Shown here: piece by piece, positions 1 to 55,436 of the stretch | Layout: every line of letters starts with the position of its first letter | Numbering within the stretch: position 1 is the first letter of the stretch | Source of the DNA: Mycobacteriales bacterium | GTDB taxonomy: Bacteria > Actinomycetota > Actinomycetes > JAFAQI01 | Assembly: GCA_035550055.1 (NCBI GenBank) | Contig: DASZRO010000020.1 | Coordinates: forward strand, 1-55,436 | Direction: 5' to 3' | Length of the DNA: 55,436 bases | Made by a program: the position numbers and the translations under genes | Notes under the pieces: model-generated | What the model saw: only the letters and a program-made list of their open reading frames with translations | Databases searched by the model: none | What the model was told of the DNA's origin: nothing

Positions 1-237
1 CTGGGTCGCGAGCTCGAGGCGTCGGCCGATGTCTCGAGCGGCGCTATCGGCGAGGTGCTGCGGGGTGCGCGCAGCTACGACACGCTCGACCACCCGCAGG
101 AGCAGGCGATCGTGCGGGCGACTTGGTTGGAGCGCATTGAACAGCTCCACCGTGACCTCGACATGCGCAAGGTGCTGGCGGGCCGTCCGTACGCCGAGCT
201 CGACGAGTCGGGGAACGTGGTCATCCGGAACGGATGA
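1..237 (+). CDS. Partial: probable partner (antitoxin-like) protein of a zeta-type kinase
   Basis: The reading frame is open from base 1, so the beginning of the gene lies outside the window; the last 78 or so residues are present. The visible part is charged and mostly helical, with a TWLERIEQLHRDL segment and a short C-terminal tail ending VVIRNG. Its stop codon overlaps the ATG of the next gene by four bases (ATGA at 234-237), so the two are translationally coupled. Small proteins placed directly upstream of zeta/PezT-like kinases are usually their antitoxins. That role is inferred from position only; I recognise no domain. Confidence 0.6.
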   Translation: MGRELEASADVSSGAIGEVLRGARSYDTLDHPQEQAIVRATWLERIEQLHRDLDMRKVLAGRPYAELDESGNVVIRNG

Positions 238-815
238 CCACCCCGGTTCTGCATCTGATCGCGGGGCCGAACGGGTCCGGGAAGTCCACCTTCTACGACC
301 GTGTGATCGCCCCCGCCACGCACCTGCCCTTCGTCAACGCCGACGAGATCGCCAAGCTGCGCTGGCCGGGCGAGGAGCTTGCCCATGGCTACGAAGCGGC
401 GGAGGTCGCCGCGAAGCTGCGCGAGCACTACTTGTCTGCGGGTACGTCGTTCGCGGCCGAGACGGTGTTCTCCCACCCCTCCAAGATCGATCTGTTGCGC
501 GCCGCTTCCGAAGCGCACTACCAGGTGACGCTTCACGTGATGCTCATCCCGGTCGAGCTGGCGGTCGTCCGAGTGGCGCTCCGCGTCCAGGCGGGGGGAC
601 ACGACGTTCCTGAACAGAAGATCCGTGCGCGCTACGACCGGCTGTGGCACCACATCGTCGAAGCAGTGGTGGGCGCCGACACCACGCGGTTCTACGACAA
701 CAGTGATGCCGAGCACCCCTACCGGATCGTCGCCCGCTATGACCATGGCCGGTCTGCCGGTCCCGCCGACTGGCCGACCTGGACACCGGAGGCCCTGCAC
801 TCGCTGCCGGGGTGA
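234..815 (+). CDS. Zeta toxin family P-loop kinase
   Basis: A 193-residue cytoplasmic protein with a Walker A motif GPNGSGKST at residues 11-19, followed by VNADEIAK (Asp37) and FAAETVFSHPSK, the layout seen in zeta/PezT-like kinases. Members of that family phosphorylate UDP-N-acetylglucosamine or related small molecules and act as toxins. Related chromosomal P-loop proteins may be ordinary kinases. The upstream gene overlaps the start by four bases, which fits an antitoxin-toxin pair. The length matches the compact chromosomal zeta-like group rather than the larger plasmid zeta proteins. Family assignment is good; toxicity is inferred. Confidence 0.8.
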   Translation: MTTPVLHLIAGPNGSGKSTFYDRVIAPATHLPFVNADEIAKLRWPGEELAHGYEAAEVAAKLREHYLSAGTSFAAETVFSHPSKIDLLRAASEAHYQVTLHVMLIPVELAVVRVALRVQAGGHDVPEQKIRARYDRLWHHIVEAVVGADTTRFYDNSDAEHPYRIVARYDHGRSAGPADWPTWTPEALHSLPG

Positions 816-829
816 GGGTCGGCCCTGGC

Positions 830-2584
830 TCAGTGCCCGATCAGCAGTACGCCGATGACCACGGCGAACCCGGCGGCGGCGTACAGCGCGTAGTCGTTGA
901 CCGATCCGGTGTGCAGGTCCCGCAACCAGGTCACCGCCGTCGGTTCGCGGTCGCGGCGGACGTACCACCAGGCCAGCAACAGGCCGGCCGCGATGGTGCC
1001 GAAGGCGATGACCAGGTCGGTCGGATCGGCGTAGTCGAACGAAATGGCGGTCACCGGGAGGCTGACGTTCGGTGCGAGCGCGGCGTGCGCGTAGGTGGCG
1101 GGCTGGCGCAGGATCGCGGCGGCTGGGGCGACCACGTGATCCAGCACCAGCGTCGGCAACACCCCGAACGCGACGCAGCCGGCAGCCAGCCCGCCGAATG
1201 ACGCCAGCATGCCTGGGCTCGATCGCTCCAGGCTGTCGTAGTCGTCGTCACGGCGACGGAAGAACGCGAGGTAGGTCGCCCGGCCGAGCGCGGCGACGGT
1301 GACCACCTGGGCGACGAGCATCGCGGCGAAAGCCGCCGGGTCGTTGTCTCGTAACGCGTCGTGGATCAGTCCCAGCGACACGTACCCGGCAAACGGTGGT
1401 ACTCCGGCGATCGTTGCCGCCCCCACCACGAACGCGATCGTGGTGATCGGACGGTGCCGGGCGAGGCCGCCCATCTGGGAGATCTTCGTCATCCCCGTCG
1501 CATGCACGATTGCGCCGGCCGCGAGGAAGAGCAGCGACTTGAACAGCGCGTGCGCCAGCAGGTGGTAGACCATCCCGGCCAGCCCGCTGCTCGTCGCGGT
1601 GCCGGCACCGACGAGCAGCACCCCCATCTGCGACACGGTGTCGTAGGCCAGCAGCCGTTTCAGGTCCTCTTGGGCCAGCGCCATGACCGCGCCGGCGATG
1701 GCGGTGATCGCGCCGAGCACGGTGAGCAGGCCGAGAACCGGCCTGCCTTCGGCGGCGTACACATCCAGGGAGAGCCGGGCGATCGCGAACACGCCGAGAT
1801 TGACCATCAGGCCGGAGAACAGCGCGGACACCGGACCCGGCGCAGCGGTGTGCGCGTCGGCGAGCCAGCCGTGGAACGGCATGATGCCCGCCTTGGTCGC
1901 GAACCCGCCCACCAGCAGCCCCATCGCGACGAGGTCCACCGGATGGCTGCCGCCGGCGAGGGCGTTGTGGAGCTGGCCGAAGTTGAGCGCCCCGGTCGCC
2001 GAGTAGAGCGCTGCAGCGGCGACGAACACCGCGAACGACGCGACGTTGGTCAGCACCATGATCTTGAAGGCGGCCTCGAGGGCGAGCGGTCGCTCCAGGA
2101 AGAACCCGGTCAGGCCGTACGACGCGAGCGCAGCGACCTCGAACCACACGAACAGGTCGATCGAGTCGGCCGTCAAAGACGCCCCGATCAGGGCGGCGAG
2201 CAGCAGCTGGAACAGGCAGGCGTAGCCGCCGAGCTCACGGTGCCCGAGCCCGCCGAGTTCGGAGAGGGTGTGCACCAGCAGCAGTACGCCGACCGCGGCG
2301 GTGACCAGCGCGTACGTCAGGCCGAACGGGTCGGCGACGAAGGCGACCCCGAGCTCGTGCCCGTCGACCGGCCCGACGTGCCCGAGGAAGTGGGTGAGCA
2401 GGCGACCGTGGTAGACGTCGGGCGCGACCAGCAGCAGGACGACGAGGCTGCCGCACAGCGACAGCACGGACAGCACGAGCGGCCCGCGCCGGCTCACCCG
2501 CCCGACCAGCGGGGAGAGTACGGCGCCCACGATCGGCGCTACCACCGGCAACGGCAGCAGTGCCGCACGCCCCGCTTCGGTCAT
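830..2584 (-). CDS. mrpD: Cation/proton antiporter subunit MrpD (NuoM/NuoN-like, MbhH-like)
   Basis: A 584-residue polytopic membrane protein of the proton-pumping NADH dehydrogenase/antiporter family. It has the family's key acidic residue in LFVWFEV (Glu149) and the channel lysine in FATKAGIMPFHGWLADAH (Lys231). It would form the ion-translocating channel of an Mrp-type Na+/H+ or K+/H+ antiporter. It is the last gene of a seven-gene minus-strand operon (E-F-G-DUF4040-B-C-D) and starts five bases after mrpC stops. No second NuoL-like subunit (MrpA) is encoded here, so this is the only large antiporter subunit in the cluster. Confidence 0.9.
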   Translation of the reverse strand: MTEAGRAALLPLPVVAPIVGAVLSPLVGRVSRRGPLVLSVLSLCGSLVVLLLVAPDVYHGRLLTHFLGHVGPVDGHELGVAFVADPFGLTYALVTAAVGVLLLVHTLSELGGLGHRELGGYACLFQLLLAALIGASLTADSIDLFVWFEVAALASYGLTGFFLERPLALEAAFKIMVLTNVASFAVFVAAAALYSATGALNFGQLHNALAGGSHPVDLVAMGLLVGGFATKAGIMPFHGWLADAHTAAPGPVSALFSGLMVNLGVFAIARLSLDVYAAEGRPVLGLLTVLGAITAIAGAVMALAQEDLKRLLAYDTVSQMGVLLVGAGTATSSGLAGMVYHLLAHALFKSLLFLAAGAIVHATGMTKISQMGGLARHRPITTIAFVVGAATIAGVPPFAGYVSLGLIHDALRDNDPAAFAAMLVAQVVTVAALGRATYLAFFRRRDDDYDSLERSSPGMLASFGGLAAGCVAFGVLPTLVLDHVVAPAAAILRQPATYAHAALAPNVSLPVTAISFDYADPTDLVIAFGTIAAGLLLAWWYVRRDREPTAVTWLRDLHTGSVNDYALYAAAGFAVVIGVLLIGH

Positions 2585-2589
2585 CGCAA

Positions 2590-2955
2590 TCAGCCGCGCA
2601 TGCCCCGGATGTGGTCGGAGTCGACGCTTCGGTAGTGCTGCGCGATCCGCACCGCCGCCGACAAAAAGACCGCGGTCACCGCGACCCCGATCACGATTGC
2701 GGTGAGGCAGAAGTTCTGCAGCACCGGGTCGGCGACGTTGCCGTGCGCCAGCGATGACGAGCTGCCGTGGGGCGGTTCGTAGAGGATCGGTGCCACCGAG
2801 CCGCGCCGATAGGCCAGCGAGATGAGCAGCAGATAGGTGGCGGACTCCATGAGCGAGAGCCCCATCACGATCTTGATGAGGTTGCGCCGGCTGACGACCA
2901 CGTAGAGACCGATGCAGAACACTGCGCCGGCCGCCAGATAGTTGGCGAGGATCAT
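2590..2955 (-). CDS. mrpC: Cation/proton antiporter subunit MrpC (NuoK-like)
   Basis: A 121-residue protein with three predicted membrane helices. It belongs to the NuoK/MrpC family, shown by GLYVVVSRRNLIKIVMGLSL near the start and NFCLTAIVIGVAVTAVFL later. The ATG at 2955 overlaps the mrpB stop as ATGA, and no earlier start is needed because the longer frame upstream is only an out-of-frame reading of mrpB. MrpC subunits pair with MrpD in the membrane arm. The loop between helices 2 and 3 (roughly residues 50-75, with PPHGSSSSLAHG) is somewhat long for the family. Confidence 0.9.
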   Translation of the reverse strand: MILANYLAAGAVFCIGLYVVVSRRNLIKIVMGLSLMESATYLLLISLAYRRGSVAPILYEPPHGSSSSLAHGNVADPVLQNFCLTAIVIGVAVTAVFLSAAVRIAQHYRSVDSDHIRGMRG

Positions 2956-3881
2956 GTTCGGTCGCCGTCCGGCGCCCAGTCGTGCCGCATCGTCATGACG
3001 GCGAAGATCGCGATCGCCAGCCCCGTCCCGACCTCGAAGAACTCCGACACCGAGAAGGCCTGCATCACCCCGCCGCTGGCCAGCGTTTCGCGGGGCGCGA
3101 GTGGCAGCCAGTTGCCGGAGAACGACCCGACCAGCACCAGACCGAGGGTCTCGATGGCGATCAGCGCCAACGCACCGACGAGCTCGATGACCTCCATGAG
3201 ACCACCGCCGACCACGGGCGCGATGCGGCGGTAGCCGAGCCCCGCGTAGACGAACAGCAGTACGCCGACGACCACCACACCAGCCGGGAAGCCACCGCCC
3301 GGTGAGTAGCCCTCGGCGAACAGGTAGACGCCGGCGGTCGCCAACGCCGGCGCGAGTGCACGAACCGCCATCCTGACGACGACGGTCATCGTCTCCGCCG
3401 TCTCCGGCGCCGCCTCGCCCAGCCGCTCCCTGTCGGGCGTAGGGCGTCGCCGGCTGCGCTCGCTGTCCCACTCCGCGGCCTCGGCTTCGCGGGCCAGCCG
3501 CTCGGCATGGTCGGGCCGTTCGGCAGGATCCTCCGCGACCTGTTCCTCGACGGCCGCCGCGGCCTCGCCGACGAAGCCGCGCCTGCCTTCCCGGTCGCGG
3601 CAGAACAGCACCACGCTGACGACCGCGGCCAGCAACAGGAACGTCTCTCCGAACGTGTCGGTGCCGCGAGTGCCGTAGACGACCTCACTGACCGGCTCGG
3701 TTGTGTGCCACTGCGGCAGCGCGACACGCATCGCCTCCCGAGCGATCGCCGGAAGGGCTGCGCTCTCCCGCGGCAGCCCGAGCAGCCCGACCGCGAGACC
3801 GGCCGCAACGAGCACCACGACCGCCAGCCCGATGCGGGGACGGCGCAATGGTTCGCCGGCAGACGTCGCCGTCCGGCTCAT
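2952..3881 (-). CDS. mrpB: Fused MbhE-like and MrpB (MnhB) antiporter subunit
   Basis: A 309-residue membrane protein made of two modules. Residues 1-95 contain two helices and the MbhE-type signature GTRGTDTFGE (about 70-79). Residues 96-163 are a hydrophilic, Glu/Arg-rich linker. Residues 164-300 are a four-helix MnhB/MrpB domain with FAEGYSPGGGFPAG. In archaeal membrane-bound hydrogenases these two modules are the separate subunits MbhE and MbhF. In canonical Mrp systems the MbhE part forms the C-terminal end of MrpA. The start ATG overlaps the preceding DUF4040 stop (ATGA). The long charged linker is unusual and probably cytoplasmic. Confidence 0.85.
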   Translation of the reverse strand: MSRTATSAGEPLRRPRIGLAVVVLVAAGLAVGLLGLPRESAALPAIAREAMRVALPQWHTTEPVSEVVYGTRGTDTFGETFLLLAAVVSVVLFCRDREGRRGFVGEAAAAVEEQVAEDPAERPDHAERLAREAEAAEWDSERSRRRPTPDRERLGEAAPETAETMTVVVRMAVRALAPALATAGVYLFAEGYSPGGGFPAGVVVVGVLLFVYAGLGYRRIAPVVGGGLMEVIELVGALALIAIETLGLVLVGSFSGNWLPLAPRETLASGGVMQAFSVSEFFEVGTGLAIAIFAVMTMRHDWAPDGDRT

Positions 3882-4168
3882 CGGTCCGACTTCCCGTTCT
3901 CACCACCGAGCTGCCCGCGGTCACGTACGGCGGTGCGCACCTTGCCGATCGCCACGAAGTACAGCGCCGGCAACGCAATCGTGCCGACGACCACCTCTGA
4001 GTGGGCGTCGTCTGGTGCGCCCAGGACGATGAACAGCAGTGCGAGGAAGCAGGTCAGGCCGGACAGCGCGATCACGGCGCCGGTCAGATTCGGCAGCCGC
4101 AGCACCAGCAGCGCAGCGCCGAGGATCGCGGCGAGGCACAGGTAGTCGAGGATCCAGAAGCCGGTCAC
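3878..4168 (-). CDS. DUF4040 / MbhD-like antiporter subunit (detached MrpA C-terminal domain)
   Basis: A 96-residue, three-helix membrane protein. The GTG at 4168 is chosen because it overlaps the mrpG stop (GTGA), and everything upstream in the same frame is mrpG read out of frame. It carries LGAPDDAHSEVVVG, which matches the APD-A-x-x-E pattern of MbhD and of the DUF4040 segment of MrpA; Glu58 is the conserved acidic residue. Here this segment is a free-standing gene rather than part of a full MrpA. Confidence 0.8.
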   Translation of the reverse strand: MTGFWILDYLCLAAILGAALLVLRLPNLTGAVIALSGLTCFLALLFIVLGAPDDAHSEVVVGTIALPALYFVAIGKVRTAVRDRGQLGGENGKSDR

Positions 4169-4503
4169 CGCTCGGCCTCGTCGACCGCCGGGTTGACTCT
4201 CGGTCCGACGGCACCGCGCCACTGCGGCACCCCGATCTTCCACGCCGCGCGGATCAGCGCATGCGACGCGGCGGGGCTCGCGACCAGCATCAAGCCCGCG
4301 ACGATCAGCACCCGCGGGCTGTACGGAGTGTCCCAACCGCGAGCCAGCACGACGGCGATGAGCACCGGAAGCGCGCCGAGGGTGACGTTCTTGGTCGAGG
4401 CCTGCACCCGGCAGTAGACGTCAGGCAGGCGCAGGATGCCGATCGCGCCGGACAACGAGGAGAAGGCACCGATGGCGACGAGGACGGCGACCGCGACGAT
4501 CAC
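4165..4503 (-). CDS. mrpG: Cation/proton antiporter subunit MrpG
   Basis: A 112-residue membrane protein of the MnhG/PhaG family with three helices and the signature IGILRLPDVYCRVQASTKNVTLG. The start is taken as GTG at 4503, which overlaps the mrpF stop as GTGA; a longer frame reaching 4569 adds only out-of-frame mrpF sequence. It forms the E-F-G part of the antiporter, between mrpF and the DUF4040 gene. The C-terminal end is hydrophilic (AVGPRVNPAVDEAER). Confidence 0.9.
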   Translation of the reverse strand: MIVAVAVLVAIGAFSSLSGAIGILRLPDVYCRVQASTKNVTLGALPVLIAVVLARGWDTPYSPRVLIVAGLMLVASPAASHALIRAAWKIGVPQWRGAVGPRVNPAVDEAER

Positions 4504-4760
4504 AGCAGCTCCCGTTCGATCAGCCGCGACCAGACGAACGTGGCGAGGTAGCTGAACGCGGCCATCCACAAGGTCACGTCGAGATAGATCGACTCGTTCT
4601 CGTACGCCGCGAAGCAGAGCATGCTCAAGGTGACCTGGGTCGACGTCGCGTTGACGGCCACCAGCCGGTCAGCCACCGTCGGACCGCGCGCGACTCGTCC
4701 CATCAGCAGGACGGCCACGAAGGCCTCGACGATCGCGGCGAACAGGAGGACATCACCCAT
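4500..4760 (-). CDS. mrpF: Cation/proton antiporter subunit MrpF
   Basis: An 86-residue membrane protein with three helices. RVARGPTVADRLVAVNATST is the typical MrpF signature after helix 1. The ATG at 4760 overlaps the end of mrpE by eight bases, so the two are coupled. MrpF is a small subunit of the Mrp antiporter complex in the cytoplasmic membrane and corresponds to MbhB in archaeal hydrogenases. Confidence 0.92.
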   Translation of the reverse strand: MGDVLLFAAIVEAFVAVLLMGRVARGPTVADRLVAVNATSTQVTLSMLCFAAYENESIYLDVTLWMAAFSYLATFVWSRLIERELL

Positions 4761-5286
4761 CGACCGTCGCCTCCAATGCGGCGACCCGGCGGTCCACCGG
4801 GCCGTTGATCTCGTCGTACGCCGAACCGCCCGTGGGCACGTGGACGGCGTGGTAGAGCAGCCGGTTCCGAGGGCGGGAGATGTCGACGATCTGGTTGTCG
4901 ACGATCAGCGAGGTGACCAGGCCAACCGCCGCCAGCCCGGCGTCACTGCGCGCCTTCGTCGCCACCTCCACCATGCCGCTGCGCAGCGGCATGCTCGGTG
5001 ACCAGATTCGGCGCGCCAGCTTCACGTTGGCTGTCACCACGCCGACCAGCGACCGCGCCGCCAGTGAACCGGCGGCGACGAGCCGAGCCGGGGTGAGCCG
5101 GATCGTGGCGGTGTCGCGGAAGATCGGCAACAAGGCAGCGGTGACCGCGACGCTGACGCACCCGCCGGTGACGTCGGACTCGACGTTGGTCGTCCAGGTG
5201 AGCAGCGTCCAGACGGCCTCGCAGAAGCAGAAGAGCCAGAGCGAGTGGCTGAGCGCCGCCGCCCGGCGGCGGCGAGGAGAGGTCAC
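4753..5286 (-). CDS. mrpE: Cation/proton antiporter subunit MrpE
   Basis: First gene of the antiporter operon. The protein is about 177 residues from the GTG at 5286; an alternative GTG at 5385 adds 33 low-complexity residues and I see no convincing ribosome site for either. Features typical of MrpE include two N-terminal helices, the SLVGVVTANVKLARRIW segment, and a C-terminal soluble part with the sequence LLYHAVHVPTGG. It faces the plus-strand SDR gene across a short divergent spacer that should hold the operon promoter. Confidence 0.85.
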   Translation of the reverse strand: MTSPRRRRAAALSHSLWLFCFCEAVWTLLTWTTNVESDVTGGCVSVAVTAALLPIFRDTATIRLTPARLVAAGSLAARSLVGVVTANVKLARRIWSPSMPLRSGMVEVATKARSDAGLAAVGLVTSLIVDNQIVDISRPRNRLLYHAVHVPTGGSAYDEINGPVDRRVAALEATVDG

Positions 5287-5468
5287 GCCCGACCACTGCC
5301 CAGTCGTAGCCGCCGTAATGATCGGCGTCGGACCGGATCCGCTTCGTGGTCTGACAGGCGCTTCGTTCGCTGGGAAGCGGCCCACCGAGCACTGCGGCGG
5401 GGCACCGTCGTCTGAGAGGTTGCAAGAATCAACCCACTACGGCGAGTCGACGGAAGGTTGTTCACCTG

Positions 5469-6371
5469 ATGGGGATCTGCGACGGACGGATTGTGGCGGT
5501 CACCGGCGCCGGCAACGGCATCGGCCGAGAGCACGCCCTGTTGTTCGGGCGTGAAGGCGCCAGGGTCGTCGTCAACGACGTCGGCGGCGCGCGTGACGGC
5601 ACGGGTAGCGACGCCGGCGCGGCGCAGTCCGTCGTCGACGAGATCGTCGCGGCGGGAGGGTCGGCGGTCGCCAACACCAGCAACATCGCGACTCACGCCG
5701 GCGCGAAGGAGCTCGTCGACCAGGCGATCGACGAGTTCGGCGACATCCACGCCGTCGTCAACAACGCCGGCATCCTGCGTGACCGGATGCTCGTCAACAT
5801 GACCGAGGACGAGTGGGACGCGGTCATCGCCGTACACCTCAAGGGCACCTACGGCGTGATGCATCACGCCGCGGCCTACTGGCGCGACCAGTCGAAGGCC
5901 GGCAAGGAAGTCGATGCCCGCATCATCAACACCTCCTCCGCCTCCGGCGTGTTCGGCAACATCGGCCAGTCCAACTACGGCGCCGCGAAGGCGGGGATCG
6001 CCGCGATGACGATCATCACGGCCGGCGAGCTCGCCCGCTACGGCGTCACGGTCAACGCGATCTCGCCCACCGCGTTGACCCGCATGACGGAGGACCTCGA
6101 GCGGTTCAAGCGTGACGAAGCGGCGCAGGAGCTACCGGCGGCGGCGGTCTCCCCGCTGGTCGTCTGGCTCGCGAGCTCGGCCTCCGCCGGCGTCACCGGC
6201 CGCGTGTTCGGCGTCCGTGGAGGGCGGATCACGGTGTTCGAAGGCTGGGTGAACGGACCGTACGCCGAGACTGACGGGATCTGGGACCCGGCCGCGCTCT
6301 CCGAGGTGGTTCCCGACCTGGTCGCCAAAGCCGCGCCGAACGCCGGCATGGACGGCGTCAGGCGGTCTTGA
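5469..6371 (+). CDS. Short-chain dehydrogenase/reductase, multifunctional-enzyme-2 type
   Basis: A 300-residue NAD(P)-dependent oxidoreductase. The Rossmann motif TGAGNGIG lies near residues 12-19, NNAG near 98-101, and the catalytic Ser-Tyr-Lys set in NTSSASG and SNYGAAKAG. The insertion GARDGTGSDAGAAQSVVDEI and the EHALLFGREGARVVVND stretch resemble the hydroxyacyl-CoA dehydrogenase part of peroxisomal multifunctional enzyme 2 and its actinobacterial relatives, so a 3-hydroxyacyl-CoA or hydroxyl substrate is likely. A purine-rich site (ggaagg) precedes the ATG. The 3-prime end overlaps the convergent MFS gene by 14 bases. Confidence 0.85.
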   Translation: MGICDGRIVAVTGAGNGIGREHALLFGREGARVVVNDVGGARDGTGSDAGAAQSVVDEIVAAGGSAVANTSNIATHAGAKELVDQAIDEFGDIHAVVNNAGILRDRMLVNMTEDEWDAVIAVHLKGTYGVMHHAAAYWRDQSKAGKEVDARIINTSSASGVFGNIGQSNYGAAKAGIAAMTIITAGELARYGVTVNAISPTALTRMTEDLERFKRDEAAQELPAAAVSPLVVWLASSASAGVTGRVFGVRGGRITVFEGWVNGPYAETDGIWDPAALSEVVPDLVAKAAPNAGMDGVRRS

Positions 6372-7893
6372 CCGCCGGCCCGGCAAGCGTTGGTTGGGCC
6401 TTCGGCGTACGACTGACCAGCGACAACGGGTTCGCGACGTCTTCCAGTGCGGTGCGCTCGGCCTTGATGCCGAAGATCGCTGCGACGATGCCGCCGACCG
6501 CCATCACCCCTGCGCCGAGCAGGTAGCCCAGCATCAGTTCGTGCGGCTTCTTGGAAGCGACGAACCCGCCGTACACCGCCGGGCCGAGCGCGCCGACGCC
6601 TTGCGCGATCGAGAAGAACACGGCGATCGCCTGCGCCCGCAGCTCGATCGGGAAGATCTCGCTGACCGTCAGGTACGCCGACGACGCGCCGGCCGAGGCG
6701 AAGAAGAACACCGCCGTCCACATCACCGTCTGCGTTCCGGCGCTGAGCACGCCGTGGTCGAACAGCACCGCGGAGACGACGAGGAGGACGGCCGCCGTCA
6801 GATAGGTGCCGGCGATCATCACGCGACGGCCGAGGACGTCGAAGAGCGGGCCGAGCAGCAGCGCTCCCGCGAGGTTCCCGCCCGCGAACGCCAGGTAGTA
6901 GTAGGCGGTGTGTCCGTTCGGGACGTGGAAGAACGTCGTGAGGACCTGGGCGTAGGTGAAGAAGATCGCGTTGTAGAGGAACGACTGCGTGATCATCAGC
7001 GTGGCGCCGAGCAGCGAGCGCCGCGGATACTCAGCGATCAGCACCCGCGTCACGCCCCACAACGACGGGCGCGCTTTCGACGGGTCGATCTCGACTGCCT
7101 TGTCCTCGTCGACGTCGGGGAGGTCGTGTCCGTTCGAGCGGACCCACTCCTCGATCTCCTTGACGTTGCGTTCGGCTTCCTCGCCCCGACCGTGGGTGAT
7201 CAGCCAGCGTGGACTTTCAGGCAGTGTGCGGCGTACGAACCACACCACGGCACCGAGGGCGGGGCCGATCAGCAGCGTGATGCGCCAGCCGAGGTTGTCG
7301 CTGACGTGCGACGGGTTGAGCAGGTAGACACCCGCCAGTGACGCGATCGCCGCGCCGCTCCAGTACGTGCCGTTCACCGCGATGTCCACCCGGCCGCGAT
7401 GCTTCGACGGGATCAGCTCGTCGATCGCGGAGTTGATCGCGGCGTACTCGCCGCCGATCCCCATCCCGGCCACCACTCGGCAGGCGTCCAGCCAGTAGAT
7501 GTCCGGGGAGAAGGCGGCCAGCCCGTTCGCCAGCAGATACAGACCGAGCGTGTAGACGAACAGGTTCTTGCGGCCGAGCCGGTCGGAAAGGCGGCCGAAC
7601 AGCAGCGCGCCGATCACCTCCCCGCCGAGATACCAGCTCGCGACGTCGGAGGCGGCGCGCGAGGACAGGTGCAGCGACGCCTTGCTCTGCAGGTTGGTCG
7701 TGAAGTTGCTCGCGAACGTGATCTCGAGACCGTCGAGGATCCACGCGACGCCGAGGGCGCTCACCAACCGGGTGTGGAACCGCGACCACGGCAAGCGGTC
7801 CAGCCGTGCCGGGATGAGCGTCGTGACCGTTTCGCCGTCTGCCACGAACCGCTGGTACCCACTTCCGGCGTGTCTAGGCCCGCACGACCCCAT
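6358..7893 (-). CDS. Major facilitator superfamily transporter (sugar/organic acid type)
   Basis: A 511-residue transporter with 12 predicted helices. It has the MFS loop signature DRLGRKN between helices 2 and 3, a long central hydrophilic loop with NVKEIEEWVRSNGHDLPDVDEDK, and DVLGRRV in the second half. The N-terminal IPARLDRLPWSRFH is shared with metabolite:proton symporters of the SP/AAHS branch, which import aromatic or other organic acids. The ATG at 7893 overlaps the CaiB gene upstream by 20 bases; GTG at 7845 is an alternative start. Co-transcribed with the CoA-transferase and thiolase genes, it may import the acid they process (inference). Confidence 0.85.
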   Translation of the reverse strand: MGSCGPRHAGSGYQRFVADGETVTTLIPARLDRLPWSRFHTRLVSALGVAWILDGLEITFASNFTTNLQSKASLHLSSRAASDVASWYLGGEVIGALLFGRLSDRLGRKNLFVYTLGLYLLANGLAAFSPDIYWLDACRVVAGMGIGGEYAAINSAIDELIPSKHRGRVDIAVNGTYWSGAAIASLAGVYLLNPSHVSDNLGWRITLLIGPALGAVVWFVRRTLPESPRWLITHGRGEEAERNVKEIEEWVRSNGHDLPDVDEDKAVEIDPSKARPSLWGVTRVLIAEYPRRSLLGATLMITQSFLYNAIFFTYAQVLTTFFHVPNGHTAYYYLAFAGGNLAGALLLGPLFDVLGRRVMIAGTYLTAAVLLVVSAVLFDHGVLSAGTQTVMWTAVFFFASAGASSAYLTVSEIFPIELRAQAIAVFFSIAQGVGALGPAVYGGFVASKKPHELMLGYLLGAGVMAVGGIVAAIFGIKAERTALEDVANPLSLVSRTPKAQPTLAGPAVKTA

Positions 7894-9067
7894 CGCGGAT
7901 CAGCTCGTCGTAGGCGGCGTCGCCGACGCCGGCGAGCGCCTGCAGAACGGCGCGCGTGTCGTCGCCGCGTCCCACGGCCGGCTCGTTGCGGAGCGGTAGC
8001 TCGTGCCAGCGCATCGGCGACTCGGCGCTGATGACCTCGCCGATCCCGGGTTGGTCGAGCGCCACGAGCGGTCCCCCGCCGCGCGCGGCGGCTTCCCGCA
8101 AGTCACGGTACGGCGCGGACAGCACGCGGTTCGCGGCCAGCTCGGCTTCGACGCTGCTCCGGTCTCGCGCCGCGAACCACGGCGCAAAGATCCCGGCAAG
8201 CGCCTCGCGATGCACGTAACGCGCGGCTTCGTCGTGCTCGAAGTCGGCTGCTGTCTTCGCGGCGAGCGCGGCGATCGCGTCGGTGGTGTCGGTCATGGCC
8301 ACCAGCGAGCGCCACTGCGCGGGAGTGAGCGCAACGACCATCACGTGACCTCCGTCCGAGGTCTTGAAGCTGTCGCCGTAGCTGCCGTAGATCGAGTTGT
8401 CATTGCGGGGCCGCTCCACGCCTGCGGCGGCTTCGGTGAACCAGCCGAGGTTGGCGACTCCGGCGAGCGCGACGTCGCCGAGTGCGACGTCGATGCGCGA
8501 TCCTTCGCCCGTGCGGTCGCGCCGGACCAGCGCGGCGAGGACCGCCGAGACCACGGTCATGCCACAGAGCAGGTCCCACGCCGGCAGCACGTGGTTCACC
8601 GGATCGGTCAACCCACTGGGGCCGGTCACGAACGGGATCCCCGCCTCGGCGTTCACGGTGTAGTCCACGGCCGGCCGGCCGCCGCGGTGGCCCTCGATGT
8701 GCGCGTGGACGAGGTCGGGTCGTACGGCGCTGAGCGACTCCTGGCGCAGCCAGTCCTGACCGGGCTGGTTGTCGATGAGGATCCCGTGACCCGGACCCGG
8801 GGTGCGAAGCATCCGGCGTACCAGGTCGCGGCCGGTCTCCGAGCGCAGGTCCAGCTCGACGGACCGCTTGCCGCGGTTGAGGGAGGCCCAGTAGACGCTC
8901 GCGCCGTTCTCGGCGATCGGCCAGCGGTTGACGTCGGCCGCGCCGCCGATCGGGTCGATCCGGATCACTTCGGCGCCGAGCTGAGCCAGCGTCATGCCGG
9001 CCGAGGGACCGGCCACGAACGACGCGATCTCGATGACCGTGCGTCCGGCGAGAGGCAGCTCGCTCAT
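7874..9067 (-). CDS. CaiB/BaiF (class III) CoA-transferase family protein
   Basis: A 397-residue protein of the formyl-CoA transferase family, which moves CoA between acyl groups or acts as an alpha-methylacyl-CoA racemase. It starts with the family's GRTVIEIASFVAGPSAGMTLAQLGAEVIRI type opening; the expected catalytic aspartate is in AVDYTVNAEAG. Other conserved stretches are LNRGKRSVELDLRSETGRD and RTGEGSRIDVALGDVAL. It lies between the thiolase gene (12 bases upstream) and the MFS transporter (20-base overlap), forming a three-gene minus-strand operon. CoA transfer and racemisation cannot be separated by eye. Confidence 0.88.
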   Translation of the reverse strand: MSELPLAGRTVIEIASFVAGPSAGMTLAQLGAEVIRIDPIGGAADVNRWPIAENGASVYWASLNRGKRSVELDLRSETGRDLVRRMLRTPGPGHGILIDNQPGQDWLRQESLSAVRPDLVHAHIEGHRGGRPAVDYTVNAEAGIPFVTGPSGLTDPVNHVLPAWDLLCGMTVVSAVLAALVRRDRTGEGSRIDVALGDVALAGVANLGWFTEAAAGVERPRNDNSIYGSYGDSFKTSDGGHVMVVALTPAQWRSLVAMTDTTDAIAALAAKTAADFEHDEAARYVHREALAGIFAPWFAARDRSSVEAELAANRVLSAPYRDLREAAARGGGPLVALDQPGIGEVISAESPMRWHELPLRNEPAVGRGDDTRAVLQALAGVGDAAYDELIRDGVVRA

Positions 9068-9079
9068 GTCGGCTCGGGC

Positions 9080-10288
9080 TCAGACGCTTTCCAGTACGGC
9101 GGTGATGCCCTGCCCGCCGCCGATGCACATGGTCTCCAGCCCGTATCGGGCGCCGCGCCGCCGCATCTCGTGCAGCAGCGTCGCGAGGATCCGCCCGCCG
9201 GTTGCGCCGACGGGATGGCCGAGGGAGATCCCGGAGCCGTTGACGTTGAGCCGCTCGTCGACGTCGCCCGCCTTCAGCCCCCACTCGCGCAGGCAGGCAA
9301 GCACTTGCGAGGCGAACGCCTCGTTGAGCTCGATCAGGTCCATCTGGTCGAGGGTGAGGCCGGCGCGGCCGAGGGCTTTCGCGGTGCTGGGCACCGGCCC
9401 GATGCCCATCCGGGCCGGTTCGACGCCGGCGGTCGCCCACGACACGATCCGCGCCATGGGCGTCAGCCCGAGCTCCGCGGCGAGCTCCGGCGTCGTGACG
9501 ATGCAGGCGGCCGCGCCGTCGTTCTGGCCGCTCGCGTTGCCCGCGGTGACGGTCGCTTCCGGATCCGCCTTGACCCGCAGCGGCGTGAGTGAGCCGAGCG
9601 CCTCGACGGTGGTGTCGCGGCGCGGGTGCTCGTCCTGCTCGACGGTGGTGGTCCCCTTGCGGCCGGGTACGACGACGGGCACCAGCTCGTCGGCGAATGC
9701 CCCCGAGTCCTGCGCGGCGACCGCGCGCGCGTGCGACCTCGCCGCGAACTCGTCCTGCTCGGCGCGGCCGATCGAGTACTCGCGGCGCAGATTCTCGGCC
9801 GTCTCGATCATCCCCCCGGGCACCGGGAAGTTCTTGCCGCCTGCGGTGACCCGGCCGCGAGACAACGCGTCGTGCAGGACGATCCCGTCTCCGCTCACTC
9901 CCCACCGGTCGTGGGTGAACAAATGCGCGTTGCTCATCGACTCACACCCGCCCGCGATCACCAGATCGGCGGCCCCGGTCTGCACCTGCATCGCGGCGAG
10001 GATCACGGCCTGCAACCCGCTCCCGCAGCGACGGTCGAGCTGCATCCCGCCGACACTGATCGGCAGACCCGCGTCCAAGGCGGCGACCCGGCCGACGGCC
10101 GGCGCCTCCATCGACGGGTAGCACTGCGCGAACACCACGTCGTCGACCCGGTCGGCGGGCAGCTGCGTCCGGTCGAGCAGCGCGCGCAACAGCTGTGCGG
10201 CGAGCTCGTGTGCGGCGAGCGGCTTGAGGCTGCCGGCGAACCGGCCGACCGGAGTGCGAAGCGGCGAGCAGATGACGTGTTCGGGCAT
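9080..10288 (-). CDS. Acetyl-CoA acetyltransferase / 3-ketoacyl-CoA thiolase
   Basis: A complete thiolase of 402 residues. The nucleophilic cysteine is Cys88 in DRRCGSGLQA, the catalytic histidine is in LGHPVGATGGR, and the second cysteine is in MCIGGGQG. The ATG at 10288 is preferred; an upstream start at 10342 adds 18 non-conserved residues and would overlap the divergent thioesterase gene. The enzyme releases acetyl-CoA (or propionyl-CoA) from beta-ketoacyl-CoA, or condenses acetyl-CoA. It is first in the thiolase-CaiB-MFS operon. Unlike the thiolase-like gene at 33928, all catalytic residues are present. Confidence 0.92.
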   Translation of the reverse strand: MPEHVICSPLRTPVGRFAGSLKPLAAHELAAQLLRALLDRTQLPADRVDDVVFAQCYPSMEAPAVGRVAALDAGLPISVGGMQLDRRCGSGLQAVILAAMQVQTGAADLVIAGGCESMSNAHLFTHDRWGVSGDGIVLHDALSRGRVTAGGKNFPVPGGMIETAENLRREYSIGRAEQDEFAARSHARAVAAQDSGAFADELVPVVVPGRKGTTTVEQDEHPRRDTTVEALGSLTPLRVKADPEATVTAGNASGQNDGAAACIVTTPELAAELGLTPMARIVSWATAGVEPARMGIGPVPSTAKALGRAGLTLDQMDLIELNEAFASQVLACLREWGLKAGDVDERLNVNGSGISLGHPVGATGGRILATLLHEMRRRGARYGLETMCIGGGQGITAVLESV

Positions 10289-10332
10289 GTCTGTATTCGA
10301 GCAGACGGCGCCCGAGGTGGTAGACGAAGGAC

Positions 10333-11235
10333 ATGGATTCAACGACGCAGGCCGCCACGGACGAGCTGCCGCAGCCGTGGGGGGACGCCGACCTGATGCT
10401 CGACGTCATGTCGGTCCGCCGAGTCGGCGAGCGCCAGTTCGTCGGACGCGACGTGCCCGACGAGCGTCGGCCGGTCGTCGAAGGCAGTCAGATGCTCGGC
10501 CAGGCGATCGTCGCCGCAGGCGAGCTCGCGCCGGGTCGCCGCGTGGTCTCGGCGTACCTGAACTTCATGCGCGTGGCCGACTCACGGCTGCCCATGACCT
10601 TCGACCTGGAAGAGGCGTTCAGCGGCCGCAGCTTCTCCTCACTCGGAGTGCGGGTGAGCCAGGGGGAACGGCTGTGTGCGTTGGGCGTGCTGCTGCTCGA
10701 CGTCACCGCGCCGGACCTGATCCGCCACAGCGTGGCCGCTGCGCCGTGCGCCCGGCCGCAAGATTGCGAACCGGTCGACATGGGGGTGGTCGGTCGGGAG
10801 ATCCGGGTGGCCGACGGGGCGTACACCGACGATCCGGACGCCCCCGTCGGCGACCCGGTGATCGACGCGTGGGTCCGTTACCGGGACTTGCCCTCAGCAG
10901 GCCCGGCCATGCACGCCGGGCTGCTCGCGCAGTTCACCGGCCACATGCCGATTGCCGCTGCGCTGCGGCCGCACGGTGGGATCGGGCAGTCCGCGGCGCA
11001 TCACACGATCTCGACGGCGATCAACGCCATCTCGCTGTCGATCCATGCCGACGTCCGAGTCGACCAGTGGCTGCGCTACCACCACGAGTCGACGTTCGCC
11101 GGCGACGGGATGACCCACGCTGAATGCCGGGTGTACGACGAGGACGACCGGCTGGTCGCGTCGTTCACCGTCGACGGGATGGTGCGAGGGTTCTCGTCCC
11201 CGACTGCGGCCGCCGACCCGCAGACCGCGCTTTAG
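10333..11235 (+). CDS. Acyl-CoA thioesterase, TesB-type double hotdog
   Basis: A 300-residue protein built of two hotdog halves. The first (about 30-130) has EGSQMLGQAIVAAGEL and SAYLNFMRVAD. The second (about 180-285) has AWVRYRDLPS, HAGLLAQFTGHMPIAAALRPH and the typical closing SLSIHADVRVDQWLRYHHESTFAGDGMTHAECRVYDEDD. Such enzymes hydrolyse medium and long acyl-CoAs in the cytoplasm. The ATG at 10333 follows a purine-rich gaagga site. It is divergent from the thiolase gene with only 44 bases between them. It may recycle CoA from acyl-CoAs that cannot be degraded further. Confidence 0.85.
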   Translation: MDSTTQAATDELPQPWGDADLMLDVMSVRRVGERQFVGRDVPDERRPVVEGSQMLGQAIVAAGELAPGRRVVSAYLNFMRVADSRLPMTFDLEEAFSGRSFSSLGVRVSQGERLCALGVLLLDVTAPDLIRHSVAAAPCARPQDCEPVDMGVVGREIRVADGAYTDDPDAPVGDPVIDAWVRYRDLPSAGPAMHAGLLAQFTGHMPIAAALRPHGGIGQSAAHHTISTAINAISLSIHADVRVDQWLRYHHESTFAGDGMTHAECRVYDEDDRLVASFTVDGMVRGFSSPTAAADPQTAL

Positions 11236-11273
11236 CCGCCCGCCCATGATGAAGGCTGTGCTGGGATGCCGGC

Positions 11274-12074
11274 ATGCCTGACATAGCTGGCGCCGGCGTC
11301 CGGCTCTACGCCGAGCGAGCGGGCGACGGGCCACCGTTGCTGTTCATCAGCGGTACCGGCGCGACCCTCGACGCCCGGCCTCGCGGCTTCGACCTGCCGT
11401 TCGCCGCCAGCCACGACGTGGTCTGCTACGACCAGCGCGGTCTGGGACGCAGCGACCGCCCGGCGCCTGGCGCGGCCTGGTCGATGGCCGACTACGCGGA
11501 CGACGCCGCCCGGATCCTGGACTGGGCGGGGTGGGACGACGCAGCGGTCGTCGGGGTCTCCTTCGGCGGGATGGTGGCGCAGGAGCTGCTGGTCCGTCAT
11601 CCGTCGCGGGTCAGCCGTGCGGCACTCGTCTGCACCTCGAGCGGGGGAAGCGGTGGTGCGTCGTACCCGCTGCACGAGCTCGTCGGTCTGGACGCGGCGG
11701 ACTACCTTGCGGCGTTCCTGCCGATCATGGACACCCGCTGGGCCGATCCGGCGTACGACGACCCGCTTCGGGAGCTGCTCGCGACGATGCTGGCCTCGCG
11801 ACCGCAGCCGGACGCGGGCAACCTGGCGCAGCTGGAGGCCCGCCGTCGTCATGACACCTTCGACCGGCTGGCCACGATCGCCGTACCGGTGCTGGTGAGC
11901 GCCGGCCGGTACGACGGGATCGCGCCGCTCGCCAACAGCGAGGCGATCGCGGCCCAGATTCCCGGCTCGACGCTGAAGGTGTACGACGGCGGCCACGGCT
12001 TCCTCTACCAGGTTCCGCAGTCCGTCAAGGACGTCGCGGACTTCCTCGAAGGCGTGGTACACACCGGAGCGTGA
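11274..12074 (+). CDS. Alpha/beta hydrolase fold enzyme
   Basis: A 266-residue cytoplasmic hydrolase with a complete triad: Ser96 in the nucleophile elbow GVSFGG, an aspartate in AGRYDGIAP, and a histidine in GGHGFLYQ. The oxyanion region is FISGTGAT, and CYDQRGLGRSDRP is the classic strand-4 signature of the esterase/lactonase/dehalogenase group. The stop overlaps the next gene (GTGA at 12071-12074). No substrate can be read from the sequence; the neighbours are a phosphotransferase and lipid-type genes. Confidence 0.85.
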   Translation: MPDIAGAGVRLYAERAGDGPPLLFISGTGATLDARPRGFDLPFAASHDVVCYDQRGLGRSDRPAPGAAWSMADYADDAARILDWAGWDDAAVVGVSFGGMVAQELLVRHPSRVSRAALVCTSSGGSGGASYPLHELVGLDAADYLAAFLPIMDTRWADPAYDDPLRELLATMLASRPQPDAGNLAQLEARRRHDTFDRLATIAVPVLVSAGRYDGIAPLANSEAIAAQIPGSTLKVYDGGHGFLYQVPQSVKDVADFLEGVVHTGA

Positions 12075-13125
12075 CCGCGCCCGTGCTCGACTCCCCGTCA
12101 GATCTCACGAACGAGTGGCTGACGGCGGCGCTCCCACTGTCAGCCGGAGCGCGGGTCAGCGGCTTCACGGCCACCCCCGTCGGCACCGGCCAGATGGCCG
12201 ACACGGTCCGGATCGCGCTGACGTATGAGCCCGCCGGCGCCGGGCCGTCGAGTGTGGTCGCGAAGTTCGCGTCGTCGGACCCGAACAGTCGGGCCGCGGG
12301 TCAGGTCGCGCGCTGCTATGAGATCGAGGTCGCCATCTACTCCGAGCTCGCGCCGTTGCCCGGCGTGCCGGATCACTATTTCGCGGGGCGGGTGCCCGAG
12401 ACCGACGCCTACACCGTGGTGCTCGCCGACCTCGCGCCGTGCCGCCAGGGTGACGACATCGCCGGGTGCACACCGGAGATTGCCGCCGAGGCGCTGCAAC
12501 GCCTGGCAAAGCTGCATGCATTCGCCTGGGAGAACCCGGCGCATGCGGCGCGGCCGTGGCTGAACCGGTCGTCGCCGGAGAACACCGCGATGATGACCGC
12601 GGTCGTCACGATGCTCGCACCGTCGTTCATCGAGCGCTTCGACGCCCACCTGACCCCTGAGTACCGCGGACTCATCGAGCGCCTGGTTCCCCAGATCGCG
12701 AACATCTTCGACCTGTACGACGGGCCGAAGACGCTGGTGCACGGCGACTACCGGCTGGACAACATGCTGTTCCCCGAAGGGTCGACGGTACCGATGATCG
12801 TCGACTGGCAGACCGCCTCCTGGGGGCCGCCGGCGATGGACGTCGCGTACTTCATCGGTGGCAGCCTCACCACAGCCGACCGTCGCGCCCACTCCGCCGA
12901 GCTGCTCGACGTCTACCACCGGGCGCTGGTGGCGGAGGGGGTCGCGTCGTACTCGCGCGAGCAGCTCGACCACGACGTCCGGCTGACGTCGTTCGGCGGC
13001 GTCGTGATGGCGTTTGCGTCCGCCATCCTGGTCGTCCAGACCGAACGCGGTGACGCGATGTTCGCCGAGATGTTCCGCCGGCACGCCCAGCACGTGACCT
13101 GGACGCGGAGGTGTTGCTGCCGTGA
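12071..13125 (+). CDS. APH/choline-kinase-like phosphotransferase, frame disrupted near its 3-prime end
   Basis: An aminoglycoside-phosphotransferase-fold kinase. The Brenner motif is LVHGDYRLDN (His224-Asn231), and the metal-binding aspartate is Asp245 in IVDWQTASWGPP. In the frame that starts at the GTG at 12071 no stop occurs until 13657, and after about 13096 it only reads the next gene out of frame. Re-reading base 13096, or restoring one lost base there, gives DLDAEVLLP and a TGA at 13123-13125. That TGA overlaps the next start as GTGA, exactly the junction style of its neighbours. The intact protein would be about 351 residues. Members in similar lipid-catabolic settings are often annotated as acyl-CoA dehydrogenase-associated phosphotransferases. 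Substrate unknown. Confidence 0.75.
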
Positions 13126-14048
13126 CCTCCGATCCGCCCGGCTACGCGGTTGCTCCGGAGGACGAGGACCGCCACGACTGCGACGACGAGCAGCTGTGGA
13201 ACGAGTCCTGGTACGCCGACTTCGTCCGCTCCGACGGCACCCTCGCCGGCTACGTCCGGCTCGGCTACTACCCGAACCTCGGGACGACCTGGTGGCACGT
13301 CGCGGTCGTCGGGCCAGACCGGCGGCCGGTCGTGTGCCAGCGAACCGACCTGCCGGTACCGGCGCACGGGACCGGCGTCTGCGGACCCGGCGTCGACGGC
13401 ACGCTCACGACCGACGAAGCGCTCCGTTCCTTCTCGGTGCGCGCCGCGATGACGGGCGAGCAACTGCACAGCGCCACCGACGTGTACGACGGCACGCCCG
13501 GCTCTGCCGTCGACGTCGGGCTCGACCTGACGTGGACGACGGACGGTGTCCCGTTCCACTACGCGGTGACGCCGCGCTACGAGATCCCGTGCACGGTGAC
13601 CGGGTCGGTGACCGTCGACGGCGAGGTCTGCCACGTCGACGCGCCAGGTCAGCGTGACCACTCGTGGGGGGTGCGCGACTGGTGGAGCTTCGGCTGGTGC
13701 TGGTCGTCGGGGCACCTCGCCGACGGCACGCACACTCACCTCACGGATGTGCGCATCCCCGGCATGGAGCTGGCCCCCGGTTACGTGCAGCGCGGCAACG
13801 ACCTCCGACCGGTGGTTCGCGGCTGGGCGTCGGAAGACCTCGGCAGCCGCGGCCTGCCGACGGCCGCGACGGTGCATCACGACGACCTGGCGGTCACGTT
13901 CGAGCCGATCGCGTTCGGTCCGATCCTGCTGACCGCGCCGGACGGCAGGGTCGGCTACTTCCCGCGGGCCGCCGCGCGGCTACAGACAGCGGACGGGCGA
14001 GCAGGTGTCGGCTGGATTGAGTGGAACCAACCGCCAGTAGCCAGCTGA
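13122..14048 (+). CDS. CrtC/AttH-like (lipocalin-fold-like) protein of unknown function
   Basis: A 308-residue protein without signal peptide or membrane helix, rich in tryptophan and beta-strand-like stretches. The central motif QRDHSWGVRDWW (about 177-188) resembles the DHSWG signature of the CrtC/AttH hydratase-like superfamily and of DUF7064/DUF7065 proteins. The opening LWNESWYADFVRSDG fits the same group. The GTG at 13122 overlaps the corrected end of the phosphotransferase gene. A role on a lipid or isoprenoid-like molecule is possible from family likeness only; there is no demonstrated activity I can assign. Confidence 0.55.
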   Translation: MTSDPPGYAVAPEDEDRHDCDDEQLWNESWYADFVRSDGTLAGYVRLGYYPNLGTTWWHVAVVGPDRRPVVCQRTDLPVPAHGTGVCGPGVDGTLTTDEALRSFSVRAAMTGEQLHSATDVYDGTPGSAVDVGLDLTWTTDGVPFHYAVTPRYEIPCTVTGSVTVDGEVCHVDAPGQRDHSWGVRDWWSFGWCWSSGHLADGTHTHLTDVRIPGMELAPGYVQRGNDLRPVVRGWASEDLGSRGLPTAATVHHDDLAVTFEPIAFGPILLTAPDGRVGYFPRAAARLQTADGRAGVGWIEWNQPPVAS

Positions 14049-14058
14049 GGAGCAGCCG

Positions 14059-14448
14059 ATGACCGAATCACAGACCCTGACGACGTTGCCGTACGTGCCG
14101 GCGGAGGCGCGCGAGTTCCTCGACTACATGCAGGGCGCGATTCCGCAGATTTCGAAGCTCCAGAGCGACGGCCGGGTGCCGGACGACGAGGGAGTGGAGT
14201 CGTTGCTCACCTTCTGGCGGCGCATCATCGCCCAGGTCCGCACCGACGTGAACAAGGCCGGCAGCAACGCATCACCCATCACCTCGTCGCTGCCGATGAC
14301 CCGCAACGACTACCAGCGCACGTGGGCGATGTTCGACACCTTCTACCCGCTGCTCGAGATCCTCGAGCTGCGCGGCGTGATCGACATGCGGCGAAGCGAT
14401 GCGGTCAACCGCGTCATCGACGCGCTGTACGGCGCCACCCTGGAGTAG
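14059..14448 (+). CDS. Small conserved-looking protein of unknown function
   Basis: A 129-residue, largely helical, soluble protein that I do not recognise. It contains AREFLDYMQGAIPQISKLQSDGR, ESLLTFWRRIIAQVRTDV and a C-terminal ILELRGVIDMRRSDAVNRVIDALYG. There is no cysteine, signal peptide or membrane segment. Its ATG follows an aggagcagccg ribosome site and lies ten bases after the CrtC/AttH-like gene, so it should be co-transcribed with that gene and the phosphotransferase. Coding quality is good (a single uninterrupted frame with actinobacterial codon bias). Confidence 0.7.
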   Translation: MTESQTLTTLPYVPAEAREFLDYMQGAIPQISKLQSDGRVPDDEGVESLLTFWRRIIAQVRTDVNKAGSNASPITSSLPMTRNDYQRTWAMFDTFYPLLEILELRGVIDMRRSDAVNRVIDALYGATLE

Positions 14449-14461
14449 CGCTCGGAACCAC

Positions 14462-14480
14462 TATTGGCAGTTTGCCAGTA
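14462..14480. promoter_or_regulatory. Palindrome, probable operator of the fadD-tetR-ABC operon
   Basis: The sequence TATTGGCAGTTTGCCAGTA is an inverted repeat with 8-base arms (one mismatch per arm pair) and a 3-base spacer. It lies 19 bases upstream of the ATG at 14500 in the only spacer before the acyl-CoA ligase operon. That operon encodes a TetR regulator as its second gene, so an autoregulatory operator is the natural reading. Binding is inferred. Confidence 0.5.
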
Positions 14481-14499
14481 AGAGTCGTAGGGTGCCGCC

Positions 14500-16077
14500 A
14501 TGGACGCTCTACGGCTGCCACTGGACGGCGCGCACTGGGTTGACCACATCGGTCGGCACGCGTTCGCGATCCCCGACGAGGTCGCGATCAAGTTCAACGG
14601 CGCGGCCATCACCTGGGCGCAGCTCGACGACCGCATCCGCCGGGTCGCCGCGGGCCTGGCCGCTCGAGGAGTCAGCAAGGGCGATCGCGTCGCGATCCTC
14701 ATGACGAACCGGCCGGAGTTCGTCGAGACCGCCATCGCGGCGACGGCAATCGGCGCAATCGCGGTGCCGGTGAACTTCCGGCTGGCGCCCGGCGAGGTCG
14801 CCTACATCCTCGGTCACAGCGGAGCCGGCGTGCTGGTGACCGACGCCCTGCTCCAGCCGCTCGCAGCCGCCGCGACAGCGGCGACCGAGAACCCTCCGCT
14901 GCTGGTGGTGACGGGCCTCGACGACGCCGCCCCAGCAGGGGTGGTCGCCTACGAGGATCTCGCCGACACCGACGGACAGCTGCCCGACGTGGTCATCGAC
15001 GAGCGTGATGTCGCGCTGATCATGTACACCTCCGGCACGACCGGCCGGCCCAAGGGCGCGATGCTCACCCACCTCAACCTGTTGATGCAGGCGATCACCT
15101 CGATCCGCACGTCACGGATCCAAGGCGACGACGTCGTCACGTTGTGCAACGTTCCGTTGTTCCACATCGCCGGCATCGGCGGCATGCCGGTGTCGCTGAT
15201 GGTCGGGGCGAAGACCGTGATCATGCCGACCGGCCTGTTCGACGCCGAGTCGACGCTGCGCATCGTCGAGTCGGAGAAGGTCACCTCGCTGTTCCTGGTT
15301 CCCGCGCAGTGGCAGGTGCTCTGTGCGGCACCTGACGCGACCCAGCGCTGCGCCTCGCTGCGGACGATCGCCTGGGGAGCCGCCCCCGCATCAGTGAGCC
15401 TGCTCGAGGAGATGGCGCGGGTCTTCCCGCACACCGAGATCATCTCCGTGTTCGGGCAGACCGAGATGTCCCCGGTCACGACGTCGCTGCCCGGCGCCGA
15501 CGCGGTGCGCAAGATCGGTTCGGTCGGCAAGGTCATCCCGACGATCGTCGCGCGGGTCGTCGACGACGAGATGAACGACGTCAAACCGGGTGAGGTCGGC
15601 GAGATCGTCTACCGCGGTCCGACCCTGATGGCCGGCTACTGGAACGACCCCGAAGCGACCGCCGAGGCCTACGCCGGTGGCTGGTTCCACTCCGGCGACC
15701 TGGTCCGCGCCGACGAGGAGGGATTCCTCTACGTCGTGGATCGCAAGAAGGACATGATCATCTCGGGCGGGGAGAACATCTACTGCGCCGAGGTCGAGAA
15801 CGTCCTCGCGGCACACCCGGGGATTGCCGACGTGGCCGTCATCGGCGTACCCCACGAGCGATGGGGCGAGACTCCGGTCGCGGTCGTCGTCCCTGCCGAT
15901 CCGGTCGCCCCGCCGACCCTCGACGACCTGACGGAGTGGACGCGGGACAAGCTCGCGTCCTACAAGAAGCCCACCCTGCTGGCCCTGCTTCCCGAGTTGC
16001 CGAGGAACGCGTCCGGCAAGGTGCTCAAGCACGAGCTTCGCGCGAGCCATGCAAGAGGCGAGCTGGCCGTCCAGTGA
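14500..16077 (+). CDS. Acyl-CoA synthetase (AMP-forming, FadD-like)
   Basis: A 525-residue adenylate-forming enzyme. The ATP-binding A3 motif YTSGTTGRPKGA is at about 176-187, the A5 motif FGQTEMSP near 320, the A8 region is SGGENIYCAEVENVL, and the C-terminal catalytic lysine is in NASGKVLKHEL. It would activate a carboxylic acid to its CoA ester in the cytoplasm. It is the first gene of an operon that includes its probable regulator and a complete ABC importer, so the imported acid is the likely substrate. Chain length or ring structure cannot be told from sequence. Confidence 0.92.
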   Translation: MDALRLPLDGAHWVDHIGRHAFAIPDEVAIKFNGAAITWAQLDDRIRRVAAGLAARGVSKGDRVAILMTNRPEFVETAIAATAIGAIAVPVNFRLAPGEVAYILGHSGAGVLVTDALLQPLAAAATAATENPPLLVVTGLDDAAPAGVVAYEDLADTDGQLPDVVIDERDVALIMYTSGTTGRPKGAMLTHLNLLMQAITSIRTSRIQGDDVVTLCNVPLFHIAGIGGMPVSLMVGAKTVIMPTGLFDAESTLRIVESEKVTSLFLVPAQWQVLCAAPDATQRCASLRTIAWGAAPASVSLLEEMARVFPHTEIISVFGQTEMSPVTTSLPGADAVRKIGSVGKVIPTIVARVVDDEMNDVKPGEVGEIVYRGPTLMAGYWNDPEATAEAYAGGWFHSGDLVRADEEGFLYVVDRKKDMIISGGENIYCAEVENVLAAHPGIADVAVIGVPHERWGETPVAVVVPADPVAPPTLDDLTEWTRDKLASYKKPTLLALLPELPRNASGKVLKHELRASHARGELAVQ

Positions 16078-16721
16078 CCACCACGAAGGCCGGCCCGCGT
16101 TGGAGCCGGCTCGAGCACGACGCCCGGCGGGAGCAGATCCTCTCGACTGCACGGGCGCTGTTCACGCAGCGCCCTTACGGCGCGGTCTCCACCATCGAGA
16201 TCGCTGAGGCGGCTGGCGTCACGCGCGGCCTGCTGCATCACTACTTCGGCAACAAGCGCGCCCTTTATCTGGAAGTGGTGAAGGAGCTCGTCGACTCACC
16301 CGTGATCGGTGTGCTCGATGCCCTCACCGCGACCCCGGCAGCGGGCGCGGCGACGCCGAGCTGGGAAGACAGCGTCGCGCTCTGGATGGACGTCGTGGAG
16401 GCCAACCAGGAGGCGTGGCTGGTGGCCATCAGCGCCGGCGAGACCGGCAGCGACCGGGCGATGCACGACATCCTCGACGAGTCCCGGGAGCGCACCGCGG
16501 ACCAGGTCATCCGGGTGCTCGGCCTCGACGAGAAACGGATGCCGGAGGCACGCGCACTGGTTCGCGGATTCGGCGGATTCGCCGAGGAGATCACCCGCGA
16601 GTGGCTACAGCGCCGGCGGCTGTCGAAGGAACAGGCGCGAGTGCTGCTCGTCGGAGCGTTGCCCGGCATGGTCGCCGAGCTCCTGCCTGGCGTCATCGAG
16701 AAGCGCGGAGCCGCGAAGTGA
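16074..16721 (+). CDS. TetR-family transcriptional regulator
   Basis: A 215-residue repressor-type protein. The GTG at 16074 overlaps the fadD stop (GTGA), and the conserved domain begins soon after. The N-terminal helix-turn-helix is STIEIAEAAGVTRGLLHHYF (residues 39-58), followed by a helical ligand-binding domain with GFGGFAEEITREWL. It is the second gene of the fadD-ABC operon and probably controls it through the palindrome at 14462-14480. A CoA ester of the imported acid is a plausible ligand, as in other FadD-linked TetR proteins. The stop overlaps the next start. Confidence 0.88.
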   Translation: MTTTKAGPRWSRLEHDARREQILSTARALFTQRPYGAVSTIEIAEAAGVTRGLLHHYFGNKRALYLEVVKELVDSPVIGVLDALTATPAAGAATPSWEDSVALWMDVVEANQEAWLVAISAGETGSDRAMHDILDESRERTADQVIRVLGLDEKRMPEARALVRGFGGFAEEITREWLQRRRLSKEQARVLLVGALPGMVAELLPGVIEKRGAAK

Positions 16722-18127
16722 TCGGCCTGCGCCGACTCGCCGGCTACGTGTTGATCCCGGTCGGCGCGCTCGTCCTGACGGTCGTCGAGCCGGCGGGGCA
16801 GGCCAGTGCCGCTCACCACAGCCACCCGATTCCACCCGGTACGGCGGCGGCCACCGCCGACGTTCTCGGCGTCACTCCGGGTGTCGCCGGTCTGACGTTG
16901 ACCACGACCGTCGGCGAGTCGAGCGCGGCGTTCCAGCATTCGGAGACGCAGGCGAAGTCCGCCACTGTCGACCTCGGCTCGCTCGGTTTGGTGCTCGCGA
17001 CCAGCCAGCTCTGCGGTCACCCCGACCTGCCGATGAGCGCACAGCCGCAGCCGCTCGCCGCGGACTCCGAGGACGGCGCGAAGCAGCTCACCCGGGGTGG
17101 TGGTGGCGTCGGTACCGAGCAGGTCGCGGTCGCGCCCCAGCCCGAGTCGGCGAGCGCGACCACCACCACGATCAACGAGAGCATTCCGGGCGTCGTGTCG
17201 GTGCGAGGCCGCTCCCGCGCCGGCGTGCACTACGTCCCGGGAGTCGAGCAAGCCGCGTCGAGCAGCGTGACCGAGACCGTCACCCTGCTCGGCGGGCTGG
17301 TGCGACTTGACGGCATGCGCTGGTCGGCGTCCCGGAGCAGCGGCGTCACAACGAAGCGCGCGACGCGGTTCTCCTTCGGCGACGTCACCATCGCCGGCAG
17401 ACACCTCGCGGCGCCGGACGCTGCGCAGGGGTCCACGATCGCGGCGATCAACAAGGTGCTCGCACCGTTGGGGCTCAGTCTGCTGAGACCGGCGTTGTCG
17501 ACCAACGACCACACCGGTTCGGTGGCGATCGGGCCGCTCATCGTGCGGTTCAGCGGTTCCGCGCCCGAACGCAAGGTGTTCGGCCCCGGGGTCGGATCGG
17601 TCATCGCGCTGGAAAGCCTGCTCCGCAAGATCGGCAGCGAAGGCACCAACTGCGCCAACCTGCGGGAGCTCATCGACAACATCGGGGACAACGTCGACAC
17701 CCTCGTCAACGTCGGGCTGGAGATCTCCGAAGGCGCCGGCGTGCTCGACGTGCAGCTCGGCGGGGTGGCTGCGGCGGCACAGGACCAGGCGAGCTTCCGC
17801 AACCCCTTCGCGGGCGCCGCGCCGGCCGCGCCGAACCCCGCAGCGACCGCCGCAGTCGCGGCCCGGAGACCGCCGACGACACGGTCGACTGCGGCCGAGA
17901 GCCGGGACGGCAGCGCACCGACCGACGTGGCGCCCGTGCTCGCTTCCGGGACTGTCCGCTGTGTGAGCGAGAGCCAGTCGCGCTCACACGGCTGCTGGCG
18001 CGGCATCGCGACCATCGCGTCGGGCGGCGCGCTCGCCCTCGGTGTCGTCCTGTTGGTCACCGACGCGTTCGTCACCCGCCGTCGCCGCGGCCACCCCGAA
18101 CTGAGGAGCGCTGAAGCCAGTGAGTGA
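16718..18127 (+). CDS. Secreted, C-terminally membrane-anchored protein of unknown function
   Basis: A 469-residue protein. The GTG at 16718 overlaps the tetR stop (GTGA). Residues 1-33 form a signal peptide (AGYVLIPVGALVLTVV core, cleavage near ASA). The middle is an Ala/Ser/Thr-rich extracellular region without recognised domain. Near residue 405 there is a Pro/Ala-rich spacer. The end carries one helix (ASGGALALGVVLLVTDAFV) and a basic RRRRGH tail. Two cysteines near the C-terminus (in TVRCVSESQSRSHGCW) may pair. It sits between the regulator and the ABC binding protein, suggesting an accessory surface role in uptake. Function is not assignable. Confidence 0.75.
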   Translation: MIGLRRLAGYVLIPVGALVLTVVEPAGQASAAHHSHPIPPGTAAATADVLGVTPGVAGLTLTTTVGESSAAFQHSETQAKSATVDLGSLGLVLATSQLCGHPDLPMSAQPQPLAADSEDGAKQLTRGGGGVGTEQVAVAPQPESASATTTTINESIPGVVSVRGRSRAGVHYVPGVEQAASSSVTETVTLLGGLVRLDGMRWSASRSSGVTTKRATRFSFGDVTIAGRHLAAPDAAQGSTIAAINKVLAPLGLSLLRPALSTNDHTGSVAIGPLIVRFSGSAPERKVFGPGVGSVIALESLLRKIGSEGTNCANLRELIDNIGDNVDTLVNVGLEISEGAGVLDVQLGGVAAAAQDQASFRNPFAGAAPAAPNPAATAAVAARRPPTTRSTAAESRDGSAPTDVAPVLASGTVRCVSESQSRSHGCWRGIATIASGGALALGVVLLVTDAFVTRRRRGHPELRSAEASE

Positions 18128-19808
18128 CGGCTCGCGGTTCAAGCTGCCGGTGGCCGACCGCCATCTGCTCGCCGGCTACGGGCCGGGGATCTTCCTGGTC
18201 GCGGCCTTCCTGCTGATGTCGGTCCTGGTCCCCACCATCGCACCCGACCAGAACGTGTCTGCCACGTCCGCGGCGGACTCAGGCGTCGTCGCCGTCACGG
18301 GTCAGCCCGCCACGGCCACTGGCCCCGGCTCGGGAAAGCCGGGGCACCCGCTTGCCTCGACCGCTACGGCGCCGGCGGCTCGGGGCGGTGTCGCATCGGC
18401 GGTCACCGGCGGCACCACGACGAACTGTTCTGGCCCACAGGTGAGGGGAGACGGCTATTCGCCGCCGTGCGTGAGCTTCCACGGGTCCAACGGCGGGGCG
18501 ACGAGCCGAGGGGTGACCGGCAACCAGATCACCGTCAGCTTCCGGATCCCGGCCGATGACCTGACGAGCATCGACGCCGCGGTCCAACAGCTCGCCGGCA
18601 AGTACAACACCGCGGCGTTCAACGACACCGAGGCCGACGTGAAGCGCACGATCGCCGACCTCGTCACCTACTTCAACCGCAACTTCCAGTTCTACGGCCG
18701 CAAGCTCGTGCTGCGCTACTTCAGCGGTCACGGGACGCTGACCAACGAGATCACCGGCGGCGGTCAGACCCAGGCCAACGCCGATGCGCTCACCGACGCC
18801 GACTCGATCAAGGCGTTCGCCGACGTGTCGGCGTTCTCGCAGCCGTTCGCGCAGGCGCTGTCCGAGCAGCACGTCGTCAACATCGGCTCGCCGTACATGT
18901 CGCTGGGCTGGTACCAGCAGTACTCGCCGTACGCGTGGAGCTTCTTCCCGAACTGCACCACGGCGACCCAGGGCGGGGCGGCCAACGTCACCCGCCAGCT
19001 GCTGCACCAGAAGGTCACCTGGGCCGGCCAGGGGGTCACGGACGGGCAGACGCGCCGCGTCGCCCTGATCGCTCCGGACAACCCGGTCTACCAGTCGTGC
19101 ATGAACATCGTGAAGGACGCGATGTCGGCGGCTGGGCACCGGCCGGCGGACGACCTCACCTACACCGCCAACCTCTCCGAGCTCTCCCAGGAAGCGGCGA
19201 GCATGGAACAGCGGATGGTCAACGACAAGATCACGACCGTCATCTGCGCCTGCGATCCGATCACGTTGATCTACCTCACCGGCGATCTGGACAACGCGAA
19301 CTTCGAGCCCGAGATTCTCAACAGCGGTGGCGCGTTCACGGACGAGGATGTGGTCGCGCAACTGTTCGACCAGGACGTCTGGGCGCACGCCGCCGGCGAG
19401 ACCTTCGACGGGACGACGCCGCCGTTCGGCTCGTCCCTCGGCTACTTCGCCGCCAAGTCGGTCGATCCGACCCACATCCCGGCGCACGAGGTCGACATCT
19501 TCTACGAAGACCTCTACATCCTCGCGTTGGGCATCGATCTGGCCGGGCCGGACCTGACACCGGCTACGTTCCAGCGCGGTCTGTTCAGCTATCAAGGCGG
19601 CAACGGTGAGTACGGGCCGTGGTCGTTCCACCCGAACGGGCAGGACACCTGGACCCCGCAGTACGAGTACCGCGACGAGTGGTGGGACCCGAAGCTGCCC
19701 TCGCCGTTCAACGGTCAGCCGGGTCGGTGGGTCGTCGGCAAGAACTGGTACGGGCTCGATCAGTCCTCCGGCGCGGTCATGCCGGTCTTCCCCAACGGCC
19801 CGCAATGA
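18120..19808 (+). CDS. ABC transporter substrate-binding protein, type 1 fold, membrane-tethered
   Basis: A 562-residue binding protein of the branched-chain-amino-acid/hydrophobic-compound (HAAT) class. Residues 20-41 are a hydrophobic helix. No lipobox cysteine follows, so tethering by an uncleaved helix is likely. A Thr/Ala/Gly-rich linker runs to about residue 95. The periplasmic-binding type 1 domain starts around GVTGNQITVSFRIP and includes VVNIGSPYMSLGWYQQYSPY and RRVALIAPDNPVYQSCMN. The next gene encodes the whole transporter core and overlaps it by four bases. In catabolic clusters such importers often carry aromatic or steroid-like acids rather than amino acids. Confidence 0.88.
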   Translation: MSDGSRFKLPVADRHLLAGYGPGIFLVAAFLLMSVLVPTIAPDQNVSATSAADSGVVAVTGQPATATGPGSGKPGHPLASTATAPAARGGVASAVTGGTTTNCSGPQVRGDGYSPPCVSFHGSNGGATSRGVTGNQITVSFRIPADDLTSIDAAVQQLAGKYNTAAFNDTEADVKRTIADLVTYFNRNFQFYGRKLVLRYFSGHGTLTNEITGGGQTQANADALTDADSIKAFADVSAFSQPFAQALSEQHVVNIGSPYMSLGWYQQYSPYAWSFFPNCTTATQGGAANVTRQLLHQKVTWAGQGVTDGQTRRVALIAPDNPVYQSCMNIVKDAMSAAGHRPADDLTYTANLSELSQEAASMEQRMVNDKITTVICACDPITLIYLTGDLDNANFEPEILNSGGAFTDEDVVAQLFDQDVWAHAAGETFDGTTPPFGSSLGYFAAKSVDPTHIPAHEVDIFYEDLYILALGIDLAGPDLTPATFQRGLFSYQGGNGEYGPWSFHPNGQDTWTPQYEYRDEWWDPKLPSPFNGQPGRWVVGKNWYGLDQSSGAVMPVFPNGPQ

Positions 19809-22800
19809 CCGCGGTCGCGTCACTGTCCAGGTCCGCCCGTCGCGGCGGACTCCCCGCCGCCGCCGCGGCGGCGGGCGCGGTCGCCGTACTGCTGCTCACG
19901 CAGCTCGACTCCCACGACGTCCCGATGGGGACAGTGCTGTACGGCGTGCTGTACGGCAGCCTCAACGGGCTGCTCGCCGTCGGGCTCGTGTTGCTCTACC
20001 GCGTGACGCGTGCGCTGAACTTCGCCTACGGCGCCATGGGCGGGTTGCCGGCCGGGATCGCGGCCTCGCTGTATCTCTCGCACGGGGTGCCGTGGGGAGC
20101 CTGCATCGCGCTGAGCATCGGCCTCGGGCTGGTGGTCGGTCTCGCGACGGGCGCCCTGGTCAACTGGCGGTTCTCCCGCTCGCCGCGGCTCGTGCTCACC
20201 GTCGCGACGATCGGCCTCGCGCAGTTGCTCGGCGGCATCGCGGTCTACGTTCCCCGCTGGTTTCACGGGCCGGCGCTGATCCCGAGCTTCGCGACGCGGC
20301 TGACCGGCTGGCACACCGAGATCAACCCGGTGCTGTTCAACGGCAACGATCTCGTCGTCCTCGTGGTGGTCCCGTTGGTGGTCCTCGCCGTCGCATGGTT
20401 CCTGCTGCGAACCGACGCCGGCCGTGCGGTACGTGCGATCGCCGACAACCCCGAACGCGCCCGGCTCGCCGGCGTCCCGGCGCGCCGCCTGATGCTGCTG
20501 GTCTGGGCGATCGCCGGCGGTGTGGCCGCGCTCGCCGTCACGTTGCAGGCGCCGTCGGCCGGCGTCCCGTTGGATGTCGCTGCCGGCCCGGCGATCCTGC
20601 TCGCACCGCTGGCCGCCGCGATCGTCGCCGGGATGCGGTCGCTGCCGGGAGCGTTCTTCGCCGGCATCGGTCTCGGCGTCATCGAGGCGGTCGTCCGCCT
20701 CGATGTGTCGAAGCAGTCGGTGGAGGAGCCGATCTTCCTCGCGGTGATCTTGCTGGCTCTCCTGGCCCAGCACCGGGGACAGAGCCGGGCGGACGCGGCC
20801 GACGACCAGGCGTGGACCGCCATCGGCGCGACCCAGCCGCTACCGGCCGCGTTGCGCCGGCTCCCGGCGGTGCGCGTCGCACGGGCAGGTGGGCTCCTAG
20901 GGATCGCCGCGCTCGCGGTGGCCCTGCCGGGCATGCTGTCCGACGCCCGGCTGTCGCAGGTCACGGTCGCGCTGGTGTTCGGCATCGCCGCGTTGTCACT
21001 CGTCGTGCTCACCGGTTGGTCGGGCACCGTCAGCCTCGGCCAGATGGGCCTCGTCGGGGTGGGCGCGATCGTCGCCGGAGACCTGGTTGCCCACCTGGAC
21101 CTGGACCTGTTCCAGGCGATGCTCGCCGCCGGTGTCGCGGGCGGGATCGTCTCGGTGCTGCTCGGGCTGCCGGCGCTGCGGGTGCGCGGGCTCTACCTCG
21201 CGGTCACCACGATGGCGTTCGCGGTAGCCGCCAACGACTTCTTCTTCAACCCCTCGAACTTCGCCGGCCAGATCCCGGCGACCGTGGTGCGGCCGGTGCT
21301 CTGGAAGCGCTTCCCGCTCGCCGGGCAAGGCGACATCTACCTGCTCTGTCTCGGCGTGCTCGCGACGTGGATCGTCCTGCTGACCGGGCTGCGGAGGGGT
21401 CGGCCCGGCCGCGCGATCATCGCGGTACGGGACAACCGGATCGGCGCAGAGGCATCAGCGGTCGCCAGCGTCCGGACCCGGCTGATGGCGTTCACCGTTT
21501 CCGGGATGATCGCCGGGACCGCAGGCGCCCTCTACGTCGTCGCCCTCGGTGGCGTCGGCTACCAGACCTTCCCCGCAACCGACAGCGTCGCTGTGCTGTC
21601 GATGGTGGTGATCGGCGGCACGGCCTCTGTCGGCGGATCGCTTGCCGGCGTCGCACTGATCCAGTGGGTCGCGATCGAGTTCCCGAAGTCGCAGCTCCTG
21701 TTGACCGGCGTGGGACTGCTGGTGGTGTTGCTGGTCGTGCCGTCGGGTCTGGCCGGTGTCGCCGAGCGGATCCGGGACCGCCTGCTCGTCGGCCTCGCCC
21801 GCCGGCGTGGCTGGGACACCAGCGTGTGGGCGGACTCGTCCCCGACGGCCGTCGAACCCGTGAAACCCGTCGCGGTCCCGCCGCCGGCGCCCGGCCGGAC
21901 GCCGTTGCTGGAGTGCGCTGGGGTCAGCGCGTCGTACGGATCGATGCAGGTGCTGTTCGGCGTCGACCTGACGGTGTACGAGGGTGAGATCGTCGCGCTG
22001 CTCGGCACCAACGGCGCCGGCAAGTCGAGTCTGCTCCGCTCCATCACCGGGCTGCTGCCGGCGCACGCCGGCCGGGTTCGCTTCGCCGGTCGTGACATCA
22101 CCAGTGACGCGACCGAGGCGATCGCGACCTCGGGGTTGACGATGATGCCCGGCGGGCGAGGCATCTTCCCGACGCTGACCGTCGCCGAGAACCTGCGGAT
22201 CGCCGGCTGGGTCCACCGCAAAAACGCCGCCGCGTTCGGCGAAGCGATCGCGGAAGTCGAGGACCTGTTCCCGGTCCTCGCCGACCGGCGTGACGCTGTC
22301 GCCGGTGATCTCTCCGGCGGTCAGCAGCAGATGCTCTCGCTGGCGATGGCGTTTCTCATCAGGCCGAAGCTGCTGTGCATCGACGAGCTCAGCCTTGGCC
22401 TCGCTCCGGCCGTGGTGACGCGACTGCTCGATGCGGTCCGGCGGATCCACGCTTCCGGCGTCACCGTTGTCCTGGTCGAGCAGTCGGTGGACGTCGCGGT
22501 GCAGATCGCGCAGAGTGCGGCGTTTCTCGAGAAGGGCCAGCTCCGCTTCGCCGGACCGGCTGCGGAGCTGCTCCGCCACGACGAGCTGCTGCGCGCGGTG
22601 TTCATCGGCCAAGCCGCGAAGCCCGCGAAGAAGCCGTCGAGGCGCAGCGCACGATCCGTTGCCTCGGCGAGCGGCGCCCGGCCGGCACTTCGCGTCGAGG
22701 GCCTGCGCAAGTCGTTCGGGGGCGTCGTCGCCGTCGACGGGGTCGGCTTGTCGGTCGCCGCCGGCGAGATCGTGGGGCTGATCGGCCACAACGGCGCCGG

Positions 22801-23470
22801 CAAGACCACGATCTTCGACCTGATCTGTGGGTTCACCGCGGCGGACGGCGGTCAGGTGTTCCTCGGCGAGGACGACGTCACGTCGTACCCGGCTTGGGGT
22901 CGCGCGGCGGTCGGCCTCGGCCGGTCGTTCCAGGACGCCCGGCTGTTCGGCAGCCTCACCGTCGCCGAGACGCTGTCGGTCGCCTATGAGCGTCACCTCG
23001 AGAGCCGGGACCCGGTCGCCGCGGCGCTGCGGATGCCGGCCGCGACCGCCAGCGAGTCGGCGCTCGCGGCAGGCGTGGACCGGCTGATCGAGGAGTTCGG
23101 GCTCGGGGCGTACCGGCACCGGCCGACCGGAAGCTTGTCGACCGGCACCCGCCGGATCGTCGAGCTCGCCTGCGTCATGGCGCACGCGCCGAGCGTGATG
23201 CTGCTCGACGAGCCGTCAGGCGGCGTCGCGCAGCGCGAGACCGAGGCGCTCGCGCCGCTGCTGCTGAAGATCCGCGACGAGACCGGCTGCGCGATGCTGG
23301 TCGTCGAGCACGACATGGCGCTGATCAGCAGCATCTGCGATCGCCTGGTCGCCCTCGAGCTCGGCGCGGTCATCGCGCAAGGCCAGCCCGCAGACGTGCT
23401 TGCGCATCCCGCCGTCATCGCCAGCTATCTCGGCACCGAGACGCCTACCCTGAGTAGAGGAGTGTCATGA
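19805..23470 (+). CDS. Single-chain ABC importer: LivH-LivM-LivF-LivG fusion
   Basis: A 1221-residue protein that joins both permeases and both ATPases of a HAAT-type importer. Residues 1-320 are a LivH-like permease (ALNFAYGAMGGLPAG). Residues 350-650 are a LivM-like permease (LTGWSGTVSLGQMG, AIIAVRDNRIGAEA). Residues 695-930 are a LivF-like ATPase with Walker A GTNGAGKSS, signature LSGGQQQ and Walker B LLCIDE. A basic Lys/Arg/Ala/Ser linker follows, then a LivG-like ATPase (965-1215) with GHNGAGKTT, LSTGTRR and VMLLDEP. The ATG at 19805 overlaps the binding-protein stop. All nucleotide-binding motifs are intact, so the fusion should be functional. The usual arrangement is four separate genes. 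Confidence 0.92.
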   Translation: MTAVASLSRSARRGGLPAAAAAAGAVAVLLLTQLDSHDVPMGTVLYGVLYGSLNGLLAVGLVLLYRVTRALNFAYGAMGGLPAGIAASLYLSHGVPWGACIALSIGLGLVVGLATGALVNWRFSRSPRLVLTVATIGLAQLLGGIAVYVPRWFHGPALIPSFATRLTGWHTEINPVLFNGNDLVVLVVVPLVVLAVAWFLLRTDAGRAVRAIADNPERARLAGVPARRLMLLVWAIAGGVAALAVTLQAPSAGVPLDVAAGPAILLAPLAAAIVAGMRSLPGAFFAGIGLGVIEAVVRLDVSKQSVEEPIFLAVILLALLAQHRGQSRADAADDQAWTAIGATQPLPAALRRLPAVRVARAGGLLGIAALAVALPGMLSDARLSQVTVALVFGIAALSLVVLTGWSGTVSLGQMGLVGVGAIVAGDLVAHLDLDLFQAMLAAGVAGGIVSVLLGLPALRVRGLYLAVTTMAFAVAANDFFFNPSNFAGQIPATVVRPVLWKRFPLAGQGDIYLLCLGVLATWIVLLTGLRRGRPGRAIIAVRDNRIGAEASAVASVRTRLMAFTVSGMIAGTAGALYVVALGGVGYQTFPATDSVAVLSMVVIGGTASVGGSLAGVALIQWVAIEFPKSQLLLTGVGLLVVLLVVPSGLAGVAERIRDRLLVGLARRRGWDTSVWADSSPTAVEPVKPVAVPPPAPGRTPLLECAGVSASYGSMQVLFGVDLTVYEGEIVALLGTNGAGKSSLLRSITGLLPAHAGRVRFAGRDITSDATEAIATSGLTMMPGGRGIFPTLTVAENLRIAGWVHRKNAAAFGEAIAEVEDLFPVLADRRDAVAGDLSGGQQQMLSLAMAFLIRPKLLCIDELSLGLAPAVVTRLLDAVRRIHASGVTVVLVEQSVDVAVQIAQSAAFLEKGQLRFAGPAAELLRHDELLRAVFIGQAAKPAKKPSRRSARSVASASGARPALRVEGLRKSFGGVVAVDGVGLSVAAGEIVGLIGHNGAGKTTIFDLICGFTAADGGQVFLGEDDVTSYPAWGRAAVGLGRSFQDARLFGSLTVAETLSVAYERHLESRDPVAAALRMPAATASESALAAGVDRLIEEFGLGAYRHRPTGSLSTGTRRIVELACVMAHAPSVMLLDEPSGGVAQRETEALAPLLLKIRDETGCAMLVVEHDMALISSICDRLVALELGAVIAQGQPADVLAHPAVIASYLGTETPTLSRGVS

Positions 23471-24312
23471 CCGCCACGACCGAGTCGACGACGTCGCTCG
23501 AAGGCTTCGACATCCGGCGCTATCTCGTGGGGATCGGCGGCGACCTCCCCGGGCCGGCGAACGTGATCATGCAGCTGAGCTGGCCGGAGATCGGCTACGG
23601 CGTGATGGAGAGCCGCGTCGAGTCGGGAAGCGCCATGAAGCATCCGTACAAGCGGGCACGTACGACGTTCACGTACCTGTCCGTCGCGATGCTCGGCAAC
23701 GACGACGACCGGCGCAACTTCGCCAAGGCCGTCAACGGGCAGCACGCGCAGGTGCGATCGACCGAGGAGAGCCCGGTGAGCTACAACGCGCTCAATCCGG
23801 AGCTTCAGCTCTGGGTCGCCGCCTGCCTCTACTACGGCACCCTCGACCTGTACGAGCGGATGCACGGTCCGATCAACGACGAGGCTGAGTCCGACCGGTT
23901 CTACGCGTACTGCGCCCGGTTCGGCACGACGCTTCAGGTGCGCGAGAGCATGTGGCCGAAGGACCGGGCCGCCTTCGCCGAGTATTGGGAGGCGGGGGTC
24001 AAGCGAGCGAACATCGACGACGCGATGCGCCGCTACCTCCACTCGCTCACCCTGATGGAGAACCTGCCGAAGGCGGTCCAGCGGCTCGGCGCCGAGCGGT
24101 CGTTGTTCTACACGAAGGGCTTCCTGCCGCCACTGTTCCGCGAGCAGATGGGCTACGCGTGGTCCGACGACGACGAGGATCTGTTCACCAAGAAGCTGCA
24201 GCGGCTCGGGCGGATGGACCGTCGCCTGCCGACGAGTGTGAAGGTCTTCCCGTTCAGCGCGTTGTTGTGGGACATGCGTCGACGCCAGCGCAAGGGAAGT
24301 CCGCTCGTCTGA
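23467..24312 (+). CDS. MpaB-family (DUF2236) oxygenase-like protein
   Basis: A 281-residue soluble protein of the family that includes rubber oxygenase Lcp and MpaB. Typical landmarks are FAKAVNGQHAQVRST (candidate haem ligand His93), ALNPELQLWVAACLYYGTLDLYER, and a C-terminal FPFSALLWDMRRR. Members are often b-type haem proteins acting on isoprenoid or hydrophobic substrates, but many are uncharacterised. The ATG overlaps the transporter stop (ATGA) and is preceded by gaggag, so the gene is co-expressed with the ABC importer. It suggests that the imported compound is hydrophobic; the reaction is unknown. Confidence 0.82.
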   Translation: MTATTESTTSLEGFDIRRYLVGIGGDLPGPANVIMQLSWPEIGYGVMESRVESGSAMKHPYKRARTTFTYLSVAMLGNDDDRRNFAKAVNGQHAQVRSTEESPVSYNALNPELQLWVAACLYYGTLDLYERMHGPINDEAESDRFYAYCARFGTTLQVRESMWPKDRAAFAEYWEAGVKRANIDDAMRRYLHSLTLMENLPKAVQRLGAERSLFYTKGFLPPLFREQMGYAWSDDDEDLFTKKLQRLGRMDRRLPTSVKVFPFSALLWDMRRRQRKGSPLV

Positions 24313-24325
24313 CGAACCCTTCGGG

Positions 24326-25390
24326 ATGCGTGGACTCGCCAGGTGGGGTGTGGTCACCCTCGTGCTCGCCCTGATGCCCTGCGTCGCCGGACGGGCCGCC
24401 GGTGGGACCGGCCCGGCGACGTCCATCGCCAAGGGCACCACGACGCTCGGCGTCACCAACTTCAAGGGCGACCGCTACCCCTACCGGCTCTACACGCCGT
24501 CGTCGTACCGCCCGGGCGAGCCGCTCGTCGTCGTCGCGCACGGCTGTCAGACGACGGCAGCGCAGGAGGAGCAGATCACCGGGTTCGACGAGCTGGCGGA
24601 CCGCAACGGCTTCGTCGTGCTCTACCCGGAGGACGACGCGCTGAGCCAGCATCTGCCCGGGCCGATCAAGCAGTGCTTCAAGTTCTTCTACCCGCCGGTC
24701 TACTTCCGCGGGTTCGCGGACACCGCCGCGATCGCGCAGATGACGCGCAGCGTCATCCGCGAGCGGCGCATCGACGCGCAGCGGGTCTATCTCGTCGGCG
24801 TCTCCGGCGGCGGTCTGATCACCTCTGCCTCCGCCGGCGCCTATCCCGACCTGTACGCCGCAGTCGGGATCGTGGAGTCGGCCGGTGACGTCGACGGGTT
24901 CTGTCTCGGGACCGGTACCGGCATCCCGGTGCAGCTCAGCGCCGAGCTGGCCAGGATCGCGATGGGGCCGCGCGCCCGCGTCGTACCGCTGTTCGTCATG
25001 GGATCGACCGGCGACCTGGCCTTCCCGGCGGCGTGCGAGGAGAAGGCGCTCCAGCAGGGTTTGCGTACCGACAACCTGGTGATCAGCGGAAGCCAGACGG
25101 CACCGATCTCGTTGCAGCCCGCGGCGGTTCGCAGCGGCAAGGTGCCGAACGGCAGGTCCTACACGGTGAGCACGTTCCGCGACCCGAGCGGCTGCCTGAT
25201 CGGCCAGCAGACGATCATCGACGGCATGCCGCATGCGTGGCCGGGCGGCAGCGCGGCACCGCAGTGGAAGGGCTACAGCGATCCGACCGCGCCCAGCGGT
25301 GCGAAGACCGCGTGGAACTTCTTCAAGCACTTCACGTTGCGCGGCTCTGCGATGCCGTGCGCGACCGCGGGCGGGCCGGCACTGCGCTGA
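24326..25390 (+). CDS. Secreted PHB-depolymerase-type alpha/beta esterase
   Basis: A 354-residue secreted protein. Residues 1-25 are a signal peptide (WGVVTLVLALMPCVAG). The hydrolase domain has the LpqC/PHB-depolymerase opening VVVAHGCQTTAAQ, nucleophile Ser160 in VGVSGGGLITS, and the C-terminal histidine in DGMPHAWPGG. It probably cleaves extracellular esters such as feruloyl, acetyl or polyester bonds. It lies 13 bases after the MpaB gene, at the end of the first ABC operon, and may generate the acid that operon imports (inference). Confidence 0.85.
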   Translation: MRGLARWGVVTLVLALMPCVAGRAAGGTGPATSIAKGTTTLGVTNFKGDRYPYRLYTPSSYRPGEPLVVVAHGCQTTAAQEEQITGFDELADRNGFVVLYPEDDALSQHLPGPIKQCFKFFYPPVYFRGFADTAAIAQMTRSVIRERRIDAQRVYLVGVSGGGLITSASAGAYPDLYAAVGIVESAGDVDGFCLGTGTGIPVQLSAELARIAMGPRARVVPLFVMGSTGDLAFPAACEEKALQQGLRTDNLVISGSQTAPISLQPAAVRSGKVPNGRSYTVSTFRDPSGCLIGQQTIIDGMPHAWPGGSAAPQWKGYSDPTAPSGAKTAWNFFKHFTLRGSAMPCATAGGPALR

Positions 25391-25410
25391 GGCTGCGACC
25401 GGCACACGGG

Positions 25411-25454
25411 TTGACAGCAGCGACGTGTGCTGAAAAGGTAGAACCTGGTTCTAC
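25411..25454 (+). promoter_or_regulatory. Promoter with TetR-type palindrome upstream of the ALDH operon
   Basis: TTGACA at 25411-25416 is a consensus -35 box. Downstream lies the perfect palindrome GTAGAACCTGGTTCTAC (25438-25454), with 7-base arms and a 3-base spacer, covering the expected -10/start area. The ribosome site agagga and ATG 25475 follow. The same box and palindrome, at the same 22-base distance, occur upstream of the gene starting at 42304. The half-site TAGAAC equals that of KstR-type operators, but those have a 2-base spacer. Confidence 0.75.
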
Positions 25455-25474
25455 TCCTGCAGAGGATGCGGTGA

Positions 25475-26938
25475 ATGTCGACACTGCTCGCGCAACGCAC
25501 GTCGTACCTCGCAGGTGAGTGGAGCACAGCGGGCGAGCCGTTCGAGGTCGAGAACCCCGCTGACGAGCAAGCTGTCTGTGAGGTCCTGAGCGCGACCGCG
25601 GCCGACGCCGAGCGGGCGATCCTGGCAGCCCGCGAGTCCTTCGACGCGGGGACCTGGGCCGACCTGCCGCGCACCGAGCGCGTCCGGGTCGTCAGCGCGC
25701 TGTGCGACCACATCGAGTCGCTGCACCAGCCGCTGGTCGACACGATGATCGCCGAAGCCGGCCAGCCCACGCGGTTCGCCGACGGCAGTCAGTTCCAAAG
25801 CGGTCTCGGTCTGGCGCGCGGGATGATCGACATCTACGCCACGATGTCGGACGAGCACCTCAACGACATCCCGGTCGACGAGGTCACCGCCGGCAAGGTG
25901 TTGCTCAGCGTGCGGCGCTACGAACCGGTCGGTGTCGTCGCAGCGATCACGCCGTACAACGCCGCACTGATCATGGCGTTCCAGAAAGTGATCCCCGCCC
26001 TGCTCGCCGGGAACTCGGTGGTGCTGCGGCCAAGTCCGCTGACGCCGATCTCCTCGCTCGCGTTCGGTGAGGCGGCCGACGCGGCCGGCCTGCCGCCAGG
26101 AGTGCTCAGCGTCGTGATCGAGGAGGGCTCATCCGCCGCGGAGCTGCTCACCACCCATCCCGCGGTCGACATGGTGTCCTTCACCGGGTCGACGGGTGTC
26201 GGCAAGCGGATTCTGGCCCAGGGTGCGGCCACCGTGAAGCGGGTCGCGCTGGAGCTCGGCGGGAAGTCGGCGCAGATCTATCTCGCCGACGCGGTCGAGA
26301 AGGCGGCGGTCGGCGCGGCGGCAGTCGTGGCGATGACGTCGGGGCAGGCCTGCGTCGCCGCCACCCGCATGCTCGTCCCGCACGAGACCAAGGACGACGT
26401 CCTCGCGGCGGTGTCCGGCATGTACGGCATGCTCGCGGTCGGCCCGCCGACCGAGCCCACCACGATGATCGGCCCGGTCATCTCGGCGGCTCAGCGGGCC
26501 CGCTGCGAGCAGTACGTCGAGCTCGCGCAGGAGCACGGCGGCAAGGTGGTCCTCGGCGGCGCCCGCCCCGACCACCTCGACCGCGGCTACTACTACCAGC
26601 CGACGGTGCTCGACGTACCCGACAACTCGAACCCGGCCGCTCGCGACGAGATCTTCGGTCCGGTGCTGTCGGTGATCGGCTACTCCGACGTCGACGAAGC
26701 GGTGCGGATCGCCAACGACAGCCCGTTCGGCCTGTCGGCTCAGGTCTACAGCGCGGACGTCGCGGCGGCGACCGCGGTCGCCCGTCGGCTGCGGACCGGT
26801 GCCGTCAACGTCAACGCCGGGATGTTCAGTGCCTACGCCCCGGGTGGCGGCTACAAGGAGAGCGGCCTCGGCCGAGAGCGCGGCACCGATGGCATTCGTG
26901 CCTTCCAGGAGCTCAAGCACATGACGATCGGGCAGTGA
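25475..26938 (+). CDS. Aldehyde dehydrogenase
   Basis: A 487-residue NAD(P)-dependent aldehyde dehydrogenase. The cofactor motif FTGSTGVGKRI, the catalytic glutamate in LELGGKS, and the nucleophile Cys293 in SGQACVAATR are present, and the C-terminal YKESGLGRERG is typical. It oxidises an aldehyde to the acid in the cytoplasm. It is the first gene of an eleven-gene plus-strand operon, directly behind the palindrome promoter. Together with the P450 and the SDR it could complete stepwise oxidation of a methyl or hydroxymethyl group to a carboxylate before CoA activation. Confidence 0.93.
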   Translation: MSTLLAQRTSYLAGEWSTAGEPFEVENPADEQAVCEVLSATAADAERAILAARESFDAGTWADLPRTERVRVVSALCDHIESLHQPLVDTMIAEAGQPTRFADGSQFQSGLGLARGMIDIYATMSDEHLNDIPVDEVTAGKVLLSVRRYEPVGVVAAITPYNAALIMAFQKVIPALLAGNSVVLRPSPLTPISSLAFGEAADAAGLPPGVLSVVIEEGSSAAELLTTHPAVDMVSFTGSTGVGKRILAQGAATVKRVALELGGKSAQIYLADAVEKAAVGAAAVVAMTSGQACVAATRMLVPHETKDDVLAAVSGMYGMLAVGPPTEPTTMIGPVISAAQRARCEQYVELAQEHGGKVVLGGARPDHLDRGYYYQPTVLDVPDNSNPAARDEIFGPVLSVIGYSDVDEAVRIANDSPFGLSAQVYSADVAAATAVARRLRTGAVNVNAGMFSAYAPGGGYKESGLGRERGTDGIRAFQELKHMTIGQ

Positions 26939-26960
26939 CGAACCGGATGGAGTCGCCCTC

Positions 26961-28172
26961 ATGACCAATCAGGCAACCGAGCTCAACCTCGACTGGCTCA
27001 TCTCCGTCGACGATCACATCCTCGAGCCGGCCCACCTGTGGGTCGACCGGGTCCCCGCCAAGGACCGCGACCGCGCTCCGCAGCTCGTCCAGGACGGGGA
27101 CCAGGAGTACTGGACCTATGACGGCAAGAAGATGCACAGCTCCGGGCTGTCCGCCGTCGCCGGCAAGTCCAAGGAGGAGTTCAGCCCAGAGCCGGTCACC
27201 TACGCCGAGATGCGACCGGGCTGTTACGACGCCAAGGCGCGGATCGAGGACATGGACCGCGCCGGCATCCTCGCCTCGCTGTGCTTCCCGACGTTGCCGC
27301 GGTTCTGCGGGCAGCTGTTCATGGAGGCGAGTGACCGGGAGTTCGGCTTCGTCTGCCTGCAGGCCTACAACGACTTCATCCTCGACGAGTGGTGTGCGGC
27401 GGCGCCTGGCCGCTACATCCCGCTCATCCTGATCCCGATGTGGGACCCGCCGCTCGCGGTCAAGGAGATGGAACGGTGCGCGGCGAAGGGCGCGACGGCG
27501 TTCGCGTTCTCGGAGAACCCGGCGCCGCTCGGGCTGCCGACGATTCACGACCCCGGTCGCTACTGGGACCCGGTGATGGCGGCAGCGTCCGACATCGGGA
27601 TGGTCGCCTCGATGCACGTCGGCTCGTCGTCCCAGGTGCCGCAGATCGCGCCCGACTCGCCGTTCATGGCCAACCTCGCCTGGGGTGCGATCCGTACCTC
27701 AGGCGCGATGTTGTCGTGGCTGTTCAGCGGGATGTTCACCCGCCACCCGGGGTTGAAGATCGCGTTGTCGGAGGGCGAGATCGGCTGGATGCCGTACTTC
27801 CTCGAACGGGCCGAGCAGGTGGTCGACAAGCAGCGGCACTGGGTGGCCAAAGGCCAGAAGTTCATGGACCACGCGACGACCGATGTGGACATGGACACCC
27901 TCGACGTCCGGGCGCTGTTCAAGGAACACGTCTACGGCTGCTTCATCGAGGACCACCACGGCATCGCAAGCCTCGACGAGATCGGCGTTGACAACGTCAT
28001 GTGCGAGACGGACTACCCGCACTCGGACTCGACCTGGCCGCGCTGCATCGACGTCGCCAAGGAGCTCGTCGCCCATCTCGAGCCGGAGGTGCAGTACAAG
28101 CTGCTGCGCGGCAACGCCGAGCGGCTCTACCGGTTCACGCCTGCCGAGCCACCGGCGCTGGTTCATGCCTGA
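26961..28172 (+). CDS. Amidohydrolase-family (ACMSD-like) protein
   Basis: A 403-residue protein of the amidohydrolase-2 group. It opens with SVDDHILEPAHLW, the usual variant of the metal-binding D-x-H motif in this branch. Metal-ligand positions continue in ASMHVGSS and CETDYPHSDSTWP. Family members are metal-dependent decarboxylases or hydrolases for aromatic or conjugated acids. It lies 22 bases after the ALDH gene and overlaps the ferredoxin start by eight bases. A decarboxylation or C-C hydrolysis step in the pathway is plausible, but the substrate cannot be inferred. Confidence 0.85.
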   Translation: MTNQATELNLDWLISVDDHILEPAHLWVDRVPAKDRDRAPQLVQDGDQEYWTYDGKKMHSSGLSAVAGKSKEEFSPEPVTYAEMRPGCYDAKARIEDMDRAGILASLCFPTLPRFCGQLFMEASDREFGFVCLQAYNDFILDEWCAAAPGRYIPLILIPMWDPPLAVKEMERCAAKGATAFAFSENPAPLGLPTIHDPGRYWDPVMAAASDIGMVASMHVGSSSQVPQIAPDSPFMANLAWGAIRTSGAMLSWLFSGMFTRHPGLKIALSEGEIGWMPYFLERAEQVVDKQRHWVAKGQKFMDHATTDVDMDTLDVRALFKEHVYGCFIEDHHGIASLDEIGVDNVMCETDYPHSDSTWPRCIDVAKELVAHLEPEVQYKLLRGNAERLYRFTPAEPPALVHA

Positions 28173-28362
28173 CGCCGAGATCGTCGTCGACCGCGACGCG
28201 TGCATGGGCAGCGGGACGTGCGTGGCGCTCGCGCCCTCGACGTTCGCCCAGGACGCCGAGATCAGGGCCGTCGTGATCGACCCGACCGGCGATGACCTCG
28301 TCACCATCGAAGAAGCCGTCAACGCCTGCCCCATGGGCGCCCTCAGTCTGGTCCGCAAATGA
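28165..28362 (+). CDS. [3Fe-4S] ferredoxin, P450 redox partner
   Basis: A 65-residue ferredoxin. Cysteines 13, 19 and 55 (DACMGSGTC and NACPMGA) are the three ligands of a [3Fe-4S] cluster; residue 16 is Ser where a 4Fe type would have Cys. This is the standard actinobacterial electron donor to cytochrome P450. The ATG at 28165 lies inside the end of the amidohydrolase gene, and the stop overlaps the SDR start. One SDR gene separates it from the P450. No ferredoxin reductase is encoded in the window. Confidence 0.92.
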   Translation: MPDAEIVVDRDACMGSGTCVALAPSTFAQDAEIRAVVIDPTGDDLVTIEEAVNACPMGALSLVRK

Positions 28363-29159
28363 AAGGTCGTGAAGGCAGCGTGCGCCTCGAAGGCAAGTCC
28401 GCCATCATCACCGGCTCAGGCAGCGGCGTCGGCCGCGCCGCCGCGCTGCGCTTCGCGCAGGAAGGCGCCAAGCTGGTCTGCGCCGACATCGACGCGGAGG
28501 GCGCCGCGCAGACGGTCAAGCTCGTCGAGGAGCAGGGCGGCACTGCGACCGCGGTCCGCACGGACGTCTCGGTCGAGTCGGACGTCATTGCCATGATCGA
28601 TGCTGCGGTGTCTGCGTACGGGCGCCTCGACATCCTTTTCAACAACGTCGGCGTCCCGACGCCGCGGCTGGGGTCGAAGCTCGAAGACCACACGGTCGAG
28701 GACTTCGACCGGCTGACGTCGATCAACTTCAAGGGCGTGTTCCTCGGCTGCAAGTACGCCGTACTCAAGTTCAAAGAGCAGGGCGGCGGTGGCGTGATCC
28801 TCAACACCGGGTCGGTCGCCGGCCTCGTCGGCTGGGGCGGGACCGTGTACGGCGCGACGAAGGGTGCCGTCCACCAGCTCACCAAGGCGATCGCGGTTGA
28901 AGCCGCCGGCGACGGGATCCGGGTCAACGCCATCTGCCCGGCCGGGATGCCCTACACCGGCTTCATGGGCGCCGGCGGGCTGACGGCGTCTGCGGAGGAC
29001 CTGGAGAAGATCGCGGCCGGGGTCGGTTCCACCCATCCGCTCGGCAGGCCGATCCTCGCCGAGGACTGCGCGGAGGCGGCGGTGTTCCTCTGTTCCGACG
29101 CAGCGTCCAACATCACCGGCGTCCTGCTGCCGGTGGACGGCGGCTACGTCGCGAGATGA
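28359..29159 (+). CDS. Short-chain dehydrogenase/reductase (FabG/HSD-like)
   Basis: A 266-residue classical SDR. The motifs are TGSGSGVG for cofactor binding, FNNVG, NTGSVAG with the catalytic serine, and YGATKGA with Tyr and Lys. The aspartate in CADIDAEG suggests NAD preference. The C-terminal LLPVDGGY is usual for the family. It probably oxidises a secondary alcohol on the pathway intermediate. Its start overlaps the ferredoxin stop (ATGA) and its stop overlaps the P450 start (ATGA), so the three are tightly coupled. Confidence 0.9.
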   Translation: MKGREGSVRLEGKSAIITGSGSGVGRAAALRFAQEGAKLVCADIDAEGAAQTVKLVEEQGGTATAVRTDVSVESDVIAMIDAAVSAYGRLDILFNNVGVPTPRLGSKLEDHTVEDFDRLTSINFKGVFLGCKYAVLKFKEQGGGGVILNTGSVAGLVGWGGTVYGATKGAVHQLTKAIAVEAAGDGIRVNAICPAGMPYTGFMGAGGLTASAEDLEKIAAGVGSTHPLGRPILAEDCAEAAVFLCSDAASNITGVLLPVDGGYVAR

Positions 29160-30397
29160 GTCAAGGACTGCTCGACGTCGGCCGCATGCGGGAGCTGTTC
29201 GACCTGCGCAACAGCTTCACGTCCTTTCTCGGCGGCACCTACACCGACGACCCGTACCCGATCTGGGCCCGGCTGCGGGAGCAGGCGCCGGTCCACGAGG
29301 GAACGCTGCACGCGCTGTCGGGCATCACCGACGACCTGTTCTTCCACGGCCTGCCCTATCCCGACCGGCCGCACTTCACCTCCTTCAGCTACGCCTCGAA
29401 CGACGCGGCGTACCGCAACTCGGAGGTCTTCGTGTCGGGCGGCGAACCGGTCGACTTCGACCGCCCGCCGTCGCTGCTCAACAGCATGTTGTCGATGGAC
29501 GGCAACCGGCATCGGCGGTATCGCGCCCTCGTCCAGCCGTCGTTCATCCCTGCGAAGGCGCAGTGGTGGATGCAGAACTGGATCTCCCAGACCGTCAACG
29601 CTCTCATCGACGAGTTCGAGGGCGACGGTCGCGCGGAGCTCAACGTCGACTTCTGTGCGGCGATCCCGGTGCTGACGATCACCGGCAGCTTCGGTGTGCC
29701 GATCGAGCAGGCGTTGGACGTTCGTGAGGCGACCAGCAACCCGGAGAAGGTGCTCGAGATCATCCGGCCGATCGTGGCGGCTCGTCGCGAGCAGCCGCGA
29801 GACGACCTGATCAGCGTCCTGGTCGAGGCCGAGCTGAAAGACGAGGACGGGACGCTGCACCGGCTCTCCGATCCGGAGATCTACTCGTTCGCGCTGCTCC
29901 TGCTCGCGGCCGGTTCTGGCACGACGTGGAAGCAGATGGGCATCACGCTGACCGCGCTGCTGCAGCGACCCGAGCTGCTGGCGGCGGTACGCGACGACCG
30001 GTCGCTGGTGAAGCCGGCGATCGAGGAGTCGTTGCGATGGGAGGCGACCGATCCGATGTTCTCCCGCTGGGTGGCGCGCGACGTCGACCATTTCGGTGTG
30101 CACCTGCCCAAGGGTTCGGTGCTGCACCTGTGCCTCGGCGCATCCAACCGCGATCCCGAGCGCTTCGAACGGCCTGACGAGTTCGACATCCGGCGCCCGC
30201 CGCGTGCGTCACACGCCTTCGGGGGCGGATCGCACATCTGCCTCGGGATGCACGTCGCGCGTGCCGAGATGCTGACCGGGATCAACGCCCTGCTCGACCG
30301 GCTGCCCAACCTGCGCCTCGATCCGCAGGCTGAGCCGCCGCGCTACATCGGCTTCTACGAGCGGGGAGCGACCGCGATCCCTGTCGTGTTCGGCTAG
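29156..30397 (+). CDS. Cytochrome P450
   Basis: A 413-residue soluble bacterial P450. The haem-binding segment AFGGGSHICLGMHVAR contains the ligand Cys362. The K-helix ExxR is in EESLRWEATDP, and the I-helix oxygen-activating region is AAGSGTTWKQ, with TT in place of the more common D/E-T. It would hydroxylate a hydrophobic substrate using the [3Fe-4S] ferredoxin encoded just upstream. Its relation to the CYP125/CYP142-like or terpene P450 groups cannot be settled by eye. Confidence 0.93.
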   Translation: MSQGLLDVGRMRELFDLRNSFTSFLGGTYTDDPYPIWARLREQAPVHEGTLHALSGITDDLFFHGLPYPDRPHFTSFSYASNDAAYRNSEVFVSGGEPVDFDRPPSLLNSMLSMDGNRHRRYRALVQPSFIPAKAQWWMQNWISQTVNALIDEFEGDGRAELNVDFCAAIPVLTITGSFGVPIEQALDVREATSNPEKVLEIIRPIVAARREQPRDDLISVLVEAELKDEDGTLHRLSDPEIYSFALLLLAAGSGTTWKQMGITLTALLQRPELLAAVRDDRSLVKPAIEESLRWEATDPMFSRWVARDVDHFGVHLPKGSVLHLCLGASNRDPERFERPDEFDIRRPPRASHAFGGGSHICLGMHVARAEMLTGINALLDRLPNLRLDPQAEPPRYIGFYERGATAIPVVFG

Positions 30398-30405
30398 GGG
30401 TCAGC

Positions 30406-30846
30406 GTGAGCGAAGACGGATACGTCCAGCCGGACTACAGCCTGCTGGGGCCGGACCACGTCGCCGCCTACCAGGAGAGCGACGGCGAGGTCGGCTACAT
30501 CTGGAACGGCGTACCGACCTTGCTCCTCACCCACACCGGTCGGGTCAGCGGTAAGGCGCACACGACGCCCCTGATCTTCGCGGCGGACGGTGAGGACTAC
30601 GTCGTCGTCGCCTCGATGGGGGGTGCACCGGTGCACCCGCAGTGGTACCTCAACCTCGAGGCGAACCCCACCGCGAGGGTGCAGGTGCGCGCCGATCACG
30701 TCGACGTGCACGCTCGGGTGGCGGAAGGCGACGAGCGACGGCGGCTCTGGGACCTCGTCTGCGCGGCCTGGCCCAACTACAACGCCTACCAGTCGCGCAC
30801 CGAGCGGGTGATCCCCGTCGTGGTGCTGAGCCCGGCCGGCGGGTAG
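30406..30846 (+). CDS. Deazaflavin (F420)-dependent Ddn-family nitroreductase-like protein
   Basis: A 146-residue split-barrel protein. The family signature is clear: LLLTHTGRVSGKAHTTPLIF, then YVVVASMGGAPVHPQWYLNLEANPTARVQV. Ddn-like enzymes use reduced F420 to reduce quinones, enones or nitro groups. In actinobacterial catabolic clusters they may reduce a ring double bond. A GTG at 30406 is used, eight bases after the P450 stop. Its presence indicates that the host makes coenzyme F420. Confidence 0.88.
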   Translation: MSEDGYVQPDYSLLGPDHVAAYQESDGEVGYIWNGVPTLLLTHTGRVSGKAHTTPLIFAADGEDYVVVASMGGAPVHPQWYLNLEANPTARVQVRADHVDVHARVAEGDERRRLWDLVCAAWPNYNAYQSRTERVIPVVVLSPAGG

Positions 30847-30850
30847 TGAC

Positions 30851-32320
30851 GTGACCGACACCGCAACGCCGCCCCCGTCACAGGCGTCGCGCATCGCGGC
30901 CGTCGCGCAGGAGCGGCCGGATGCGGCCGGCTATCTGCAGGTGCGACTCGACGGCAGCGAGGAGGCGGTGACGTTCTCCTGGCTCGATCGACGATCCAGC
31001 CAGCTTGCCGGCGCGCTCGCCGAGCGCGGGGTCGGTCACGGTGACCGGCTCGCCCTCGGCCTGCGCAACTCCCCACAGTTCGCCCTGGCGGCGTTCGCCG
31101 CATGGAAGCTGGGAGCGGTCCCCGTCCCGGTTCGCTGGGACCTGCCGGACTGGGAGCTGACGCGGCTGCGCGAGGTGATCGACGCGCCGGTGTTCTTCAC
31201 GACCGACGACATCCCGTGGATCGACGAAACCGCCGATCGGCCGGTGCCCGAGCTTGCGGACACGGTCTCGCCGCATCTGCAGGGGATCTGCAGCAGCGGC
31301 TCCACGGGTACGCCGAAGATCATTCTCAGCGCCATGCCGGGGGTGTTCAACCCGCTCTACAGCACGCCGATGGCCGACAACTGGATGCCGATCCCGCGCC
31401 CGCAACGGATCCTGGTGCTCGCGCCGATGTATCACGTGAACGCCTTCAGCGCGCTGCACAACCTGCTCGCCGGTGACGACCTCGTCGTGCTGGAGAGGTT
31501 CGACGCCGCCCGAGCCGTCGAGCTGATCGAGAAGCATCGCATCACGACCTTCACCGCGACGCCGACGATGCTGCAGCGGATGGCCGACGTACCCGGTGTC
31601 GACGACCGCGACCTGTCGAGCATCGTGTGGATCCAGCAGGGCGCCGCGCCGATGCCGCCGTCGTTGGTGCATCGCTGGGCAGGGCTGGTCGGGCCGGAGA
31701 AGATCGTCATGGCCTACGGGATGACCGAGGCGGTCGGCATCACTGCACTGCGTGGCGACGAGTGGCTCAAGCACGAGGGCAGCGTCGGCGTCGGCATGCG
31801 CGGCACTGAGGTTCGCGTTCTCGACGACGCCGGCAACGACCTTCCTGTCGGTGAGATTGGTGAGATCTACATGCGGGCGCCGTCGTACGGCGGATCGACG
31901 TACGTCGGCGACGTGCCCCAGCTGCGGGAGACGCCGGACGGCTTCCGGACCGTCGGCGACATGGGCTACCTCGACGACGACGGCTACCTCTACGTCGCGG
32001 ATCGCCGGGTCGACATGATCATCAGCGGCGGCGCGAACGTCTTCCCCGCCGAGGTCGAGCACGCCCTGATCGACCACCCGAAGATCGCCGACGTCGTGGT
32101 GGTCGGGCTGCGTGACCCGCAGTGGGGGCGACGCGTGCACGCCATCATCGAGCCCGCGGTGGTCACCGACCCGCCGTCGCCGGACGAGGTCATCGCATAC
32201 GCCAAGTCGCGGCTCGCGGCGTACAAGGTCCCGAAGACCGTCGAGATCGTCGAGTCGATGCCGCGGAGCGAGGCAACCAAGGTCAACCGGTCCCGGCTCG
32301 TGGAGGCGCGCGGTGGATGA
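30851..32320 (+). CDS. Acyl-CoA ligase (AMP-forming)
   Basis: A 489-residue adenylate-forming ligase. The ATP loop is CSSGSTGTPK, with Ser replacing the usual Thr before the second glycine pair; MAYGMTEAVGI is the A5 motif, SGGANVFPAEVEHAL is A8, and the C-terminal catalytic lysine is in ATKVNRSRL. It is shorter than the ligase at 14500 and only loosely similar. It probably activates the acid made by the ALDH or imported by the partner transporter. The GTG start follows four bases after the Ddn-like gene. Confidence 0.88.
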   Translation: MTDTATPPPSQASRIAAVAQERPDAAGYLQVRLDGSEEAVTFSWLDRRSSQLAGALAERGVGHGDRLALGLRNSPQFALAAFAAWKLGAVPVPVRWDLPDWELTRLREVIDAPVFFTTDDIPWIDETADRPVPELADTVSPHLQGICSSGSTGTPKIILSAMPGVFNPLYSTPMADNWMPIPRPQRILVLAPMYHVNAFSALHNLLAGDDLVVLERFDAARAVELIEKHRITTFTATPTMLQRMADVPGVDDRDLSSIVWIQQGAAPMPPSLVHRWAGLVGPEKIVMAYGMTEAVGITALRGDEWLKHEGSVGVGMRGTEVRVLDDAGNDLPVGEIGEIYMRAPSYGGSTYVGDVPQLRETPDGFRTVGDMGYLDDDGYLYVADRRVDMIISGGANVFPAEVEHALIDHPKIADVVVVGLRDPQWGRRVHAIIEPAVVTDPPSPDEVIAYAKSRLAAYKVPKTVEIVESMPRSEATKVNRSRLVEARGG

Positions 32321-33524
32321 GCTCGCCTTCGACGGCATCAAGGTCGTCGAGCTGGCCCAGTGGGTGTTCGTCCCCTCTGCCGGGGCGTTGCTCGCCGACT
32401 GGGGCGCCGACGTCATCCACATCGAGCCGCTGACCGGCGACCCGTATCGCGGGCTGATGACGCAGGGCATCGGTGCCGGGCGCGCCGGGGTGAACCTCTC
32501 GATGGCGCTGGCCAACCGCAACAAGCGCTCGCTGGCGATCGACGTGCGAAGTGAGTCAGGCCGGGAGGTGTTCGGCCGCCTGCTCGAGTCGGCGGACGTC
32601 CTGCTCACCAGCCTGCGGCCGCGGGCGTTGGCGCGGTTGGGGCTCGACGCCGAGGAGGTCCGGGCTCGGTACCCGAGGCTGGTGTACGCGCGGGGCCACG
32701 GGTACGGAGCGCGCGGGCCCGATGCCGATCAGGCCGGCTACGACGCGTCGGCGTTCTGGGCGCGCGGCGGACTGGCCCACATCCTGTCGCCGCAGGACAG
32801 TGACTACCCGATCAGCCAGCGCGGCGCGATGGGTGACCGCAACGGCGCCATGGCGCTGGCGTTTGCGATCTCGGCGGCACTGTTGCGGCGCGAGCGGACC
32901 GGCGAGGGCGGTGTCGTCGACGTCTCGCTGCTCGCCACGGCGATGTGGACGCTGTCCTCCGACGTACTCGCCGCTCTCGGTGGTGACGAGCCGGTGCGGG
33001 TCAGTGGTCGTGGATCGACCCCCAACCCGCTGGTCGGCGTCTACCGCACCAAGGACGGCCGACACATCCAGTTGGTCTTCCTCGAAGGTGACCGGTACTG
33101 GTCGGCGTTCTGCGACCTGATCGGCCGGGCGGACCTTGCCGGCGACGAGCGTTTCGCGGACCTTGCGGCACGCCGGCAACACAGTGCCGAGTGCGTGGAC
33201 GCGCTCGACGCGGTGTTCGCCGAGCGGACGTACGCCGAATGGAAGTCGTTGCTCTCGGGTCTCGACGCGCCCTGGGCACCCGTCCAGGCGGTGACCGAGC
33301 TGGTCGACGATCCGCAGGTGACCGCGAACGGCTATGTCGGCGACGTCACCCTCGATGACGGCACGACCTACCGGCTGCCCAACGTTCCCGTTCAGTTCGA
33401 CGGCGAGCCCGCACAGCAGCGTCGAGCCCCCGAGCACGGCGAGCACACAGAGGCGATCCTGGCCGAGCTCGGCTACGACTGGGACGCCATCATCGCGATG
33501 AAGGACGCCGGGGCGATCCTGTGA
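32313..33524 (+). CDS. CaiB/BaiF CoA-transferase family protein
   Basis: A 403-residue class III CoA-transferase or racemase. The GTG at 32313 overlaps the ligase end by eight bases. Conserved parts include IKVVELAQWVFVPSAGALLADWGADVIHIEP, NRNKRSLAIDVRSESGRE, the expected catalytic aspartate in AGYDASAFWARGG, and RTGEGGVVDVSLL. It could epimerise a 2-methylacyl-CoA side chain or pass CoA between intermediates. Its stop overlaps the DUF35 gene (GTGA). It is distinct in sequence from the CaiB gene at 7874. Confidence 0.88.
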   Translation: MDELAFDGIKVVELAQWVFVPSAGALLADWGADVIHIEPLTGDPYRGLMTQGIGAGRAGVNLSMALANRNKRSLAIDVRSESGREVFGRLLESADVLLTSLRPRALARLGLDAEEVRARYPRLVYARGHGYGARGPDADQAGYDASAFWARGGLAHILSPQDSDYPISQRGAMGDRNGAMALAFAISAALLRRERTGEGGVVDVSLLATAMWTLSSDVLAALGGDEPVRVSGRGSTPNPLVGVYRTKDGRHIQLVFLEGDRYWSAFCDLIGRADLAGDERFADLAARRQHSAECVDALDAVFAERTYAEWKSLLSGLDAPWAPVQAVTELVDDPQVTANGYVGDVTLDDGTTYRLPNVPVQFDGEPAQQRRAPEHGEHTEAILAELGYDWDAIIAMKDAGAIL

Positions 33525-33931
33525 GCGACCGGCCGGTCCCCGTCCCGGACGAGGTGTCCGCGCCACACTGGCAGGCCGCTGCCAACCATCAGCTCACGAT
33601 CGCCCGGTGCAGTGAGTGCGGTTCGTTCAGCCATCCCCCGGACGTGGTCTGCGAGCACTGCGGCTCGGTGACACCGCAGTTCCGGTTCATGCCCGTCGAC
33701 GGCGCCGGGGTGGTCAGGTCGTGGACGGTCGTGCGGCAGGCGTTCCTGCCGGGCTTTGACACGCCGTACCGGCTGGTCGACGTCGAGCTCGACGCCCAGG
33801 CCGGCCTGCGGCTCGTCGCCCGCCTCCTCGACGACCTCGACGTCCAGCTGACGATCGGTGCGCGAGTCCGGGTCAGCTTCGAAGACATCGCGGACGGCGT
33901 GTCCGTGCCCGCGTTCCGGTTGGCGCCATGA
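33521..33931 (+). CDS. DUF35 OB-fold/zinc-ribbon acyl-CoA-binding protein
   Basis: A 136-residue protein with an N-terminal rubredoxin-like zinc ribbon (CSECG and CEHCG, four cysteines at about 30-50) and a C-terminal OB fold (about 55-130, SWTVVRQAFLPGF and VDVELDAQAG). DUF35 proteins form heteromeric complexes with thiolase-like Ltp proteins and hand them CoA substrates; the ChsH2-Ltp2 aldolase of steroid side-chain degradation is the known example. It overlaps the thiolase-like gene by four bases, exactly the pairing expected. Confidence 0.9.
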   Translation: MSDRPVPVPDEVSAPHWQAAANHQLTIARCSECGSFSHPPDVVCEHCGSVTPQFRFMPVDGAGVVRSWTVVRQAFLPGFDTPYRLVDVELDAQAGLRLVARLLDDLDVQLTIGARVRVSFEDIADGVSVPAFRLAP

Positions 33932-35124
33932 CATTCGCCCGCAACCAGGTTGCGATCGCCGGCTACGCCCAGAGCGTGATCGAGCGGCACAGCGCGCTGC
34001 CGCTCGGGGCGCTGGCGGTGCAGACCGCGCGCGCCGCCATTGCGGACGCCGGTCTGCAGGTTGCGCAGGTCGACGGCTTCGTCACCGGCAGCCTGTTCCC
34101 GACCGCCGGCGCCCACCTGGTCGAGGACGGCCGGACGGTCGTGACCGCCGACTGGCTCGCGCAGCACCTCGGCGCTCACCCGCGTTACGCGGCAGGCTTC
34201 CAGGGCTTCGGCCAGATTCCCGGCTCGGTCGCAATGGCGGTCAACGCGATCGTCTCGGGATCAGCGGACTACGTGCTTGTCCATCGTGCGCTGCACAACC
34301 CGCAGGGCAGCTATCACGCCAACCCGATGACCGAGATCGCCGGTCCGTTGCAATGGACCGGCCCGCTCGGCTTCTTCGGTCCGATCTCGATGATCGGCCT
34401 GACCTACAACGAATACCTGCAGCGCTACTCGGCGCCGCGGGAGGCGATGGCACACGTTGTCGTCGAGGCTCGTAAGAACGGCTCGCGCCTGCCGTGGTCC
34501 TGCTGGCACGGCAAGCCGGTCTCGATCGAGGACTACCTTGCCGCACCGCTGATCAGCGACCCGATCTGCCGGTACGACTGCGACCTGCCGATCGACGGCG
34601 TCGCGGCGTTCGTGCTGACCTCGGCAGAGCGGGCGCGTGACCTGCCGCACCGGCCGGTCTACGTCACCGGCATCGCATCCGGCCAGCCGAACCGGCGACG
34701 GCTGCCGACGCACTGGCCGCTCGACGACGTCATGGCGGTCGGCGCCGACGTGGCGCGCCGGCTGTGGGAGAGCTCCGGGCTCGGTCACGACGACGTCGAC
34801 CTGCCGCAGCTCTACGACGGGTTCTCGCCGTTCGTCTACTTCTGGCTGGAGTGTCTCGGCTTCTGCCCCGTCGGAACGGCGCACGAGCTCGCCGCCTCGG
34901 GCGGCCTCGACGCCGACTCGCCTGATGGCCTTCCGGTGCTCTCCGGCGGCGGCGCGTTGGGCAACGGCCGGATGCACGGCGTACCGCAGATGCTCGAGTG
35001 CTACCTGCAGCTGTCGGGTCGCGCCGCCGGCCGGCAGCGGCCGGGCGCTAGCGTCGGGCTTGCCTGCCATGCCTCGCCGCACCTGGGCGGGGCCGTCGTC
35101 TACTCCTCGGAGTCCGCCTTATGA
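33928..35124 (+). CDS. Thiolase-like lipid-transfer (Ltp/SCP-x type) protein, probable retro-aldolase
   Basis: A 398-residue thiolase-fold protein. The site that normally holds the nucleophilic cysteine reads GFQGFGQIPGS, with no cysteine, so Claisen thiolysis is unlikely. LPQLYDGFSPF supplies a conserved Tyr, and the C-terminal half has GGALGNGRMHG and ACHASPHLGG. Absence of the cysteine, together with a coupled DUF35 gene, is what is known for Ltp2-type retro-aldolases that cleave beta-hydroxyacyl-CoAs. I infer side-chain cleavage releasing a short acyl-CoA. The paralogue at 9080 is an ordinary thiolase. Confidence 0.85.
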   Translation: MTFARNQVAIAGYAQSVIERHSALPLGALAVQTARAAIADAGLQVAQVDGFVTGSLFPTAGAHLVEDGRTVVTADWLAQHLGAHPRYAAGFQGFGQIPGSVAMAVNAIVSGSADYVLVHRALHNPQGSYHANPMTEIAGPLQWTGPLGFFGPISMIGLTYNEYLQRYSAPREAMAHVVVEARKNGSRLPWSCWHGKPVSIEDYLAAPLISDPICRYDCDLPIDGVAAFVLTSAERARDLPHRPVYVTGIASGQPNRRRLPTHWPLDDVMAVGADVARRLWESSGLGHDDVDLPQLYDGFSPFVYFWLECLGFCPVGTAHELAASGGLDADSPDGLPVLSGGGALGNGRMHGVPQMLECYLQLSGRAAGRQRPGASVGLACHASPHLGGAVVYSSESAL

Positions 35125-35840
35125 CCGAGCCGCTCGAGCCGCTCGAAGCCACGTCGGCTTCGTGGGTCGAGCGCGCTGCGGACCGCTCGCCGTCGGTGCA
35201 GCGATCGCGAACCCGCAGCGTCAAGCGCGCTCAGCAGCTCGTCGAGGCGGCGAAGCGGCTGGTGCTGGAGAAAGGCTCGGCGTTCACCACGCAGGAGCTG
35301 GTCAAAGAGGCGGGCATCGCCGTACAGACCTTCTACAAGTACTTCGAAGGCAAGGACCAGGTCCTGCTCGCGGTCTTCGAAGAGCTCATCTCCGAGGCGT
35401 GCGCCGGCCTCGAGACGGCCGCGCGCGAGCTGCCGGACCCGGTCTCCCGGCTGCGCTTCTACATCCGCTCGATCGTGCTCGCCATCAACGATCGCGGCGA
35501 CGGAGGTCCGCGGTTCATCACCAGCGAGCACTGGCGGCTGCATCAGCTCTACCCGGCTGAGCTGGCGCGCGCGACCGGTGGGTTCGCCCGGCTGTTGCTG
35601 CCGGAAATCCGTGCCGCTCAGGAGACCGGTGCGCTGCGACCGGCGAACGCGGAGTACGACGCGTGGCTGATCCAGCAGCTGGTGATATCGGTGTTCCACC
35701 ACTACGAGTACGCCTCGCACCCGGAGTCGGCGGAGACGATCGGCGACCGGCTCTGGGACTTCTGCTTCGCGGCACTCGGCGGCCGAGCTGACGGTGCCGC
35801 GCCGGTGTCGTCCAGGCGGTCCGTCAGACGTCGAAGCTGA
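35121..35840 (+). CDS. TetR-family regulator, candidate regulator of both convergent operons
   Basis: A 239-residue regulator. The N-terminal 35 residues are a flexible extension; the helix-turn-helix is FTTQELVKEAGIAVQTFYKYF at about 54-74, followed by a helical ligand domain. It is the last gene of the ALDH-P450 operon and its start overlaps the thiolase-like gene (ATGA). Its stop overlaps the convergent esterase gene by 17 bases. It is the only regulator between the two copies of the GTAGAAC-NNN-GTTCTAC palindrome, so it is the leading candidate to bind both. Direct evidence for binding is lacking. Confidence 0.88.
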   Translation: MTEPLEPLEATSASWVERAADRSPSVQRSRTRSVKRAQQLVEAAKRLVLEKGSAFTTQELVKEAGIAVQTFYKYFEGKDQVLLAVFEELISEACAGLETAARELPDPVSRLRFYIRSIVLAINDRGDGGPRFITSEHWRLHQLYPAELARATGGFARLLLPEIRAAQETGALRPANAEYDAWLIQQLVISVFHHYEYASHPESAETIGDRLWDFCFAALGGRADGAAPVSSRRSVRRRS

Positions 35841-37161
35841 CTTCCGCCGGCAGGGCGATCCGTAGCCTCAGGCGGCCGGCCTCGTCAGCGATCAGCGTCA
35901 GGTGGCGCGCGCTCGCACCATGCCGCACTGTCGTCGCGATCTCCTCGCCCGGCCCGTAGAACACCGGCGTCGTCACCGTCGCCGTACCGTGCCCGGCCAG
36001 GGTGAAGCCGGCCCGGCCGGCGTGCTCGAGCGCGGTGAACTGTTCCGCGACCGTGCGGCGGTCGGCAACCGACCAGCCCCACTGGCTCCAGCGCGGCGCC
36101 GTGGCCTCATAGCTGACCTCGCGCGGCGGCTGCGCGTTGCGGGCGAACACGCGCATCAGCTCCGGCAGGTAGCTGCGCATGTCGTGGATCCAGTACGGGA
36201 AGCTGTGCGTCCCTGCGCCGTAGTCGGTGAGCTTGATCGGGACGTGGGTAGCGACCGCGTGGTCGTACATCTGGTGGGTCTCGGCGTGCGCCAGCACTTC
36301 GACGGCGCCGAGCGGGATGAACTGCGGCTTGTCGTACGGTCCCGGCAGGCCATTGCCGGTGTAGAGGTGTACGTCCATGCCGCGGAGGTTGGTGACCAGC
36401 GTGGTCGGATCGTGGCCCTGCCAGTTGACCTCGTGCCGCGGGAGCGATCCGAAGATGGAAAACGGAGGGACGAAGTCGCTGATGGTCGTGCTGATCGGAA
36501 AGGATTGGAACAGCGGCTTGAGGTTGCCGTAGGCGATGTCGACCGCACCCGAGAACGCCGCAGCGGAGACGAACAGGTCCGGATGCCGGGTGGCAGCGAC
36601 CATCGACCCGAACCCGCCTTGCGAAAGACCCGCGACCGCACGTCCCGAGCGGTCAGCCACGGTTCGGAAGTTCTCGTCGACCCAGGGGATCAGCTCCCGG
36701 ACCTGAAACGTCTCCCACTGGTTCGGCCCCAACGACGTGTGCCGGTCCAGCCAGTTGGAGAACCACCCGTCGCCGACACCGAAGCCCACATCCGGCATCA
36801 CGACGATCAGCGGCAGGCTCCGGGTGAGACCTTCGATGTCGCCGTACGCCGTCCACGAGTTGGCGTTCTCGCCGGTCCCCGCGTAGAGGAAGAGCGTGGG
36901 ATAGCGGCGAGCGACGTGAGAGGCGTAGCCGGTCGGCAGGAGCACTCGGACATTCACCGGCTTGCCGAGCGCGGCGGTGTCGACGGTGGCGTTGACCTCG
37001 CGCGCGTCGACCCGGCGCACCGCGGTGACGTGCAGGCCGTGACCGCTTCGCAGATGCGGTGCCGGAGCCGGCGCGGCGGAGCTGATCGTCGCAACGACTG
37101 CCAGGCTGAGCGTCACGAGAGCCAGTAGCAGGCACGCGGTGCTGAGCGGCCGCCGCGTCAT
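35824..37161 (-). CDS. Secreted alpha/beta hydrolase (esterase D / antigen-85-like)
   Basis: A 445-residue secreted esterase. The ATG at 37161 overlaps the livF stop (ATGA); the frame upstream is only livF in another reading. Residues 1-30 are a signal peptide (TACLLLALVTLSLAVVATISSAA). The domain has LFLYAGTGENANSW, nucleophile Ser180 in AVAGLSQGGFGSM, and a C-terminal histidine in GAGTHSFPYW. It resembles the esterase D, feruloyl esterase and mycolyltransferase family. After about residue 360 there is a further beta-rich segment. As last gene of the ABC operon it may free the transported acid outside the cell. Confidence 0.87.
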   Translation of the reverse strand: MTRRPLSTACLLLALVTLSLAVVATISSAAPAPAPHLRSGHGLHVTAVRRVDAREVNATVDTAALGKPVNVRVLLPTGYASHVARRYPTLFLYAGTGENANSWTAYGDIEGLTRSLPLIVVMPDVGFGVGDGWFSNWLDRHTSLGPNQWETFQVRELIPWVDENFRTVADRSGRAVAGLSQGGFGSMVAATRHPDLFVSAAAFSGAVDIAYGNLKPLFQSFPISTTISDFVPPFSIFGSLPRHEVNWQGHDPTTLVTNLRGMDVHLYTGNGLPGPYDKPQFIPLGAVEVLAHAETHQMYDHAVATHVPIKLTDYGAGTHSFPYWIHDMRSYLPELMRVFARNAQPPREVSYEATAPRWSQWGWSVADRRTVAEQFTALEHAGRAGFTLAGHGTATVTTPVFYGPGEEIATTVRHGASARHLTLIADEAGRLRLRIALPAEVSFDV

Positions 37162-37952
37162 CGCGCCGGCTTCTTGGTGGCGGCCCTCGTCGTACGCCGG
37201 GAACGCTGGCGCGGCGCCGGTGACTCCGTGGGCGTTGCCCCGAGGAAGACGGCGCGAGCCAGGTCGTCGCGCTCGATCAGGTCCGCCGTACGACCCTCGA
37301 ACCTGATCGCGCCCTTCTCCATGAACACCGCACGTTCGCAGATCGACGCGGCCACGTTGAGGCTCTGCTCGACGAGCACGAGGGCGACACCGGTCGCGCG
37401 GATCGACTCCAACGACTCGAGCAGTGTCGCGACCACGGTCGGCGCCAACCCGAGCGAGAGCTCGTCGATGCAGAGCACGGTCGGTCGCAGGATCAGCGCC
37501 TTGCACAGCGCCAGCTGCTGCTGCTCGCCGCCGGACAGCGTGCCCGCCCGCTGGTCGCGGCGCTCGGCGATGCGAGGGAAGATCGCATAGGCGTCGTCCA
37601 GCCGCGCTTTCAGCTGCCGGGTGTCGCGCCGCAACACGAAGCCGGCCATCTGCAGGTTCTCCGCGACGGTGAGATCGCCGAAGATCGCCCTTCCGCCCGG
37701 GACGAGGGCCAGGCCGTCTCGCACTCGCTGCTCGGCCGAAGTTGCGCTGACGTCACGGGCCGACAGCTCGACCCGGCCGCGGCTCGGCCGCTCGAGCCCC
37801 GCCGCGACCCGCAGCAGCGTCGACTTGCCCGCGCCATTGGTGCCGAGCAACGCGAGGGCTTCACCGGGGGCGACCGCCAGCGACACGTCGAAAAGCACCT
37901 GGAGACGCCCGTAGGAGAAGTCGACGTTGCGCACCGCGAGAGCGCTCGTCAT
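37158..37952 (-). CDS. ABC transporter ATP-binding protein LivF
   Basis: A 264-residue ATPase of the HAAT importer class. Walker A is GTNGAGKST (residues 37-45), the signature is LSGGEQQQLAL, and Walker B is VLCIDELSLGLAP. The C-terminal end has a basic Arg/Lys/Ala tail (APRQRSRRTTRAATKKPAR), similar to the linker that joins LivF to LivG in the single-chain transporter at 19805. Here LivF remains separate from the LivH-LivM-LivG fusion encoded upstream and overlaps it by four bases. Confidence 0.92.
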   Translation of the reverse strand: MTSALAVRNVDFSYGRLQVLFDVSLAVAPGEALALLGTNGAGKSTLLRVAAGLERPSRGRVELSARDVSATSAEQRVRDGLALVPGGRAIFGDLTVAENLQMAGFVLRRDTRQLKARLDDAYAIFPRIAERRDQRAGTLSGGEQQQLALCKALILRPTVLCIDELSLGLAPTVVATLLESLESIRATGVALVLVEQSLNVAASICERAVFMEKGAIRFEGRTADLIERDDLARAVFLGATPTESPAPRQRSRRTTRAATKKPAR

Positions 37953-40708
37953 CGCGCACCGGACCGGGCGACGGCGATCTCATTCGTGCCGAGGTAGGAC
38001 GACACGACGAGCTCGTTGTGGCGAATCTCCTCCGGGCTTCCGGATGCGATGACCCGGCCACCGGACAGCGCGTAGACCCGGTCACACAGGCCCATCAGCA
38101 AGGGCATGTCGTGCTCGATGACCAGCACGCTGCAGCCGAGCGAGTCGCGGACCTGACGAAGCAACGGTCCGAACGCTTCGGCGTCGCGCTGCGCGAGGCC
38201 CGCGGTCGGCTCGTCGAGGAGCAGCACCTTCGGCGCCGCGGCGAGCTGCGTCGCGATCTCGCAGACTCGGCGAGTGCCGGTCGACAGCTCGCCGGTGAGG
38301 GTGTCGGCCCACGGCTCGAGATTGAGCGTCGAGATGATCTCCTCGACCGTCGCCTTCGCTCGCCGTTCGGTCATCCGGCTCCACGGCGCGGCAACCGCGC
38401 TCGACAACAGACTCGACCGCTGGCGCGATGCGAGGGCGACCCGCAGCGCCTCGCGGACGGTCAGCCCGGGGAACAGCCGCGCCTCTTGGAAGTTGCGGCC
38501 GAGCCCGAGATGCGCCCGCTGGTCAGGAGCGAGGTTCGTGACAGCGCGGCCGAACACCCGGACGCTGCCGGCGGTGGCGGCGAGATGGCCGGACACCACG
38601 TTCATCAAGGTCGTCTTGCCCGCGCCGTTCGGTCCGATCAGGCCGACGATCTCCCCGGTGCGGACCTCGAGGTCGACGTCAGAGAGGATCACCCGGCCGC
38701 CCAGCTTCGTGGCAAGGCCCGCCACTTCGAGCGGTGCACCCTCGGCGGTCTCGGCCACGGTTTCGACGTCGCGCGCGACCGATGCGAGGAAGCGCTCCCA
38801 TCCGCTCTGCGCGATGCTCGCGATCCCGCCCGGGCGGATCAGCGGGATGACGACAAGGCCGATGCCGCCGAGCAGCAGCTGGAACCCGATCTGCTGACCG
38901 AACGAACCGAACACCGCAGTCAGGTGGGGGCTGATGAAGAAGGCGGGTACGTAGATCACCAGCGCTCCCGCAATGGCACCGGCGACGGAGCCGAGGCCGC
39001 CGATGACCGCCGGAGCAAGCAGGACGAGGGAGAGCTGAGCGGGCACGAGGTCGATGGACATGGTCTGCCAGGCGAGCCCCCAGACCACACCGGCCGCGGC
39101 GACCATTGCCCCGGAGAGCGCGAGGGCCCCGAGTCGCACGGACGTCGGCGTGACCCCGAAGCTGGACACCGCACGCGGGTTGTCGCGAGCAGCCACCATG
39201 AGCTGGCCGGGCAGTGATCGGCGTACCGCGCGGCTCGCGACCGCGACGAGGACGAGCAGCGCAACCGCGACGTAGTACAGCCCGAGCTGGGAATGCAGGA
39301 TCCCGAAGGGTGAGAGCCCGACGTCGTTGACGATGACCGCGGCGTTGCCCGGCGTGCCTATCCAGGACTGGTTGAACAGCCACGTCGGAGCGACCACCGC
39401 CAGGCCGAGCGTCGTCACCGCGAGAGCGAGCCCGCCGCTGCGCACGGCTGGAATGGCCACGATCAGCATCAGCACGGCACCGGCCACTGCCGCGATCAGC
39501 AGGATCAGCGGCAGCGAAAGGTGGTGGGCGCCGAGCTTCGCGGTGAGATAGGCGCCCAGCCCGAGCAACGCGAAGTGGCCGAGGCTCACCTGGCCGGACC
39601 AGCCGACCAGCATCGTCAGCGAAACGCTCGCGATCGCCATCACGACGACGACCAGCAGGTCGAAACGGCTGCTGAGGGAGTTGAAGAACGGCACGACCGG
39701 GATCACCACCGCGATCGCCAGCCCGAACAGGCCCAGCAGCGGGGCCTGCGCCCGCACGACGAACCGGTCGCGGACCGCCGCTGGTATCAGCGTGGGCCGG
39801 AACTCCTCGCTTGCCGCGAGCTCTCCGGAGCGCAGTGCGCCGAGTGCCCTGGCGCGAACGATGACGATGAGCGCGACGAGTCCGAACACCACCAGCTCGG
39901 ACGGGCCGCTGCTGCTCGTCTGCGACAACGTGATCTGCTCCGCTTCGCCGATGAGCAACCCGCCGAGCAGCGCCATCGGCACGCTGGTGAAACCGCCGAG
40001 CGCGGCCGCACCCAGCGCGCGCAGCAGCAGGTCGGGACCGAAACCCGCGGCGTTGTCGGTGCCCTGGCTGGGCGCCTGGAGCACTGCGGTCACCGCACTG
40101 AGACCGCCGGCGAGCGCCCAAGCGAACGCGTTGACGCCACGCAGCGGGATGCCGCACAGCCGGGCCGCATCGGGGTTGGTGGCGCAGGCGCGGATCGCCT
40201 TCCCCCAGATGCTCAGCCGCAGGAAGACCGTCAGCGCGATGACGAGCACCGGCACCAGGATGAGAATCAGGATGTGCTGCCCGCCGAGCACGATGCCGGC
40301 GACGGTGAAGCTCTTGTGCAGCGGCAGCGGATATCCCTTGAACTCCAGCTTCGTCACGTCCGGCTGGACCGCGGGGATGTAGTTGAGCGCCAGCAGCAGC
40401 TCGGAGACCCCGACGCTGACGAGCAGCATCGTCGACGGACTGCGCTGCTGCGTGATCAGCCGCCGGATGATCAGCCGTTCGACGAGGATCCCGACCAATG
40501 CCCCGACCGCGATGACTGTCGGGAAGGCCGCCCACCAGCTCCAACCGTCGTCGAGCACGAACTTCGACAGCAGCAACGCCGAGAGGGCGCCGAACTGCGC
40601 ATGAGCGAGGTTGAGGAACCGGTTCGTCTTGTAGACCAGGACGATGCCGACGGCGAGAAGACCGTAGGTGAGACCGCTGATGAAGCCGAGAACCAGCCCG
40701 CCTTCCAT
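37949..40708 (-). CDS. ABC importer fusion: LivH-LivM permeases with LivG ATPase
   Basis: A 919-residue chain. Residues 1-300 are a LivH-like permease (FLNLAHAQFGALSALL). Residues 325-640 are a LivM-like permease (LVGWSGQVSLGHFALLG, MVAARDNPRAVSSFG). Residues 665-915 are a LivG-like ATPase with Walker A GPNGAGKTT, signature LSTGTRR and Walker B VLLLDEPTAGLAQ. The ATG at 40708 lies three bases after the binding-protein stop. With the separate LivF it makes a complete importer. Both transporters in this window fuse the two permeases, but the order of the ATPases differs. Confidence 0.92.
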   Translation of the reverse strand: MEGGLVLGFISGLTYGLLAVGIVLVYKTNRFLNLAHAQFGALSALLLSKFVLDDGWSWWAAFPTVIAVGALVGILVERLIIRRLITQQRSPSTMLLVSVGVSELLLALNYIPAVQPDVTKLEFKGYPLPLHKSFTVAGIVLGGQHILILILVPVLVIALTVFLRLSIWGKAIRACATNPDAARLCGIPLRGVNAFAWALAGGLSAVTAVLQAPSQGTDNAAGFGPDLLLRALGAAALGGFTSVPMALLGGLLIGEAEQITLSQTSSSGPSELVVFGLVALIVIVRARALGALRSGELAASEEFRPTLIPAAVRDRFVVRAQAPLLGLFGLAIAVVIPVVPFFNSLSSRFDLLVVVVMAIASVSLTMLVGWSGQVSLGHFALLGLGAYLTAKLGAHHLSLPLILLIAAVAGAVLMLIVAIPAVRSGGLALAVTTLGLAVVAPTWLFNQSWIGTPGNAAVIVNDVGLSPFGILHSQLGLYYVAVALLVLVAVASRAVRRSLPGQLMVAARDNPRAVSSFGVTPTSVRLGALALSGAMVAAAGVVWGLAWQTMSIDLVPAQLSLVLLAPAVIGGLGSVAGAIAGALVIYVPAFFISPHLTAVFGSFGQQIGFQLLLGGIGLVVIPLIRPGGIASIAQSGWERFLASVARDVETVAETAEGAPLEVAGLATKLGGRVILSDVDLEVRTGEIVGLIGPNGAGKTTLMNVVSGHLAATAGSVRVFGRAVTNLAPDQRAHLGLGRNFQEARLFPGLTVREALRVALASRQRSSLLSSAVAAPWSRMTERRAKATVEEIISTLNLEPWADTLTGELSTGTRRVCEIATQLAAAPKVLLLDEPTAGLAQRDAEAFGPLLRQVRDSLGCSVLVIEHDMPLLMGLCDRVYALSGGRVIASGSPEEIRHNELVVSSYLGTNEIAVARSGAR

Positions 40709-40711
40709 GGT

Positions 40712-42304
40712 CTAGTACGCCGGTCCGAACGCAGTGACCGTCTTCCAGCAGCGACAGTAGGAGTGGTACTCGATCTCGCGTTGGAAGCTGCCGCCGGTGA
40801 GCTGGCCCGGTCGGTTCCACACCGAGTCGCCGTCGTACGCCGACCGGAACCGGCCCATGGTCCCGAGGTGCTCGACCATGCTGGTCGGCGACGGGTTCAC
40901 CCCGTCGTTGTTGATCGCCTGCGCCAGGAAGAAGATCAGGTCGCAGAAGCTGCTGGCTCCGTCGTCGGTGTTCTCGTTCTTGATGCCGGGCAGCTTGTTG
41001 GCCAGCAGGATCTTGTTGCAGAGCAGCTCGCGAGGCGAATGGATGCCGGAGTTGAGCTCGCCGGAGCGAGTGCTCGTGATCGCGATCGCGCCGTTGAAGT
41101 TCTTCGTCCACTTCGAGGCGCCGTTGCCGGTGGTGGTGGTGCCGTAGTCAGAGGTCAGCCAGGTCGGATACCAGTGCTGCTGGTTGGCGTAGCCCACGTA
41201 GTTCTCGTTGTTGAACACGGTCGACGCGAGGAAGACGGTGCTCGCTCCCGCGGCGTGTGCCTTGATGACAGCCGCGAGGATCTGCGTCGGCGACCCGATC
41301 AGCTCGCACGACAGGGTGTAGACCACGATCTGGCTGGACTTCACGCCGACGCTGGCGAGATCCTTCGCGATCTCGGCGTTGGCCGACGGCAGGCAGCTGT
41401 CCTCGATGATCGCGAGCTTCTTGAACTTCGGTGCCTCGAAGAACCCGTGCGCCGCTGCGCCGAGAATGCCGTCACGCACCTGCTCCTCGGAGGATGCGAT
41501 CGGGCTGAACAGGTACGGGTACGCCTCGCGCGCCTGCGTCGCTCCGGGGGAGGTGTTCGTCTCCAGCGGCACGTGGTTGCTGATGAAGCACTGCTGCGAG
41601 ACCGGCGTCACATAGCTGCCGAGGTTGATGACGGCGATGGGCTTGTCCTGCGCCATCTTCAGGCAGGAGGACTGCTGGTTGTTCGAGTCGAGCGGGTTGA
41701 CCTGGTAGATCTTCACCGCCAGCTTTCGGCCGCAGGCGACGCCACCGTGGTGATTGATGTAGTTCGCGATCGCCTCGATGATCCCGTTCTGGTCCGACGG
41801 GATGTTGAACGCGGCGTCCCCGATCGCACCGGCGAGCTGGACGGTCGCCACGTCAACCTTGACCTCGGTCGGGGTGATCCCATCACCGCTCGTCAAGGTC
41901 GCTCCGGCGCAGTCGCTCGCCGGCTTGGCGGACCTGCCCGGCTTGGCGGGGTGCCCGCTCGTGGCCCGTTCGGGGGTACGGGAGCCCGGCGTCGTCGCCG
42001 ACCGACCGCCGCTCACGGCAGTTCCCGGCGGGGTCGTCGGGCCTCCGGGCAGGGCGGGGGTGGTCGGGGTGGTCTGCGCGGGAGAGGTCGGACCGGCGTT
42101 GTGGTGGTGCGAACCCGGGCCCGGTGGTACGACGACGCTCGTCGGGCCGCTCACGGGGAAGCCGGTCGAGGACGAGGAGGTGGCGACTGGCACCAACGCG
42201 AACGCCAGAAGAGTCAGCACGACGGCAGTGGCCAAGACCGCGGCCCAGCGCTCGGCGCGCGGCCCCTCTCTCAGCCACAGCCGGAACTGCGCGAACGGCG
42301 GCAC
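40712..42304 (-). CDS. ABC transporter substrate-binding protein, type 1 fold, membrane-tethered
   Basis: A 530-residue binding protein. Residues 20-43 are a hydrophobic helix with no lipobox cysteine after it; a Pro/Thr/Gly-rich spacer follows to about 135. The type 1 binding domain starts at GDGITPTEVKVDVATVQLAG and includes VINLGSYVTPVSQQCFISNH and KLAIIEDSCLPSANAEIA. Several cysteines are spaced through the domain and may form disulfides. It is the first gene of the minus-strand ABC operon, directly behind the palindrome at 42326-42344. Substrate is unknown; the context suggests a hydrophobic acid. Confidence 0.88.
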   Translation of the reverse strand: MPPFAQFRLWLREGPRAERWAAVLATAVVLTLLAFALVPVATSSSSTGFPVSGPTSVVVPPGPGSHHHNAGPTSPAQTTPTTPALPGGPTTPPGTAVSGGRSATTPGSRTPERATSGHPAKPGRSAKPASDCAGATLTSGDGITPTEVKVDVATVQLAGAIGDAAFNIPSDQNGIIEAIANYINHHGGVACGRKLAVKIYQVNPLDSNNQQSSCLKMAQDKPIAVINLGSYVTPVSQQCFISNHVPLETNTSPGATQAREAYPYLFSPIASSEEQVRDGILGAAAHGFFEAPKFKKLAIIEDSCLPSANAEIAKDLASVGVKSSQIVVYTLSCELIGSPTQILAAVIKAHAAGASTVFLASTVFNNENYVGYANQQHWYPTWLTSDYGTTTTGNGASKWTKNFNGAIAITSTRSGELNSGIHSPRELLCNKILLANKLPGIKNENTDDGASSFCDLIFFLAQAINNDGVNPSPTSMVEHLGTMGRFRSAYDGDSVWNRPGQLTGGSFQREIEYHSYCRCWKTVTAFGPAY

Positions 42305-42325
42305 CCCGAGCTCCCGTCCTCGAAA

Positions 42326-42370
42326 GGTAGAACGCGGTTCTACCTCAGCAAACTAGGTGCTTCCAGTCAA
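42326..42370 (-). promoter_or_regulatory. Promoter with the same TetR-type palindrome, upstream of the ABC operon
   Basis: The perfect palindrome GGTAGAACGCGGTTCTACC (42326-42344) has 8-base arms and a 3-base spacer. On the minus strand TTGACT (42370-42365) lies exactly 22 bases upstream of TAGAAC, the same distance as at 25411-25454. The start codon of the binding-protein gene is 21 bases downstream. Two copies with matching geometry and different spacer bases argue for a true shared operator. Confidence 0.78.
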
Positions 42371-42401
42371 TAGACCTTCCGGCACAGCGGCCCGCGACAG
42401 C

Positions 42402-42698
42402 TCACGAGGCGAGATACGTCGCGAGCAGGGTCAGTGCCAGTACGGCAAGCCACACATCAGTGAACATCCTGAGCCACCGCGGTGCGGTGCGAACGTCCAT
42501 GAACTGCTGAACGATGAGCCGCACCTTGACGGCTCCCAGCGCGAGCCCGATGACGGCGACGGTCGTGTTCGCCTTCGCACGTCCGGTGTCGAAGGAGATA
42601 GTGACTGCCCACGACGCGACGGTCAGCACGCCGGCGACCAGCCACGTGGTTGTCAGGCGATGACTCGGGTGGCTGGCTGAGCGTGATGGGGATGTCAT
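42402..42698 (-). CDS. Cytochrome c oxidase subunit IV-like small membrane protein
   Basis: A 98-residue protein with three predicted helices (TTWLVAGVLTVASWAVTISF, TTVAVIGLALGAVKVRLIV and a C-terminal VWLAVLALTLLATYL). The middle stretch VKVRLIVQQFMDVRTAP is typical of the short bacterial CoxIV/CyoD-like family. It is the last gene of a four-gene membrane operon and starts three bases after the CoxIII-like gene stops. No subunit I or II is encoded nearby. Confidence 0.75.
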   Translation of the reverse strand: MTSPSRSASHPSHRLTTTWLVAGVLTVASWAVTISFDTGRAKANTTVAVIGLALGAVKVRLIVQQFMDVRTAPRWLRMFTDVWLAVLALTLLATYLAS

Positions 42699-42701
42699 CA
42701 G

Positions 42702-43289
42702 TCACCGCATTACGTAGAGCACGACGAAGATCAGCACCCAGAGCAGATCGACCATGTGCCAGTAGATGCCGCAGGCTTCGGTGAGCCACCTGCGCGGATC
42801 CGGCTGGCGAAGCTCGCGGAGCGCGACTCCGAGAATGATCAGGCCGATGATGACGTGCAGCAGATGCACCCCGGTGAACATGAAGTAACAGGCCAGGAAG
42901 GTGCCCTTGCCGAGAGTGTGGCCGTCGTGGACTTCCACACTCCATTCCGCGATCTTGATGGCGACGAACAGCGCACCGCATCCGGCGCCCGCGCGAATCA
43001 GACGCGCGGCACGAGCCGGGTGATCGCCGGTGACTGCCCGCACACCGCCGGCGACGAACCACGAGCTGGTGAGCAGGACGAGCGTGTTCAGCGCACCGGT
43101 GGTGACGTTGAGATCGTGCTGCGCCAGGACGAAGGCCGCGTGCTGCTTGACCCGGTAGGCCATGAAGACGACGAAGTAGACGCCGAAGATGACCAGGTCG
43201 CCGAGCACGAAGACCCACATGTGAACGTCGCCCGGAATGCGCTCCTCATCCTCCGTCGCTGGTACGGCGAGGCCTGCGATCGCCGTCAC
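42702..43289 (-). CDS. Cytochrome c oxidase subunit III-like (CoxIII/NorE family) protein
   Basis: A 195-residue, five-helix membrane protein of the haem-copper oxidase subunit III family. Features include GDVHMWVFVLGDLVIFGVYF, LLTSSWFVAGGV, and FLACYFMFTGVHLLHVIIGL followed by GIYWHMVDLLWVLIFVVLYV. The GTG at 43289 overlaps the previous stop (GTGA). The short length and lack of the first two helices match the NorE-like branch. Family identity is clear; since oxidase subunit I is missing here, its partner is unknown. Confidence 0.85.
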   Translation of the reverse strand: MTAIAGLAVPATEDEERIPGDVHMWVFVLGDLVIFGVYFVVFMAYRVKQHAAFVLAQHDLNVTTGALNTLVLLTSSWFVAGGVRAVTGDHPARAARLIRAGAGCGALFVAIKIAEWSVEVHDGHTLGKGTFLACYFMFTGVHLLHVIIGLIILGVALRELRQPDPRRWLTEACGIYWHMVDLLWVLIFVVLYVMR

Positions 43290-44041
43290 GCCTGGATCGT
43301 CTCGCCAGCCGGTTGGGTCTCGATCGCCTGCCGCGTGGTGTAGATGAGCGCAACGAGGAAGACGCCGAAGATGAGCGTCCCCTCGTAGAACGCGAGCGCG
43401 CCGTTCCAGGCAAAGGGCCCGGTGCGGTAGATGAAGCACGGGATGGCGATGACCTCCGTGACGATCTGCCAGATGCCGACGTACGCCAGCCATCGCGGAT
43501 AGATCCCGTTCTTGTCGAGCAGGATTGCGATCGAGAGCACAAGGTAGTTAGTCGCGAAGCAGCCGAGTGAGCCGACGAACGTCAAAAAGGTCGTGTCGTA
43601 GAGGAGATGGAGCAGCTGCGGGTCGCGGTCAGGCCGGAATGCGCCGACGAGGAAGGAGAACGCTCCGAGCAGGCAGCCCGGGATTCCGCCGACCGCGAGC
43701 GTGGCGATGTAGCTGTAGGCGAGCACGGGGTTCACCGACATCCGCTTCATCTGATAGGCGACGAGTCCGCCGCAGATGCCCGCACCGCTGATGAAGATGA
43801 GCAGCAGCACGAACCCGATCTGGATTCCGGTGCGATGCGCGGCGAAGAAGTGGACCACGCCGGCTGTTGACTTCGTCGGCGACTGAGGTGGCATCACACG
43901 GGTGAGCGGGACGAAGACGATGCCGAAGATCAGGTAGAAGAACGGCATCACCCACCAGCACAGCCACAGGTCGCGATTGACCTTCGGTCGACGGAGCTTC
44001 TCTGGCTGTCCGACGACGGCGGCTGACGCGGCGCTCGTCAT
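43286..44041 (-). CDS. Six-helix membrane protein, paralogue of the upstream gene
   Basis: A 251-residue membrane protein with six predicted helices and no recognised family. The ATG at 44041 overlaps the previous stop (ATGA). It shares with its neighbour a QMKRMSVNPVLAYSY segment, a conserved AFRPDRDPQ loop after helix 3, IAILLD near helix 4 and TGPFAWNGALAF before helix 6. The two arose by tandem duplication. It is co-transcribed with the CoxIII-like and CoxIV-like genes, suggesting that they form one membrane complex. Function is unknown. Confidence 0.8.
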   Translation of the reverse strand: MTSAASAAVVGQPEKLRRPKVNRDLWLCWWVMPFFYLIFGIVFVPLTRVMPPQSPTKSTAGVVHFFAAHRTGIQIGFVLLLIFISGAGICGGLVAYQMKRMSVNPVLAYSYIATLAVGGIPGCLLGAFSFLVGAFRPDRDPQLLHLLYDTTFLTFVGSLGCFATNYLVLSIAILLDKNGIYPRWLAYVGIWQIVTEVIAIPCFIYRTGPFAWNGALAFYEGTLIFGVFLVALIYTTRQAIETQPAGETIQA

Positions 44042-44793
44042 GCCACACCGTCGATCTCGGCTTGCTCTCTCGCAATGGCACGGCGCAGCACGAAGAACAT
44101 GACGACCAGGAACGCGCCGTAGGACACGATCCGTAGCCAGAACGCGATGAAGCCGTTCCAGGCCAACGGTCCGCTGCGCATCGCGGCGGCGCCCGCGGCA
44201 GGAGCCATCAGGACCGAGATCACTACGCAGAAGGGCGTCACCCATTTCGGGAAGATCGGGGTCGCACCCGCGTCGAGCCACACCGCGATCGCGATGCACA
44301 TGCACTGCCCGATGATCATCCCCACCGGTGCGGTGAAGACGATCCAGGCGAAGTCGTTCAGCATCTGCGTGATGGCGGGATCACGATCTGGACGAAACGC
44401 CGCGATCAGCCAGAACAGGTCTGCGATCGCCAGGAGGGTCGCGCCGCTGACAACAGCCGACAAGTAGCAGTAGGCCAGCACTTGGGTGTCCGTCGCCATG
44501 CGTTTGAGCTGGTGCACGATCACGGTGAAGAACGGGACCAGCATGATTGCGCAGACGTTGAAGATGATCATGCTGGCGCGAATGCGATCGGTGTGCGCGA
44601 CGTAGAACTGCGCCACTCGGGTGGCCGACCAACTCGCCGGCATCGGGGGAAAGAAGCCCGGGAAGAGCAGGAAGGCCAGCAGCAGGAACCCGCCGAACAC
44701 CGCAGAGATCCAGAGACTGATCGATTGTGCTGCAGTCGATGCCGCAGGAGCGATCGCGCGGGTGGCTCGTAGCTCGCTGGTCGAGGTGTCCAC
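44038..44793 (-). CDS. Six-helix membrane protein of unknown function, first gene of a CoxIII/IV operon
   Basis: A 251-residue protein with six predicted helices. Shared landmarks with the next gene are QLKRMATDTQVLAYCY, AFRPDRDPA and SGPLAWNGFIAF. A soluble segment with ATRVAQFYVAHTDRIRA follows helix 1. It starts just downstream of two TAGCC-N4-GGCTA palindromes and a TetR gene on the same strand. I recognise no catalytic motif; histidines are few, so haem binding is not evident. Confidence 0.8.
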   Translation of the reverse strand: MDTSTSELRATRAIAPAASTAAQSISLWISAVFGGFLLLAFLLFPGFFPPMPASWSATRVAQFYVAHTDRIRASMIIFNVCAIMLVPFFTVIVHQLKRMATDTQVLAYCYLSAVVSGATLLAIADLFWLIAAFRPDRDPAITQMLNDFAWIVFTAPVGMIIGQCMCIAIAVWLDAGATPIFPKWVTPFCVVISVLMAPAAGAAAMRSGPLAWNGFIAFWLRIVSYGAFLVVMFFVLRRAIAREQAEIDGVA

Positions 44794-44809
44794 GGTCCCT
44801 CCTGGTGCG

Positions 44810-44845
44810 TAGCCGATCGGCTATGCGCGGCTAGCCTAACGGCTA
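44810..44845. promoter_or_regulatory. Double palindrome, probable TetR operator of the CoxIII/IV operon
   Basis: Two inverted repeats stand side by side: TAGCCGATCGGCTA (44810-44823) and TAGCCTAACGGCTA (44832-44845). They share arms TAGCC/GGCTA with a 4-base middle, and their centres are 22 bases apart, two helical turns. The second covers the tetR stop codon. They fill the 49-base spacer between tetR (44843-45454) and the first membrane gene (start 44793), where the promoter must lie. Cooperative binding of two TetR dimers is the likely reading. Confidence 0.75.
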
Positions 44846-45454
44846 CTCGCCAGGTGGTCGGCCGGGAATCTCGAACGTGCGGCGGGCGACCTTGAGCAGG
44901 GCCTTCCGGAGGGTGGCGTCGTCGAGATCGACGACCAGGGGGTGTACGAGCGAGACACCCATCGCGCCGGCGAGCAGCGCGACGGAGACGCGAGCCTCCG
45001 GGGTAGTGCTTCCGCCGATGAGCGTTCCGTAGATCTGCGTGAGGACGAACGTCAGTTCCTCGTCGCTGGCGAGCAGCCGGATCATCACCGGGTCGTTCTG
45101 TAACGCTCGCACCCATCGGCGACGTGCTACCGCCATGTCGACGACCGCGACGAGGAGCGCGGCTCTCGCCTTGGTTTTCGACGGCTCCCGCTGGGCGGTC
45201 TCTAGGGCAGCCTCGAGGTGGCGGAACTCGTGCTGGGCGACGGCTAGGACGATTTCGTCCTTCGTCTTGAACTGGTGGTAGACGGCCGCTTTCGTGACGC
45301 CCATGTGATCGGCGATCATCTGCAGCGACGTACCGCTCACGCCGTGCTCAGCGAACAAGGCGAGCGCGGCCTCGAGAACCCGCAGTTGGGCGGGGCTGCG
45401 CTCCTTGTCGCGCAACCGCCGGCTCGGAGGCACAGCGGCGGCACGCGTAGCCAT
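44843..45454 (-). CDS. TetR-family transcriptional regulator
   Basis: A 203-residue regulator. The helix-turn-helix is TSLQMIADHMGVTKAAVYHQF at about 42-62, preceded by a typical ERSPAQLRVLEAALALFAEHG helix. The ATG at 45454 is preferred over longer frames because the family domain begins soon after. It lies immediately upstream of, and on the same strand as, the CoxIII/IV membrane operon, with the double palindrome between them, so it most likely represses that operon and perhaps read-through from its own gene. Confidence 0.88.
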   Translation of the reverse strand: MATRAAAVPPSRRLRDKERSPAQLRVLEAALALFAEHGVSGTSLQMIADHMGVTKAAVYHQFKTKDEIVLAVAQHEFRHLEAALETAQREPSKTKARAALLVAVVDMAVARRRWVRALQNDPVMIRLLASDEELTFVLTQIYGTLIGGSTTPEARVSVALLAGAMGVSLVHPLVVDLDDATLRKALLKVARRTFEIPGRPPGE

Positions 45455-45507
45455 GCGCAGGACGTTACGACACCGGTCAGGCTCGTCGCCCCACGGCGTA
45501 CGAGGTG

Positions 45508-45732
45508 CTACTGCAGGTAGCCCTCGACCTCGCCGATCGAGCGCGCTTGCGCCTCGTCCGGGTTCTGGCCGGCCTCGCGGCGAGCCTGTCGCTGGCGCAG
45601 CAGGTCCCAGCACTGGTCGAGCTGTTCCTCGAGGTGTCGGCGGCGCTCGTGATTCTCACTACCGCCGGCGAGAGAGTGCTCCTCGTCGACGAGCGCCTTG
45701 ATCTGGCTCAGGATGTCCGCGTCCGTGGTCAT
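45508..45732 (-). CDS. DUF2630 family protein
   Basis: A 74-residue hydrophilic helical protein. It matches the small DUF2630 family by DILSQIKALVDEEHSL and RRHLEEQLDQCWDLLRQRQARREAGQNPDEAQARSI-like content. The ATG at 45732 is chosen because family members start at this point. There is no known function; members are common in actinobacteria as single genes. It stands alone between the TetR gene and the amine oxidase gene, on the same strand as both. Confidence 0.85.
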   Translation of the reverse strand: MTTDADILSQIKALVDEEHSLAGGSENHERRRHLEEQLDQCWDLLRQRQARREAGQNPDEAQARSIGEVEGYLQ

Positions 45733-45786
45733 CGTCTGCCTTCCGGGGTCAGCACGGTTGAGAATCCCACACGCACTGCGCACCCA

Positions 45787-45823
45787 AACACCTAGTTGGC
45801 GATTGGTATCCCGGACAGGTGTT
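45787..45823. terminator. Inverted repeat after the amine oxidase gene, possible terminator
   Basis: AACACCT (45787-45793) and AGGTGTT (45817-45823) are perfect complements 23 bases apart, in the spacer after the amine oxidase stop. There is no T-run, and the loop is long, so termination activity is uncertain. Confidence 0.3.
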
Positions 45824-45862
45824 CGGACTGCTGCCTGCGCCGGCCGAAACGACGCGCTGGTG

Positions 45863-47752
45863 TCAGTGGTGGCAGTGATCCGGCGGATCTATGTCGAGCG
45901 CCGGGTTCTCGTCGAAGAAGCCGTATGGCCGCAGCGTGAAGCCGGTGACCTCGACGGGCATCACCGGGAAGTCCTCGGGGCGTACGACGTGGGTGGAGCC
46001 GAAGGTGTGCCACAGGACCACGTCCGTGTCGACCACCGGTCGCTGCTTCTTCACCCACGTCGGCAGGCCGGTGTGTCCCGGATTCAGGTTGGCGTAGTCA
46101 CTCGCGGCATGAAGCTCCCGTGGGTCGTAGGCCGTGACCCACAGCGCGTGCGTCGCGAATGCGGCACGCCGGGCGACGTGGCTGTCGGGTGCGGCGATCA
46201 TCGTCGGCGTCGCGGCCGGGATGAGCTCGTAGGCAACCGGCTCGCCGACGCCGTTGTGAACGAGCGGGTTCGTGATCTTCCACCGGCGTCCTGTTGCGCT
46301 GTTGGCGTCACGCGGTCCCTCGGTCTCGACCACGGTCTCGGCCAGCTCCCAGGCGTGCCCGCCGGTCGGTGTGACCTCGGTCTCGACCACCCGGTTGGTG
46401 TTGCCGTCGATGTCGAGGTCGAGCCGGGCGCAGAACAGGTGCTGGTGGTGGGCACCGGCCAGCCCGGGCATGACGAGCCGGGTGCCGACCGGCGCAGTGC
46501 CGTCGTCCTTGGCCCGCTCGGTCTGGATGATCCCGGTGAGCTGCACCTCGAGCTGGATCTTCGCGTCCGTGTAGAAGTACCAGCGGAAGGCGTACTCGTA
46601 GTTGCCTGCGGTGATCACGCAGTTGACGACGAAGCGCCGGCTGCGCCGGGACTGCACGTCTCCCGAATGCAGGTCGGTGTGCTTCCACGCCAGACCGTGG
46701 TCCTCCTCGTGCAGGCAGATCGCGTTGCGCTGCACATAAGGGTTGCCCCAGTCGTCGGCCATGACGACGTCGCAGTAGGTGATGTCCCCGACGCAGTCGC
46801 AGCCGAGCTCCAGCGAGTTCACGAACTTGCCCATCGACAGCTCACCGGCGTCGAAGGTGTTCTTCCAGCGCGTGCTCGGCGACAGGCCGCCGTACGGGAC
46901 GACCATCTCCGACACCGACAGCCGGTGAGCGATCGATCGGCCACGGTAGGTGACGTTGTGGATCACCAGGCCGGTCACGGGATGCATGGTGAAGCGGAAG
47001 CTCCAGCCCTCCCACGACACGTGGTTGGTCTCGAGGGTGAACGACGTCCCGTGCGGCTGCGTGATCTCGATCGGCTTGGCCGATCCCCGCGGCGTACGGG
47101 CATGTTCGCCGTCGTACCGGCTCTGCGTCCGCGGCACTTCGCGGGCGTCGACGTCGAGCACGTCGATCACCTCAACGGTGTCGAGGTCGATCGTCGCGAC
47201 CAGTCCGTCGAGCGGGTGCGCGTACCCGTTGTCGGTGCGGTCCGCGCGCCAGTACGCGACCGCGCGGGCGATCCTTCGGGTCGTGCCGTCGGCGAGCAGC
47301 TCCCATGGCTCGTCGAACCGGCCGGCGGGCCACGGGTCGATCTGCACGCTGCTCATGTCCTCGACGCCACGGGCGGCGCAGGCGGCGATGAACCGCGGAT
47401 CGTTGCGGGCCGCCTCGCCAGCGGCGTAGAGCTCCATCGCGCCGTACGGCGGGTGTGAGTCGAGCACCTCCTCGAAGCTGGTGATCTCGCCGCGCGTGGC
47501 GGACACGACGACCACGTAGGCGACCCGGCTGCTCGGCGAGCGCAGCAGGTACTGCACGCGGCGATCCACCGGGGATCCCGGCGAGTGCGCCGCGAGCTCG
47601 TCCTTGTCTGGCTCGAACAGCGCGGCGACGTGGACGATCGTGTCGGCGGGGATCCGGGCGTCCGCGCGCCAGACCGCGGTTGCGGCGCGAACTTCGTCGA
47701 CGGTCAGCGGGTCGAGGGGGTGCGGCGCGGCGGCTGGGGCTTCGAAGGTCAT
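45863..47752 (-). CDS. Copper-containing primary-amine oxidase
   Basis: A 629-residue copper amine oxidase. The topaquinone precursor is Tyr385 in AGNYEYAFRW, the catalytic base lies in the NTFDAGELSMG motif, and copper ligands are the H-x-H of HHQHLFCARLD and the later histidine in STHVVRPEDFPVMP. It oxidises primary amines to aldehydes with release of ammonia and H2O2. The ATG at 47752 follows an aggaaa site; the frame upstream overlaps tatA and is not conserved. No signal peptide is seen, so the enzyme is probably cytoplasmic. Confidence 0.93.
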   Translation of the reverse strand: MTFEAPAAAPHPLDPLTVDEVRAATAVWRADARIPADTIVHVAALFEPDKDELAAHSPGSPVDRRVQYLLRSPSSRVAYVVVVSATRGEITSFEEVLDSHPPYGAMELYAAGEAARNDPRFIAACAARGVEDMSSVQIDPWPAGRFDEPWELLADGTTRRIARAVAYWRADRTDNGYAHPLDGLVATIDLDTVEVIDVLDVDAREVPRTQSRYDGEHARTPRGSAKPIEITQPHGTSFTLETNHVSWEGWSFRFTMHPVTGLVIHNVTYRGRSIAHRLSVSEMVVPYGGLSPSTRWKNTFDAGELSMGKFVNSLELGCDCVGDITYCDVVMADDWGNPYVQRNAICLHEEDHGLAWKHTDLHSGDVQSRRSRRFVVNCVITAGNYEYAFRWYFYTDAKIQLEVQLTGIIQTERAKDDGTAPVGTRLVMPGLAGAHHQHLFCARLDLDIDGNTNRVVETEVTPTGGHAWELAETVVETEGPRDANSATGRRWKITNPLVHNGVGEPVAYELIPAATPTMIAAPDSHVARRAAFATHALWVTAYDPRELHAASDYANLNPGHTGLPTWVKKQRPVVDTDVVLWHTFGSTHVVRPEDFPVMPVEVTGFTLRPYGFFDENPALDIDPPDHCHH

Positions 47753-47933
47753 CGGCAGTTTCCTGACGTGCGTGTCATGTTCGGCACGGCACAGGATCCC
47801 ATCTCCCGCGGCGGCGCGCAGCGACCCCCAGGGCGTGCCGAGGACCGCCCCCCTCAAAGTGATCCGAACGTAATGCGCCGACGAAGACGTCAGCGAGGCC
47901 GCGACTGCGCTGGCCCGCAACAGGAGGTACGTG
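47753..47933. promoter_or_regulatory. Divergent promoter region between the amine oxidase and tat genes
   Basis: This 181-base spacer must hold promoters for the minus-strand amine oxidase and the plus-strand tatACB genes. It contains TGACGTGCGTGTCA (47764-47777, 4-base outer arms) and a distant pair CGGCACG (47782-47788) / CGTGCCG (47834-47840). Neither is compelling. The strong AGGAGG at 47922-47927 is the tatA ribosome site and favours ATG 47934 over GTG 47931. Confidence 0.4.
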
Positions 47934-48125
47934 ATGGGTGAGTTCGGTCCCTGGCATCTGCTGATCCTCGCGGCTGTCTTCGTGGTGCTGTTCGGGGCCA
48001 AACGGCTGCCGGAGGCGGCACGATCGCTTGGCAAGTCGGCGCGCATCATGAAGAGCGAGCTGCACGCGCTGCACGACGAGACGCCCGCACCGGTCGCGGC
48101 GGCTCCGTCCGTCGAGGCGCACTGA
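47934..48125 (+). CDS. tatA: Sec-independent (Tat) translocase subunit TatA
   Basis: A 63-residue protein. One N-terminal helix ([14 protein letters not shown]) is followed by the FG hinge (Phe20-Gly21) and the amphipathic helix start [18 protein letters not shown], then a short acidic tail. TatA oligomers form the Tat pore for folded proteins. An AGGAGG site precedes the start. It is the first of tatA-tatC-tatB. The tail is short compared with housekeeping TatA proteins. Confidence 0.93.
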
Positions 48126-48132
48126 CCTCTCG

Positions 48133-48921
48133 ATGAGACTGCCCCGTCCGGCGCGGGCTGGCGTCCACTCCAGCCCCGACGGGCGGATGTCGCTCGAGCA
48201 GCATCTGCGAGAGGCGCGCCATCGGGTCTTCGTCTCGCTGGCCGCCGTCGCAGCCGCGACCGCTCTCGCGTACGTGTTTCACGCCACGCTGTTGCATGCG
48301 ATCGAACGCCCGTACTGCGGCCTGCCGTCGAGCGACCGGCTGGTCGGTGACCGGTGCACCCTCGTTGCTTTCGGCGTGCTCGATGCGTTCACGGTGACGC
48401 TGAAGCTCTCGCTGTACGCCGGAGTCGTCCTCGCATCTCCGGTGTGGCTGTTCCAGGCCTGGCGTTTCATCACCCCCGGGCTCTATGCGCACGAGCGGCG
48501 CTACGCCGTCTCCTTCGTGGTCGCGTCGATCACCCTCTTCGCGTTGGGGAGCGCGTTCGCGTGGCTGACGCTGGGCAAGGGGCTGCACTTCCTGCTCGGG
48601 TTCGCGCACGGCGGTGTGACCGCGTTGCTGAGCTTCTCCAGCTATCTCTCGTTCGTCGTCGCGATGGTGCTCGTCTTCGCGGTGTCGTTCGAGCTCCCGC
48701 TCGTGGTCGTCATGCTCAACCGCATCGGAGCGGTGTCAGCGCAGCGGCTGCGGAAGGCCAGCCGCGGCGTGCTCTTCGGCATCTTTGTGTTCGCGGCAGT
48801 CGCAACGCCGAGCCAGGACCCGTTCACGATGTCCGCACTGGCCGTCCCGATGTGCCTGCTCTTCGGTGTCGCGGTCCTCGTCGCCTCGCTGCACGACCGA
48901 CGAGTCGCGGCCGAATGCTGA
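48133..48921 (+). CDS. tatC: Tat translocase subunit TatC
   Basis: A 262-residue protein with six helices. Signatures are MSLEQHLREARHRVF at the N-terminal cytoplasmic face, TPGLYAHERRY after helix 2, SFSSYLSFV, and ATPSQDPFTM before the last helices. TatC recognises the twin-arginine signal. It starts seven bases after tatA stops and overlaps tatB. The N-terminal extension of about 18 residues before MSLEQHL may not be translated; ATG at 48187 is an alternative. Confidence 0.93.
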   Translation: MRLPRPARAGVHSSPDGRMSLEQHLREARHRVFVSLAAVAAATALAYVFHATLLHAIERPYCGLPSSDRLVGDRCTLVAFGVLDAFTVTLKLSLYAGVVLASPVWLFQAWRFITPGLYAHERRYAVSFVVASITLFALGSAFAWLTLGKGLHFLLGFAHGGVTALLSFSSYLSFVVAMVLVFAVSFELPLVVVMLNRIGAVSAQRLRKASRGVLFGIFVFAAVATPSQDPFTMSALAVPMCLLFGVAVLVASLHDRRVAAEC

Positions 48922-49160
48922 GCAACGTCGGGCTGCCGGAAGTGCTGTTGCTCGCCGTGATCGGCTTGCTGGTCTTCGGTCCCGAGCGACTACCGAAGGC
49001 GGCCGCGGAGGCGGGCCGCTTGCTCCGGCAGCTCCGGCAGCTCGCACACAACGCGAAGGCTGAGCTGGCGAGCGAGCTCGGCCCTGAGCTCGCCGACCTC
49101 GACCTCGAATCACTGCATCCGCGCCGGCTCGTCGAGGAGCACGTCTTCAAAGACGGTTGA
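48915..49160 (+). CDS. tatB: Tat translocase subunit TatB-like
   Basis: An 81-residue protein. The N-terminal helix (LPEVLLLAVIGLLVF) is followed by GPERLPKAAAEAGRLLRQL; the glutamate/proline pattern in FGPERLP is the TatB mark that separates it from TatA. It overlaps the tatC end by seven bases. It would receive the substrate from TatC. The hydrophilic tail is short (about 60 residues) for TatB. Actinobacterial tatB usually lies elsewhere on the chromosome, away from tatA-tatC. Confidence 0.85.
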   Translation: MLSNVGLPEVLLLAVIGLLVFGPERLPKAAAEAGRLLRQLRQLAHNAKAELASELGPELADLDLESLHPRRLVEEHVFKDG

Positions 49161-49223
49161 TCCGATTCCCTCTCGGCGACGAATCCACAGTGTTCCTATC
49201 GGGACAGTCGACTAGGAGGCACG

Positions 49224-49928
49224 GTGTCAGATTCCATCGACGGCGCCGCGATGTCGAGCCTCATGGAAGAGTCGCAAGACCTCCATGCGGACGCGATGCG
49301 CGAGAGCCGTCTTCAGCTCGACGACTATGTGGCTGCAGCCAAGGCTTCGTCATCCGGCAACGACGTTGCCGTCCTGCAGACCGCGGCTTCGATCGAGAAC
49401 CTGGCCGTCGCGACGTACGGCGTCGCACTCGGCCTGCCGTTCATCGGTGGATCGTCGGCGAACGGTGTGGTCAAGGCGTTCGCCCAGATGACGATGAAGC
49501 AGCACCAGGACCACGCAGAGGGCTTCAACGCGGCGGTCACCAACCTCGGTGGCAAGCCGCAGAACAGTCCGGACCCGAAGTACCTCGCTTACGTCAACTC
49601 CCAGAAGCCGAAGCTGACCAACGCCGGGGCTGTCGTCGGACTGGCCATCGCTCTCGAAGACGTTGCGGCGCAGACCTACACCAAGAACGTGTCGCAGGTC
49701 TCCACCGGCGATCTCCGGCAGCTGTTTGCGGGCGTCGCCGGCGTCGAGGCCCAGCACAAGGCGATTCTCCTTGCGGTCCAGGCCCTCCTTGCCGGTGGCG
49801 CACCGCAGCTGATCGCGCTTCCGCCGAACCTCGGCAAGCTGCCGAAGGCGGCCGGCAGCGTCGGCTTCCCCGACGCCTTCTACCCGACCAAGTCGGCCTC
49901 CCCGGCCAGTGAAGGAGCCGTCAAGTGA
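49224..49928 (+). CDS. Ferritin-like domain protein, cytoplasmic
   Basis: A 234-residue, four-helix-bundle protein. Metal-ligand-like residues are spaced as in ferritin-like folds: Glu58 (SIENLAV), His94/His97 (KQHQDHAE), Glu145 (ALEDVAAQ), and Glu175/His178 (VEAQH). No signal peptide is present. A GTG at 49224 with AGGAGG four bases ahead is used. It is coupled to a second, exported paralogue by GTGA overlap. Iron or another dinuclear metal centre is likely; the reaction is unknown. Confidence 0.82.
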   Translation: MSDSIDGAAMSSLMEESQDLHADAMRESRLQLDDYVAAAKASSSGNDVAVLQTAASIENLAVATYGVALGLPFIGGSSANGVVKAFAQMTMKQHQDHAEGFNAAVTNLGGKPQNSPDPKYLAYVNSQKPKLTNAGAVVGLAIALEDVAAQTYTKNVSQVSTGDLRQLFAGVAGVEAQHKAILLAVQALLAGGAPQLIALPPNLGKLPKAAGSVGFPDAFYPTKSASPASEGAVK

Positions 49929-50719
49929 ACCGGCGTGCGAGGAACCAAATCGCGGTCTCGGATCGCGAGCTCGCGGGAATGACTCGCGACCTCGACGGGC
50001 TGCACGAGGAGTCGATGGGCCAGGTCCGCGACAACATGGCCGCGCTCACCGAGCGGCTCGCGTCGGTCGCGCAGGCACCCGCGAGCCGGCGCAACTTCCT
50101 GCTCGGCTCGTTCGCGGTGGTGGGTGCGGGCGCCTTGGCGGCATGCGGCGGCTCGAGCAGTGCCGGCAGCTCGGCAGCGAAGGGGTCGACGAGCTCGCCC
50201 AGCGGTTCGTCGCCGTACAGCGGCGATCTGAAGGTCGTCGCACTCGCGGCCGCGTTGGAAAACCTTGCCGTCGCGGGCTACGGACTCGTGCTGGCCAACG
50301 CCGGCAAGGGCGTGTACGGCAAGGTCCCGCCGGCGATCGCGCAGTTCGCCACAGTGGTCCAGAAGCAGCACAGCGACCACGCCGCGGCATGGAACGGAGT
50401 GCTCCGCAGCGCCGGCCTCCCGCAGGTCAGCGGCACACCGTTGACGATCGCTCCGCAGGCGGTGTCGGCGCTCAAGTCGGCGAAGACCCTGCCGGACGTG
50501 GCGAAGGTCGCGCTCGGGCTCGAGAACACCGCGGCGCAGACCTACGTCTTCGCGGCGGCGAACGTGACCGACCCGGGCGGCATCGCGACGGCGGCGTCGA
50601 TCGCGCCGGTCGAGGCGATGCACGCCTCGATCCTGTCGTTCGTGCTCGGACAGTACCCGGTGCCCAACTCCGACATCGGCATCACCGGCGCGGTCCAACC
50701 GTCTGCGCTGACGGCGTAG
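49925..50719 (+). CDS. Ferritin-like domain Tat lipoprotein
   Basis: A 264-residue paralogue of the preceding protein with an export signal. The twin-arginine motif SRRNFL is at 54-59, the hydrophobic core follows, and the lipobox LAAC ends at Cys74. The 50-residue stretch before the arginines is unusually long and helical. After a Ser/Gly linker the domain repeats the ligand pattern ALENLAV, KQHSDHAA, GLENTAAQ and VEAMH. It should be a membrane-tethered extracytoplasmic protein exported folded with its metal, which fits its place just after tatACB. Confidence 0.85.
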   Translation: MNRRARNQIAVSDRELAGMTRDLDGLHEESMGQVRDNMAALTERLASVAQAPASRRNFLLGSFAVVGAGALAACGGSSSAGSSAAKGSTSSPSGSSPYSGDLKVVALAAALENLAVAGYGLVLANAGKGVYGKVPPAIAQFATVVQKQHSDHAAAWNGVLRSAGLPQVSGTPLTIAPQAVSALKSAKTLPDVAKVALGLENTAAQTYVFAAANVTDPGGIATAASIAPVEAMHASILSFVLGQYPVPNSDIGITGAVQPSALTA

Positions 50720-50730
50720 GGGCCGCCACC

Positions 50731-51123
50731 ATGACGATGACCCGGGTCCGGCGCCCTGCTGTGGTTATCACCCTGCTCGCGCTGGCCAGCGCGCTCGCGG
50801 GATGTAGCTCAGCGAACTCCGGCGGGGACGCCGCCGGACCCGGGTCATCCTGCGTGACGGTCAGCGGGTCGGCCGCGAAGGTCACGATCGTGGGCTTCAC
50901 CTTCCGTCCCGCGTGCATCTCGGTGGCGCGCGGCACGACGGTGACGTTCACCAACGAGGACAGCGTCACGCACACCGCGACGGGATCGAGCTCGGGTGGC
51001 TTCGACTCAGGCGACCTGAACCACGGCCAGACCTACCGCCACGTGTTCACCACGCCGGGGACTTACGACTACCTCTGCGACATCCACCAGTACATGCACG
51101 GCGAGATCGTCGTCCGCCGGTAG
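50731..51123 (+). CDS. Plastocyanin-like cupredoxin lipoprotein
   Basis: A 130-residue lipoprotein. The signal peptide ends at the lipobox LAGC (Cys25). The cupredoxin domain (about 45-130) has the four type 1 copper ligands His81 (SVTHTATG), Cys116, His119 and Met122 (CDIHQYMHG). It would carry one electron on the outer face of the membrane. The ATG at 50731 (or 50737) follows twelve bases after the ferritin-like Tat lipoprotein, so they are probably one transcript and possible redox partners. Confidence 0.9.
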   Translation: MTMTRVRRPAVVITLLALASALAGCSSANSGGDAAGPGSSCVTVSGSAAKVTIVGFTFRPACISVARGTTVTFTNEDSVTHTATGSSSGGFDSGDLNHGQTYRHVFTTPGTYDYLCDIHQYMHGEIVVRR

Positions 51124-51166
51124 CGGGTGCCGTGAACCGGATCGAGCCAGAGGTCGTGAACTCAAG

Positions 51167-51589
51167 ATGATGAGGCGCTACGACGGACCGATCGACATCG
51201 TGCTGCGACTGCTGGCCGCGGCCGGCCTGGTGGTCGACGCGGTCGTTCACCTGAACTTTGCAAGCCGTTACGACCCGATAGGCGGAACGCTGTCGCAAGG
51301 TGATGTCTTCCGGATCGAGTCGGCGGTTGCCCTGCTCGTCGCGGCCGCGCTGCTCGTGGGACCGTGGCGCCAAGCGAGCTACCTCGTCGCGTTCCTCGTC
51401 GCGGCGTCAGCGTTCGGCGGCGTGATGCTCTACCGCTACGTCGACGTCGGGGCGCTCGGCCCGATCCCGAACATGTACGAGCCGGTCTGGTTCGGTCAGA
51501 AGACTCTGTCGGCGTACGCCGAGGCGGCTGCCGCGGTCGCGGCGCTGATCGGCTTCCTTCGAGCGATGCTGATCGCCCGCCGACCGTAG
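51167..51589 (+). CDS. Four-helix membrane protein of unknown function
   Basis: A 140-residue integral membrane protein with four predicted helices. VLRLLAAAGLVVDAVVHLNFA is the first, and HLNFASRYDPIG and RYVDVGALGPIPNMYEPVWF are hydrophilic loops. The pattern resembles small DoxX-like or DUF-type actinobacterial membrane proteins, but I make no firm assignment. It follows the cupredoxin by 43 bases on the same strand and may belong to the same transcript. Confidence 0.75.
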   Translation: MMRRYDGPIDIVLRLLAAAGLVVDAVVHLNFASRYDPIGGTLSQGDVFRIESAVALLVAAALLVGPWRQASYLVAFLVAASAFGGVMLYRYVDVGALGPIPNMYEPVWFGQKTLSAYAEAAAAVAALIGFLRAMLIARRP

Positions 51590-51599
51590 CCTCGAGCGG

Positions 51600-52607
51600 A
51601 TGAGGCCCGCGCTGCATCGGTGGGGCGTCGCCAGCGCCGCAGCGTCGTTGCTCGCGTTCGCGTCGGTCGCGCCCGCCGCTGTGGCATCCACGGCGGACAG
51701 GCCGGCGGTGACTGCCTTTCAGGAGGTTGGCGACCCGAACTCACTGATCACGCGCAGCGCCGCTGCGATCACCACGGTGGGCGTCGACGGGGTTGCGCTG
51801 GCCGCTGACGGCACCGGCGTTCACCCCCCGGACGCGAAGGCGCTCGCGTCGATGCGGGTGGCCCACCACGACGGGTTGCGCGCCGAGTTCCTGGTCAGCA
51901 ACTGGGACGACCGCATCAACGACTTCTCGCCGAGGATCGCGCGGCGGCTGCTCACCAGCAGGGACAACGTCGCTCAGGTCGCGGCCGAGCTGGCGGGGGA
52001 CGTCCGGCGTCAGGGCTGGGATGGCGTCTCGATCGACCTCGAGTCGTTGTCGGCGGGCGACGCGGCAGGCCTGGTCGGCTTGCTCGACGCACTGCGGTCG
52101 GAGCTACCCGGGGCGGCATCGATCAGCGTTTGTATCTCGAACTCCCTCACCGACTCCGAGTACCGCAACCGTGGGTACGACCTTGCCGGCATCGCGCGAT
52201 CGGGCGCCCGAGTGATCCTCATGGCCTACGACGAGCACGGCACCTGGGAGGACCAGCCGGGGCCGGTCGGAGCGTTGGCCTGGCAGCGCAAGGGCCTCGC
52301 CGCCCTGCGTGCGGAGGTGCCGGCGCGACAAATCGACCTCGGTCAAGCCGGCTACGGCTACGCGTGGCGGCCGCATCGCAACGTGCAGCTCAGTGACGCG
52401 CAGGCGAGGCGGTTGGTCGCCGCGGACCGCGCCACCGCAACGTTCGACCCGTCGGTCGGCGAGTGGACCGCAGAGCTGTCGGACGGCTCGACGCTGTGGT
52501 GGGCCGACGCTCGCTCCTTCCGGCTCCGGGTGGCGCTGGCCCGGGCGCAGCACCTGCACGGTCTCGCGGTGTGGGACCTCGGCGACTCAGACCCGCTGCG
52601 GCTCTAG
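51600..52607 (+). CDS. Secreted glycoside hydrolase family 18-like protein
   Basis: A 335-residue secreted protein. Residues 1-30 are a signal peptide (AASLLAFASVAPAAVAS). The barrel contains the GH18 catalytic signature DGVSIDLE (Asp141, Asp146, Glu148) and later VILMAYDEHG, as in chitinase/YaaH-like spore-cortex or peptidoglycan-acting members. The C-terminal WWADARSFRLRVALA matches the usual GH18 end. It could act on cell-wall glycans. It starts ten bases after the membrane protein gene and ends in a four-base convergent overlap with the glycosylase gene. Confidence 0.85.
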   Translation: MRPALHRWGVASAAASLLAFASVAPAAVASTADRPAVTAFQEVGDPNSLITRSAAAITTVGVDGVALAADGTGVHPPDAKALASMRVAHHDGLRAEFLVSNWDDRINDFSPRIARRLLTSRDNVAQVAAELAGDVRRQGWDGVSIDLESLSAGDAAGLVGLLDALRSELPGAASISVCISNSLTDSEYRNRGYDLAGIARSGARVILMAYDEHGTWEDQPGPVGALAWQRKGLAALRAEVPARQIDLGQAGYGYAWRPHRNVQLSDAQARRLVAADRATATFDPSVGEWTAELSDGSTLWWADARSFRLRVALARAQHLHGLAVWDLGDSDPLRL

Positions 52608-53182
52608 GCCTTCGTGACCTTCGCTGCCGCCTTCGCGGCCTTCTTCCCCTCCCGCACCTTCAGCAGCGTCGCGCCGTCGGTGATGTCTGCCACTGACAGC
52701 AGCGTGCCCTTCTTGCCGAAGTCGCCAGCCGCGTCGCGCCAGCCGCGGGGCGTCACGCCGTACTGCTTGCCGAGCAGCGCGACGAAGATCTTCGCTTTGT
52801 GGGCGCCGAATCCAGGCAGCGCCTCGACCCGCTTGCGGAGCTCGTCGCCGTTCTTGGCGCCGGTCCAGATGCCCGCCGGGTCGCCGTCGTAGTCGGTGAC
52901 GATCAGCCGGCACAGCTGCTGGACTCGGCCGGCCATCGAGCCGGGGAACCGGTGAATCGCCGGCGGAGTCGCGAAGATCTTCGCCAGCGCCTCGGGGTCG
53001 AAGTCGGCGAGCTCCTTCACGTCGAGGCCGTGGCCGAGTCGCTCGGTGAGGGTCAACGGGCCGGTGAACGCCCATTCCAGTGGCATCTGCTGGTCGAGCA
53101 CCATCCCGATCAGCAGCGCGAGCGGATCGCGTGAGAGCAGCGCGTCCGCGTCGGGACGCTGCGCGAGGCACAACTCAGGCAT
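52604..53182 (-). CDS. HhH-GPD family DNA glycosylase-like protein
   Basis: A 192-residue protein of the endonuclease III/AlkA-like superfamily. LALLIGMVLDQQMPLEWAF opens the first domain, and the helix-hairpin-helix is LPGFGAHKAKIF at 122-133. The C-terminal tail is Lys/Ala-rich, as in the actinobacterial uncharacterised HhH-GPD branch. It probably takes part in base-excision repair. The ATG at 53182 is chosen; a start at 53227 would overlap the divergent lipoprotein gene. There is no iron-sulfur cluster cysteine set. Confidence 0.87.
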   Translation of the reverse strand: MPELCLAQRPDADALLSRDPLALLIGMVLDQQMPLEWAFTGPLTLTERLGHGLDVKELADFDPEALAKIFATPPAIHRFPGSMAGRVQQLCRLIVTDYDGDPAGIWTGAKNGDELRKRVEALPGFGAHKAKIFVALLGKQYGVTPRGWRDAAGDFGKKGTLLSVADITDGATLLKVREGKKAAKAAAKVTKA

Positions 53183-53226
53183 GCGCTCACCGTAGAGACC
53201 GATCGTGCCGCGCGCATCATGGAGCA

Positions 53227-53697
53227 ATGCGTATCGCCGCCAGCGGCCCCGCCGTCCTGCTCATCGCCGGCCTTGCCGCCGCGGGGTGCGCGTCCAGCTC
53301 GAGCGGCGGGAACCCGCCGGTCCCGTCGACCGCACCGCCTGCCGCGGCAGCGCTGCCCACGATCCCCGAGAAGTTCACGCTGCTGCCGTGCCCGTCGCCG
53401 GCGAAGACCACCCTCGCGCTGGAGGGCTGCGCCGAGCATCGAATCGTCGCCCTCGACGCACAGGTCAGCTCGACCGCCCGCGAGGTCTATGCCGGCGTGC
53501 AGACCGGCGCCGAGCAGCAGCAGGTCGTGCAGTCGCTGACGGCGTGGATCGCCGCCCGATCCGCCGCCTGCACCAAGGCGATGCAGAAGTACGCCGGCGG
53601 CACGCTGGCCCCGGTCGCCTACGCGAACTGCGAAGTCACACAGGACAATAAGGAGCTGACCGCGCTCCACGCCATTACCGGATCCACAAGCCCCTGA
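53227..53697 (+). CDS. LprI/DUF1311-like lipoprotein
   Basis: A 156-residue lipoprotein. The signal peptide AVLLIAGLAAAGC ends at a lipobox cysteine (Cys20). After a Ser/Pro/Ala linker the mature domain has four cysteines (LPCPS, LEGCAE, AACTKA, ANCEV), with the C-terminal pair pattern and alpha-helical content of the LprI N-terminal/DUF1311 lysozyme-inhibitor-like family. A role in protecting the wall from lysozyme is known for LprI, but only fold-level likeness can be claimed here. It is divergent from the glycosylase gene. Confidence 0.7.
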   Translation: MRIAASGPAVLLIAGLAAAGCASSSSGGNPPVPSTAPPAAAALPTIPEKFTLLPCPSPAKTTLALEGCAEHRIVALDAQVSSTAREVYAGVQTGAEQQQVVQSLTAWIAARSAACTKAMQKYAGGTLAPVAYANCEVTQDNKELTALHAITGSTSP

Positions 53698-53723
53698 CCT
53701 CGCCGAAAAACTTCGCATCTCGA

Positions 53724-53750
53724 TGTCGAAGAGCCGTGCACCCGTTCGAC
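53724..53750 (+). promoter_or_regulatory. ECF42-type promoter upstream of the YciI/DGPF gene
   Basis: TGTCGA at 53724-53729 and CGAC at 53747-53750 are separated by 17 bases. This matches the published ECF42 promoter pattern (TGTCGA at -35 and CG(A/T)C at -10), which drives the DGPF gene. It lies 43 bases upstream of the ATG at 53794, and the gene downstream encodes an ECF42-type sigma factor, so autoregulation is expected. Confidence 0.7.
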
Positions 53751-53793
53751 GTACCCGCGAAACAGCAAACTCACAGACGGAGGACTGGTCGAC

Positions 53794-54171
53794 ATGCCGC
53801 GATTCATGGGATTCGTGCGGATGGAAGAGGGCATCGGGGCACCGCCGCAAGCGCTGTTCGACGCGATGGACGTCTACATCGCCGAGCAGGCCGCGAAGGG
53901 CGTGTTCCTCGACGGCGGGGGCCTGTACGGCACCGAGGACGCCGTCAACTTCGTGGTACGCAACGGCGAGACGACGCGCGTCGACGGCCCCTACGCCGAG
54001 GCCAAAGAGGTCGTCGGCGGGTGGGCCATCCTGCAGTACGACACGGTCGAGGAGGCCATCGCCGGCCAGCGCGAGTTCGCCGAGCTGCACGCGAAGCACT
54101 GGCCGGAGTGCTCGATGGTCGCGACCATGCGTCAGATCTCAGACGCTCCTCCGGAAGCCGCTGACGCCTGA
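53794..54171 (+). CDS. YciI/DGPF-family protein, partner of an ECF42 sigma factor
   Basis: A 125-residue protein with the DGPF signature as VDGPYAEAKEVVGGW at about 67-81 and a YCII-like fold (LHAKHWPECSMVATMRQI at the end). DGPF proteins are the constant neighbours of ECF42 sigma factors, but their function is not established. A GGAGG site precedes the ATG. The promoter-like motif at 53724 stands upstream, and the sigma gene follows after a strong hairpin. Confidence 0.9.
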   Translation: MPRFMGFVRMEEGIGAPPQALFDAMDVYIAEQAAKGVFLDGGGLYGTEDAVNFVVRNGETTRVDGPYAEAKEVVGGWAILQYDTVEEAIAGQREFAELHAKHWPECSMVATMRQISDAPPEAADA

Positions 54172-54185
54172 GCGCAAACCGGCGT

Positions 54186-54223
54186 GAGGGCCGCCGCACA
54201 CCCTGGTGACTGCGGCGGCCCTC
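54186..54223 (+). terminator. Strong hairpin between the DGPF gene and the sigma factor gene
   Basis: GAGGGCCGCCGCA (54186-54198) pairs perfectly with TGCGGCGGCCCTC (54211-54223) around a 12-base loop. A 13-base GC stem without a T-run is typical of high-GC terminators or attenuators. It stands between the DGPF stop (54171) and the sigma start (54249), so it could lower sigma expression relative to DGPF. Confidence 0.65.
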
Positions 54224-54248
54224 GGGCAGCCGTCCCTAGGCTGGCTTC

Positions 54249-55436
54249 GTGCCGGCAGAGGCGACCGAGCAGACGATCATCGCCGTATGGCGAGCCGAGT
54301 CGGCACGGCTCGTCGGTGCCTTGACCCGGATGACCCGCGACATCGACCTGGCCGAGGATCTCGGCCAGGACGCGCTGCTCGCCGCTCTCGAGCAGTGGCC
54401 TCGCGAAGGTGTGCCGGCAAACCCGGCGGCCTGGCTGATGACCACCGCAAAGCGCCGTGCGATCGACGGCTTCCGCCGTGCGGAGAACCTTCGCCGCAAG
54501 ACCGCGGAGCTCGGTCACTCCCAGCTGCAGGGAGAGCAGGAGCTGATGCGCGATCTCGACAGCCAGGTCGACTACATCGAGGACGACGCGCTGCGGCTCA
54601 TCTTCTTGTGCTGTCACCCGTCGTTGAGCCCGCAGTCGCGCGCGGCTCTCACGCTGCGGCTGGTGGGCGGCCTGACGACTAGCGAGATCGCCCGCGGCCT
54701 GCTCGCCAACGACGCCGCAATCGGTCAGCGCATCTCCCGCGCGAAGAAGACGTTGTCCGATGCGGGCGCGACCTTCGAGCTGCCGACCGGCGCGGACCGC
54801 ACCCGGCGGCTCGACGACGTCATGGCAGTGATCTACCTGATCTTCAACGAGGGCTACTCGGTCACCGCCGGCGAGGACTGGATGCGTCCGGATCTGACGA
54901 TCGAGGCGACGCGGTTGGCGCGGATGCTGTCGATGCTGGCGCCCGACGAGCCCGAGGTGTGGGGGCTCCAGGCCTTGCTCGAGATCCAGAACTCGCGGAT
55001 GGCTGCCCGCCTCGACGAGCGCGGTCAGCCGGTCCTGCTCGAAGCTCAGGACCGCACGCGATGGGACCCGTTGCTCATTCGGCGCGGCCTCGCCGCGCTG
55101 CGGCAGGCGGAGACGCTCGCCGCTCGCGGCCGTCCGGTCGGCAAGTACTTCCTGCAGGCCTCGATCGCGTCGCAACACGTGCGCGCGCCGCGGGCGCAGG
55201 ACACCGACTGGAGTCGCATCGCGGCGCTCTACGACAAGCTGGCGCAGGCGGCCCCTGGTCCGGTGGTCGAGGTGAACCGAGCCGTCGCACACGGGCGCGC
55301 CGCAGGACCTGCTGCGGGCCTCGCGATCCTGCGTGACGTGGACGCGACGTCGCTGGCCGGATCGCCGCTCATCCCGAGTGTGCGCGGCGACCTCCTCGAA
55401 CTGTCCGGTCAGTACGCCGAAGCGGCGAGCGCGTTC
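54249..55436 (+). CDS. ECF42-type RNA polymerase sigma factor (partial, 3-prime end beyond window)
   Basis: The frame opens at GTG 54249 and runs to the last base without a stop; 396 codons are present. Region 2 spans about 20-75 (DIDLAEDLGQDALLAALEQWP, WLMTTAKRRAIDGFRR), and region 4 has LTTSEIARGLLANDAAIGQRISRAKK. The long C-terminal extension contains the DUF6596 mark YLIFNEGYS and helical TPR-like repeats (VVEVNRAVAHGRAAG). This architecture, plus the DGPF gene upstream, defines group ECF42, which lacks an anti-sigma factor and is thought to be controlled through its own extension. Little of the protein is probably missing. Confidence 0.93.
   Translation, partial: MPAEATEQTIIAVWRAESARLVGALTRMTRDIDLAEDLGQDALLAALEQWPREGVPANPAAWLMTTAKRRAIDGFRRAENLRRKTAELGHSQLQGEQELMRDLDSQVDYIEDDALRLIFLCCHPSLSPQSRAALTLRLVGGLTTSEIARGLLANDAAIGQRISRAKKTLSDAGATFELPTGADRTRRLDDVMAVIYLIFNEGYSVTAGEDWMRPDLTIEATRLARMLSMLAPDEPEVWGLQALLEIQNSRMAARLDERGQPVLLEAQDRTRWDPLLIRRGLAALRQAETLAARGRPVGKYFLQASIASQHVRAPRAQDTDWSRIAALYDKLAQAAPGPVVEVNRAVAHGRAAGPAAGLAILRDVDATSLAGSPLIPSVRGDLLELSGQYAEAASAF

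Follow-up and report, generated by a model that had tools for sequence, protein, structure and literature searches.

A conserved, predicted palindromic operator with a three-base spacer precedes the genes of an undescribed, probably catabolic system in actinobacteria

KstR (Rv3574), the TetR-family repressor of the mycobacterial cholesterol regulon, controls lipid and sterol catabolic genes from an operator near the -10 element, and its motif was determined as TAGAAC(N2)GTTCTA (PMC1995591). In a 2015 survey of mycobacterial TetR motifs, the motifs are shown as logos only. The steroid side-chain aldolases ChsH1-ChsH2-Ltp2 and Sal-Shy combine a DUF35 partner with a thiolase-like subunit. PtmU3 and LynB7 are amidohydrolase-fold diiron oxygenases, PtmU3 being a non-heme diiron monooxygenase (PMC10127204). 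The catabolism of abietane diterpenoids is encoded by the dit clusters of Pseudomonas abietaniphila and P. abieticivorans.

The window, i.e. the whole 55,436-nucleotide stretch analysed here, carries a 17-kb island of two convergent operons (Table 1). ORF and Pfam analysis confirmed the gene content and the convergent layout described in the first-pass annotation. At their 3' ends, the TetR and esterase genes share 17 nt. No Pfam match was obtained for the probable solute-binding protein. The regulator inventory of that annotation is to be completed by a second TetR gene (44843-45613), which adjoins the island and lies outside it. No description of the cluster was found in the open-access literature searched, in line with the first-pass annotation, which did not recognise it as a characterised pathway.

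Table 1. Features of the island and its edges (window coordinates).
Feature	Position	Strand	Basis
TTGACA, probable -35 of rightward operon	25411..25416	+	pattern scan
Operator 1, GTAGAAC-N3-GTTCTAC	25438..25454	.	pattern scan, GTAGAACCTGGTTCTAC
Aldehyde dehydrogenase (PF00171)	25475..26938	+	Pfam
PF04909 amidohydrolase-fold protein, candidate non-heme diiron oxygenase	26961..28172	+	Pfam; closest solved relatives DitZ (8uyr), PtmU3 (6omp)
Small 3Fe-4S-type ferredoxin (CMGSGTC...CP)	about 28165..28362	+	translation, orthologs
Short-chain dehydrogenase	28359..29159	+	Pfam
Cytochrome P450	29156..30397	+	Pfam
F420H2-dependent quinone reductase family (Ddn-like)	30406..30846	+	Pfam
Acyl-CoA ligase	30851..32320	+	closest solved relative bile acid-CoA ligase (4lgc, 1e-75)
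CaiB/BaiF family III CoA-transferase	32313..33524	+	start inferred from orthologs
DUF35/ChsH2-type protein, OB-fold and Zn ribbon	33521..33931	+	OB_ChsH2_C/zf-ChsH2 matches
Ltp thiolase-like protein, YDGF motif (Y296)	33928..35124	+	closest solved relative lipid-transfer protein 6ok1 (Ltp2)
TetR-family regulator, conserved N-terminal arm, proposed cognate repressor	35121..35840	+	Pfam, orthologs, model
Secreted esterase (PF00756, signal peptide)	35824..37155	-	Pfam; start about 37155
LivF-type ABC ATPase	37158..37952	-	Pfam
LivH-LivM-LivG, single fused ORF, 919 aa	37949..40708	-	two BPD_transp_2 stretches and ABC_tran
Probable solute-binding protein, N-terminal hydrophobic helix	40712..42304	-	syntenic with 44%-identical L154 protein
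Operator 2, GTAGAAC-N3-GTTCTAC	42327..42343	.	pattern scan, GTAGAACGCGGTTCTAC
TTGACT, probable -35 of leftward operon	42365..42370	-	pattern scan

Both palindromes reported at the outer edges of the island were recovered by the window scan, and the claimed absence of another full copy was borne out even with 3 mismatches allowed. The relaxed pattern TAGAAC-N(0-8)-GTTCTA likewise occurred in the window only at these two sites. Across the 3.54-Mb genome, the island pair were the only 2 exact copies; a single further copy had 1 mismatch, no copy had 2, and the reversed pattern, used as a control, gave 0 matches. Exact copies were absent from the 296 other genomes of the same class. Exact searches of family and class were empty, but the palindrome is not a private feature of the source genome, since diverged copies are conserved at related loci when mismatches are allowed.

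In the window, TTGACW-N22-TAGAAC was found at the two operator sites only, on the transcribed strands. The reported TTGAC(A/T) 22 bases upstream of TAGAAC is thus present at both sites, whereas the N22 distance more plausibly reflects the usual 17 bp between a -35 and a -10 element, the operator lying directly next to the -10. A TTGAC with exactly the N22 offset was detected at 3 of 72 relative sites (L084, L086 and L156; L081 was off by one base), so the arrangement is lineage-limited and was ruled out as a general feature.

The core of the island (CaiB, DUF35, Ltp, ALDH, PF04909 protein, ferredoxin, SDR, P450, Ddn and TetR), hereafter the cassette, recurs in 63 of 80 fetched relative loci from Frankia, Nocardia, Mycobacterium, Streptomyces, Rhodococcus and Acidimicrobiia. 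When TAGAAC-N-GTTCTA was searched with at most 1 mismatch in 100 fetched loci (L059-L158), using the window consensus alone, 19 sites had spacer 3 compared with 0-3 at each other spacer between 0 and 10. Sites with at most 2 mismatches were present in 33 of the 63 cassette loci and in none of 13 control loci. Because some loci overlap and the sequences are phylogenetically related, the locus counts are not independent events. A position weight matrix (PWM) returned 89 sites, counts that are partly circular as the matrix was trained on the same loci: 78 lay at most 400 bp upstream of matched cassette-type genes (among them CAIB 37, ALDH 19, LIG 12, TETR 5), 11 elsewhere and none inside matched cassette genes. 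The PWM threshold was reached by 3 of the 13 control loci, some of these being incomplete cassettes. Of 297 class genomes, only 3 contained a degenerate form, GTAGAAYNNNRTTCTAC, and each of these has the TetR/cassette; three of the four matches were at cassette promoters, and the fourth, in the third genome, was at another place on the contig that carries the cassette. The relatives' sites sit just upstream of operon-first genes, and as these operon starts vary, the strict two-operator bracket is not conserved. The gene-content comparison proposed in the first-pass annotation placed the same type of operator before the same enzyme block in dozens of bacteria that live in soil or in association with plants. 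Comparative genomics makes a strong case for the palindrome as an operator.

The island TetR has a PF00440 match (TetR_N helix-turn-helix, 1.1e-10), and its structural model (pLDDT 90.3) matched TetR structures with Z up to 18.9, including the acyl-CoA-binding FadR, RolR, EthR2 and KstR (Z 16.1). The PDB sequence matches were mostly at the HTH level and so do not name the ligand. Orthologs of about 45-56% identity were in view in 51 of the 63 cassette loci, 40 of them with a site, and the TetR gene directly follows the operator in L098, L103, L106, L112 and L113. This co-occurrence across genera supports the earlier proposal of the island TetR as regulator and makes it the best candidate. Control by a different protein, either the second TetR, whose gene lies 2.5 kb from operator 2, or an unlinked one, appears improbable. 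It would accommodate the 11 TetR-bearing cassette loci without a site at the chosen threshold and the 7 of 12 loci with a site and no visible TetR, several loci being incomplete. However, the cassette is accompanied by its own TetR in about 50 of 63 loci, and the second TetR is just 32% identical over about 105 residues.

A KstR orthologue binding these sites, with the island as an extension of the sterol regulon, is a less probable reading still. The half-site TAGAAC/GTTCTA is identical to that of the KstR motif (PMC1995591), and the same genome contains a sterol side-chain-like operon with a P450 on contig C78. In contrast to the KstR operator TAGAAC-N2-GTTCTA (core TnnAACnnGTTnnA), the spacer was 3 at both island sites and in the relatives, where it was the sole enriched spacer; N2 sites were at background in the cassette loci. 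The C78 operon is itself preceded by KstR-type N2 sites, and the N3 scan was empty there. No chain named KstR was present among the 49 PDB sequence matches of the island TetR (E<=0.001), although KstR is among its structural matches. The N3 operators thus look like a class separate from KstR, as had been suggested.

It is very unlikely that the two copies are mobile-element ends or recombination sites, a reading that would fit their position near the outer edges of the 17-kb block and is already contradicted by the relatives, in which the palindromes are independent of island ends and precede CAIB, ALDH, LIG or TETR at operon starts, singly, in tandem or internally. A chance origin is hardly credible: 14 of 100 shuffles gave at least 2 matches once 3 mismatches were allowed, but TAGAAC-N(0-8)-GTTCTA was absent from 100 dinucleotide-preserving shuffles of the window, the genome holds only one further 1-mismatch copy, and the sites are kept across genera (phylogenetic footprinting).

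The first-pass annotation had also proposed a single closed regulon. One operator is common to both operons, whereas the closure is doubtful because an unlinked gene for a secreted hydrolase (contig C3) has the 1-mismatch copy 56 bp upstream of it. A perfect copy precedes a distant family member of this hydrolase in an Acidimicrobiia relative. The orthology of the C3 hydrolase with the operator-preceded L154 hydrolase was weakened, as two closer homologues in the source genome (C21, C35) have no sites, and the connection is suggestive only.

The island Ltp matched 6ok1 with 1.5e-37 and is a predicted thiolase-like protein with an adjacent DUF35 partner. The catalytic sets of Ltp2 and Sal (YDHF with Tyr344, or YDCY) were not found in its phmmer alignment; the motif is YDGF and Arg aligns with Tyr344, and YDGF was present in 66 of 68 Ltp orthologs with a recognised motif. 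The DUF35-Ltp pair may work like an aldolase. In the PF04909 protein, sequence alignment to 6omp/8uyr indicated an amidohydrolase fold and the two-metal ligand matches D17, H19, H219, E271, D351 and H354, together with D356, each at least 97% conserved among 59 sequences, and the protein is a candidate non-heme diiron oxygenase.

The island likely forms one substrate-inducible regulon of a pathway for a polycyclic isoprenoid-type acid, in which the island TetR would repress both operons and a metabolite would release it. The TetR would dimerise on GTAGAAY-N3-RTTCTAC, and the operator, abutting the -10, would cover the region in which transcription of each of the two convergent operons starts. 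The genes for uptake (esterase, binding protein and Liv-type ABC importer) would then be repressed jointly with the catabolic genes. Since the rightward operon ends with tetR, the circuit would be autoregulated. After entry and activation of the substrate, TetR would bind a ligand, an acyl-CoA intermediate being the most likely one, and leave both promoters free. The reaction order that we infer starts with ester hydrolysis outside the cell, which would release probably a polycyclic isoprenoid-type carboxylic acid, followed by import and CoA ligation. Oxidation by P450/ferredoxin, possibly with diiron hydroxylation by the PF04909 protein, and then by SDR/ALDH would precede CoA transfer by CaiB and a retro-aldol-type cleavage by DUF35-Ltp.

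This conserved, undescribed system probably switches on the breakdown of a greasy ester, perhaps terpenoid or steroid-like, as distant homology suggests. More tentatively, it may represent a widespread actinobacterial pathway for polycyclic isoprenoid acid esters, with a DUF35-coupled lyase of a new class (YDGF), a diiron oxygenase that has the PtmU3/DitZ fold and acts on CoA esters, and a dedicated TetR class whose operator is one spacer base off that of KstR. In this reading the importer would be swapped from genus to genus (Liv-type ABC in Frankia and in the island, Mce in mycobacteria) and the operator kept. For an uncharacterised pathway that dozens of actinobacteria carry, Frankia and environmental mycobacteria among them, the analysis supplies a defined set of genes and a predicted regulator-operator pair. 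It opens the operator, the regulator and the pathway to direct tests, and release of the TetR by its ligand can serve as a screen for candidate substrates. If the prediction is true, TetR regulons of one genome that rely on the same half-site can be kept apart by a single base in the spacer.

Compared with the KstR regulon, the island shares the type of regulator, the half-site and the location of the operator near the -10, and differs in the spacer, in the N-terminal arm signature of its TetR, in the small size of the regulon and in the enzyme set (YDGF Ltp, PF04909 protein, CaiB and Ddn). In the case of ChsH1-ChsH2-Ltp2 and Sal-Shy, the catalytic-base Tyr of the YD-x-F motif is retained in the island Ltp, whereas His296 and Tyr344 of TcLtp2 and Cys304 of CtSal are missing at the aligned positions. 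The metal-ligand residues of PtmU3 and LynB7 are present in the PF04909 protein, although PtmU3 belongs to platensimycin biosynthesis and the island protein to a presumed catabolic operon. The dit clusters contain a ring-hydroxylating (DitA) and a ring-cleavage dioxygenase, neither of which was found in the island, and no Rieske/dioxygenase domain was detected in it by Pfam. The dit clusters are similar to it in the P450, the other oxidative genes and the putative sterol carrier-like DitF, and the PF04909 protein has its closest PDB relative in DitZ, whose dit membership is assumed from its name. By these homologies, the predicted pathway resembles terpenoid/steroid acid catabolism.

The two copies of the palindrome GTAGAAC-N3-GTTCTAC, reported by the first-pass annotation at the outer edges of the island, are correct, and the window has no further match, also with 3 mismatches allowed. 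The patterns TAGAAC-N(0-8)-GTTCTA and TTGACW-N(20-24)-TAGAAC matched the window only at these palindromes, each with 0 matches in 100 shuffles. The proposed whole-genome search (3.54 Mb) resulted in 2 exact copies and 1 copy with a single mismatch, and the exact palindrome was absent from the 296 other genomes of the class searched.

The usual spacer between the -35 and -10 elements is 17 bp, and a TG one base before the -10 hexamer marks an extended -10 promoter. TTGAC was detected 27 bp ahead of the operator start, both in the window (two sites) and in three loci from relatives (L084, L086, L156). Assuming the 17-bp spacer, the -10 hexamer of these sequences ends at the operator's T and has TG one base ahead of it. 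The operator would thus abut the -10 element and cover the start region, which would be a classic repressor position.

All island proteins were mapped onto loci fetched by an Ltp protein search of named genomes (80) and onto regions around TetR orthologs (20). CAIB-DUF35-LTP-ALDH-AMH-FDX-SDR-P450-DDN-TETR was strongly conserved, often together with LIG, mostly at 50–80% protein identity, in Frankia, Parafrankia, Pseudofrankia, Nocardia, Mycobacterium, Rhodococcus, Streptomyces, Actinomadura, Amycolatopsis and Acidimicrobiia. Of the 80 loci, 63 had two or more of P450, ALDH and AMH (cassette loci), and the TetR was in view in 51–52 of these, depending on the alignment-length cut. APH/EcKL-type kinases, absent from the island, recur beside the cassette (cluster c8, 26 loci; c12, 15 loci); a phosphorylated intermediate is possible. 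Two Sphingomonadaceae loci (L135, L138) contain a DUF35-Ltp pair (Ltp 62–63% identical) next to an apparent acyl-CoA dehydrogenase and biotin carboxylase, by sequence, with neither TetR nor operator.

When TAGAAC/GTTCTA pairs were counted at spacers 0–10 over L059-L158 using the consensus of the window only, spacer 3 gave 19 pairs with at most 1 mismatch and each other spacer 0–3. With at most 2 mismatches, a spacer-3 site was found in 33/63 cassette loci versus 0/13 control loci lacking a strong P450/ALDH/AMH match. A position weight matrix, partly circular as it was built from spacer-3 sites of the same loci, yielded 72 sites at score ≥16, compared with 3.5 on average when the matrix columns were permuted. 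At score ≥14 there were 89 sites: 78 were located no more than 400 bp upstream of a matched cassette-type gene (in most cases CAIB, ALDH, LIG or TETR), 11 elsewhere and none inside matched cassette genes. The degenerate pattern GTAGAAYNNNRTTCTAC occurred in 3/297 class genomes, all three carrying the TetR; three of its four places were cassette promoters, and the fourth precedes an ABC-permease-like gene on the cassette contig of Nocardia carnea. Tandem operators exactly 23 bp apart before CAIB (Nocardia L114, L125, L128, L142, L143, L152 and others) suggest cooperative dimers. Related spacer-3 sites also occur in promoter regions of a paralogous cluster on contig C111 of the source genome (TetRs 31–32%, CaiB 49%, Ltp 31%, P450, ligase), a hint that N3 operators may form a family.

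The island TetR gene is the last of the rightward operon; in several mycobacteria the operator stands directly ahead of a tetR gene. The model has a TetR fold (pLDDT 90), and its structural neighbours include acyl-CoA-binding FadR, RolR, EthR2 and KstR. An N-terminal arm, SWAERAADRSPxVQRSRxRS, is common to the orthologs, and their recognition region (EAGVALQTFYR) is strongly conserved. A shared operator with this TetR as candidate regulator is well supported computationally.

The regulon was suggested to be closed, which is doubtful: the single-mismatch copy, GTAGAACCTTGTTCTAT, with TTGACG-N17-TAGAAC, lies 56 bp upstream of a gene for a secreted alpha/beta-hydrolase (798 aa) on contig C3. A second hydrolase gene is adjacent, on the upstream side. 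Acidimicrobiia L154 also carries syntenic LivF/LivHMG/binding-protein genes, and there a perfect operator stands ahead of the gene for a secreted hydrolase of 722 aa, which belongs broadly to the same family (25% identity over 467 columns, 1e-22). The extension to the C3 hydrolase is only plausible, since the source genome has closer homologues of the L154 hydrolase without sites.

Locations of the operators and associated features
Feature	Sequence	Position	Remark
Operator 1	window	25438-25454	
Operator 2	window	42327-42343	
Ferredoxin	window	~28165-28362	3Fe-4S type, small ORF
Island TetR	window	35121-35840 (+)	
Second fused Liv-type transporter ORF (1283 aa), MPAB/Lcp (rubber-oxygenase-like) gene, PHB-depolymerase-like secreted esterase	window	19619-25390	upstream of island; no operator
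Second TetR gene adjoining copper amine oxidase gene	window	44843-48049	just beyond operator 2
Single-mismatch copy	G000:C3 (L004)	7654-7670	
Fourth GTAGAAYNNNRTTCTAC place	G041:C11	13192	
Spacer-3 sites GGAGAATAATGTTCTTG, GGAGAGTCACATTCTAT	G000:C111 (L171)	10698, 16094	
APH/EcKL-type kinase	L083	4719-5780	
APH/EcKL-type kinase	L157	7085-8167	

The first-pass gene inventory was borne out; LivH-M-G form one fused ORF, and the 3' ends of the two operons overlap by 17 nt. The gene called amidohydrolase is present, but its PF04909 product is reread as a candidate CoA-ester hydroxylase, because the nearest matches are DitZ and PtmU3 and residues matching the LynB7/PtmU3 diiron ligands are conserved in 59 sequences. 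The nearest match of the CoA ligase is a bile acid-CoA ligase. In mycobacteria (L116, L120, L121, L124, L130, L137) the cassette adjoins an Mce operon (MlaD/Mce4_CUP1 domains) in place of the Liv-type importer; the Mce operon mostly diverges from the operator and ALDH. Along with the secreted esterase, this suggests a hydrophobic esterified acid, probably an isoprenoid, as the substrate. The literature searched contained no characterisation of this pathway, in agreement with the earlier impression.

The Ltp and DUF35 proteins resemble Ltp2/ChsH2; their chemistry may differ, since YDGF replaces the YDHF or YDCY motif of known Ltp2/Sal-type enzymes. On contig C78 of the source genome, N2-type sites lie upstream of a P450 gene whose operon, also containing DUF35, Ltp and two acyl-CoA dehydrogenase genes, looks like a sterol side-chain operon; the N3 matrix found no site in this region. 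The contrast with the island is only suggestive, as N2 sites overall were not enriched over the reversed-pattern control. The KstR target is TAGAAC(N2)GTTCTA (PMC1995591); the island operator has the same half-sites with a spacer of 3. Both spacer classes appear to coexist in this genome.
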